NCBI GenBank assembly: GCA_001184205.1
Contig: LBMP01000002.1
Span: forward strand, 701,988-743,544
Length of the DNA stretch: 41,557 nt
Direction of reading: 5' to 3'
Source of the DNA: Desulfocarbo indianensis
GTDB taxonomy: Bacteria > Desulfobacterota > Desulfarculia > Desulfarculales > Desulfarculaceae
The translations under genes were made by a program, and so were the position numbers. The notes under the pieces are model-generated. The model was not told the origin of the DNA, did no database searches, and saw only the letters and a program-made list of their open reading frames with translations. Every line of letters begins with the position of its first letter. Position 1 is the stretch's first letter. Positions 1 through 41,557 of the stretch are shown one piece after another.

Positions 1-628
1 CCCGGGCCCCCCGCCGCAAGGCTTGGGCGATCCGCTTGAAATCGGCGGGCGGGCTGTCCGTGGCCGGATTGGCCCCCCAGACCACGATCAGCTCGGCGTT
101 GTCCAGGTCGCTGAACATGGTTATGTGCATGCCGCCCAGGGTCACGTGGGGGGCGATCATGGCGTAGGACACATAGCAAAGCGCGCCCACCCCCATGGTA
201 TTGGGCGAGCCGAAAGGAAACAGCAGCGAGGAGGCGGAGGAGACCGCCACCCCCTTGGGCTGGAACTGGTCGCACATGGCCAGCTCGAAACTGCCCCGGC
301 CGGTGTACACGCAGCAGGCCTCGGGGCCGCTTGCGGCCTTGATGGCCTTAAGGCGCTGGGCGATGAGCTCGAAGGCTTCTTCCCAGCTTATGGGCTCGAA
401 GTCGTAGGATCCCTTGGGCCCCTTGCGGCGCAGGGGAGTCCGCAGGCGGTGGGGGGAATAAACGATCTCCGGGGAGTGATCGCCCAGGCGGCAGGTGATG
501 CCCAGGGGCGAGCCGGGGTCCGGCTCCACCCTGGCCAGGCGGCCCTCGTCATCATAGGTGGCGATGATCCAGCAGCCGGCCGGGCAGATGCCGCACAAGG
601 CGCGGCGCTGATTGTCGGCTAGTTTCAT
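1..628 (-). CDS. Molybdopterin oxidoreductase, N-terminal part (runs off left edge)
   Basis: Translated on the minus strand from the ATG at 628-626, the frame stays open to the window edge (209 residues). It begins with a Cys-x2-Cys-x3-Cys-x26-Cys cluster motif (C12, C15, C19, C46), the [4Fe-4S] site that precedes the bis-MGD domain in the DMSO reductase/formate dehydrogenase superfamily. After it come the usual segments: a basic stretch with SPHRLRTPLRR, then ISWEEAFELIAQRL, then a GANPATDSPP-like cofactor-binding region near residue 190. The substrate cannot be told from this part. It is divergent from the bam operon across a 1.1 kb gap, so it may share a control region with it, but a role in aromatic degradation is only a guess. 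The Shine-Dalgarno sequence is weak, so the start is likely but not certain. Confidence 0.8.
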   Translation of the reverse strand, partial: MKLADNQRRALCGICPAGCWIIATYDDEGRLARVEPDPGSPLGITCRLGDHSPEIVYSPHRLRTPLRRKGPKGSYDFEPISWEEAFELIAQRLKAIKAASGPEACCVYTGRGSFELAMCDQFQPKGVAVSSASSLLFPFGSPNTMGVGALCYVSYAMIAPHVTLGGMHITMFSDLDNAELIVVWGANPATDSPPADFKRIAQALRRGAR

Positions 629-899
629 GGGGGTTCACTTCATCTGGGGGTGACGCGTTCCGGTGATGATTAAACTACGCGACAAGGGTTCTCATCCGGC
701 AATCGTGGCGCTGGCTGGCTTGTCGGCCGCTTTATGCTGCATGTTGTGCGGCGTCTCCCTGGCCCTTCAGATCAAATGGCATAATAGACTGGTATTTTAA
801 AGTTATTAGCCTGGCGGCCAAGGCGAAGGGCGGTTAGGGTGTTTTTTTATAGAGTAACCCTGTCATCCACATGGGTCAAATATAAATCACGGCCGGAGG

Positions 900-1227
900 G
901 CTTGCAAGTGGGCCCGGAAGGGGCGGGCTCGGGCGAACTTGGCTGCCCCGCCCGGGCAAACGGGCCTGTAATCGGCAATAACTCAGATGGATTCTTTGCA
1001 ATTCGCTGGAGCAGCTCCGCGGGAAGGGGCCGGGTTGCCAATCTGAAACCGGCCCATGGGGCCGGGGTGTTGGGGCTTGCACTTCACGCTTGCTTCATGC
1101 CTTGGCATGCCCCCCCCAGAAAATCCATGGCCGGGCTTGCAATAACAAGTGCGCATGTGCGCCTGATCCCTGACCTATTCCGGCGGCGGCCCCGGCTGGC
1201 GGGCAGTTTGCGCGCCGCCGCTTGCAA
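900..1227. repeat. Cluster of GCTTGCA(A) repeats upstream of bam operon
   Basis: GCTTGCAA occurs exactly at 900-907, 1135-1142 and 1220-1227, with shorter matches GCTTGCA at 1075-1081 and GCTTGC at 1088-1093. The copy at 900 sits in the 8-bp palindrome CTTGCAAG (901-908). All copies lie in the non-coding region before bamB. They could be binding sites for a regulator of the operon; no regulator can be named from the sequence. Confidence 0.35.
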
Positions 1228-1287
1228 TGCCAGCCCCGCTGGGGGGATGCGAAAAATTGCTGGCTGTTCAATTACTTCAAGGCAGGG

Positions 1288-1316
1288 TTAGTTTTTTCTT
1301 GACACGCAGCTATAAT
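1288..1316 (+). promoter_or_regulatory. Possible sigma-70 type promoter for bam operon
   Basis: A perfect -10 hexamer TATAAT lies at 1311-1316 in the most AT-rich part of the intergenic region. The hexamer 17 bp upstream (TTAGTT, 1288-1293) is a poor -35, and a good TTGACA at 1299-1304 is much too close. An alternative is a sigma-54-like site at 1197-1212 (TGGCGG-N5-TTGCG), which has the right spacing but mismatches. Transcription from here would give a leader of about 400 nt. Treat as a candidate only. Confidence 0.25.
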
Positions 1317-1664
1317 ATAGCCAGATTGTAACCATGAATTTTTGGTTCTCCAAGCGCAGTGGACACCTGCTTGGCTCTGGGCGGGGACGGATGGGAGGTG
1401 TTTCAAGGTTACTGGAGGTTGACAAGGCGAAACAGCTTGAGCCTGGCCGGCGCATGATGGCGCGCCCCGAGCAGGAGGCCGCTGTCCGCGTTTTTATAGC
1501 GGAGCCAACATCGCCTCTCCTTGGGGGGAGAGCGGCCCTGCCGAAACAGGCCAAGCCCTTTTTGTCCGGCGGAGAAAATCAGCCCAGGTCGCGGCCAGAT
1601 GCCAAGACCGGACCGGAGCGACGCTTGGCCAGGGCCTGTGAGAACCGGCGCGTATTGCATGAAG

Positions 1665-1712
1665 CATGAAACCCATGATTGCGAAACAAAAGACGCTTCC
1701 CAAGGGTTCATG
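1665..1712 (+). repeat. Inverted repeat in the bamB leader
   Basis: CATGAAaCCC at 1665-1674 pairs with GGGTTCATG at 1704-1712 with one bulged base and a 29-nt loop. It ends just upstream of the bamB ribosome site (AAGGGG, about 1720-1725). A leader stem here could affect translation or mRNA stability of bamB. Confidence 0.35.
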
Positions 1713-1732
1713 TAAGTTAAAAGGGGAATAAA

Positions 1733-3715
1733 ATGAGGTACGCAGAGGTAGGATATAATTTAGAAATTGATTTGGCCACGGGCAACATCGAACGGGTGGA
1801 AACCGACCCGAAAATGATGGAGCTTCACCTTGGCGGATTGGGCACCAGCGTCAAGATACACTGGGACCGGGTGCCGCCCGAGACCAAGCCCTTTGATCCG
1901 GAGAACCTGCTCATATTCAGTTCCGGCCTTTTCAACGGCACGCCGGCCTTCAGCGCCAACCGCACCGTCATAACCTTCATTTCTCCCCAATCCGGACTGC
2001 TGGCCTATCCCATGATGGGCGGATTCTGGTCCTCGGAATTGAAGTATGCCGGCTACGACAAGGTGATCCTGCGCAACAAGTCGCCCAAGCTGGTTTATAT
2101 CTGGATTCATAACGACAAGGTGGAAATCCGCGACGCCACCCACCTGAAGGGCAAGGGCGCCCTGGAGACCCAGGACCTTATCCGCGAGGAGCTGAAGCAG
2201 CCCAACGCCCAGGTGGCCGCCATCGGCCTGGCCGGTGAAAACCGGATGTTCTGCGCTTCCATCGAGCAGTCCCGCTCCAGCGCCAGCCGTCTCGGCGGCG
2301 GCGCGGTAATGGGCGATAAGAACGTTAAAGCCATCGCGGTGCGGGGAACCAAGGGCGTCAACCTGGCCGACGGGGTTGAGTTCATGAAGCTCATGGAGGA
2401 GGTTACCGAGTACATCAACTACCGGAACACTAACCCCATCCCCGACGTGATGACCATCCTGTCCGGCATCGGCTCCCCCCAGGAAATGGTGCACACCGAC
2501 GAGAAGTGGCACACGGAGAACTTCGCCTGGGGCAACGCCCGCAACCGGCGCAAAAACTTCTGGACCGATGAGATCGAGGAATCCTGGGCCAAAGCCCAAG
2601 TGGAGGCGATCAAGCGCTTCATCAGCTGCTACAACTGTCCGCAGCACTGCGGCGCCCTGATCGACGCCCCCAATGTTCCAAGATACATGATGAAATGCTT
2701 CTCCAAGCTCACCTATTCCATGGCCGCCTACGTGGATAACCTGGATTTCGGCTTCAAGATCGCGCAGCAGGCTTCGGAGTACGGCGTGGACGGCTTCTCC
2801 ACTCCGCAGATTCTGGCCTTTGGCGTGGAGCTTTACGAGAACGGCATTCTGACTGACAAGGATTTCGAAGGCTGTCCCAAGGATAACGAAGGCAGGTTCT
2901 TCTGGCTGCTGGACAGGGTTGTCCGGCGTGAAGGCATCGGAGACGTCCTGGCCGACGGCACCTACTGGGCGGCCAAGAGGATCGGCAACGGCGCCGAGGA
3001 ATTCGCCCACAACAACATCAAGAAGCACGAGCAGCTGCCCATCAAGCTGGGCATGCTGGACCCCCTCTACTTCTTGATGTACTCCACCAACGAAAAGATA
3101 AGCATCACCCAGATCGAAGGTAACTGGCCCCAGGCTGCTTTCCCCACCAAGGAGCAGCGGGAACGGTTCGTGGAAGACTGGCCCCAACTCCCCGATGAAA
3201 CGTGGAAGGAATGGCTCTTGGAATGGGAGCTGAGGGGCGAAAAGGCCATACCGTATTTCCCGACGCCGGATATCGCCGCCCAGATCGTGGATTGGATGGA
3301 GATGCTGCACAACATAGACGACGCCCTCTGCATCTGCGCGGGCATGGGCTCGTTCTGCCTGAAGCCTCCTTATCACATCCACAATTATCCCAAGCTGATA
3401 TCCGCGGCCACCGGTTTGGACCTGGACGAGGAGGGGCTCAAGAAGATAGTCAACCGGAGCCGCAACCTGCACCGGGCCTACAACAACAGGCTGGGAATGA
3501 GCCGGGCCGACGAAAAGCCGCCCGAGGACCACTGGAAGAAGAGATTCCCCGAGATCGAGGAAGAACTCTTGACCACCTACTACGAGTTCAAGGGATGGAA
3601 TTATGACGGCATTCCCACCAGAGAGAGACTGCACGAACTAGACTTGGATTACGTCGCCGATGACCTTGAAAAGAGAGGAATATTAAAAGATGGCCAAGGT
3701 CAAGAAGAAAATTAA
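1733..3715 (+). CDS. bamB: Class II benzoyl-CoA reductase catalytic subunit BamB (tungsten, AOR family)
   Basis: 660 residues of the aldehyde:ferredoxin oxidoreductase family. In class II benzoyl-CoA reductase this subunit carries the tungsten bis-pyranopterin cofactor and reduces benzoyl-CoA to a cyclic diene without ATP hydrolysis. The N-terminal AOR domain has the expected glycine-rich segments (LGGLGTSVK near 33, RLGGGAVMGDKN near 186). A [4Fe-4S] motif Cys-x2-Cys-x3-Cys lies at C299, C302 and C306, and further cysteines lie at C533, C535 and C542 in the C-terminal domain. The start follows AAGGGG spaced 7 nt from the ATG. It is the first gene of bamBCDEFGHI, and its 3' end overlaps bamC by 26 bp. 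A paralogue acting on another aryl-CoA (for example naphthoyl-CoA or a hydroxylated benzoyl-CoA) cannot be excluded from sequence alone. Confidence 0.88.
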   Translation: MRYAEVGYNLEIDLATGNIERVETDPKMMELHLGGLGTSVKIHWDRVPPETKPFDPENLLIFSSGLFNGTPAFSANRTVITFISPQSGLLAYPMMGGFWSSELKYAGYDKVILRNKSPKLVYIWIHNDKVEIRDATHLKGKGALETQDLIREELKQPNAQVAAIGLAGENRMFCASIEQSRSSASRLGGGAVMGDKNVKAIAVRGTKGVNLADGVEFMKLMEEVTEYINYRNTNPIPDVMTILSGIGSPQEMVHTDEKWHTENFAWGNARNRRKNFWTDEIEESWAKAQVEAIKRFISCYNCPQHCGALIDAPNVPRYMMKCFSKLTYSMAAYVDNLDFGFKIAQQASEYGVDGFSTPQILAFGVELYENGILTDKDFEGCPKDNEGRFFWLLDRVVRREGIGDVLADGTYWAAKRIGNGAEEFAHNNIKKHEQLPIKLGMLDPLYFLMYSTNEKISITQIEGNWPQAAFPTKEQRERFVEDWPQLPDETWKEWLLEWELRGEKAIPYFPTPDIAAQIVDWMEMLHNIDDALCICAGMGSFCLKPPYHIHNYPKLISAATGLDLDEEGLKKIVNRSRNLHRAYNNRLGMSRADEKPPEDHWKKRFPEIEEELLTTYYEFKGWNYDGIPTRERLHELDLDYVADDLEKRGILKDGQGQEEN

Positions 3716-4226
3716 GACTATCAAGATCGATGCTGACCGGTGCAACGGCTGTCGCGGTTGTGAGATAGCTTGCTCTCTCTTCCACGCCGAGCCCAAGTAC
3801 AGCAGCATTAATCCGGCAAAGTCTCGCATCCAGGTGGTCAGCCACCGGCTCAAGGACATCTGGCTTCCGGTTTTCGCCGGCGAATACACCCCCGCCGAAT
3901 GCATGGGCAGGGACGTCTATACCATCGACGGCAAGGAATACGACGAGTGCGGGTTCTGCCGGGCGGCCTGTCCCTCCAGGGACCTGTTCAAGGACCCCGA
4001 CACCGGCCTTCCCCTCAAGTGCGATATGTGCGAGGGCGAGGAAGAGCCCTGGTGCGTCAAGTGGTGCCTCAACGACGTGCTGGTAGTGGAAGAGCGCGAG
4101 GAAGAAGTGGAAGAGGAAGAGGCGCTGGACGACATGGAGATCGGGCTGGAAGCCTTGACCAATAAATTCGGCATGAGCAAGGTGATGGAGACTCTCGCCC
4201 GCATGTCCATGGCCAAAAAGGGCTAG
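3690..4226 (+). CDS. bamC: Benzoyl-CoA reductase Fe-S subunit BamC
   Basis: 178-residue ferredoxin-type protein that passes electrons between the BamDEFGHI module and the tungsten enzyme BamB. Cysteine sets are visible at C18/C21/C24/C28, C87/C90/C94 and C111/C114/C122/C126, enough for three [4Fe-4S] clusters in the arrangement of electron-transfer subunits that pair with AOR or molybdoenzymes. The C-terminal part (about 130-150) is very acidic (EEREEEVEEEEALDD). The start lies inside bamB, with AGAGG upstream of the ATG, so translation is probably coupled to bamB. Confidence 0.85.
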   Translation: MAKVKKKIKTIKIDADRCNGCRGCEIACSLFHAEPKYSSINPAKSRIQVVSHRLKDIWLPVFAGEYTPAECMGRDVYTIDGKEYDECGFCRAACPSRDLFKDPDTGLPLKCDMCEGEEEPWCVKWCLNDVLVVEEREEEVEEEEALDDMEIGLEALTNKFGMSKVMETLARMSMAKKG

Positions 4227-4261
4227 AACGCCAAGGCTAAAGAATAGGACTGGGAAAGACC

Positions 4262-5413
4262 GTGGAAAATTTAGCCGACTATAAAGAGATCATAGATGTC
4301 ATAAAGGCCAGCGGCGGCGACGCCTTCAAACGATGCTTCCAATGCGGATTGTGCGACACTGTCTGCCCCTGGAACAGGGTGCGCGACTTCAGCATGCGCA
4401 AGCTGGTCCGCCAGGCCACCTTCGGCATGACTGAAATCGAGAGCGAGGACATCTGGCGCTGCACCACCTGCGGCCGCTGTCCCCAGCGCTGCCCCAGGGA
4501 CGTCAAGCAGATCGACTCCGGGGTGGCTTTAAGGCGCATCGCCACGGAATACGGCGTGTTCCCGACTTCGGTCAAACCCATCCGCACCATAAGCGCGAGC
4601 CTCATCGGCGAGGGAAACCCGCTGAACGAGGAGCGCAAGAACCGCTCCAAATGGACCGAGGGCCTTTCGGTGAACACCTTTGCCGAGGGCATGGAGATAC
4701 TCTATTTCCCCGGCTGTTACCCCAGCTACGACCCCCGCCTGAAAAAGGTGGCCAGGGCCACCGCCGAAATCCTCACCAAGGCCGGGGTCGATTTCGGCAT
4801 ATTGGGCTCCAAGGAAAACTGCTGCGGCGAGAGCATCCGCAAGACCGGCGACGAAGAGCTCTTCAAGCGCCTGGCCAGGGAAAACATAAAGACCTTCATC
4901 GACAACGGGGTCAAGAAAATCCTGGTCTCCTCACCCCATTGCTACCACACCTTCAAGAACGAGTATCCCGAGTTCATGGTGGACTTCGAGGTGGTTCACA
5001 TCGCCCAGTATTTGTTCGAGCTGATCAATGAGGGCAGGCTGGAGATAAAAAAGGAATTCGCCAAGAAAGTCACCTATCACGACCCCTGCTACCTGGGCCG
5101 CCACAACGGCGTCTATGACGAGCCCCGCGGGGTTTTGGACCGGGTGCCCGGCTTGAAGCTGAGCGAAATGCCGGATTCCCGAGTGGACAGCCTCTGCTGC
5201 GGCGGCGGCGGCGGCCGCATCTGGATGGAGACCCCCAAGGGCGAAAGATTCTGCGATATCAGAGTGGAACAGGCCGTGGGCGTGGAGGCCCAGGTGCTGG
5301 TCACCGCCTGCCCCTATTGCATAACCAACTTCGAGGACAGCAGGCTGAATCTGGATCTGGAAAACACCATAGAGGTCAAGGACATCACGGAAATCATCCA
5401 GGAAGTCATCTAG
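4262..5413 (+). CDS. bamD: BamD, HdrD-like Fe-S/CCG-domain protein
   Basis: 383 residues resembling heterodisulfide reductase subunit D (fused HdrC and HdrB). The N-terminal HdrC-like part has two classical [4Fe-4S] motifs: C25/C28/C31/C35 and C67/C70/C73/C77. The C-terminal part has two CCG domains. The first has C152, C187-C188-Gly and a single cysteine C227 where two are usual. The second is complete (C276, C312-C313-Gly, C350-x2-C353). CCG domains ligate non-cubane Fe-S clusters in HdrB. In Bam this subunit probably links the HdrA-like BamE to the BamBC enzyme. The start is a GTG 35 bp after bamC; no upstream ATG fits. Confidence 0.85.
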   Translation: MENLADYKEIIDVIKASGGDAFKRCFQCGLCDTVCPWNRVRDFSMRKLVRQATFGMTEIESEDIWRCTTCGRCPQRCPRDVKQIDSGVALRRIATEYGVFPTSVKPIRTISASLIGEGNPLNEERKNRSKWTEGLSVNTFAEGMEILYFPGCYPSYDPRLKKVARATAEILTKAGVDFGILGSKENCCGESIRKTGDEELFKRLARENIKTFIDNGVKKILVSSPHCYHTFKNEYPEFMVDFEVVHIAQYLFELINEGRLEIKKEFAKKVTYHDPCYLGRHNGVYDEPRGVLDRVPGLKLSEMPDSRVDSLCCGGGGGRIWMETPKGERFCDIRVEQAVGVEAQVLVTACPYCITNFEDSRLNLDLENTIEVKDITEIIQEVI

Positions 5414-5445
5414 GGACCCTGGAAACCTGAAGAGGATATGGAGCC

Positions 5446-8400
5446 GTGGAAAATAAGCTTTTCGCAGGACAGGAAGTAATGCTTCCCGCAGCCGGCAATT
5501 TTGGCGATGTCATGGTCGTCGGTGGAGGAATCAGCGGCATTCAAGCGTCTCTTGACCTTGCCACTGCGGGTTTCAAGGTTTACCTGATCGAGAAAGGGCC
5601 GAGCATCGGCGGGCACATGGCCCAGCTCGATAAAACGTTTCCCACAAACGATTGCTCTATGTGAATTCTCTCGCCCAAACTGGTCGAGGTCGGCCGGCAT
5701 CCGAACATAGAGATTCTGACTTACACCGAAGTCAAGAGCGTCGAGGGCAAACAGGGAGACTTTAAGATTACTTTGACTAAACGGCCAAGGTACATCATCG
5801 AGGACAAGTGTACGGGTTGCACGACCTGCGTGGAGCACTGTCCCGTGGAGTATCCCGATCAATTCAACCAAGAGATCAACAGCAACAAAGCGGTCCACAT
5901 CTTCTTTTCGCAGGCGATTCCCCTGGTGGCCTACATCGATGAGAGCTGCCTCTACCTGAAAGAAAAGAAGTGCCTCATCTGCGAAAGCGTCTGCCAGGCC
6001 GGCGCCATCGATCTCCATCAGGAGCCTGAAAAGATCGAGCTCAACGTGGGCGCCATAATCCTTTCCCTGGGCCTGGAGCCCTTCGATCCCAAGGTGAAGG
6101 ACGAATACGGCTACGGCAGGCTGCAAAACGTGGTCACCAGCATGGACTACGAGCGCCTGCTCAGCTCCACCGGGCCCTACGCCGGCCAGGTGCTGCGCGC
6201 CTCCGATAAAAAGCACCCTCAGAAAATCGCCTGGATTCAGTGCATCGGCTCCCGGCGGGTGACGCCGGGCGACAACAGCTATTGCTCGGCCGTGTGCTGC
6301 ACCTACACCCAGAAGCAGGTCATCCTGACCAAGGACCATGAAGCCGAGGCGGAGTGCACCGTATTCCACAACGACATCCGCTCCTACGGCAAGGACTTCG
6401 AGCGCTACTTCCAGCGGGCCGACAATCTCAGCGGCACCCGCTTCATCAGAAGCTACGCTTCCATCGTGGGCGAGGACCCGGAGACCAAGAACGTCATCGT
6501 CAAATACGCCACCGCCGACCAAGGGGTCAAGGTGGAAGAGTTCGACATGGTGGTCCTGAGCGTCGGCCTGACCCCGCCCAAGAACGTGGATAAGCTGGCC
6601 GAGACCTTCGGCATCGAACTCAACTCGCACAATTTCTGCAAAAACAACCTCATCAATCCCATCGAGACCACCCGGCCCGGCGTTTTCGTGAGCGGCACCT
6701 TCGTGGGCCCCACGGATATTCCGGAATCGGTCTTCAGCGCCAGCGGCGCGGGGGCCCAGTGCGGCCAATTGCTGGACCGCCGGCGGGGCAAGCTGACCAA
6801 GGAGCGGATTTATCCGCCCGAAAAAGACGTCGCCAACGAGGAGCCCAGGATCGGCGTGTTCGTGTGCCACTGCGGCGCCAACATCGGCAGCGTGGTGAAC
6901 GTGCCTTCGGTGGTGGAATACGCCCTGACCCTGCCCAACGTGGTCTACGCCCAGGAACAGCTCTTTTCCTGCGCCACCAACTCGGCCATGCAAATAACCG
7001 ACATGACCAAGGAAAAGGGCCTCAACCGCGTCATCATCGCGGCCTGCTCGCCCAGGACCCTCGAGCCGCTGTTCCGGGACACCCTGCAGGAAGCGGGCAT
7101 CAATAAATATTACTGCGAAATGGCCAACATCCGGGAGCACAACTCCTGGGTCCACTCCAAGGAAAAGGAAGACGCCACCGAAAAGGCCAAGGACATCGTC
7201 CGGATGTCGGTGGCGCGCGCCTATCACCTGGAGCCATTGCAGGAATTCGACCTGCCGGTGAACAAGACGGCCCTGGTGGTGGGCGGCGGCATAGCCGGCA
7301 TGACCTGCGCCCTTTCCATCGCCAACCAGGGGCACACGGTGTGCCTGGTGGAAAAGGAAAAGGAGCTGGGAGGGGCGGCCCGCAGGATCCACTACACCCT
7401 GGAAGGCCTGGACGTGCAGGCCTATCTGCGCGATTTGATCCGCACGGTGTATCAGCACCAATCAATACACGTGTATCACGACGCCAGCATCCTGGACGCC
7501 TCGGGTTACGTGGGCAATTTCATAACCAAGGTGAAATCCGACAAGGGGATCAGCGACATCAAGCACGGGGCTGTGGTGCTGGCCACCGGAGCCGAGGAAT
7601 ACAAGCCCACCGAATATCTTTATGGCGAAGACGACAAGGTGATCACCCAGGTGGAGTTGGAAGAGAAGATAGTAAACGACGACGAAAAGCTCCTCGCCTC
7701 GGAAAACCTGGTGATGATTCAGTGCGTGGGCTGCAGAAACGAGGACCGCAACTACTGCGCCCGCATCTGCTGCGGCCACGCCATAAAGAACGCGCTGAAG
7801 CTCAAAGAGAAAAAGCCGGAGATGGACATCTACGTGCTTTTCCGGGATATGCGCACCTACGGCTATGCCGAGGATTATTACCGGGAGGCCTCCAACAAGG
7901 ACGTGAAGTTCATCCGCTGGGAACCGGAAACCAGGCCCAAGGTCCAGGCGGTGGAAGAGGGCGGCAAGCCCGTGATCCGGGTGGCGGTAACCGACCCCGT
8001 GTTGGGCCAGGAGATCGCCATCGACGCCGACAGCCTGGTGCTGTCCGCGGCGGTCATCCCCTCGGCCACCACCAAGGAAGTGGCCAACCTGTTCAAGGTG
8101 ACCTTGAACCCGGACGAGTTCTTCAAGGAGGCCCACGCCAAACTGAAGCCCGTGGAATTCGCCACCGACGGCGTATACCTGTGCGGCCTGGCCCAGTATC
8201 CCAAGCGGATAACCGAATCCATCAGCCAGGCCTACGGCGCCGCCGGCCGGGTCCTGACCCTGCTTTCGCACGACACGGTGGTGGCCTCCGGCGCCATCTG
8301 CGAGGTGATGGAGGACGCCTGCGTTTCCTGCGGCGCCTGCATCACGGCGTGCACCTATGGGGCCATCGAGTTTGTCGACACCGCCAAGGGCCGCAAGGCC

Positions 8401-8532
8401 TGGGTCAATCCCGTGCTCTGCAAGGGCGACGGCGTCTGCAACACCAAATGCCCCACCGGGGCCATTACCCTGAAGCACTTTACCGACGACGAACTGTTGA
8501 GCCAGATAGATGCGGCGATGCCAGGCTTGTGA
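5446..8532 (+). CDS. bamE: BamE, HdrA-like flavoprotein, selenocysteine-containing (UGA at 5662-5664)
   Basis: Read through an in-frame TGA at codon 73, this is a 1028-residue HdrA-like protein, the flavin subunit proposed to bifurcate electrons. Seen in order: FAD Rossmann motif VGGGISG (25-31); the motif NDCSM-Sec-ILSP (68-77), where most HdrA proteins have Cys in the Sec position; [4Fe-4S] ligands C122/C125/C128/C132; a further cluster motif around C176/C179/C183; the HdrA motif VCHCG (about 472-476) opening a second HdrA-like half; a second Rossmann motif VGGGIAG (about 612-618); and a C-terminal 2x[4Fe-4S] ferredoxin (last 60 residues). Homology continues without a gap across the TGA, so a nonsense mutation or two genes is unlikely. 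The start is a GTG with AGAGGA 9 nt upstream. It lies 32 bp after bamD. Confidence 0.88.
5662..5693 (+). promoter_or_regulatory. Selenocysteine UGA and candidate SECIS hairpin in bamE
   Basis: The in-frame TGA is at 5662-5664. Eighteen nucleotides later the apical loop GGTCGA (5682-5687) sits on a stem ACT/GGT (5679-5681/5688-5690), with an internal loop and an outer CC/GG pair (5675-5676/5692-5693). A GGUC-type apical loop at this distance resembles bacterial SECIS elements bound by SelB. The stem is short and was folded by eye, so the structure is tentative. The Sec assignment itself rests on the conserved cysteine position. Confidence 0.65.
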
Positions 8533-8591
8533 AACCTGCGAAGCCGACTATTGAGTAAATCGTTATTTACTCGCAAGGGAGGTGATTACGC

Positions 8592-9359
8592 ATGAGTTCA
8601 GCACGTAAATTCAAGCCTAGAATATTGGGTTTCGTATGCCATTGGTGAGCGTACGGCGCAGCGGACATGGCTGGAGTTTCCAGACTACAATACAAGAATG
8701 AGATCAGGCTGATTCGTGTGATGTGTTCCGGAAGGATCGACCTGGAGTTTATCCTCAGGGCCTTCGCCAACGGACATGACGGCGTATTCATAGGGGGTTG
8801 CAAGCTAAATGAATGCAACTATGTCACGCAAGGCAACTACGATGCGCTGGGCAACACGCTTTTGTGCCGCAAGATAATGGCCTACATTGGACTCAACCCC
8901 GAGAGGCTGAAGATAGAGTTCATGAACGCCAGCGACGGAATCAAATTGGCCGAAAGCATCAACGCGTTCAGTGAGAGTGTCAACGAGTTGGGGCCGCTGG
9001 GCCAGGGCGAGGGCGAAAAGGAAGAGGGGCTGAAATTCAAGCTGGACGCCGTCAGAAAGCTGGTCCCCTACTTGAGGCTCGTGGAAAGAGAACGGCTGAG
9101 AATGCCCGTCAAATCGGAAGAGGCCTACAGAAAATTCTTCGCCAGCCCCGAGATGGACAGGCTGTTCAATGAACTGGTGGCGAACAAAATGGCCATGAGC
9201 CAGATCATGATGCTCCTGAGGGAAAAACCGCTTTCCACCGGAGAAATCGCCAGCACTTTGGGCCTCAGCCCGTCCGAGGTGGCAAAGCACATTAACGTTT
9301 CTTCCATGCACGGATTAGTCAGATACGATGTCGCTCAGAACAACTACGCCATTGCTTGA
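8592..9359 (+). CDS. bamF: BamF, MvhD-like [2Fe-2S] protein with C-terminal HTH, selenocysteine-containing (UGA at 8646-8648)
   Basis: 255 residues when the TGA at codon 19 is read as Sec. The start is fixed by a near-perfect Shine-Dalgarno GGAGGTGATT 4 nt before the ATG. The MvhD/FlpD domain (about 10-140) has the motif VCHW-Sec-AYGAADMAG, where homologues have Cys-x2-Cys. Further cysteines at C45 and the pair C70/C75 complete the [2Fe-2S] site. MvhD passes electrons to HdrA, and BamF should do the same to BamE. The C-terminal 55 residues form a winged-helix (LSTGEIASTLGLSPSEVAKH), found in some bacterial MvhD relatives. A start at the internal ATG (8667) would lose the first cluster cysteine and the family's N-terminus, so it is rejected. 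The gap to bamE is 59 bp. Confidence 0.87.
8646..8683 (+). promoter_or_regulatory. Selenocysteine UGA and candidate SECIS hairpin in bamF
   Basis: The TGA at 8646-8648 is followed by a perfect hairpin CTGGA-GTT-TCCAG at 8671-8683. Its GTT loop (8676-8678) starts 28 nt after the UGA, inside the distance range used by bacterial SelB. The stem overlaps conserved coding sequence (AGVSR), so part of the pairing could be incidental. Confidence 0.65.
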
Positions 9360-9411
9360 GTTGGAAGAACCGGCATTGTAGCAGGGCGAAAAGAAGATTA
9401 GGACAGCGCCT

Positions 9412-9864
9412 ATGGACACAGAGAGAGTCGACCAGATTATCGATAAGCACCATGGCGAAGCCAGTTCGCTGATCCAGGTATTGCTGGACATCCAAAGCGA
9501 AAACCACTGGCTCCCCAAGGAAGCCTTGGAAAGGGTCAGCCAAAGGCTGCAGGTTCCTCAAGCCCGCATACAGCACATCGCTACCTTTTATAAGGCCTTC
9601 AGTTTGGTCCCCAAGGGACGCTATGAAATTCACATCTGCATGGGTACCGCCTGCCACGTCCGCGGCGCGCAGCGCATCCTGGACACTGTGCAAGAACTGA
9701 CCGGCATCAAGCCCGGCGAAACGGACTTGGATTTGAAGTTCAGCCTGCAGACGGTCAACTGCCTGGGCTGTTGCGCTCTGGGCCCGGTGATGGAAATCGA
9801 CGGCAAGACACACGGCAAGATGGGGACTTCCCAAACGGCAGACGTGCTCAAAAGCTATGACTAG
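9412..9864 (+). CDS. bamG: BamG, NuoE-like [2Fe-2S] subunit
   Basis: 150-residue homologue of the 24-kDa NADH dehydrogenase subunit NuoE/HoxE. The [2Fe-2S] ligands are C76, C81, C117 and C121 (Cys-x4-Cys and Cys-x3-Cys), in CMGTAC and CLGCC. The N-terminal four-helix bundle is present (residues 1-60). With BamH and BamI it forms a NADH- or ferredoxin-oxidising diaphorase-like module supplying BamEF. It lies 52 bp after bamF and 3 bp before bamH. Confidence 0.85.
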   Translation: MDTERVDQIIDKHHGEASSLIQVLLDIQSENHWLPKEALERVSQRLQVPQARIQHIATFYKAFSLVPKGRYEIHICMGTACHVRGAQRILDTVQELTGIKPGETDLDLKFSLQTVNCLGCCALGPVMEIDGKTHGKMGTSQTADVLKSYD

Positions 9865-9867
9865 GAA

Positions 9868-11802
9868 ATGATTATGCCGCGAATAAATTCACCAGCTGAG
9901 TTGGAAGAATACAGGCGGGGCCTCTTGGCGGAAAGAGACCCCAACAAACCTTGCATCACCCTTTGTTCCGGCTCCGCCTGCCACGCCACCGGCAGCAAGG
10001 AAGTGGCCGCCAGTCTGGCGGAGGAGATCGAAAAGCAGGGCCTGGGCAGCGAGGTGGACATCAGGCTAACCGGCTGCCATGGTTATTGCGAGCGGGGCCC
10101 GATCATCGTCATCCACCCCGAGGAAATCTGTTATTTCCAGATTTCGCCCGAGGACGTTCCCGATATCATCTCCCAGACCATCAAGGAAAAGCAGGTCGTG
10201 GAGCGCTTGCTCTACACCGACCCGGAGACCGGGGAAAAAATCGTCCACGAATCCGAAATCCCCTTTTACAAGCACCAAGAGCGCCTGGTCTTCGGCTCCA
10301 ACGGCAACATCGACCCCAAGAACATCGACGACTACCTGGCCATCGGCGGCTATTCCGCCCTGGCCAAGGCCCTCAGCGGCATGACCCCCGAGTCGGTGCT
10401 GGAGGAGGTCAAAAAGGCCAACCTGAGGGGGCGGGGCGGCGGCGGTTTCCCGGCGGGCAGAAAGTGGGAAGGCTCCCGCGACGCTCCGGACGAGACCAAA
10501 TACGTGATCGTCAACGCCGACGAAGGCGACCCCGGCGCCTACATGGACCGCAGCCTTCTGGAGGGCAACCCCCATTCGGTCCTGGAGGGCTTGACCCTGG
10601 GCGCTTTCGCCATCGGCTCCCACGAGGGCTATATCTACGTGCGCCAGGAATATCCCCTGGCGGTGCAGAACGTGAACCTGGCCATCAAGATGGCCGAGGA
10701 ATACGGCTTTCTGGGCAAGAACATCCTGGGCTCGGGCTTCGACTTCATCGTCAAGGTGCACCAGGGCGCCGGCGCCTTTGTCTGCGGCGAATCCACCGCC
10801 TTGATGACCGCCCTGGAAGGCCGGGTGGGCGAGCCCCGGCCCAAATACATCCGCTCCAACATCAAGGGCCTTTGGGAGAAACCCAGCGTCTTGAACAACG
10901 TGGAGACCTGGGCCAACGTGCCGCTCATCATTAATAAGGGCGCCGACTGGTTCACCCAATACGGAACCGAGACCAGCAAGGGCACCAAGATTTTCTCCCT
11001 GGTGGGCAAGATCACCAACACCGGCCTGGTGGAGGTGCCCATGGGCACGCCGCTGCGCGACATAATCTATAAGATAGGCGGCGGCATTCCGGGCGGCAAG
11101 AAGTTCAAGGCCGTGCAGACCGGCGGCCCCTCGGGCGGCTGCATCCCGGAGAACATGCTGGATCTGCCGGTGGGCTTTGACGAGCTTTCCAAGGTCGGCT
11201 CCATGATGGGCTCCGGCGGCATGATCATCATGGACGAGGACACCTGCATGGTGGACGTGGCCAGGTACTTCATCGATTTCCTCACCGATGAATCCTGCGG
11301 AAAATGCGTGCCCTGCCGCGAGGGCCTGCGGCAGATGCTCAAGATTCTCACCGACATCACCCAGGGCAAGGGCAAGGAAGGCGACATCGAGACCCTGGAG
11401 GCCCTGTCCGAAACCGCCAAGGAGGCCGCGCTTTGCGCCCTGGGCAAGAGCGCGCCCAACCCCTTCCTCAGCACCCTGAATTATTTCCGGGAAGAATACG
11501 AGGCGCACATCAAGGAGAAGCGGTGCCCGGCCCGCTCCTGCAAGGCGCTGATCTCCTTCCATATCGATCCGCAAAAGTGCCAGGCCTGCGGGATTTGTCT
11601 CAAGAAATGCCCCGCCCAAGCCATCGACGGCGGCAAGAACAAGATCCACGTGATCGACCAGGATAAGTGCACCAAGTGCGGCACCTGCTTCGAGGTCTGT
11701 CCGGAACGTTTCAGCGCGGTCATGAAAACATCCGGCGAGCCGGTTCCGCCACCCATCCCTGAAGCAGAAAGAACCATTGTCAGAAAGAGCAAGAAAAAAT
11801 GA
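9868..11802 (+). CDS. bamH: BamH, NuoF-like flavoprotein with extra ferredoxin domain
   Basis: 644 residues homologous to NuoF/HndC. In order: a thioredoxin-like [2Fe-2S] domain (C33, C38, C70, C74); the NADH/FMN-binding domain with the glycine-rich motif LRGRGGGGFPAGRKW (186-200); the SLBB region; the NuoF [4Fe-4S] motif CGKCVPC (C477, C480, C483); and a C-terminal 2x[4Fe-4S] ferredoxin (CQACGICLKKC starting near 571, then CTKCGTCFEVC). The extra N- and C-terminal cluster domains are typical of NuoF relatives in soluble bifurcating complexes. The start at 9868 has a second in-frame ATG two codons later; the choice makes little difference. Confidence 0.85.
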   Translation: MIMPRINSPAELEEYRRGLLAERDPNKPCITLCSGSACHATGSKEVAASLAEEIEKQGLGSEVDIRLTGCHGYCERGPIIVIHPEEICYFQISPEDVPDIISQTIKEKQVVERLLYTDPETGEKIVHESEIPFYKHQERLVFGSNGNIDPKNIDDYLAIGGYSALAKALSGMTPESVLEEVKKANLRGRGGGGFPAGRKWEGSRDAPDETKYVIVNADEGDPGAYMDRSLLEGNPHSVLEGLTLGAFAIGSHEGYIYVRQEYPLAVQNVNLAIKMAEEYGFLGKNILGSGFDFIVKVHQGAGAFVCGESTALMTALEGRVGEPRPKYIRSNIKGLWEKPSVLNNVETWANVPLIINKGADWFTQYGTETSKGTKIFSLVGKITNTGLVEVPMGTPLRDIIYKIGGGIPGGKKFKAVQTGGPSGGCIPENMLDLPVGFDELSKVGSMMGSGGMIIMDEDTCMVDVARYFIDFLTDESCGKCVPCREGLRQMLKILTDITQGKGKEGDIETLEALSETAKEAALCALGKSAPNPFLSTLNYFREEYEAHIKEKRCPARSCKALISFHIDPQKCQACGICLKKCPAQAIDGGKNKIHVIDQDKCTKCGTCFEVCPERFSAVMKTSGEPVPPPIPEAERTIVRKSKKK

Positions 11803-12416
11803 GTGACGTCACTTTGCAAATAGACGGCAAAGAGGTCAGCGCCAGGGAAGGGATGACCATTCTGGAAGTGGCCCAAAGAGAGGGGATAACCATCCCCACT
11901 CTTTGCCACCACGAGAAATTGGAGCCTTTCGGCGGCTGCCGGCTGTGCACGGTGGAAGTGGATGATCGCGGCTGGACGAGCTACGTCGCCTCCTGCGTTT
12001 ATCCGGTCAAGAAGAACATCGCGGTGAAAACCAGGTCCGAGAAGGTCGATAGAATCCGCAAGACCATCATCGAGCTGTTGCTGGCGCACGCGCCCGATGC
12101 CTTTGAATTGCAGAAACTGGCGGAGGAATACGGGGCCGACCGCGACAGGTTCGAGAAGCAGGCGTCGTTCTGCATTCATTGCGGCCTTTGCGTGCGGTAT
12201 TGCGACGAGGTCAAGAAGGCCCACGCCATCGGGTTCGTTGACCGGGGCATTCGCAAGGAAATCAGTTTTATTCCGGAAATAGCCGCCCAGGTGTGCTGGG
12301 ACTGCAAAGAGTGTTTTCCGCTCTGCCCCACCGAGGCGCTGCAGGCGGCCTATGTCTTGACCAAGGCGCTGTATCCGCCCAAGACCGAGGGCGATCCCAA
12401 AGCCTTGGGCAGGTAG
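11799..12416 (+). CDS. bamI: BamI, NuoG N-terminal-like Fe-S protein
   Basis: 205 residues matching the N-terminal electron-transfer part of NuoG and related hydrogenase subunits. It has a plant-type [2Fe-2S] domain (C36, C47, C50, C66) followed by a [4Fe-4S] ferredoxin-like segment (CIHCGLCVRYC near 122-132 and CWDCKECFPLC near 167-177). It lacks the molybdopterin-like C-terminal domain of full NuoG. Start and bamH stop overlap as ATGA, so translation is coupled. It is the last gene of the operon; two strong hairpins follow. Confidence 0.85.
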   Translation: MSDVTLQIDGKEVSAREGMTILEVAQREGITIPTLCHHEKLEPFGGCRLCTVEVDDRGWTSYVASCVYPVKKNIAVKTRSEKVDRIRKTIIELLLAHAPDAFELQKLAEEYGADRDRFEKQASFCIHCGLCVRYCDEVKKAHAIGFVDRGIRKEISFIPEIAAQVCWDCKECFPLCPTEALQAAYVLTKALYPPKTEGDPKALGR

Positions 12417-12863
12417 GAACTCCACCGGATTTTGCCTGATCTGGCGGTCGGCCCCTGGCGGGCCGATTGTCAGATTGGGCCATCCCCAGGATGGCCCTCA
12501 AACCGAGGGGGTAGCCAGCGGTGACCGGCGGCGAAAAACTTGCCTTGACCTGGCAACCCTGGCCCGCTAAGCAGCCAGTCAATAGGCCATTTGTTCTTGC
12601 CTGACCTGGCAAATTAATTTTTGCCTACCGCCAGATTCTTTAGTAGCTAACATATAATGACTTGCCTTATCGCAAGAAGATCACGGGATATGCAAAAGCT
12701 TATATCAGCCAGATATGGCTCTTGCCTGTCATGGCTTGTGAAGGGTGCGTAGCGCTAGGCCGCGCCAAATTGAATCGTTTCAGGCCAGCCCGGCTGGTTT
12801 ATTACAGGTATGATTTAACTAACGTCCCTGGTATCTATCTGCAAGCCTATCGCTTGATTGCGC
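12417..12863. repeat. Intergenic region with repeated TTGCC...GGCAA elements
   Basis: No gene is visible. Besides the two hairpins, the stretch contains related elements that are mostly self-complementary: 12432-12447 (TTGCCTGATCTGGCGG), 12540-12556 and 12597-12612 (TTGCC-N6/7-GGCAA), then weaker relatives at 12621-12635 and 12661-12676 (CTTGC-N6-GCAAG). A further TTGCCTGTCATGGC starts at 12722. An AT-rich CATATAATG segment (12651-12659) could be a promoter -10, but no plus-strand gene follows. Confidence 0.45.
12448..12497 (+). terminator. Two consecutive hairpins after bamI
   Basis: TCGGCCC-CTGGC-GGGCCGA at 12448-12466 (7-bp stem) and GGGCCATCC-CCA-GGATGGCCC at 12477-12497 (perfect 9-bp stem) lie 32 and 61 bp after the bamI stop. 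Neither is followed by a T run, so they are not classical intrinsic terminators. They may end the operon in a U-tract-independent way or protect the mRNA 3' end. Confidence 0.45.
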
Positions 12864-13313
12864 CTAAATATCCAGCTCCAAGTTCGTCATGTCGCCCGGT
12901 TGGAAACCCATGCTGTCAAAGAATTTCAGAAGTCGCCAATCGCGCCGCTTAACAAAGGTGTAGATAGTATTTACGCCGATCTTCTTCAGGCCGTTGGTCA
13001 TCTCCGCGAAAAGCGCTTTTGCGATTCCCATCCTTTGGTATTCAGGGTCCACGCCGATGGTATCGATCCAGCCGATATCCTCGGGAACGCCATATTCCCA
13101 CCTGCTGGCGCCGCCGATTATGAAACCGATAACCTTGCCGTCCAATTCGGCCACCAGCGATGATATTTGCTGGTGCTTTTCTACTATGTCCAGTTTCATT
13201 TCCCAGTAGTCGGGCCTCGGCTTGCCCAGTACCTTGACATCTATCGCCACTATTTGGTCCAAATCCGAGCGCGCCATCGCCCGGATATTCGGCCTGGATG
13301 GACTCTCAGCCAT
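12864..13313 (-). CDS. GNAT family N-acetyltransferase
   Basis: 149 residues forming a single GNAT domain. Such enzymes move an acetyl group from acetyl-CoA to an amine of a small molecule or protein. The acetyl-CoA-binding motif A is clear: DTIGVDPEYQRMGIAKALF near 88-106, with the Q/R-x-x-G-x-A loop. It is preceded by the beta strands VAELDGKVIGFIIGG. The end, RRDWRLLKFFDSMGFQPG, is the typical motif B. The substrate is unknown. It is a stand-alone gene on the minus strand after the DUF3795 gene, with a gap of about 130 bp. Confidence 0.8.
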   Translation of the reverse strand: MAESPSRPNIRAMARSDLDQIVAIDVKVLGKPRPDYWEMKLDIVEKHQQISSLVAELDGKVIGFIIGGASRWEYGVPEDIGWIDTIGVDPEYQRMGIAKALFAEMTNGLKKIGVNTIYTFVKRRDWRLLKFFDSMGFQPGDMTNLELDI

Positions 13314-13441
13314 GTTAGCCTCCTTTGGACGGGTAAAGTGGTTATAGCTTGCTGTAATTAACGACTAATTTAAAGTTGGCTCCAGGCAGAGGGGGCAGTC
13401 TGGCCGGTTGTGGCGCATCTTAATTCTCTACGATTTTATTC

Positions 13442-13933
13442 CTAGTCCAAATTCAGTTCCGCTTTGCACTGATTGCACTTCACAGCGCCGCGAAAAACCT
13501 TGTTCCCGCATTCAGGACAGAAATAACGGGCCTCTTCATCCTGCACCCATTTCTCGACGCCGTGCTCTTTTATGTATGGTATGGAGCGTAAAATCACCTT
13601 TTTACCGACTGACATGGCGAAATCTTCGATGTACTGGCAAGGGAAGTCATCGCACTCATAACAGCCAGCGTATCCTTTTTCCTTTACGCAATCCCGTATC
13701 TCGCATTGTTGGCAATGCATGAACAGGTTATCAGACAAACAGCCATTACAGTAGATATCATCGGTAGTGAGGTTTTCACTGTTGGGAAGAGTCCCCTTGC
13801 CGGGAATGCCTCCCTTATAAAGGCCAACCAGCCGTTCTTTGAATTTGTGATTATTATCGCGATAGGCTATGTGAATAGCGCACACACCGCAATATAATCC
13901 ACAGGGAGATATGAAATCAGGATTGACTTTCAT
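13442..13933 (-). CDS. DUF3795 family cysteine-rich protein
   Basis: A small cysteine-rich protein (163 residues from the ATG at 13933) of the DUF3795 type. It begins MKVNPDFISPCGLYCGVC and continues with CNGC, CQQCEIRDCVKEKGYAGCYECDDFPC-type cysteine pairs. Near the C-terminus is a zinc-ribbon-like segment (CPECG...CNQC). The conserved cysteines suggest metal binding, zinc or Fe-S; the function of the family is unknown. The frame is open upstream to an ATG at 14011, but the family normally starts close to the FISPCGLYCG motif and GGAG lies 8 nt before the 13933 ATG, so I prefer the shorter form. Confidence 0.7.
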   Translation of the reverse strand: MKVNPDFISPCGLYCGVCAIHIAYRDNNHKFKERLVGLYKGGIPGKGTLPNSENLTTDDIYCNGCLSDNLFMHCQQCEIRDCVKEKGYAGCYECDDFPCQYIEDFAMSVGKKVILRSIPYIKEHGVEKWVQDEEARYFCPECGNKVFRGAVKCNQCKAELNLD

Positions 13934-14568
13934 GAGGCAGACTCCATTCATTGAATCGGCACTATTTATTACTGGCAATATATCAATCCCATGCCTGCTT
14001 ATCCTTGACATGGTGAAGTGGCATTTTAAGGAAAGTGATTTGTCTCTGATGTCCCGACAAGAGAGTATCCGCTGTCATTAATAATATTATAATCTCATTT
14101 TATTATGGAGCTGGCAAATGGAAATCTTGTTTGCGCCGCGCTGATTCTATGGCCTTTGCCAAAAGGGATTAATCGTGGCTGTTGGTTTCCTCGAATAGCA
14201 GCCAGGGCGAGGATTTTCGATCATCACGGTCAGGGTATGGGGCAGGGCGCTAAAAGTAGAATTTTCGTGGACCCTCAAGATATAGGCATCATCCCCGGGC
14301 CTGCCGGGCCGAGCAAAGTCCGATGTGACCCCACCGCGAAAAGCCCACCCGCCCAAGGCCGGGGAAGGCAAGTCTACAACGCGGCGCATGCTGAGGCGCC
14401 AGCGCCAGGCCGCTACCGAGATTCATACGAGGGCAGCCATGGAGACCTGGGGGCGCGGCAGAGGTACTGGAGCGGGAGAGGGTTTTAAAAATCCGCTCCA
14501 AACGCCAAAAAAGAGGGCCGGTCAGGCGGCTGACTCTTGCTCTTGATATTATTTGTCGGCTCCGCGGG
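13934..14568. other. Intergenic region without a supported gene
   Basis: The stretch lies between the start of the DUF3795 gene and the end of the HD-GYP gene. It is AT-rich from about 14030 to 14110, which probably holds the DUF3795 promoter. The GC-rich remainder has short open frames without domain content. A terminator for the HD-GYP operon lies at its right end. Confidence 0.5.
14507..14534 (-). terminator. Rho-independent terminator of the kinase/HD-GYP operon
   Basis: On the minus strand the hairpin GTCAG-CCGC-CTGAC (14521-14534) is followed by CGGCCCTCT and a T run (forward A6 at 14507-14512). It lies about 35 bp after the HD-GYP stop. The T-run side is nearly identical to the terminator at 21258-21281. 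Confidence 0.6.
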
Positions 14569-15693
14569 TTATTGCTGCAGCAACTTCCTTTCCTCTTCAA
14601 AGTCGGCGAACTCCAGGGCTATCCGGCGAAAGTCCTCTTGCAGCTCCTCAAAGGCCGTAACCACGTCGGGGTCGAAGTGAGCCCCCTTGCATTGGATGAT
14701 GATGTCCACCGCCTTGCTGTGGGGAAAGGGCCGCTTGTACACCCGCCGGCTGATCAGGGCGTCGTATACGTCGGCCAGCGCCATGAGCCGGCCCGAAATG
14801 GGTATGTCTTCTCCCTTGAGGCCCTGGGGGTATCCCTTTCCGTCCCACATCTCATGGTGGGTGTAGGCTATTTCCTTGGCCACGTATAAAAAGGAGCTGC
14901 TGCCTCCCGCCTGCTTGTAGAGCTTCTCCGACCGCTCGATGGCCTCCTTGCCATAGATGGCGTGCAACTTCATCCGTTCCATTTCTTCTTCGGTGAGCTT
15001 GCCCGGTTTGAGCAATATGGCGTCAGGCACTCCGACCTTGCCCACGTCGTGCAAGGGGGCGGATTTGTGCAGCAGTTCCACCGTGGACTCGTCAAGGTAA
15101 TGGGAAAAATTAGGGTGGGTGACCAGGTTCTCGGCCAGGGCGCGCACATAGTTCTGGGTGCGCCGGATGTGGCCGCCGGTTTCATTGTCCCTGGTTTCAG
15201 CCAGGGAAGCCAGGCTCTGGATGGTTACGTCCCGGGTAAGCTGCAATTCGAGGGTGCGCTCGGCCACCTTCTCCTCCAGAAGCTCGTTCTGGCTGGCCAG
15301 TCTGTCCCGCGCCTTCTTGAGGGCCAGGTGGGTGCGCACCCGGGCCAGCACCACCGGCGGGCTGACCGGCTTGGTGATGTAATCCACCGCTCCCATTTCG
15401 AAGCCGTGAGTCTCGTCACCCACCTCGCACAGGGCGGTGACGAAAATCACGGGGATGTTTTTACTGCGCTGGTTCTGCTTCAATCGGCGGCACACTTCGT
15501 AGCCGTCCATGCCGGGCATGTTGATGTCCAACAGGATCAAATCGGGTGGTTGATCCGCGGCCGCTATCTTGAGCGCCTTATCGCCGTCCAGGGCCACGCT
15601 GCGCTTGTAATGGGGCTTTAACACCTCCCCCAGGATTTCCACGTTGGCGGGCTGGTCATCAACGATCAATATCTTGTCCTGATGTTCCTCCAT
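14569..15693 (-). CDS. Response regulator with HD-GYP domain (predicted c-di-GMP phosphodiesterase)
   Basis: 374 residues. A receiver domain occupies residues 1-125 with phospho-acceptor D56 (LILLDINMPGMDGYE) and the conserved Lys of VDYITKP. A short coiled coil (130-155) leads into an HD-GYP domain (155-350). Its metal-binding residues are present: H215-D216 in HDVGKVGVP, H244, and the hallmark HHExxDGxGYP at 279-289. HD-GYP enzymes hydrolyse cyclic di-GMP, so this is probably the output of the adjacent hybrid kinase. The start lies 3 bp after the kinase stop, so both are read from one minus-strand transcript. Confidence 0.88.
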   Translation of the reverse strand: MEEHQDKILIVDDQPANVEILGEVLKPHYKRSVALDGDKALKIAAADQPPDLILLDINMPGMDGYEVCRRLKQNQRSKNIPVIFVTALCEVGDETHGFEMGAVDYITKPVSPPVVLARVRTHLALKKARDRLASQNELLEEKVAERTLELQLTRDVTIQSLASLAETRDNETGGHIRRTQNYVRALAENLVTHPNFSHYLDESTVELLHKSAPLHDVGKVGVPDAILLKPGKLTEEEMERMKLHAIYGKEAIERSEKLYKQAGGSSSFLYVAKEIAYTHHEMWDGKGYPQGLKGEDIPISGRLMALADVYDALISRRVYKRPFPHSKAVDIIIQCKGAHFDPDVVTAFEELQEDFRRIALEFADFEEERKLLQQ

Positions 15694-15696
15694 ACG

Positions 15697-18600
15697 CTAT
15701 CGACTCCCCCTAATGTTTTCTGACAGCTCCGCCAGACTTTGACGGGCGGCTTCGAAATCATATTCGGATAACTGCCGTTCGATTTGCTGGATGAGTTGGT
15801 CTTGTTCCGGCGCGGTGAGGTAACTCTGCAATTCGCTCAACACGTCCTGGGCCTCCAGGTCGCTCTGGGCCAACGAATCATCCAATCTCTCCAGGACGGC
15901 GTGCACCGCCTGGGCGTCAAAGGGCCTGCGCGCCGCCGGCCGGGCGGCGGGCGCTTGCCGCGCCCGCAGGCTGGCCAGGGCCTCCAGTAAGGAACTCTGC
16001 GCTTTGGATAAGTCTTGGAGGAGCCGCGGGGCGTCGTCAAGGCGCCCCCGCTTCAGCTCCGCGTTCAGGGCCTGCGCCCTCTGGAAGACCTCCGTGGCGC
16101 CGATGTTGCCGGCCACGCCTTTGAGGGCGTGCACCAGGGCTTCGGCCGCTTTCACCCGGCCGGCGGCCAGTTCCTGGCCCACCTTCCTGGGGATTTCCGC
16201 ATAGTCGCGGGCGAAGGAAGCCAATATCTTGCGATACAGGGCGCGGTTGCCTCCCAGGCGGCCCAGGCAGGCCTTAAGGTCCAGGCCGGGCACGTCGGGC
16301 AGGGTAATGTCCGGTGTCTGAGCGGAGGCGGCCCCATCGCCGGGCGGGGCCGAATGCTCCTTGCCGGCGGGTTGCAGATATCTGCTCAACGCGGCGAAGA
16401 ATTCCTTGATATCGATGGGCTTGGAAACGAAATCATTCATGCCCGCATCCAGGGCCTTTTCCTTGTCGCCGGCCATGGTGCCGGCGGTCATGGCGATGAT
16501 GGGCAGGTCTCTATGGCACGGCGCTTTGCGAATGCGGCGGGTGGCCTCGTAGCCGTCCATGACCGGCATCTGCACGTCCATGAGCACTGCGTCGTAGACT
16601 CGGGCGTTCACCGCCTCCACCGCTTCCAGGCCGTTGACCGCTATATCCACCTGGAGGCCGGCCTGCTTCAGCATCTCCTGGGCCACTTGCTGGTTGATCT
16701 CGTTGTCCTCCACCAGCAACACCCGCTTGCCCCCCAGGCGGGCCCATTCCCATGCTTGCTTTTCGGGGCGCGGTTTATCCTGGTCATCTTCGCGGTCCTC
16801 TTCCTTGCAGAGCGCGTCTACCATGGCGTCGAAAAGCAGGGAGGGAGTCACCGGTTTTATGAGCACCCCATCCAGCTTCACCTGCTCCATCTCGTTCAGG
16901 ACCTCTGCGCGGCCATGAGCGGTGGCCATGACCAGCTTGGGCTGGTTACTTATCCTGGGGTCGTTTCGGATGTGCTGGATGGCCTCGAAGCCGTCCATGC
17001 CCGGCATGTTCCAGTCCATAAGCACCAGGCGATAGGGGTCCTCCCGGTCCGCCTTCTGCAGCGCGGTAATGGCCGCGGGGCCGGATTCCACCGTTTTGGC
17101 TCGGAAGGACATGCCCTCAAGCATGGATTTGAATATTGTGCGGGCCCCTTCGTTGTCGTCCACCACCAGCACCCGCATGTTGCGCAGGTCCTCATATTTC
17201 ATGGGCGGTTGCAAGGGCATGGGGTCGCTAAGGCCCAGGACAATGGTAAAGCCGAAAGTGCTGCCCTGGCCGGGGGTGCTGTCCAGCCAGATATTGCCCC
17301 CCATTATCTCCACCAGCCGCTTGGAAATGGCCAGACCGAGGCCCGTACCGCCGAAACGGCGGGTGGTGGAGACGTCGGCCTGGCTAAAGGCCTCGAACAG
17401 CTTTTTTTGCTCCTCCTCACTTATGCCGATGCCCGTGTCGCGCACCAGGAATTGCAGGGTGACCTGGTCTCCGTCGTTCTCCAGTGGAATGACTTCGATT
17501 TCCACTTCGCCCTGTTGGGTGAACTTGATGGCGTTGTTACCCAGATTGACCAGCACCTGGCCCAGACGCAGGGGGTCGCCGATCAAGCCCCTGGGCAACT
17601 CGGGCCCGGTCCTGAACAGCAGCTCCAGCCCCTTTCTATGGGCTCGCTCGGCCAGCAGGTTGGCCACGTTGTTGAGGACGGTTTCCAGATTGAAGGGTAT
17701 CGCTTCGAAGTCCAGCTTGCCGGCCTCGATTTTGCTGAAGTCCAGGATGTCGTTGATGATGCCCAGCAAGCTCCGGGCGCTGGACTTTATCTTGTTAAGG
17801 TAATCCCGCTGCTTGGTGGTCAGGTCGGTCCTGAGGACAAGCTCGCCCAAGCCGATGATGGCGTTCATGGGAGTGCGAATCTCATGGCTCATGCTGGCCA
17901 GAAACTGGCTTTTGGCCTCGTTCGCCGCCTCGGCCGCGGCTTTGGCCTGATGCAGGGCCCAGCGGTCCAGGCGCCGCGCCACCAGGACGCAGGCCATCCA
18001 CCAACTGGTCCCGACCAAAACCAGCCCCAGGGCCAAAAAGAGCAGCAGCGCCAGCTCCTTGCGGGGAGCGGCGGCGGCGCGAAGCGCGGCGGTGGACACG
18101 AATCCCACCAGCTTCCATTGGGGCCGGGAGGCGCTTTGCTCCGGCTTGGCTGTCGCCCGGCCGCTATTGTCTTGGCTCAGATGCGGCCCCAGGGGCATGG
18201 CGACCGTGCGAAAAGCGAAAACACCCTGCGGGGTCTGGAAATAGCCTTGCTTGCCCTTTTGGATTCTCCGCCAGGCCGTGGCGTAGACCTGGTTGAAGCT
18301 GTTGGCCTTGTTCCGGGGAAGCATGAAGCCCCACAGCTCACCGGAGGAGGGACCCATCAAGCCGTAGCCCCGGCTGTTGAGCATGTACAAGTCGCCCACC
18401 CGGCCTTTGCCGGCCTGTCTCAGGCGGGTGAAGAGTTCCTCGGCCAGGTAGTTGAGTATCAAGATGGCGTTTTTGCGTCCCTGGGCGTCGCGCAGGGGGG
18501 TGCCCAGGCGCAACATGGGCTTGAGGGGCCGTTCTATCTCCCCATGCTCGACGTTCAGGTCAAGGGGCGAGATGTAAATCTGGCCGGGTTCCAGGCGCAG

Positions 18601-19077
18601 GGAGTCGGTCACGTAGTAGCGCTTGGCCTTGAACTGGAGCTTATCGCGGGGCACGACCTGGGGACGCCCATTGTTGTAGTTGACCCGGAGCAGCTCCTGG
18701 CCGGAGGCCGCGATGATGCGGATCTGATCGTAGCGGCCCTTGGCGATGGCCACGTCCAGGAAGCCCTGGGTCAAGCCCTGGCGCAGAGGACCGAAAGGAT
18801 TGTCCAAAAAAGCGGGCAAACGGTAATCGCGGGAAAGCAGAATCAGGTCCGTGGCCACGTCTTGAAGATCGGCATCCGCCACCTTTTGATACAAATCGCT
18901 GCTGGTGCGGAGGTCATTGAACAGTACATTGGATTCCACCCCGCTTTCGTAACGGTAAAAGCCGTACAACAAGGCCGCCAAAAGAATCAGAGAGGACAAG
19001 GACAAAAGGACGAACAGAACAAGCACCTGCTGGGTGCGGGACCGGGGAGGGCGGGTGTCAACGGTTTTGGAATTCAT
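15697..19077 (-). CDS. Hybrid sensor histidine kinase with two receivers and Hpt domain
   Basis: 1126 residues, membrane-anchored. Transmembrane segments at about 17-41 and 340-365 enclose a periplasmic sensor domain of roughly 300 residues that looks like a dCACHE fold. Next come the HisKA dimerisation domain with phospho-acceptor H398 ([15 protein letters not shown]), the HATPase domain (N box near 510, VRDTGIGIS and [14 protein letters not shown]), a first receiver with D688, a second receiver with D834, and an Hpt domain with H983 ([13 protein letters not shown]). This is a complete four-step phosphorelay in one protein. The ligand is unknown. The partner is the HD-GYP regulator immediately downstream. 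Confidence 0.9.
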
Positions 19078-19632
19078 TGGCAGCCTTTTTAAAATGGTGG
19101 CCTGCCACAGCTTGGGACAGGCACCGTTTGTTGCCCCAGGTCACGCCAGCGAGATGGGGATAGGGTCTGTGCTCTCAAAGTTTCGGACAAAATTCGGAGA
19201 GACTGATTGCCCAAATGGCTGTGGGGGGCGCTCCCAGTCGTAGTCACTCCTCCTTACCTAGATATTGAAACGGATATCCTCCAGCAGTAACGACCGGCTC
19301 AAATGGGGGGGCTTTTCAGGCAGGCTTGCAATTGGTAATCATCATAAATATTATGGGAGGACAGCTCTAAGCGAGTAAACTATTAATTTGCCCCCCCCGT
19401 GCAACGCATAACATTCGTTCTGGCACCTGGATGTAATCGCCACCGCTTTTAGTACTGCCCCAGTTTCTACGTGGTCTTAATTAACCCAAAGCCTCAAAAG
19501 GGCTTAGGTGGGACGGCTGCCTCATAATCTGAGACATTCAAGGGAGATGCCGCGATTACATATTTTACCTATTGGATTTAACGTATATTTTTTGTAAGCG
19601 TATTTCGCCTTTTTCAAAAGAGGTGATCAGTC
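19078..19632. other. Divergent intergenic region between kinase and chemotaxis receptor
   Basis: It contains the promoters of two divergent genes and no supported gene. A hairpin at 19484-19509 (ACC..AAGCC, 7-nt loop, GGCTT.GGT) is followed by GGGACGGCTGCC. AT-rich sequence at 19555-19600 could hold the promoter of the chemotaxis gene. Confidence 0.5.
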
Positions 19633-21048
19633 ATGAAAAGATCCTTGTCGTTAAAAGCAAAACTGTTGAGCGTTGTGGGACTGTTGCTAATCACGGTGAT
19701 GCTATTGGTAGCCAGTTCCATCATCCTTCTTGGAATGCAGGAAGCCGATGGCGTAGTGGTGGACATCGCCGGCAGACAGAGGATGCTCTCTCAAAAAATG
19801 ACCAAGGAAGCCCTGCTGCTGCTTTCAAGCGGAGGCAACACGGAGAAGGATCGAAAGGAGCTGAAGGCAACGGCCGATCTGTTCGATCGCTCTTTGCAGG
19901 GATTGATCGGCGGCGATGCCGCCATGGGCCTTCCCCCGACCACTAATCCCGACATCCTCGCCCAAATGAAAACAGTCAGCGAGTTGTGGAAGCCGTTTCA
20001 TGCCAACCTGACCGGCGTGACCATTACAACCGACATCAACTCTCCTGACTTCCAAAAGAAGCTGGCTTATCTCATCGGCAACAATCTGCCCTTGCTCAAA
20101 GAAATGAACAAGGCCGTGGGCATGTATGCCAGCGAGGCAGGGGCAAAGGTGTCCCTGCTGAAAAAAGTGATGTTCGCGGGCCTGGTTTTCGGACTCGTGG
20201 TGTTTGCCGGGGCGTGGTTCTGGATCAGCCGCAACATAATCAACCCTATTCGCGAAATAATCAGCGAACTCTTGCTTGAGACCGGCCATGTGGATGACGC
20301 GGCCGCGCAAATCGCCTCAACCAGTATGGGGTTGGCCGACAGAGCTTCCCAGCAGGCCGCCGCACTGGAAGAAACCTCCGCCTCCCTGGAGGAGATTACT
20401 TCCATGGCCAAGCAGAACGCCGATAGCGCACAGCGGGCCGACAGTTTGATGAAGGATGCTTCAACAGTGGTGGGCAAGGCCAACAACTCCATGAAAACGC
20501 TCCGCAAAGCCATGGAGAACATCACCAGCGCCAGCGAGGAAACCGGCAAGATCATCAAGACCATTGATGAAATCGCTTTTCAGACCAATCTGCTGGCCCT
20601 CAATGCGGCGGTTGAGGCGGCAAGGGCCGGAGAGGCGGGGGCTGGATTCGCGGTCGTGGCCGATGAAGTCCGCAGCCTGGCCATCCGCGCAGCCGACGCG
20701 GCCAGGAACACTCAGACGCTGATACAAGGGAACATCAGGGAAATCAAAGAGGGTTCGGAACTGGTGTACAGCACCGATCAGGCGTTTACCGAGGTGGCCC
20801 AAAGCGCGGGCAAGGTGGGCGGATTGGTCAGTGAAATCGTGGCGGCTTCCACTGAACAGGCCCAGGGCATAGATCAGATCAACCACGCCGCCACCGATAT
20901 GGACGCCATGACCCAGCAGACTGCGGCCAATTCTGAAGAGTCTGCCGCCTCCTCCGAGGAATTATCCTCTCTGTCGAACTCTATGAAGTACAGGGTAAAC
21001 GGATTGGCGGCATTGGTGGAGGGCGCTAAAAAAACGACTTCCCAATGA
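19633..21048 (+). CDS. Methyl-accepting chemotaxis protein with PilJ-type sensor domain
   Basis: 471 residues. A transmembrane helix (about 11-33) is followed by a periplasmic domain with the motif [19 protein letters not shown] (about 44-62), characteristic of the PilJ/type IV pili methyl-accepting N-terminal domain and of nitrate-sensor relatives. A second transmembrane helix lies at about 178-198. The cytoplasmic signalling domain carries the conserved hairpin tip [20 protein letters not shown] (about 313-332) and flanking methylation helices, which bind CheA and CheW. No CheWR-binding C-terminal pentapeptide is visible. The start is well supported by AGAGGTGA 7 nt upstream. It is transcribed alone on the plus strand, divergent from the hybrid kinase. 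Confidence 0.9.
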
Positions 21049-21268
21049 AAAACCAACCATGCCGGCTTAATGCCAAAAGCCTCCAGGGAAACGCCCCCTG
21101 GTTGCCGGAGACTACGTTACTTGAGAGGATGGGGTCGCGTCCAAGCGAATCAGATATTCCCCAGCGGTTAACGGCTTAGCCGCAATTAACCTGGTTTTCC
21201 CCCAAGAAGTAGGGGCCCTAAAGTGGGCAAGAGCTTTGAAGGTGACTCCGAAAGTACCTCCAAACACC

Positions 21269-21302
21269 AAAAAAGAGGGCCAGGCATGATGCCTAACCCT
21301 CT
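21269..21302 (-). terminator. Rho-independent terminator downstream of the tRNA-Glu remnant
   Basis: On the minus strand AGAGGG pairs with CCCTCT (21297-21302 and 21274-21279), enclosing a second inverted repeat AGGCAT/ATGCCT, and is followed by a run of T (forward A6). It lies 9 bp after the tRNA CCA end, the expected position for the native terminator of that tRNA. Confidence 0.8.
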
Positions 21303-21311
21303 GTTATTCTT

Positions 21312-21356
21312 TGGCAGTCCCAACGGGACTCGAACCCGTGTCTTCGGCGTGAGAGG
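21312..21356 (-). tRNA. tRNA-Glu(CTC) 3' fragment, island attachment site remnant
   Basis: On the minus strand the sequence reads as the 3' half of tRNA-Glu: anticodon loop CTCTCAC (anticodon CTC, forward 21351-21353), anticodon stem CCGAA, T arm ACGGG-TTCGAGT-CCCGT, acceptor strand TGGGACT, discriminator G and encoded CCA. The 5' half that should supply AGTCCCA and TTCGG is absent; upstream sequence does not pair. This is not a functional tRNA. It is the copy of the target site left at one end when an element integrates into a tRNA 3' end. Confidence 0.8.
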
Positions 21357-21490
21357 GCGGGACTAGATACGCACCCTTCCTATTTTCAAGCACTTAGCTG
21401 CATCAGAAAGAAGTAAACTGCACCATTCTGCATGCAAAAGCATTTACCGTTACTTCCGCATTTACTTCCCCTATAACCTGGAGACGTTCT

Positions 21491-24400
21491 CTAATTTTCA
21501 ATTCGTGTCAAAGAGAGAGCTTGTCCCGCTATAGGCATGTGAATGAAAAGACCGATACAGTTCTTCCCCGTCGCTTTAGCTATCGCCTCTCCGTACGCGG
21601 TCAGCTGCCCCGCATAGCCTTTCGCATGATCTACAGCTTGCTCATGGTTTCCAGGAAATGCCTTGTGGTCAATTACAGCGAATCCATTATCCGCGACCAC
21701 TACCAAGTCGGCCTGTCCTGCCATGATGCTACCATTGCCGAGGCACTGCCAAACCGGCCATTCCCGATGCAGCTCTGCCCCAGGCCAGCGCTGGTTTATC
21801 CAGTTCAGCAGGGCGTCACTAGCCGCTATCATCTCCGTCGGCATAAGTGTGTCTGGTATGCCCCAACGAGTAAGGATAGACCCCGCCATGTCCAGGCGAT
21901 CTTGGTACCGAAAATCATTACGGTCAGCCGCAAAGAAAGTGTGAAGGACCTCACCCAACTGTACCGGCTCAGCCTTGCCGCCAAGGGTCATTCGGTTTCC
22001 AAGACGAATCTGCTCCAGAACTTTACCAAGGCCCTCAATCGACGACGGGGACACGCGGGCCGGTGGATGCTGGCGTGGGCCAGAAATTGTATAGTCTTCT
22101 CCGGGCTCGGGGGCAATTTTGGCTCTATCTAACGGTCCTGATGATCGCACCAGGCAATCGGCAGTCACTCCCGCCCACTTTACTCGGCCTTTTTGCGGTT
22201 CGCTTAGCAAGGGGGTCCCATTTACTGCAATGAGGGCCATGGCCCCTTGTTCCAGTTCCCCCTCCTTGCCTGCCAGCACTAGACGGTCCCGGGCCCGGGT
22301 CCACCCCACGTACAACAACCTTAGCGCCTGGCGCCTCTCTCGTTCATTGCGGGTATGCCATTCTGGACGAGCCCTGATACGATCCAGGAGCTCAATGCCA
22401 CTGGAAAGGCCGCCGTAGGGATAAGGCATGTAACGCACCCAGCGACCGTTCAGGGGAGCCTTCAGATTAAAACCTTCTTGGTCCGAAAGCACGGTCACGC
22501 CATCTGTACCCGCCTCCCACATCTTTCCCAATTCATATAGTACGGTTACAGGCCATTCCAGTCCCTTTGCGCGGTGCCAGGTGGATATGGTCACCGCCTG
22601 ACGGGCCGGATCGGTCCCCTGGGAGTCAAGTTCCGCCTCTGCCAATTCCTCCAGGTGGGCCACCAAGCCGGCTGGGGTGGTTCCACTTCCTTTTTCAAGT
22701 GCTCCCCGGGCGTAAGTCAGTGCGTACGACCTGACGGCCTCAAGATTGGCCAATCGCACCTCCGATTCTCCCCAGCTAAGACAGCGCTCCCGGGCATTCA
22801 CCGCGTCCACCACAATATCCAGCGCTATCAGCGGACCGGCCAATGTGTTTTCACCCACCCGGCGCTTGATCTCCACCGCTTCGGGTAATTCAAAGAAACT
22901 CTGACCTTGATCGTGAAGGACCTCGGCCAGCCATAGATCGGGATCCTGTGCATAATGGACCAGACGGGCTAGTTCAGCCGCAGCCAGCCTGTCTCTGCCA
23001 TCCACCCACAACCTCAAGCCGGCCAGGATTAGCCGGGCCTCGGGGGTGGCCATCAAGCCGGTGCGGCCCAGTTCGGCCTTGATTCCAGCCTCGGCCAGGG
23101 CGTCGGCCACCTGACTGGCGCGATTGGTGGTGCGGCACAGAATACCAATGTCAGACGGCCTCACCTCCCGGGCCTTCCCACTGGCCCGATCTCGCACCCT
23201 GGCCTCGGGATCGCCAAGTAGTTCGGCTACCGACGCCGCCAAGCCGGCATTCTGAATAGCAACTGTGCCTTCCATCTGCCAGCGTTCCAAGAAAGGACCT
23301 AGCTTATGGGGTTCATCCTCTAATGCCGGCTCCAACCTGACCAGTTCCTCGGGCATGCCATGGCCGGCAAAGGCACGCGCAAAGACCTGGGAAGTCAACT
23401 CCACCAGTCCGGGGCGACTGCGCCATGATTTAGGCAAGGTCTCAGTGGCCGCTTCCTTGCCAAGCTGTTCCATGCAAGCATCCATCAAAGCGGGGTCGGT
23501 GTCCCTGAAACCAAAAATGGATTGCTTTTGATCACCTACCCAAACTGCTTTGCCACATACTTCAGCCAGTTTGAGCAGAATGGCTAGTTGGATGGGGCTG
23601 GTGTCCTGAAACTCGTCCACCACCAGCAACTCCAACTCCTGGGAAACGCGCTGGCAAACGTCCTCCTTTTCAAGCAGACGCAACGCGAGGAATTCTTGAT
23701 CGGCGAAGTCGAGGGCACCCCAGTGGCGCTTAAGGTTTTGGAACTGATTGTAGCCAGCTTGGGCTAGATCAAACACCAACTCGATTGCCCTGGTTAGATC
23801 GTGTTGAAGTTGGGGATGAGCCAGATGCTTGTTTGCGATTTCCCGCACCGGATCGAGGAAATGGTCAGATTTTTTGGTAGCGCCTATTTTCCCCAGCTTG
23901 GCCCAGTCAGGCCAAGTGAGTAGATCATTGCTTTCCAGACGGGCCAGGTATTGTTCAACGGACTTTACTGCGGTTGCAGTGCCTTTGGTTTTGTCTAAGC
24001 TAATGTCCACCTGCCGCAGGAAATCATTTAATGCCTGACGGAGGTCGTGCTCCAAGACCGCTGGGCGGAGCGGCTTGTCAAAAAGATCCAGGCACATTTG
24101 CACGCTTCGCTTTTTACAATCCCCAAGAGCACCAGGATCGAGACCATTGGCCCTGGCTTTCTCAACGATCTCCTGTGCCGCACCGCTCCAATCAAATCCG
24201 TTGAAGCGGTGGTCCAAGACAGCGAGCTCTTGTTGAGTCGTCATGTCGGTGCTGGCAGATAATGCCCGTTTGAACTGGGCCTTCACCTGGTCCTCGTCCA
24301 GGATGTTCACATCGGGGAACAAACCCAGCTCAAAAGCGAAGTCTGACACTAGCCCGCCGCAGACCGAATGCACTGTGCCCATTCGGGCCGCCGACATCCG

Positions 24401-24610
24401 CTGAGCCTCGCGGGTCAATCCCTCTTTAATGAGCCGGCGGCGCACGCGTTCGGTCAGTTCAGCAGCTGCCTTGCGAGTAAATGTGGTGGCCACCACCCCT
24501 TCAGGCCTTACGCCATCCCGAATGTTTTCAATGATCACCTCGGACAAGCGGTAAGTTTTGCCACTCCCGGCGCTGGCCGATATAACCTTGATGTTTGCCC
24601 CGGCCATCAT
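21491..24610 (-). CDS. AddA-like UvrD helicase with C-terminal RecB-type nuclease domain
   Basis: 1039 residues from the ATG at 24610, which overlaps the upstream gene's stop as ATGA. The SF1A helicase motifs are complete: Walker A SASAGSGKT (11-19), Ia TTFTRKAAAEL, II VDEFQDTSP, III VGDQKQSIFGF, IV SWRSRPGL, V STWHRAKGLEWPV and VI LLYVGWTRARDRL. The C-terminus is a PD-(D/E)xK nuclease with GEVLH, a DLVVV strand, D981-H-K983 and QLTAYGEA (QxxxY motif). This is the AddA layout: a 3'-5' helicase that unwinds and cuts DNA ends, working with an AddB partner, encoded just upstream. It may serve as a defence nuclease or as the island's own end-processing enzyme. A longer frame reaches 24658 but ignores the coupled start. 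Confidence 0.85.
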   Translation of the reverse strand: MMAGANIKVISASAGSGKTYRLSEVIIENIRDGVRPEGVVATTFTRKAAAELTERVRRRLIKEGLTREAQRMSAARMGTVHSVCGGLVSDFAFELGLFPDVNILDEDQVKAQFKRALSASTDMTTQQELAVLDHRFNGFDWSGAAQEIVEKARANGLDPGALGDCKKRSVQMCLDLFDKPLRPAVLEHDLRQALNDFLRQVDISLDKTKGTATAVKSVEQYLARLESNDLLTWPDWAKLGKIGATKKSDHFLDPVREIANKHLAHPQLQHDLTRAIELVFDLAQAGYNQFQNLKRHWGALDFADQEFLALRLLEKEDVCQRVSQELELLVVDEFQDTSPIQLAILLKLAEVCGKAVWVGDQKQSIFGFRDTDPALMDACMEQLGKEAATETLPKSWRSRPGLVELTSQVFARAFAGHGMPEELVRLEPALEDEPHKLGPFLERWQMEGTVAIQNAGLAASVAELLGDPEARVRDRASGKAREVRPSDIGILCRTTNRASQVADALAEAGIKAELGRTGLMATPEARLILAGLRLWVDGRDRLAAAELARLVHYAQDPDLWLAEVLHDQGQSFFELPEAVEIKRRVGENTLAGPLIALDIVVDAVNARERCLSWGESEVRLANLEAVRSYALTYARGALEKGSGTTPAGLVAHLEELAEAELDSQGTDPARQAVTISTWHRAKGLEWPVTVLYELGKMWEAGTDGVTVLSDQEGFNLKAPLNGRWVRYMPYPYGGLSSGIELLDRIRARPEWHTRNERERRQALRLLYVGWTRARDRLVLAGKEGELEQGAMALIAVNGTPLLSEPQKGRVKWAGVTADCLVRSSGPLDRAKIAPEPGEDYTISGPRQHPPARVSPSSIEGLGKVLEQIRLGNRMTLGGKAEPVQLGEVLHTFFAADRNDFRYQDRLDMAGSILTRWGIPDTLMPTEMIAASDALLNWINQRWPGAELHREWPVWQCLGNGSIMAGQADLVVVADNGFAVIDHKAFPGNHEQAVDHAKGYAGQLTAYGEAIAKATGKNCIGLFIHMPIAGQALSLTRIEN

Positions 24611-27177
24611 GCCCCCCGTCCACGGCCACATAGCCCTGCCGCATTGCAATAACCGCAAGAAGAAATCAGCACCATTCCTGATTCGTCAATAGTGCTCTTT
24701 TTTGGGGGGGCTTCGCCGGCGCCCGGAGCGTGGATGATGCCAGCATCAATCTCGATAAATCGTTGGTTCACGGCACTGACTAGGGCCTCCCATGTCTGTT
24801 CAATGGAAGGGCCTTTCAGTCCCTCGGCACTGGGGAAAATACCTTGGTCTGTAGTGAGCATGGCCGCTTCGCGGATGATGAATACGCCACATGCCGGCAG
24901 ATTATTGCTCCGCTTGTCTTGGCAGAGATGGGCGTAGCATGCCATTTGGGTTGCTGTACCGTTCTCCAGCTTTTCGCGCCAACGACGGCTGCCTCCTCGC
25001 TTGAAATCGATTACCGCGTGACCGGCCACCAGGTCTGGTATGCCGTGAAGCTCGAAATCCAGCTCCGGAACCTTGCGGCTGTACCTAGTTTCCATTGCCG
25101 ATGGCTTAAGCCCGGCGGCACTTAGCATCTCTACCAATCTCTTGGCGGCCACGCCCACCGCCCGCCTGGTCCTGGCCTTGACGTCCTCTTTCCCTGGTTG
25201 GAAAATCGGTGCGGCCAGTAAAGGTCCATCCCGATCGAAAATCTCCAGCGCTTGGCATTCGGCCTGTTGAGGCTCAGCCGGCAAGGTCTCCAGTAAACGG
25301 GCCAAAACCTCATGCATGAACTGCCCTTCTAAAAATGAGCCGCTTTGCAACGAAGCTGTCGAACCACCCCGTATGTAGGCAAGGTCCTCGATCACCCACC
25401 GGAAGGGGCAGCTCACCAGCCGCTCTAGGCTGGCGGGCCACTCCTGCTCCCTGCGCAGGGTCGCTCCCTTGGGGGCATGCCATATTGGCACCGGCCCGGG
25501 TAGCTCTACCAAATGCCGTTTACTGCGTTTGGGGGCACCTATGGGTTGGGCCATCTCAAGCAAGGAAGTGTCGGCCCCTTTTTCAGCTCTGGCCAAGACC
25601 TCATCCCACAAAGGATGCGTAGCCAGCTCCTCGCCATCTTCGCCACGGGCCGGACAAACCAGGAGCAGGATCTCTTCAGCCATAAGCAGTGGCCTTTGCC
25701 AAGCCTGGGCCAACGCCAGCGCCTCGTCGCCGGGTTCGGGAATCTCTACCCCGGCCTCCCGCAGTTCCTTTCTCTCATTGGAATTTAAAGGCAATTGATG
25801 CGGTCTGGCCTCGGAACCGCGATGGAAATTCCACCATACGATTACCTTGGCCCGTCCCACGATACTGCCTGGTGTGCCCACACTGGCCATGCCGGCCTGG
25901 GCCTGGTTCAAGGCCGGGAGTCCGACCTCCGCGGTGGCGTCCTGAATAGCTCGCTGAAGTTGGGCTGGGGACAGATCGCTTACACCTGACAGGTCCAGCA
26001 ACCTCATGAGGTTGCTTAGTTGCCTCAGCACCGGCTCCAATAGCGCCTGCTCTTCATCTCCCAGTTTAGCCCGTCCCCTGGCCCAGTTCTCCAATACTGT
26101 TAGGCGTTCTTCGATGGAGCGAACCGGATAGCGTCCCTTCTGATCGGCTTGGCTGAATAAGAGTTCAAGCCGTTTTCGCACGCGAGAGCGTGATTCTGGG
26201 TCGGGGAGTTTTTCAAGGCCTTCTGCCAGCGCCTTTTGCCAGACATCTGAACCGACCGCGGGCCATTCTTGCAGGGCGTTGGTAAGCCGAAAGGCAATTC
26301 CGCGCGGGACCGGACCCTGCGGAAGGGTCAGAAGCTCCAGGGCACGCTGTGGATCCGGGGGGCTCCATCCCATCTCCAAGACCAAAGGCACCACTTGCAA
26401 AAGGGTGTGGTCATACACGCTGGACGGAGAACCAAGGCAAGGCAAACCGAAGTTACGCAACTCTCTATCCAGCACTGCATCGCCGCCAATGATGACCGTG
26501 CCATTCAGATCACCCCTGGCGGCCAGCCAGGCCGCCACCTCATGGGCTGCCGCTAGCGGACCTGCCGGGCGTAGAAGCTGCAAGCTGCCGTCACCCGTGG
26601 GCTTGAATCCCGGCTTTCGCGCGGCCTCGAGATCGCCGGAAGGTGTTGCCGCTCCAGGCTCCATGACCTCCACTTTGGTCCCTTGCGCCTGCAACGCCTT
26701 GAGCACCTGTCGCCATGCCAGGGGCAATTCGTCCAAAGGCTCACATAGACTTACTCGTGCCATGTCAGCCCGACGCTTTGAAAGGGTCTGGAAAACATCA
26801 TTCAGGCGGTCAGGGAATCCCGGCAGCACACTTTTGGTTACCTGTGCCAGTGATTTTAGCAGCGGTGTGACCGGCTGGCCCTGCCAGCCATGCAGGCACA
26901 GGCGGTCCCGCCAAGTCAGCAGTTTGCGTGCCGTGCCGAATGGGTCCACCTTGGCCGACTCGGACCAGAAACCGTTTTGCTTTTGAATCGTTGGCACCAG
27001 AGCCGCAGCCCTAAGAGCGTCCGGTTCAGCCGGATAGCGCAGACCAAGGGTGGTTTCCAGCAGCGAAAGCAGACCATTCTGGCCCACCCAGGTCTCACCG
27101 GCCACTGCCTCCAGGTCAGTGAGAGGACCGGGCCAAAAGCCTGCGTCGAACTCTGCAGAAAAGGTTACGCATTTCAT
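24607..27177 (-). CDS. AddB-like protein with iron-staple PD-(D/E)xK nuclease domain
   Basis: 856 residues. The N-terminal two thirds look like a degenerate helicase without a Walker A, as in AddB. The C-terminal nuclease has LVSCPFRW (C590), a DLVAGHAVIDFKRGG active site (D724, K726) and TQMACYA (QxxxY motif). The very C-terminus has Cys-x2-Cys-x5-Cys (C841, C844, C850). One cysteine before and three after the nuclease is the [4Fe-4S] staple of AddB, Cas4 and Dna2. With the overlapping downstream AddA-like gene it should form a two-nuclease complex. The overall length is shorter than most AddB proteins. It lies 77 bp after the SF2 helicase gene. Confidence 0.8.
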   Translation of the reverse strand: MKCVTFSAEFDAGFWPGPLTDLEAVAGETWVGQNGLLSLLETTLGLRYPAEPDALRAAALVPTIQKQNGFWSESAKVDPFGTARKLLTWRDRLCLHGWQGQPVTPLLKSLAQVTKSVLPGFPDRLNDVFQTLSKRRADMARVSLCEPLDELPLAWRQVLKALQAQGTKVEVMEPGAATPSGDLEAARKPGFKPTGDGSLQLLRPAGPLAAAHEVAAWLAARGDLNGTVIIGGDAVLDRELRNFGLPCLGSPSSVYDHTLLQVVPLVLEMGWSPPDPQRALELLTLPQGPVPRGIAFRLTNALQEWPAVGSDVWQKALAEGLEKLPDPESRSRVRKRLELLFSQADQKGRYPVRSIEERLTVLENWARGRAKLGDEEQALLEPVLRQLSNLMRLLDLSGVSDLSPAQLQRAIQDATAEVGLPALNQAQAGMASVGTPGSIVGRAKVIVWWNFHRGSEARPHQLPLNSNERKELREAGVEIPEPGDEALALAQAWQRPLLMAEEILLLVCPARGEDGEELATHPLWDEVLARAEKGADTSLLEMAQPIGAPKRSKRHLVELPGPVPIWHAPKGATLRREQEWPASLERLVSCPFRWVIEDLAYIRGGSTASLQSGSFLEGQFMHEVLARLLETLPAEPQQAECQALEIFDRDGPLLAAPIFQPGKEDVKARTRRAVGVAAKRLVEMLSAAGLKPSAMETRYSRKVPELDFELHGIPDLVAGHAVIDFKRGGSRRWREKLENGTATQMACYAHLCQDKRSNNLPACGVFIIREAAMLTTDQGIFPSAEGLKGPSIEQTWEALVSAVNQRFIEIDAGIIHAPGAGEAPPKKSTIDESGMVLISSCGYCNAAGLCGRGRGA

Positions 27178-27254
27178 TTGATTTGTCAGGGCCTTAATTT
27201 TAGTTTCTTTGGCGTGAGGTTTTGCACTATCAACCGCTTTGTACCAGAATTTTG

Positions 27255-30200
27255 TCAGGTCATAGGTTCAAGTGCGACCCTCCATCTGTCCGTATCGTAT
27301 TGTTGTTTGTCGCACTCAACATCGACCAGATATTCTAATAGGTCTTCCTGCCTCGGTTGCCCGAAGACCAGGCGGTAGACCGCAAGCATTTTTTTTAAGC
27401 GATGATAATGAGGTTCGTCCTTGCTGAATGCAAGGATTGGGACATGTCGTTCAATCCTTGCACCTCCCTCGACTTCATAAAGCCAATATGGAATCAAATC
27501 GTTTGCTTCAGCTGGTCGATCCTTTTTTGCCAACTCAAACATGAAACGCCACGGGTCGCCCTTTTGATCCCATCCTTCTCTCAATGCGTTCAGTCCATAG
27601 GCCAGCGCGACATTTTTCCTGACCGCATGACCCTTATATCTATGTATTCGTCCCTCCCGCTGTTCCAAATCAACAGGGTTATTGGGGAGGTTCCAATGGA
27701 TTACTGAATGACACCATGTATGAAAATCTAATCCCTCCTGCCCAATTGATGTCGAAGCGAGAACAAATGGTCTAAACGGTGAATTAAACGCCTCTCTTAC
27801 GGTGTCCGCCCGGGCGACGGTTGTTCCTCTCTCGTCTCTCAATTCAGCAAAACGTAAGGCAAAACGGCATCTGGTGTTATAACCTTCAAGTTTAACCTTG
27901 CGGTTTTCTAGGTCCACATGCACTTCATCCAGCTGCAACTGTGAGGTCCTAACAGAAAGGGACGAACCAATGGAATCCCCGATAGCAATCGCTCGTTCAG
28001 GCTCGGATTCGTCGATGACACCAAGCGATTCGATGAGGCAGTGACTTTGTTCATCAAGCAGAGATTGTATGTTTCCCTCGAGGCAATGCCGTAGTGCAAG
28101 CTGCCAATAGAAAGTGTCTGGCTTATCGCCCCGAAGGAGCGCAATGCTTTCAGGTAGGTTGAACAGGGTTCTGAATCCCTCCGATATTCTTACAGCCCCA
28201 TTAAGGAGGGCGTTAGAGTCCCAAGCAAGGGAAGGAGATTGTCTTCTAAGTGCTCGCAGGGCACATACACCCGGTGCTGCAACAGCCATCATGCTGAGTA
28301 TATTGATCAAATCGGCAGGAGGACGTCCGAGTGGAGTTTCGGTATCCTGATCCATTACCTGGTATAGTAGCTCCAGATGTTCTTTAAAGCGTTCGCCTCT
28401 CTCAGTGTATCCGTCTGTTGATACCGACGGCCAACCTTCGTTACCATCCATCAGCCAGGATTTCAGGCTCGGAAACCGATGTCCGTCCATGAGCGCCGGA
28501 GCTGCCCAATACCATCGCTGATCCTCAGGTCCTATATCGGTGGTTCCCTCAATAAGTTTAAGAAGGAGTGGTTCCAGAACCTCCCCGGCTCTCTCAATCA
28601 TGATGTCAGGTGGAATGGGACCTGCTTCATGATGGGCCATCGACAGGTCTAGAGGGTCTAGCAGATCTGCCAATGTCGGGCTTGGATATAGAAGAATCAG
28701 AACAGACATCCCGGTCAAACGACCTTCAGCGCTTCGAGAGTATCGAAGCAGCGGACGCAACTCGTCATAGAGCTGGTCATGGCTTATTTGTTTTGAAAGG
28801 CCGGATATCATCCTCCGCTCCGCCTCATAGGAGCAAAGGGCTGCAATCGCGTCAGGCACAACGTTCCATGCTGAAAACACCAAGTTCTTGGTCACCTTAT
28901 TGATCTCAGCATAAGGGCCGTCTGGCTTGCTGTAGGGCATGGAAGGCGGCATCCAGAGAATCTTCCAAAGCCCGCGGTCAATCGTGAGAGAAAAGAGCTC
29001 TCTCATTCTCGGGTTAGACGGAGACACCTCCTGATACGATTTGATGGCGGCTTTCTGAAGCAACCTATTTCCGTCTGAGCTCAAAGCGGCTATGAGCTCA
29101 TCGCTCGGATCGTCACATTGAGCCTCCAACTTACGCCTGAATTCGTATCGTCTAAGAAAGTTGATGAGATATGGGCTCGATTTCCAATACTCGATGATGT
29201 CACGCGCTCCAACGCTTGATGCGACTCTGTCGGCCATAACAGCCTCATGCAAGTCGCATGGCTGCAAAGTGGGTTTGTCTCGAGATTCAGAAAGCATTGC
29301 ATCAAGAGAGTTCGTCATGCCAACCCGTTCTGTTCGACACATAACACGACAAAGTGTCGATTGGAGGGCATCTCGGGCACTTGAAACTGCGGAACCATTT
29401 TCTGTTCCAATCATATATAGAGATTGCCTGAAAGATTGTATTTCCCTCTTAATGTCGTCTATGGCCGAATCAGAATCGAACAGGAACCGGAGGGTATTTA
29501 GAAAATCTGGGTAATGATCGTCATCTTGCTCGTGATCAAGAGATAGCATCTTATATGGTGTTGCCGACAAAAGCAGGGTCTTGACTTGCTCGTACCGAAA
29601 CAGTTTTTGGGCAAGCCTGGCTTCAGGATTAGTATGGTCCAGGAGATTTTTAAAGCGCTGAAACTCATCTAGGATGATCAAATCCGGTTCCAACATTTCG
29701 ACGCTCATTTCGGCAAGACGGAATCGCAGTTCCGAAACAAGTTCTAGTCGTTCTGGATGGTCCCACAGCACTCGTCTTTTTGACATTGCACAGAAATCTG
29801 CTATGCGCTGATGCAGATCTCGGTCTTCGATGACGTTCTTCACAAATGCTTCACAGATGTCGCTGTCGAGTGCTTCAGGCCTCCATTCATGGGTCCACCA
29901 CGACCAGTTGTCATCACTCACCCGACATTGAAGCAACCGTCTGAGTCCGGCAGGGCTGACACCCAATTTCCCTTTCAACAAGAGGTGAATCAGGGCTCGC
30001 TCTTCGTCTTTTCCTTCTCGGGATTTTGGATCGAAACTCGTTCCTGGCGTAAGGCTGACATAATTCACATGGTTCTTGCGAATTCCAGCAATATGCATTG
30101 GCAAAAGGGATAACCGAGTGGGTCGAACGAATTCCTGAACACCCGTAACATTCAACCGGTGAATATTCTGAGATGCGATGCTGACGTTGGAGCAGATATA

Positions 30201-30425
30201 GACGATGTCGATTCTATCCACTTCTCTTCGCAAATGTTCGATTGCAAGCGCGATGATCCCCCGCGCCACAAGAGTCTTCCCGAGACCAACCTCATCAGCC
30301 ACGAGAAAACGGTCTGTGGTGGTCGGGTCGAGGTAGAAACGGCGAAACACGTACTCAGCGGTACGACGTTGGAAGTCCTTTAATCTGGCAAGGACAAGTT
30401 CTGTATTTTCAGATCTTCTTGTCAC
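27255..30425 (-). CDS. SF2 (SNF2-like) helicase of the defence array
   Basis: 1056 residues. Motif I is DEVGLGKTLVARG (44-56), Ia VYICSN, II ILDEFQRF (a DEFQ instead of DEAH box), III LLLSATPYKML, and the C-terminal RecA lobe has STSIGQEGLDFHTW and LEQREGRIHRYKG. Between the lobes lies an insert of about 450 residues. This fits large SNF2-type translocases of restriction and defence systems rather than replication helicases. The start is a GTG whose sequence overlaps the PLD gene stop as GTGA, so translation is coupled. The coding sequence is AT-richer than the bam genes and the AddAB-like pair. The target and directionality are unknown. Confidence 0.82.
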   Translation of the reverse strand: MTRRSENTELVLARLKDFQRRTAEYVFRRFYLDPTTTDRFLVADEVGLGKTLVARGIIALAIEHLRREVDRIDIVYICSNVSIASQNIHRLNVTGVQEFVRPTRLSLLPMHIAGIRKNHVNYVSLTPGTSFDPKSREGKDEERALIHLLLKGKLGVSPAGLRRLLQCRVSDDNWSWWTHEWRPEALDSDICEAFVKNVIEDRDLHQRIADFCAMSKRRVLWDHPERLELVSELRFRLAEMSVEMLEPDLIILDEFQRFKNLLDHTNPEARLAQKLFRYEQVKTLLLSATPYKMLSLDHEQDDDHYPDFLNTLRFLFDSDSAIDDIKREIQSFRQSLYMIGTENGSAVSSARDALQSTLCRVMCRTERVGMTNSLDAMLSESRDKPTLQPCDLHEAVMADRVASSVGARDIIEYWKSSPYLINFLRRYEFRRKLEAQCDDPSDELIAALSSDGNRLLQKAAIKSYQEVSPSNPRMRELFSLTIDRGLWKILWMPPSMPYSKPDGPYAEINKVTKNLVFSAWNVVPDAIAALCSYEAERRMISGLSKQISHDQLYDELRPLLRYSRSAEGRLTGMSVLILLYPSPTLADLLDPLDLSMAHHEAGPIPPDIMIERAGEVLEPLLLKLIEGTTDIGPEDQRWYWAAPALMDGHRFPSLKSWLMDGNEGWPSVSTDGYTERGERFKEHLELLYQVMDQDTETPLGRPPADLINILSMMAVAAPGVCALRALRRQSPSLAWDSNALLNGAVRISEGFRTLFNLPESIALLRGDKPDTFYWQLALRHCLEGNIQSLLDEQSHCLIESLGVIDESEPERAIAIGDSIGSSLSVRTSQLQLDEVHVDLENRKVKLEGYNTRCRFALRFAELRDERGTTVARADTVREAFNSPFRPFVLASTSIGQEGLDFHTWCHSVIHWNLPNNPVDLEQREGRIHRYKGHAVRKNVALAYGLNALREGWDQKGDPWRFMFELAKKDRPAEANDLIPYWLYEVEGGARIERHVPILAFSKDEPHYHRLKKMLAVYRLVFGQPRQEDLLEYLVDVECDKQQYDTDRWRVALEPMT

Positions 30426-32236
30426 TTGTCAGCTTCCTCCATGGCAATTTCAAAGACCTTCCAAAACTCGATGAATTCTTTTGGGACAATGGATTTGCTA
30501 TCCTCATCGCGCATTAAGCGGTTTACAACGGCCTTGACATCTTTGAGCTTGTCCGGGCTTCGACTAAAAGCTCTGGCGAGTTCCTCGAGGATTGGCACTT
30601 CGTTAGTGAAGCCTTCAGTCCAGGAACCAGACCCATTCCCAGTGTTGAAGAGGCCACTCTTGTTTAAGAATCCACCAGTATATTCTCCAAGAAGTAGGAG
30701 TATATAGCGCAGAAAGCCTTCGCGATTATTTAAAACCAGTTTGAAGATGGCATCGTCCCGGTTTTCAGGGAGTCCCTCTATGGGAATATTTAACACCATA
30801 CGCAACGACAACTTCCTGATTACCGAAACGAATTCGAAGGCGACAAGCCCGGTCACAGATTCAGTGGCGTACCTTCCAATCTCAGCGAATCCGTACCGGG
30901 TTAGGTCGAAAACATCCTTAGCCCGGTCCTTCGACACAGTAATGGGCCAGGCCTTGAATCCAGACATGCCTGATATAGAAAGGGGCTCGGTCGAAACAAG
31001 TGATAACCGCCAGGCGTCTCCATCAGCTTCACAAGTCAATTTCAGTTTTGCATTTGCCAGTAAGTTTCTTGCTTTCTCAAGAGCCTTCCGTGCAGAAGCT
31101 TCCTCGTCGTCTACTGGAGCAAGCTCATCCGGTTGTGTGTACTCGGCCAAGATTGGGCCTAATCCGTTTTCACTAAGAAGCGTCTCTATGCCGCCAACAC
31201 GACTTGTTCTCCCGACCAGCTCGACCAGAACCTCGCTATTGTTGCATTGGAGCAGTGCTGTGGACGTGGCATTTGCTGAACCTAGGTAGAGCCTTGTCCA
31301 CCAGCCCTTTTCCGCCACATACACCTTTGCGTGCAGGCCAACGGTATCTTGCTTGTCTGGCTCCTCGCCATCTTCCGTCTCCGCCGCTTCATCGAGAGTG
31401 AACCACTTATCAGCCAGTTGCAGTGTCTCTGTGCGGATTTGATTTAGTTCGTCTGGCCTGGAAACAACGGCAACCAATTCCTCTGTCTGATCGCTTAGCC
31501 ACGAGAGTGCCTCGTCCGTTATGAATGGAGAGATAACTGCCATCCGCCTTGACCAAGACGGTGACCACGCTTTTCTTTTGTTGCCTATGATATGAAATGC
31601 AACTTCTTCAAATCCCTCTGGCAATTCCCATACTGTCTTTCTGAGGTCATCTGCAAGTCGGTCTATCTGGACCTTTCTTTCTTTTTCCACTGGCTGCGTA
31701 CTTATGGTTGGCAGAGAGCTCAGGAACTCTCCCAAAGGCCGATTGGCGGCAACATATCGTCGTCCAGGCCGTCCCTCCAGTTGCAGTGAGATATCCCACG
31801 ACCGGTCATAGGTAATGTTGCGTGATAATATGAGCAGCCGGATCAAAGGAGGCTCATCTATCTCCGGTTGAACAAAGCGTAGCACCCACATTTTGGGGTG
31901 AAATACACCTCCTCGTGGCGCTTTGGTCGGGATTACCATTGATTCAAGCAGGCCGAAAAGAACGTTGCTGCCCGAGGGGGATTTTATACCGGCATGGTCC
32001 ACGTAGACACTAAACCGGCCAGAAAGCCGACGGAGGGATTCCAGAAGCTTTATCGGGTCGATAGCGGCCGAAGAAGGGCGCTCGGCAAGTGCAATATGTG
32101 TCGGTAGTGAGAGTACTGTGGCCAGATCGAGGGAGTATGTTGTCGCAACTGCCTGGTCGAAAAGGTATCCCGGCGGTGGCGTTACGGCTCCAGTGTATAG
32201 GCTTCTATCGTCTGGATTAAGCATGACCGCTCCCAT
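30422..32236 (-). CDS. Phospholipase D-like protein with two HxK motifs
   Basis: 604 residues with two PLD-type half sites: HPKMWVLRF with SRNIT (H113, K115) and HAKVYVAEK with LGSANAT (H302, K304). These are the HxK(x)4(D/E) and GSxN elements of the phospholipase D superfamily, although the acidic residue is not a clear Asp in either. In defence clusters such proteins act as nucleases or DNA-binding partners of helicases (compare DrmC of DISARM), not as lipases. There is no signal peptide or membrane segment. Its start overlaps the end of the DUF6361 gene by up to 20 bp; an alternative ATG at 32224 has GGGAG in front. Confidence 0.8.
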   Translation of the reverse strand: MGAVMLNPDDRSLYTGAVTPPPGYLFDQAVATTYSLDLATVLSLPTHIALAERPSSAAIDPIKLLESLRRLSGRFSVYVDHAGIKSPSGSNVLFGLLESMVIPTKAPRGGVFHPKMWVLRFVQPEIDEPPLIRLLILSRNITYDRSWDISLQLEGRPGRRYVAANRPLGEFLSSLPTISTQPVEKERKVQIDRLADDLRKTVWELPEGFEEVAFHIIGNKRKAWSPSWSRRMAVISPFITDEALSWLSDQTEELVAVVSRPDELNQIRTETLQLADKWFTLDEAAETEDGEEPDKQDTVGLHAKVYVAEKGWWTRLYLGSANATSTALLQCNNSEVLVELVGRTSRVGGIETLLSENGLGPILAEYTQPDELAPVDDEEASARKALEKARNLLANAKLKLTCEADGDAWRLSLVSTEPLSISGMSGFKAWPITVSKDRAKDVFDLTRYGFAEIGRYATESVTGLVAFEFVSVIRKLSLRMVLNIPIEGLPENRDDAIFKLVLNNREGFLRYILLLLGEYTGGFLNKSGLFNTGNGSGSWTEGFTNEVPILEELARAFSRSPDKLKDVKAVVNRLMRDEDSKSIVPKEFIEFWKVFEIAMEEADK

Positions 32237-33431
32237 TCAAGCCCGCATCGAGATCTGAGAGCAGGGTTCTTACGTTTGACCAACGGTATGCCATCTGACC
32301 CACACCGGCGTACCCTTTCCACTGGTCCCTCGCCCTTGGATTCGTGAAGCGGGATCGAACGCCTTTGAGCCGCCGTTCCCTGGAGTTGATTAGCATCCTG
32401 CTGTCGGAATCGTCGGCTACATTGCCACGAGTAGCCAGTGCCCGTCGATGCCACGCCGAGACGAAGTCCTTTGTCTTCCTTGTGATCGTGTGTCCTCGGC
32501 CTGCAGTCAGATCCCATAAGCCCTGAAGCGGAAGATCAAGCCATTGACAATGTTGAAGTCGGCCTCTCCATTCTTCGATGTTTTCCCGATGTTCGTCTTC
32601 AAGCTCCTGTCGATCAGACAGCTCTGCCAGCATTAGGTTGTATAGAAATGCAGCACCATGCATGAGCGTTGAAAAGAACTCGGCGTAGTGTATTAGTTCC
32701 TTGTGCTCCGAAGAGAAGCTATTTAACTCCGGATGTTGCCAAGGAAAATCGCAATCAACGGGTTGACAATTGAGAGCCAAAAAAGCCAGAAGGCTGTCCT
32801 TTTGAGATTTCAACAGCCGGTCAAGCAAAAAACTAGCTTCATCTGGTTCAAGTTCAAAACTGATTTGATCTACGTCATCAGGAAAGCCATCCGGCGGAGC
32901 AGGCAATCGAGGATGCCAAGTCTGGGTTTCGCTTTCTGGATAATCGTCCTTTTCATAACGACGGCGAGAGACATCACGGCGGTTGTATACCTCGTCCACA
33001 TGCCTATGGTATTCATCCTGAGAACAGGGGATTCTCCGAATACCCCATTCACCCAAACCATTCCAGTAGACCGAACTCGGTAAGCGTTTTAAAGACCTGC
33101 CCGCAAGCCTCCCAAAAACACCTGCATGGTCCGAATTCGATAGAAGCGGATCGACCAAGGCCATTTCCATCTGGCGTGCCTTGGCGGCAAATGCAGGTGA
33201 GGACATTCGCCTTTTTTCAAGTTTCGTGTACACCCATGGAACAAAGAGCATGTACCGTAAACGAGTTTGGATCGTGCTTGTACCGGGAAACAAAGCGTCT
33301 GCAAATGAATCCCTAATCGCACCTAATCCGAGCTCATCTCGGCTTTCCCTTTCCTGAAAAAGCGAGAGGATGCGCAATGCCCTTTCTCGAGCAGTTGGGT
33401 CATGATCTATCCATGTTAATGAGGAGGGCAT
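32217..33431 (-). CDS. DUF6361 family protein
   Basis: 404 residues beginning MPSSLTWIDHDPTARERALRI. I recognise it as DUF6361-like from the N-terminus, with segments TRLRYMLFVPWVY (about 57-69) and SSVYWNGLGEWGI (about 117-129). No catalytic motif, signal peptide or membrane helix is visible; it is rich in Trp, Arg and acidic residues. Such proteins sit next to PLD-like and helicase genes, so a structural or adaptor role in the same complex is likely but not shown. It lies 65 bp after the broken ATPase gene and overlaps the PLD gene. Confidence 0.65.
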   Translation of the reverse strand: MPSSLTWIDHDPTARERALRILSLFQERESRDELGLGAIRDSFADALFPGTSTIQTRLRYMLFVPWVYTKLEKRRMSSPAFAAKARQMEMALVDPLLSNSDHAGVFGRLAGRSLKRLPSSVYWNGLGEWGIRRIPCSQDEYHRHVDEVYNRRDVSRRRYEKDDYPESETQTWHPRLPAPPDGFPDDVDQISFELEPDEASFLLDRLLKSQKDSLLAFLALNCQPVDCDFPWQHPELNSFSSEHKELIHYAEFFSTLMHGAAFLYNLMLAELSDRQELEDEHRENIEEWRGRLQHCQWLDLPLQGLWDLTAGRGHTITRKTKDFVSAWHRRALATRGNVADDSDSRMLINSRERRLKGVRSRFTNPRARDQWKGYAGVGQMAYRWSNVRTLLSDLDAGLNGSGHA

Positions 33432-33496
33432 TCCTGCTTACCTCATAGATAGTCGAAAGTTAATGACGATAACATGTTGTGAGACACTCTTCCTAT

Positions 33497-36400
33497 CTAT
33501 TTCGATTCCTCTAAAATTGTCCTAATATCCTGAAAATGAGTTTCGACGAATTCGATGGTTGTTTCGAGACCACCCAGGGACAATGAAACCTCTAATAAGT
33601 CCGTATTTAGCAGAGCCATTCTCAGATCGGACATTGACGCTTTATCCTTTTTTATGAATTCTTTGTACATTGCCGCGCAAAGTGGGCATAGTGCTAAAAA
33701 CTGTGCTTCATGTTCCATTGGAAGATAATCCTGAGAGAACGCTTCGACAGCTTCAAAATAATGCTCACCATTACGTTTTCTAAAAGGCATTTCCTTCCTG
33801 CATATTTGACACACCATTTGGCCGTACTCGTTGGTGTACTGCTCCCTGAGCCATAGAGAAGGATCGATAGCGCCCTTGGTTGTCCGAACACTTCTTTCGC
33901 GTTCTTCGTACTCCTTTTTGGGAGATTCGGCGAGTTGTTTTGTGAGCCGTTCCTGCCGCCGCTCTGGATTGTTTACCTTCCGTTTTGGAAATACCGGCCT
34001 TTCATCCCTTGAGGCAATTTCAGTTTTCAGCCGCGCAAAATCATCCGGATGATTTTTCAGAAATTCGATGTCATCAAGAGAGACTCCTAACATGTCGGCG
34101 TGTTCGCGTTTCTGTTCATCTTCTGATTTTGTGCCCCGGCCAACACCTTGATTAATGCCTAATACTTCATCCAACTCACTTGCCCCTTGAAATTCATCAA
34201 GAAGCTGATCTGTGGTCATGTCCCCCGGCTTTTCTATGGTACCGTCCCGCGTTGGAATCCACTTCGTGTTCCGAAGGCAGGTCAGCATTTGAGAATCGAA
34301 TGACTTGCTATGACTGTGGTAGTAGAACCAATGATAGCGGCCTTTGAAGAACCATGAGTCCAATTCCAAACGTTCCTTGAGATAACCCCAAAGGAGTAGA
34401 GCCGATTTCGTTCTATCCTCAAAATCTAACGCACTCTCTAGGGACTCAAGAAAATCATCCAGCCCATGGAGCTCATAGTTCTCGATGGTTTCGCCGCGCG
34501 TTGAGTCTTCCCCAACCCCAGAAGGCAATCCATCGGAAAAAAGAATGCGCCGTGGAAGGGTCGCAACTCCAAGTTCGCTCAGAACGCTTGTGTCTGTTGC
34601 AGAAGCAAGCGCCTTTTCGTATAGGAACCAAACATCAGTCGAGTTTGAAAAATATAGTCTCAAATCTGATCTATCATGATAGATATCGCACGGTTTTTTG
34701 AAAGCAAAGTTCCCAGCCGGGTCGACAACTCTGAGAAATGGTGTCTGCTTAGCTTTTTCGATAACCTTTTTCTTCCCACCCTCAGAATCAGAAGTCAAAG
34801 CACGCAATATTTTGAGAATGTCTGCCGTGTGCTCGGTCTCGGAGATTAAGGAGAAATCTTCCTTCAAGTACTTGGGCAGAACCCTCTCTACGATATCGTC
34901 AAAAACATCCGGCTCCGAAAGACCCAAACGCTTCAGGAAGTTACCCGCTTGCTCATCGCCTGCAATCGACCGCTTCACAATCGGAAAGTCAGTATCTTCC
35001 GGAGGAGGTAAGAAGGCATTTTGTGTATTACCATCAGCTCGAAACGGATTCACCTGACTATCGTCTTGAAGCCGGACAATAGGCTTGGTCCGGAGAGGGC
35101 CTCCCGAGTCCCCGGACCATCTTGGAGAACGCCAAAGCGCCTCTTGTCCTGACAAGTACCTATAAAATTTCACCAGCCATTCATCGATCTGCTTAAGCAA
35201 GAAAGATTGTGTGATCCTGCGGGCAAAGCTATCGGGCGTGACCTCCTCGACGTCCAGTTCATTTAACAAGTATATGCGTAGCTCAGGAGTTCGATCCTGA
35301 GTAATCGAGCCGGCCAGCCATTTGATTGTATTTTCAGATTGAAAGAGGTAGGTAAGTTGATCTTGATCCAGCAATTTTCTAAGATCAGCGCCACGGGCAA
35401 GTTTGGCATTTCGCGCAGCAACGAAACTATCGTCATCTGTTGGAAGCAGCTCCTTGGCCGCTAAAGCTTCCCGAACCGCGACCACAATCGGATAGAACAT
35501 ACTGCCCGGAGGAAAATTGTCCATCCTGATTGGTAACGCATCAAGCACCGATACACCTAGGAGGCCAAGTTCCTTGAACTTTGGCAACACGTCAGCGATT
35601 AGGCGGGCTGTCTCTCGTACAAGAGTGGCGTTCCAATCGTCATCTTTTGGAATATTATCCCGCGCGGGAGTCGTCTTGTACGGTCCCTGGATCAAGAACC
35701 CGAATCGAGTCTCCTTTTCTGTTGGGAAGTAGACCACGAGCGGTGAGTCCTTGACCTTTACAATTTCGTCCCGACAGTCCTTTTCGATTTTCTCCAAACG
35801 AAAACCGACCTCGACCTGAACGTGGCGAGGACAATCGTTGCTTGGATCAGGCACATCCACGGGTCGTTCAAATATCAACCAGCTCTCGCTCTCATCTTCG
35901 CCATTGCTCTGCCCGATCACCGTAATTTCCCTTGCAGCACCACGAGCAGCCTCGTCCCGCAGATAAACACCATCCGTGCCGTCCGGCAGCCTGTATTCAA
36001 TCTCCTGAATTTCGCGAAGGAAAAGAAGTGTCCTGGCACTGAGTTTGCGAAGCCTTGCACTGATTTCTCTACATGCGACTATCGAATCAACATCTTCCTT
36101 GTTGAAAGGAAACACGAAGAGGGTGGTCCATGAGTCTCCTATGCCCCTTAGCCGCACAGCAAATGGGCGAACATAGTTCTCGATCCTGAAGCTTTCATGT
36201 CCTGAGTGTATTTCAGGCGAGGTCGTATATGCATAGACAGACTTGAAACCAATGCCGAATTTGCCGATCTGTGTGAGGTCTTCAGCCTTCGTGCCCTCGC
36301 CCACACCGCAGATACCACGCACGTCTTTTTCATTGAAAAGGCGACCGTCATGAAAGACCTCGAGCTTGTCTTCGAAAAGATTGAACAGGACTCTTGTTGC

Positions 36401-36511
36401 GCCGGCGTCCTCGGCGTTCTGCAACAGCTCAAAAAGAAAGTGTGTTCGATCTGTGTACAAACGCCCAAGAAAAGACAGATGGCGAATTCCCTCACCGTAT
36501 TCTCGGATATT
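33497..36511 (-). pseudogene. Sacsin-type GHKL ATPase with C-terminal HNH-like zinc domain, 5' end split off by IS256
   Basis: The frame is open from the insertion target duplication to the stop (1004 codons). The N-terminus is a GHKL/Hsp90-like ATP-binding domain of the sacsin type: LYTDRTHFLFELLQNAEDAG holds the N box, followed by IGKFGIGFKSVYAYT. The C-terminus has a four-cysteine zinc knuckle, CQIC then CPLC about 45 residues later, resembling an HNH fold in which the usual catalytic His-His is replaced (HYFEAVEAF). The first 11 codons lie on the other side of the IS element at 37859-37891, and the joined gene would encode 1015 residues. No in-frame ATG occurs in about the first 300 codons of this fragment, so a useful truncated product is unlikely. 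Confidence 0.8.
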
Positions 36512-36519
36512 GTCCGCTC
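36512..36519. repeat. Target-site duplication of IS256 element, left copy
   Basis: GTCCGCTC directly abuts the left inverted repeat and is repeated at 37859-37866 beside the right one. An 8-bp duplication is usual for the IS256 family. The repeat falls in codons 9-11 of the disrupted ATPase gene. Confidence 0.85.
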
Positions 36520-37858
36520 GGGAGTGTCATAAATTTTGTGTAAGTAGCCATCCGTGGGAGACTCTATCTCCTAGGAGGATCACGCGATGGCTATCAAGGA
36601 CGAGTTGCTGGACCAGTTGATGGAGGGCCTGGACAAGCCCGAGGACTTGTTAGGCGATAAGGGCCTGCTGCAGGAATTGAAGAAGGCCCTGATCGAGAAG
36701 GCGCTTGGGGCCGAGCTCACCCACCACCTCGGCTATGAGCGAAACGATCCCGCCGGGCGCGGCTCCGGCAATTCCCGAAACGGCAAGAGTAAGAAGACGG
36801 TCCGGGACAAGGACGGGCAGATCGAGATATCCGTCCCCCGTGACCGCCAGGGCACCTTCGAGCCCCAGCTGATCAAAAAAGGTCAGACCCGCATCAAGGG
36901 CTTTGATGAGAAGGTCATCTCCATGTACGCCCGGGGTATGACGGTCCGTGAGATCCAGGGGCATCTCAAGGATGTCTACGCGGTCGATGTCTCTCCCGAC
37001 CTGATATCCAGGGTCACCAGCGCGGTTATGGAGGAGGTCAGGGAGTGGCAGGCCCGCCCCCTGGACCCCGTCTATCCCGTGGTAATCTTCGACGCCCTGC
37101 GGATCAAGATTCGCGACGAAGGCATGGTCAAGAACAAGGCCGTCTACGTGGCCCTGGGCATAAATGTGGAGGGCATCAAAGAGGTGCTGGGGCTGTGGGT
37201 GGAGCAGACCGAAGGAGCAAAATTCTGGATGAGGGTGATGACCGATCTGAAGAATCGGGGGGTGGCTGACATCCTGATCGCGGTGGTGGACGGCCTCAAG
37301 GGCTTCCCTGAAGCCATCACGGCCATCTACCCCGAGGCCCAGGTCCAGACCTGCATCGTGCACATGGTGCGGCACTCCCTGAAATTTGTGCCCTGGAAGG
37401 AGCGCAAGGAGGTGGCCGTCGATCTGAAGGCCATCTACCGGGCCGAGACCGTGGAAGCCGCTCAGGACCGCCTGGCCGACTTTGAGGACAAGTGGGGAAG
37501 CAAGTATCCAACCATCGGCCAGTCCTGGAGGCGCAACTGGGAGAAGATCATTCCCTTCCTGGCCTATCCCCCAGAGGTGCGTCAGCTGATTTACACCACC
37601 AACGCCATCGAGAGCCTGCACCGCAGCCTGCGCAAGAACGTCAGGAACCGGGGCCACTTTCCCAACGACGATGCGGCCATAAAACTACTCTACCTGGTGA
37701 TCAGGAACGTCAGCGCCAAATGGAGGATGCCCCAGAGAGGCTGGAAGATGGTACTGAACCAATTTGCTATACTCTTTGAGGATCGCCTGCAAATGGCGGT
37801 GTGGACATAAAACCAAATTCAGGCGGAATGGCTCTTACACAGAAAATCTGACAGACTC
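36520..37858 (+). mobile_element. Complete IS256-family insertion sequence, 1339 bp
   Basis: The element has one transposase gene and imperfect terminal inverted repeats of about 30 bp. Left end: GGGAGTGTCATAAATTTT then GTGTAAGTAGCC. Right end (complement): GAGTCTGTCAGATTTTCT then GTGTAAGAGCC. It is flanked by the 8-bp direct repeat GTCCGCTC. The intact gene, ends and exact duplication point to a recent insertion. Confidence 0.9.
36587..37810 (+). CDS. IS256 family transposase (mutator type)
   Basis: 407 residues, the normal full length. The DDE residues are D169 (VIFDALRIKI), D235 (VVDGLKGFPEAI) and E342 (NAIESLHRSLRK), with the typical N-terminal segment GNSRNGKSKKTV. It has a strong ribosome site AGGAGG 8 nt before the ATG. 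It catalyses cut- or copy-type transposition of the element and looks active. It reads opposite to the surrounding defence genes, and its codon use is GC-rich like the chromosome. Confidence 0.93.
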   Translation: MAIKDELLDQLMEGLDKPEDLLGDKGLLQELKKALIEKALGAELTHHLGYERNDPAGRGSGNSRNGKSKKTVRDKDGQIEISVPRDRQGTFEPQLIKKGQTRIKGFDEKVISMYARGMTVREIQGHLKDVYAVDVSPDLISRVTSAVMEEVREWQARPLDPVYPVVIFDALRIKIRDEGMVKNKAVYVALGINVEGIKEVLGLWVEQTEGAKFWMRVMTDLKNRGVADILIAVVDGLKGFPEAITAIYPEAQVQTCIVHMVRHSLKFVPWKERKEVAVDLKAIYRAETVEAAQDRLADFEDKWGSKYPTIGQSWRRNWEKIIPFLAYPPEVRQLIYTTNAIESLHRSLRKNVRNRGHFPNDDAAIKLLYLVIRNVSAKWRMPQRGWKMVLNQFAILFEDRLQMAVWT

Positions 37859-37866
37859 GTCCGCTC
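37859..37866. repeat. Target-site duplication of IS256 element, right copy
   Basis: Second copy of GTCCGCTC, identical to 36512-36519. Confidence 0.85.
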
Positions 37867-37891
37867 TGATTTGATCGTAGTCACACGGCAT
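37859..37891 (-). pseudogene. 5' remnant (11 codons) of the sacsin-type ATPase gene
   Basis: Starting from the ATG at 37891 the remnant encodes MPCDYDQIRAD up to the IS target site. Joined to 36511 it continues NIREYGEGIRHLSFLGRLYTDR, the sequence expected before the ATP-binding domain. The ATG lies inside the last codons of the SNF2 helicase gene (overlap ATGCCGTGTGA, 11 bp), so the two genes were translationally coupled before the insertion. Confidence 0.8.
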
Positions 37892-40800
37892 TACTCGAAT
37901 CCTCATCGACTTTAATGACGCCATAAGCTACGGGCCCGGCGGTTAGATCAGCTCTCTCCATCGCTATATCTAGCTCCTGAATGCGTCGCGCGTAGTCTGC
38001 CTCCGCTGCGGATATCTGCGAACGTCGCATCTTCTGGATTTTTTCATTTGTTGCCTGATCGAGCTGCTCCTCCAGAAGAGCAATTCGTGCTCTGTGGCTC
38101 GTTGTAAGGCTTTCCCTCCTGTACTCCGCCAGCTCCTGGGTCCTTCGCTGATGCTGGCTGCGCGCCTCAGACCACATCTTATGATGCTGAGCGTCCAGGC
38201 CGTTCAATGCATCAGGATTTGGGGTATGGACGCTTTCTTCCGTTGATACGCTTTCTGCTCTCTCAAGAAGGCTGGAGATGTGCTTGGTTACAACATCATT
38301 CGAAGCAACCGGCTGTAGAACCAAGTCCTCCCTAACGCCATGGAACTGCCACTGATAAACTGCGAATTCATAGCTGCCTTTGGGTACTTTATTGCTTTTG
38401 GACCGCAAGGCCGTCATGACCCGCCTTTTGGTATCAAAGGTCATAGCCGCCTGTTTTACAAGAGGATGAAGGGGCATTATGAAGACCGCTTCAGGGTGTT
38501 GCGAAGCGCACTCGGAGTCGAATGTAATAAGGAGATGCGGGTTTCCCCCTTTGAGCCAGCTTCCCCATTCGCGATAAACGGCCGTGTTCTGGCGTGGAAT
38601 CATCCGAAAATCACGCAACAGATTGTTTCTGGCTTCTTGGGATAGACGTAGCGTTTTAAGCGCTTTTTCGCCAAGTATGAATTCCTGGTCCCTGCCGCAA
38701 GTACGTTGAAGGTAAATCGTAATGAGTCTTCGTATCGATATAGGGGACAGCCAATAGCTCGATGCTTGCTCGATTTCCCGCTTCATCTGATCCTGGGGCA
38801 GACGGATGCCGAACAGTTCGAGTTGTTTTTGTTCGAGTTCGTCCTGTTCCTGTATCAGCCTGATTTTGTTGTCCGCCAGTTGTTGAAGCTGCTCTCCGCG
38901 TTCTGTTTCGCTCAAGGAGAAATTTTCCGCGATACTGCGAATTTCCCTGGTGATCTCCCCGAGTATTTCCTCGCTGGCACCGAGAGCGCTGTTAAACACA
39001 CCAATCCGCACCAGGCACCGCTCGTAGATATCCGCATCGACCGTACCCGGCGTGATCAAATTGAAGATGGCTACACTCTCACTTTTCTGTCCATTCCGAT
39101 CTATTCGGCCAATCCTCTGTTCTACCCGCATGGGGTTCCAGGGCAGGTCGTAATTGACGATACAATCACAGAACTGGTAGTCTAAACCCTCGCAGCCAAT
39201 CTCTGAAAAAAGTAAAATGTCGAGACCGTCATCCCGATTTGGCGACAATTCAAAGCGATTCCGAAGCTCGACCCGATCCTCATCAGGTGTCCCGCCGTGA
39301 ATCAGCCCAACCCTAAATCCATCCGCCTTTAGATGTTCATAGAGATAGTGAAGCGTGTGACGGAAGCTGCTGAAAAGCATCACCTTGTTATTGGATAGTT
39401 TTTGTTTGTCCCGGATGATATTACGGAGAGCGTCAAGTTTCGGATCGTATGGATCGAGGTCACGGGCCTTGCCGAGGATTGCCCGGATACGTGATTCTAT
39501 GCTATCAACAGCATCGCTTTGGGGGGCAAACTCAGTATTGTCAGCTTCTTCCCATGACAATTCATCAAGGTGGCGGCTCAGTATTTCCTCTAGGAAGGGG
39601 GCAAGCCCATAAAGACAACTGGCCGCCTGTCTCCGAATGGTTGTCATCATGAACTTGACATTGACATCTTTGTGAAGCTTACTGAATATCTCCGCCTGCA
39701 CCTGAAGCAGTTCGTCATGTAGATCTTTCTGATTCGGTGTAAATTCAACGACGACGGTTTCGGGCTTGCGCACCGTGAACTCTCCGATATCGCGGCGGCG
39801 CGTCCGGTTGATTATCCCTGAAAACGTATGCAACGCCTCGAGATCAGTTATCAACTGTACCCGTTCTTCCAAGCCAATTTTGCCTTCGGCGAGCTGTTCA
39901 TTTAGACGATTGAACTTTGGATTGTATCGGAGAATTGACTGCCCCCAAGGCGTTCCCGCCGCGTTGTTCAGAGCATCCTTGGCCCCAATAGCCCATCCCG
40001 GCTCCTGGGCACGGGCCAAGGCTACCGCTTGATTGATGAACGGATTCGGCTCTGACATGTGCTCGAAGCTCTCATGATCAATAATCAGGTCGGGGCGGAG
40101 GGTGTTCAGTAAAACGAACAGGTCATGGCTGCCAAGTTGTATGGGGGTAGCTGTTAGGAAGATTACGGCTTCCGCATGGTCGCAGAAAAACCGCACCGCC
40201 TTGTGACTGAAAGTATCCTGATTCCGTATATGGTGCGCCTCGTCTACGATGACCAAATCAAAACGAGGGGGTGGGTCCAAGTCCAGTAACCCTTTTTTGC
40301 GCTTTCGCTTACTGTACGAACCATATAGAAGCGCTTCATCGAATAGGGAATATGGGATGATAATTCGTTGATGCTGCTCTGGCCAAATCCCTTCCAAATC
40401 CATTTCGTTGATACAGTACCTCAGTGTTGGTCCATCCAGATGAACAAAGCGCTCCTCAAACCGCTTCATCTCAATTTGCCATTTGCGTTCAGTAATAAGC
40501 GGTCGGGGACAAATTATTAGGATGGAACGTATGTCGCGCCTGGCCTGTAGCTCCCGGAGTATTAAACCAGCCTCGATGGTCTTGCCGACCCCAACGCCGT
40601 CGGCAACAAGCATTCGAGGACGATCTGATCGAATGAATCTCAAGACGGGCCGGAATTGATATGGGATGAAATCCACACGGGCGGCATTCAAAGAATAAAG
40701 CGTTGAAAGTCCTGGATAGCGAATCTGCAAGGCGGCGAGATAGGAATGGAATTCATCACATGGTAAGAACCGAGACTCGTCAACCGGTTGGTCTTCCGTC

Positions 40801-41234
40801 TTTAGCTGTGATGCATAGTAAGTATGCGTTTCGCCATCCATGAACACCAGGAATCGGTTCTCCGGTTTGCCTGGTATTGCGGAAACAACGGCACCTCGCA
40901 TGGTTGGGTTGGATTTGAGATGAACGATCTGACCGGGCGAGAATTCCGTATCAGACACCGGTGCCTCCGGAGATGGGCTTTCTAAAACTGCACCATCTTG
41001 ATCAGGTCCGGGACGTTCCTTCGAAAGCAGGGACGCCTTGGACTCGCGCACCTCGTCGAGCAAGCTTTCGTCCGCCCCAACGACAATGGCGAAGCGCTGC
41101 AGCGTGTCCATATCCCGGTATACGTCGTCTAATGGGAATCCCTCACTGCCCGCATGCGCCCATCTGTTTCGAACTGTCTGCATCTCTTTGACAAAATGGC
41201 GTGCCTCCGACGTCAACTCCAGTTTCGTTGACAT
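37881..41234 (-). CDS. SNF2/RapA-like helicase with truncated N-terminal HEPN domain
   Basis: 1117 residues. The first 60 residues hold the end of a Swt1-type HEPN domain with an Rx4H motif (R22-NRWA-H27), the RNase signature of HEPN proteins; its first half is missing. The SNF2 helicase follows: motif I DGVGVGKTIEAGLIL (K218), II VDEAHHIRN (D331), III LTATPIQLG, V EIGCEGLDYQF and VI RVEQRIGRIDRNGQ, then a C-terminal coiled coil (about 1020-1100). The layout resembles RapA/DrmD-like helicases of defence systems. The sequence upstream of the first ATG is the end of an IS3-family element, so the true N-terminus has been removed; this ATG may be internal. It was the first visible gene of the array. 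Confidence 0.82.
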   Translation of the reverse strand: MSTKLELTSEARHFVKEMQTVRNRWAHAGSEGFPLDDVYRDMDTLQRFAIVVGADESLLDEVRESKASLLSKERPGPDQDGAVLESPSPEAPVSDTEFSPGQIVHLKSNPTMRGAVVSAIPGKPENRFLVFMDGETHTYYASQLKTEDQPVDESRFLPCDEFHSYLAALQIRYPGLSTLYSLNAARVDFIPYQFRPVLRFIRSDRPRMLVADGVGVGKTIEAGLILRELQARRDIRSILIICPRPLITERKWQIEMKRFEERFVHLDGPTLRYCINEMDLEGIWPEQHQRIIIPYSLFDEALLYGSYSKRKRKKGLLDLDPPPRFDLVIVDEAHHIRNQDTFSHKAVRFFCDHAEAVIFLTATPIQLGSHDLFVLLNTLRPDLIIDHESFEHMSEPNPFINQAVALARAQEPGWAIGAKDALNNAAGTPWGQSILRYNPKFNRLNEQLAEGKIGLEERVQLITDLEALHTFSGIINRTRRRDIGEFTVRKPETVVVEFTPNQKDLHDELLQVQAEIFSKLHKDVNVKFMMTTIRRQAASCLYGLAPFLEEILSRHLDELSWEEADNTEFAPQSDAVDSIESRIRAILGKARDLDPYDPKLDALRNIIRDKQKLSNNKVMLFSSFRHTLHYLYEHLKADGFRVGLIHGGTPDEDRVELRNRFELSPNRDDGLDILLFSEIGCEGLDYQFCDCIVNYDLPWNPMRVEQRIGRIDRNGQKSESVAIFNLITPGTVDADIYERCLVRIGVFNSALGASEEILGEITREIRSIAENFSLSETERGEQLQQLADNKIRLIQEQDELEQKQLELFGIRLPQDQMKREIEQASSYWLSPISIRRLITIYLQRTCGRDQEFILGEKALKTLRLSQEARNNLLRDFRMIPRQNTAVYREWGSWLKGGNPHLLITFDSECASQHPEAVFIMPLHPLVKQAAMTFDTKRRVMTALRSKSNKVPKGSYEFAVYQWQFHGVREDLVLQPVASNDVVTKHISSLLERAESVSTEESVHTPNPDALNGLDAQHHKMWSEARSQHQRRTQELAEYRRESLTTSHRARIALLEEQLDQATNEKIQKMRRSQISAAEADYARRIQELDIAMERADLTAGPVAYGVIKVDEDSSNAV

Positions 41235-41235
41235 C

Positions 41236-41557
41236 TGATAGCGGTGGTCCCCATTTGTTGGACAGGTCGGCGGCTTGAATAAGGTTGATTTGGCCGGTCA
41301 TGTTTAAGCCGCCTTGGAGAGGCCCTCGAAATATGCCTCTTCGGGTGTCTTGTGGTCCAGAGAGGAATGGGGTCTTTCCGAGTTGTAGAAGTCGATCCAG
41401 TGTCGAAGACCTTTGCGGAGGGCGGCCCCATCCTTGAACTCATTGAGGTAGATGCATTCGTATTTGAGCGACCACCAGAGACGCTCGATGAATACGTTGT
41501 CCACCCAGGCCCCCTTGCCGTCCATGGATATTTTGATTTCGTGATCCTTGAGCACCT
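41236..41557 (-). mobile_element. IS3-family insertion sequence, right end (continues past window)
   Basis: The end of an IS3-like element lies about 2 bp upstream of the SNF2 ATG. The probable terminal repeat begins TGATAGCGGTGGTCCCCATT at 41236. The exact border and its duplication cannot be confirmed because the other end is outside the window. The element sits in the 5' part of the helicase gene. Confidence 0.7.
41304..41557 (-). CDS. IS3-family transposase OrfB, C-terminal part
   Basis: The last 80 or so residues of an integrase-core (rve) transposase. ISMDGKGAWVDNVFIERLW contains the third catalytic residue (E of FIERLW), followed by SLKYECIYL and the family end FYNSERPHSSLDHKTPEEAY. 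The 5' part lies beyond the right edge. It catalyses transposition of the element. Confidence 0.88.
   Translation of the reverse strand, partial: VLKDHEIKISMDGKGAWVDNVFIERLWWSLKYECIYLNEFKDGAALRKGLRHWIDFYNSERPHSSLDHKTPEEAYFEGLSKAA

Follow-up and report, generated by a model that had tools for sequence, protein, structure and literature searches.

The bam operon and its surroundings

The window, a 41,557-nucleotide stretch of the Desulfocarbo indianensis genome, is the terminal part of a 743-kb contig in a draft assembly of 5.1 Mb (333 contigs, 98.65% complete). It contains a complete bamBCDEFGHI operon at positions 1733–12416, as defined by domain and PDB matches, and the gene order is also shared by relatives. 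The features of the operon are collected in Table 1, which includes an in-frame TGA codon, read as selenocysteine (Sec; U), and a downstream hairpin in both bamE and bamF.

Table 1. Genes and recoding features of the bam operon (window coordinates).
Feature	Position	Strand	Description or basis
bamB	1733..3715	+	W-dependent AOR-family catalytic subunit; Cys322 kept, His255 -> Thr
bamC	3690..4226	+	polyferredoxin; match 4z3w_E 1.8e-73
bamD	4262..5413	+	HdrD/CCG-domain FeS protein
bamE	5446..8532	+	HdrA-like FAD/FeS protein, 1028 aa, one Sec, GTG start
TGA, Sec73 of BamE (CSMUILSPK)	5662..5664	+	reading frame and alignment
Bacterial SECIS hairpin of bamE, CTGGTCG AGGT CGGCCGG	5680..5697	+	comparative
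Shine-Dalgarno of bamF, GGAGGTGAT	8578..8586	+	sequence; 5 nt ahead of ATG
bamF	8592..9359	+	MvhD/FlpD domain (residues 11-134) and C-terminal ArsR-like winged helix; 255 aa, one Sec
TGA, Sec19 of BamF, second Cys position in CHWU	8646..8648	+	reading frame and alignment
Bacterial SECIS hairpin of bamF, CTGGA GTT TCCAG	8671..8683	+	25-37 nt past T of TGA; comparative
bamG	9412..9864	+	NuoE-like [2Fe-2S] protein
bamH	9868..11802	+	NuoF-like FMN/FeS protein
bamI	11799..12416	+	NuoG-N/HoxU-like FeS protein

Elsewhere in the window, a defence island spans positions 21491–41234 on the minus strand. Here, PADLOC models identify a UvrD-like helicase, a PD-(D/E)XK nuclease, ZacC/ZacB/ZacA, and TmtA-like and DrmD-like proteins, and a Mutator-family transposase lies inside the island at 36587–37810. 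Just upstream of the window is an ORF of 1026 amino acids (L219:4218-7298, G000:C111), which combines part of a molybdopterin oxidoreductase with part of a class V aminotransferase and has a MoeA gene close to it.

The TGA codon of bamF and its recoding signal

The ATG-initiated ORF of bamF encodes a protein that begins MSSARKFKPRILGFVCHWUAYGAADMAGVSR... and is divided into two domains. Profile searches identify PF02662 (1.2e-44) and HTH_5 (1.3e-6), and the fold of the AlphaFold model (pLDDT 88) agrees with that of the MvhD chains 5odc_D and 8rvu_F along some 130 residues (TMt 0.92), with the remainder containing a winged-helix domain by both model and profile. When BamF is aligned to 5odc_D, the MvhD of the Mvh-Hdr complex, U19 falls on the second Cys of CNWC, and the five conserved Cys of the MvhD/FlpD family (positions 16, 19, 45, 70 and 75) read C U C C C. 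Frame and alignment therefore agree with the earlier note, which placed the TGA at codon 19 on the second Cys of the first MvhD CxxC motif; the Shine-Dalgarno sequence and ATG that it described upstream are also present.

Across 131 distinct relatives the site-19 column contains TGA in 115 and TGC or TGT in the other 16, with no third codon type. The presence of TGA at this site is, judging from the aligned codons, more than chance. A draft genome in 333 contigs does leave room for sequencing error, in which case the real codon would be TGC or TGT, or bamF could be a pseudogene. However, the identical TGA recurs in over 100 distinct sequences that span several phyla and the reading frame is unbroken, making error or decay a negligible prospect.

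The 5-bp hairpin reported earlier is present behind the TGA, but its folding energy is unremarkable (z -0.07 versus shuffled sequence), and single-sequence folding of both the bamF and bamE hairpins gives no signal above shuffled sequence. As the energy of the bamF hairpin is at the shuffled level, the hairpin alone is no evidence and the case rests on the comparison of relatives. Neither RNAalifold on the BamF alignment, where the loop is probably too small for the energy model, nor an Rfam search for SECIS elements returned a signal.

That comparison is informative. The sequence GCTGGAGTTTCCAGA is nearly frozen in at least 105 distinct Sec-type relatives, and the codons for Ala-Gly-Val-Ser-Arg are nearly always GCT GGA GTT TCC AGA from Desulfobacterota to Bacillota, whereas in Cys-type bamF they are free to vary (third-position entropy of 0–0.6 bits in Sec forms versus about 0.8–1.85 bits in Cys forms). 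Within the stem, three pairs (C25-G37, G27-C35 and G28-C34) never vary, and the fourth, U26-A36, is found in 102 of 105 sequences. The loop-closing Gly3-Val3 pair covaries: among 111 Sec forms it is A-U in 98, C-G in 10, G-C in 2 and mismatched in 1. Watson-Crick pairing at this position thus occurs in 110 of 111 Sec forms against a shuffling expectation of 88.4 (0 of 20000 shuffles equal) and in 2 of 16 Cys forms. The bamF hairpin lies close behind the TGA and has a conserved G in a small apical loop, NGUN(U), which is the arrangement that defines bacterial SECIS elements (PMC1088965); the bamE hairpin has the conserved loop G as well.

The alternative in which the TGA is a real stop and translation restarts at the internal ATG at 8667 would yield a protein of 230 residues without the first Cys motif, and a mechanical ORF search does report this ORF. 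Yet no evident Shine-Dalgarno sequence precedes 8667, the residues ahead of Met26 are conserved in all relatives, CxWU included, and the restarted protein is predicted from the model to lose the first strand of the MvhD fold (residues 11–16). In addition, a real stop would leave a SECIS with conserved synonymous sites without any purpose. The conserved residues around the site and the frozen RNA element contradict translation from 8667 only, a possibility that the earlier note had raised, and such a restart is extremely improbable. As the element is frozen and covarying in Sec-type genes and neither in Cys-type genes, termination, pseudogene formation and restart all become very unlikely.

The adjacent BamE carries a Sec site of its own, as previously proposed. 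U73 aligns to the second Cys of the HdrA CSxC motif (5odc_A), and at five successive codons around CTG GTC GAG GTC the third base is the same in 63 of 63 distinct Sec-type bamE genes but varies among the Cys-type. The consensus hairpin has a folding energy of -10.3 kcal/mol, a value that none of 100 column shuffles reached. In the region of residues 73–83, Cys-type BamE of the loci compared reads CSMCIESPKFIEC; relative to this form, Sec-type BamE lacks both the Glu two residues past the site and another Cys located nine residues along. The same genome encodes tRNA-Sec, SelA, SelB and SelD, and its SelD gene itself contains a TGA.

Co-occurrence and order of the two Sec sites

The comparison of both sites across Bam operons, which the earlier note had advised, reveals a nested arrangement and no free association: BamE has Sec only alongside Sec in BamF. 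The sample comprised 106 distinct loci in which both codons were read. BamE/BamF states were Sec/Sec in 66, Cys/Sec in 28, Cys/Cys in 12 and Sec/Cys in none, counts that are not population frequencies since the loci were ranked by how closely they resemble the BamF of the window. At loci where B to H are all present, the corresponding numbers are 40, 23, 3 and 0. The suggestion that Sec in both subunits may be less common is not borne out, as this is the commonest state in the sample (66/106 loci), and earlier papers describe tandem Sec HdrA and Sec MvhD from Deltaproteobacteria as well as methanogens (PMC1794560, PMC2702500, PMC13188914). Loci from Geomonas and Geobacter are mostly of the BamE Cys/BamF Sec type, and one (L187) has a Cys BamF.

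A targeted search of 20 further regions, mostly of Cys-type BamF relatives and including four from the window's own genome, found no BamE Sec with BamF Cys in Bam operons. Within Bam, BamE Sec is thus seen, in the sequences compared, only where BamF has Sec, and this is modestly new. The order in which BamF Sec comes before BamE Sec does not hold throughout the wider family, as the search returned one exception outside Bam at a locus of the window's own genome (L217), where HdrA has Sec and its MvhD is all-Cys.

In other non-Bam MvhD proteins (L214, L240, L241, L242 and L243) Sec occupies the equivalent of BamF Cys70 instead of site 19. These proteins are mostly encoded beside a Sec HdrA, and the MvhD family has two alternative Sec sites. 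There is also a second Bam-like cluster (L132, L209, L213 and others), widespread in the window's family, which comprises B to F plus a BamH-like protein but lacks BamG; its BamF has a different C-terminus, and both Sec are present where read.

A quick maximum-likelihood tree was built from BamE and BamF with the Sec sites masked (106 rows, 1272 columns, LG+G4). The state of BamE changes at least twice on this tree and that of BamF at least seven times. The odds lie slightly on the side of shared ancestry as the sole reason for the missing combination, with BamE having gained Sec twice in lineages that already had BamF Sec and with no functional link, as the ordered pattern depends on just two inferred BamE changes. 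Against this, all seven inferred BamF changes fall on BamE-Cys branches, even though 54% of the total branch length belongs to BamE-Sec branches (naive p about 0.004). Further, SelB is kept in all checked genomes with Cys-type BamF (G000, G081, G040, G205 and G431), so that loss of Sec decoding, which was considered as the origin of Cys-type BamF, is ruled out for these genomes and does not explain the pattern. The stronger proposal is that BamE Sec tunes a step for which BamF must be in its Sec form, so that BamE Sec works only with a Sec BamF and the two sites evolve as a unit, gained in a set order; it is tentative and on balance unlikely.

It could also be supposed that the TGA is a selenium-responsive switch, with Sec read-through when Se is present and truncation when it is absent, so that bamF expression reports Se supply. 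Sec genes are inherently Se-dependent, and some genomes have extra copies with BamE/BamF states UU and CC (G205 and G431) or UU and CU (G143, G426, G355, G181 and G208), to which the Methanococcus vhu/vhc isoenzymes are a formal parallel (PMC11097638). The window's own genome, however, has a single BamB and lacks a Cys-type copy of Bam. It encodes just one further close relative of BamF (C222, L074; 58% identical), which adjoins SAM synthetase and AdoHcyase instead of bam genes, and a related Desulfobacula pair adjoins MetF/MetV. A switch of this kind is therefore improbable.

The Cys-type HdrA/MvhD pair of C222 was considered separately as a Se-free spare for BamEF and rejected, as it has no bam neighbours and adjoins methionine-cycle genes, and its tree sister is likewise beside MetF/MetV. 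Both all-Cys pairs (L074, G000:C222, and L204 from Desulfobacula) branch inside the Bam tree and form a one-carbon branch of BamEF-like proteins.

Function of the Sec pair and comparison with known systems

The reading that we favour, at a probability of roughly 95%, is that bamF is a true selenoprotein gene. Here, SelB and tRNA-Sec would decode UGA19 as Sec, directed by the SECIS hairpin, and BamF would serve as the MvhD-type [2Fe-2S] carrier of the Bam (class II aryl-CoA reductase) complex. The Sec sites of Bam would be ordered, with BamF Sec widespread and BamE Sec added only on top of it.

In the Mvh-Hdr, Fdh-Hdr and Elp-Hdr complexes, the [2Fe-2S] cluster of MvhD (ElpC) feeds the bifurcating FAD of HdrA (PMC12350162, PMC6019823). 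The BamF-to-BamE step is, on the basis of the alignments, homologous to that from MvhD to HdrA, and by this analogy BamF would receive electrons from the remainder of the complex and hand them on to the flavin of BamE. It is plausible that the two Sec residues lie on both sides of this step, where their simplest role would be faster or tuned BamF-to-BamE transfer. Chemically, Sec may provide a faster or lower-potential redox step, or may be a cluster ligand. Three divergent MvhD homologues have Ser or Thr at site 19 and keep the other four Cys, so that the family does not strictly require a ligand at this site.

The substrate is approached through BamB, whose best PDB match is Geobacter BamB (4z3w, 1.1e-302) and which retains the tungsten ligand Cys322. 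The genome has no other close homologue of BamB and also encodes the ring-opening hydrolase BamA/Oah (TIGR03200, 509 bits; cut-off 464), and for these two reasons aryl-CoA reduction by the window's Bam is likely. The positions of Glu251, His255, Glu257 and His260 read E T E H in the window, with a His at 254, so that the full set is incomplete; they read E H E H in most both-Sec relatives. His255 is among four residues described as invariant in the Zn site and in the path of the protons (PMC12096430). Given its replacement by Thr, benzoyl-CoA is only a putative exact substrate. The His254/Thr255 variant is also found in L099, L133, L179, L191 and L197, possibly a Bam subfamily with another substrate.

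In many Bam complexes, two Sec sites and not one are to be expected per BamDEFGHI unit, which bears on Se demand and on how Se stoichiometry is read in this ring-reducing complex. The CC, CU and UU series is a natural set for testing the role of Sec in a flavin-based bifurcating electron path. bamF also shows how a selenoprotein with a TGA near its start codon is easily overlooked.

The closest known system outside Bam is that of the MvhD/VhuD/FrhD selenoproteins (PF02662, CxxU), which are alike in having Sec in the CxxU of the delta subunit and in sharing their operon with a Sec HdrA. The window differs in its partner enzyme, which is the W-dependent Bam complex, in the additional winged helix at the C-terminus of BamF, and in its SECIS, which is of the bacterial kind and located within the gene.

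The class II benzoyl-CoA reductase of Geobacter metallireducens, BamBCDEFGHI, has a set of eight genes identical to that of the window. For this organism the published list has a single Sec FrhD and lacks a Sec HdrA (PMC1794560), in agreement with the BamF-only Sec of most Geomonas and Geobacter loci, whereas the window has Sec in both BamE and BamF and Thr in place of BamB His255.

Desulfococcus multivorans shares with the window the Sec in BamE of its bam cluster, and BamF Sec is not listed for it (PMC5109826). As the ORF that remains behind a TGA at codon 19 is shorter but looks normal, BamF Sec may easily be missed. An explicit statement of the double-Sec Bam arrangement was not found in the literature searched, a partial coverage with several key papers outside it. 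The Sec pair of the window is real and well supported, and it joins Sec HdrA/MvhD tandems and BamE Sec that were already known.

Follow-up and report, generated by a model that had tools for sequence, protein, structure and literature searches.

Azaca, a defence system of three components (ZacA, ZacB and ZacC), was reportedly named by Millman et al. in 2022. The PLD component of Azaca has been tabulated (PMC10952713), and ZacC has been classed as a helicase (PMC12278908). In the literature covered by our search (much of the subscription literature and the latest lists of defence systems lay outside it), Azaca was only named or tabulated, with no mechanism described, and neither a combination of Azaca with AddAB nor an SNF2/sacsin pair was described; because the coverage was incomplete, the absence of these two combinations is weak evidence. 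Anantharaman et al. (2013; PMC3710099) describe most HEPN domains as RNases and report fusions of Swt1-like HEPN domains with SNF2 helicases in restriction loci.

The window (the whole stretch of DNA analysed, 41,557 nucleotides; G000:C111:701988-743544) runs to the end of its contig (743544 bases). Seven minus-strand ORFs were found at 21491-41234 in the ORF list, at the places given in the sequence-only reading, which had rightly described seven co-directional genes. In transcription order, they encode HEPN_Swt1 + SNF2, a sacsin-type GHKL ATPase, DUF6361, a PLD-type protein, an SF2 helicase, a PD-(D/E)XK protein, and a UvrD helicase, as called with Pfam, PADLOC, and NCBIfam profiles; the domains named earlier (SF2 helicases, GHKL ATPase, PLD, and two RecB-type nucleases) were thus borne out. 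The transposase of an IS256 element forms an eighth gene inside the array, on the strand opposite to the seven. The overlapping stop and start codons reported earlier hold within three groups of genes (ZacA/ZacB, 20 bp; ZacB/ZacC, 4 bp; AddB/AddA; and SNF2/sacsin before the insertion) and not between them, where 65 bp (sacsin-ZacA) and 77 bp (ZacC-AddB) separate the genes. The GC3 values were 0.61-0.62 for AddBA, 0.49-0.52 for ZacABC, and 0.70-0.83 for nearby core genes. Promoter-like and terminator-like sites were fewer than the shuffled expectation and were uninformative, and the Rfam search gave no match. A 114-aa ORF at the window end was rejected as a further gene, as it lies out of frame over an IS3-family transposase. 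We consider it highly probable that the locus belongs to a composite chromosomal defence island, of which it is the downstream portion, and that it consists of three separate modules: an intact Azaca, an accessory AddBA, and an interrupted HEPN-SNF2/sacsin pair.

Array genes 3-5 are intact and are assigned by sequence to the named Azaca system, because they gave full-length PADLOC matches to ZacA, ZacB, and ZacC, spanning essentially whole proteins and models: zacA (DUF6361; 32217..33431, minus strand; PADLOC ZacA 459.5 bits, residues 1-399; Pfam DUF6361 253 bits), zacB (PLD-family nuclease; 30422..32236, minus strand; PADLOC ZacB 580.7 bits, full length), and zacC (SF2 helicase; 27255..30425, minus strand; PADLOC ZacC 1145.4 bits, full length). 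The PLD-type protein had no Pfam match and was recognised through PADLOC ZacB. In the alignments (27 ZacA, 24 ZacB, and 21 ZacC sequences), the catalytic motifs of ZacB (two HxK and GSxN) were invariant in the 24 homologues, and those of ZacC (GLGKT (Walker A), DEFQ, SATP, and QREGRIHR (motif VI)) were invariant in the 21. The AlphaFold model of ZacA (three sequences) had a pLDDT of 40 and was not used; a PDB match of ZacA to PorL/GldL (E 0.0024) was set aside as weak and probably a helical similarity. Thus, all three proteins are full length, in the order of Azaca and with the catalytic motifs kept; the window differs in adding AddBA after the trio and the broken SNF2/sacsin before it, neither being part of the named three-gene system.

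The order zacA-zacB-zacC, with the genes adjacent and co-directional, was common to all complete loci compared, and zacABC stood together in nearly every Zac locus compared (Cronobacter plasmids, a haloarchaeal plasmid, and genomes of the window's phylum); the exceptions were the genome G335, which has a ZacA fragment, and loci truncated at contig ends or by masked sequence. Most of these loci have the trio without the other four array genes. A tyrosine recombinase gene lies directly 5' of ZacABC on Cronobacter and Methylocystis plasmids (L010:13933-14907, L011:13932-14906, L057:3830-4963), which suggests a mobile Azaca cassette. No relatives of ZacA or ZacC were found in the viral contigs scanned for them.

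The sequence-only reading had proposed a single seven-gene antiviral system, new or poorly described, with no named system known to have the full set. The seven co-directional genes with short gaps speak for this, but we now hold it to be extremely improbable: the core is Azaca, the remaining genes are not linked to it in other genomes, and only five of the seven genes are intact, the other two being broken. For the co-occurrence of the array genes, which had been set beforehand as a refutation test together with a match to a named system, 394 genomes of the phylum were used (the window's own included; 393 others). ZacA was found in 12 of the 394, window-type AddB in 5 (E < 1e-170), and a strong sacsin match in 8 (E < 1e-100). 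None of the 393 other genomes had both ZacA and window-type AddB, the AddB profile finding mainly the window-type lineage; ZacA and sacsin occurred together in one of them (G071), at loci about 1.45 Mb apart (Fisher p 0.18). A small number of tblastn queries served to inspect the neighbourhoods, some contigs being short, and the full seven-gene set was found at no other locus among those examined. In Niveispirillum, ZacABC and AddBA lie near SNF2 and sacsin-like genes; it was rejected as a second locus with the full set, since the SNF2 gene there lies on the other strand and is HmaA (1592 bits), which belongs to another system.

Behind zacC lie the genes for an AddB-like PD-(D/E)XK nuclease with Fe-S cysteines (24607..27177, minus strand; PF12705; D715, D724, K726, and C590/C841/C844/C850) and an AddA-like UvrD helicase-nuclease (21491..24658, minus strand; UvrD_N/UvrD_C; GSGKT, DEFQD, and a C-terminal D...DxK). 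As in AddAB, an AddB-like PD-(D/E)XK protein with Fe-S cysteines stands beside an AddA-like UvrD helicase with a C-terminal nuclease motif. The AddAB-type features are all present and conserved in relatives (the UvrD motifs, two PD-(D/E)XK domains, and the Fe-S cysteines), both AddB and AddA keeping the D...DxK nuclease motif; by these motifs, the pair is predicted to work like an AddAB-type helicase-nuclease. It differs from AddAB in that AddA scores far below the AddA equivalog cut-offs (167 vs 708 bits and 145 vs 861 bits; NCBIfam), in being a second copy, and in having relatives that sit in defence islands, where they often follow a WYL gene. The genome has a further AddAB-like pair, at G000:C222:25730-30072, which is probably the housekeeping copy, and the window pair is, as judged from its sequence, an accessory pair distinct from it. 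The AddA-like helicase was also considered as GajB of Gabija and rejected, with a partial match (107 bits, residues 305-423) and no GajA adjoining.

Relatives of AddBA without Zac were found in Variovorax, Agrobacterium vitis, Rhizobium, Sinorhizobium, Bradyrhizobium, Lysinibacillus, and four genomes of the window's phylum; a WYL-domain gene or ubiquitin-like genes often precede them. Among the loci compared, AddBA adjoins ZacABC also in Methylocystis parvus, in G306, and on five alphaproteobacterial plasmids; the last have the order AddB-AddA-ZacABC, and their AddA (22-23% identity to that of the window) belongs to another lineage, which ruled them out as carriers of the window's lineage. In the maximum-likelihood tree of AddA, the Zac-adjacent proteins did not form one clade. 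Given its well-supported branches, no fewer than two changes of Zac adjacency are needed, and the best tree, in which several forks are without resolution and G306 is a long branch, needs three. AddBA became a neighbour of Azaca independently at least twice, and probably on three or more occasions. The strongest argument for a functional link comes from this repeated pairing, which hints at one; common defence islands would yield such pairing too. In a rival reading, an extended Azaca, ZacABC and AddBA would form one five-gene system, with ZacB and ZacC cutting phage DNA and AddBA degrading it from the new ends, and HEPN-SNF2/sacsin would be separate. The adjacency in the window, M. parvus, G306, and the five plasmids, which covers both gene orders and more than one AddA lineage, speaks for such a system; however, most other Zac loci examined are without AddBA, window-type AddBA is mostly without Zac, AddBA in G306 and elsewhere brings its own WYL regulator, and GC3 differs between AddBA and ZacABC, so that we regard the five-gene system as unlikely and keep Azaca and AddBA as separate modules.

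On rhizobial plasmids, AddBA pairs of two lineages lie directly after a multiubiquitin - ThiF - DUF6527 set, with or without Azaca behind (L015:6329-14881, L016:6284-14897, L062:3317-11882, L068:7454-15730). In the genome G372 (L110:1233-8427), AddBA has a WYL gene before it and a gene for a 1230-aa TerB_N/TerB_C protein after it, on the same strand, possibly a further defence combination. The AddB alignment offered no stretch conserved enough for scanning viral contigs.

The first two genes of the array are a separate pair, both broken in the window. Genes 3-7 are intact, and genes 1 and 2 are broken by an IS3-family and an IS256 element, with the IS256 transposase intervening. The HEPN-SNF2 helicase gene is left with its 3' part (37881..41240, minus strand; SNF2, Helicase_C, and half of HEPN_Swt1), and its first approximately 83 codons were found on contig C24 (G000:C24:29698-29946), beyond the IS3-family element. 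This element interrupts the HEPN domain, and its far end forms the end of the window (41241..41557, minus strand; C-terminus of the transposase, in-frame ...ERLWWSLKYE...TPEEAYF, cut by the contig end). A 5-bp duplication, TATCA, is common to the junctions in the window and C24. Only profile positions 70-114 of 115 of HEPN_Swt1 remain in the window, with RNRWAH (the RxxxxH motif) kept, so that the window was not counted as encoding a complete HEPN RNase; the helicase of G420 (1201 aa) has a complete HEPN domain. The sacsin frame, whose ATG at 37891 overlaps the end of the SNF2 gene, is cut 11 codons after that ATG by an IS256-family element (36520..37858, plus strand; transposase 36587-37810; transpos_IS256 428 bits), which has terminal inverted repeats and an 8-bp target duplication (GTCCGCTC) and is the sole copy in the genome. 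The 11 codons upstream of the element (37859..37891, minus strand) were assigned from the junction sequences and homologous N-termini. The main part downstream of it (33497..36519, minus strand; Sacsin domain, P_loop_sacsin) has its longest ORF starting at TTG 36460, and intact relatives (990-1040 aa) start upstream. Just before Walker A, the window SNF2 has G where relatives have E, possibly a sign of decay. The pair is probably non-functional in this strain.

The same pair was found in G420 (73% and 78% identical), G149, G246, and G071, the last with a stop in the sacsin frame. SNF2 and sacsin without HEPN were found on four plasmids, of two Rhizobium species, Ensifer, and, more distantly, the archaeon Methanomethylovorans; none of the pairs examined (in these four phylum genomes and four plasmids) was near Zac. 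Just before the HEPN-less pairs of Rhizobium and Ensifer, small genes were seen (176-184 aa; L054:8146-8676, L056:8133-8687), 52% identical and sigma-factor-like by eye. The C-terminal approximately 110 codons of the sacsin ORF (33497-36460) encode a zinc-finger domain matching EcoKMcrA (6ghc, E 6e-9), with four cysteines invariant and the HNH histidine pair replaced; because of this replacement, the domain is predicted to bind DNA, probably, rather than to cut it.

Compared with the HEPN-SNF2 fusions of restriction loci, the window gene has the same Swt1-like HEPN and SNF2 helicase with the RxxxxH motif; it differs in being paired with a sacsin-type ATPase, a pair not mentioned in the available part of that paper (PMC3710099), and in being split by an insertion sequence. 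The pair might instead be a divergent DISARM or Tiamat that lies next to Azaca by chance. The SNF2 helicase resembles DrmD, most of the protein being covered by a match to a PADLOC DrmD model (388 bits), and the sacsin-type ATPase is similar to TmtA models in their N-terminal part (partial matches, best 224 bits), with intact relatives alike in both respects. The likeness to DISARM that had been noted earlier is, however, confined to the SNF2 helicase, which misses the NCBI DrmD cut-off (312 vs 610 bits). No other DISARM gene (drmA, drmB, drmC, or drmMI-type) was recognised among the genes scanned in the window and C24, in agreement with the earlier statement that there is no DrmB-like gene. 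As for Tiamat, the TmtA models have 1063-1782 positions and only their N-terminal parts were matched (the best match covering positions 37-805 of 1302, and likewise in intact relatives), whereas the sacsin protein is shorter (~1000-1040 aa), has the McrA-like C-terminal domain, and follows its SNF2 partner. A divergent DISARM or Tiamat is thus quite improbable, and we treat the two genes as a module of their own.

Since the split HEPN-SNF2 gene joins the window to C24, the locus would be the tail of an island with the order BREX-3 (+ Gabija) - SNF2/sacsin - Azaca - AddBA; the link is made by the split gene and the matching duplication, without a spanning read. In the direction of the array, C24 encodes BrxF, BrxC, a GHKL ATPase, PglXI, GajA, GajB, BrxHI, PglZ, and BrxA, with BrxA directly before HEPN-SNF2. 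The set of BREX type 3 (BrxF, 192 bits, cut-off 50; PglZ, 869 bits, cut-off 250; BrxHI, 1577 bits; BrxC, PglXI, and BrxA) and a full-length Gabija (GajA, 910 bits; GajB, 913 bits) are the same as in the known systems; the difference is that Gabija and the GHKL ATPase gene are nested inside the BREX run, which lies outside the window, upstream of the split HEPN-SNF2 (G000:C24:11326-29604; L128:326-18604). The best DrmA/DrmD matches of the C24 helicase were below its BrxHI match. The only methyltransferase of C24 is PglXI, so that the earlier statement that a methyltransferase is absent holds for the array and not for the linked contig. The antiviral role that had been proposed is supported, as the array contains a named defence system and the island also carries BREX-3 and Gabija.

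The three-module reading is favoured, on evidence drawn from sequence comparison, by the full-length Zac matches, the separate recurrence of the pairs, the GC3 contrast, the overlaps within modules, the insertions with target duplications, the housekeeping-like AddAB at C222, and the BREX-3/Gabija upstream. Against it, a single transcript is possible, since the genes share one orientation and only short gaps separate them, and AddBA of two lineages next to ZacABC elsewhere hints at a functional link. From its domains, ZacC would be an ATP-driven SF2 translocase engaging invading DNA, and ZacB a PLD nuclease cutting it; ZacA may be a structural or regulatory partner translated with ZacB via the overlapping frames. 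AddBA would be a dual-nuclease helicase degrading DNA ends, including those made by other nucleases of the island, and the modules probably act side by side. More tentatively, and with considerable doubt, HEPN-SNF2/sacsin (in bacteria and archaea, HEPN being sometimes absent) could act in abortive infection as a system of two genes: foreign DNA would be sensed by the SNF2 motor together with the GHKL ATPase, which would then set free the HEPN RNase. Likewise, the AddBA recruited repeatedly by Azaca could be a cut-and-degrade variant. A named system replaces the claimed new one, and the layers of the island can be told apart: BREX-3 with a nested Gabija, an SNF2/sacsin pair in decay, Azaca, and AddBA as a spare pair. 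Outside the island, genes for aldehyde:ferredoxin oxidoreductase, FlpD, NuoE/NuoF-like proteins, and an Fe-S flavoprotein form an ordinary electron-transfer cluster at 1733-12416 of the window.
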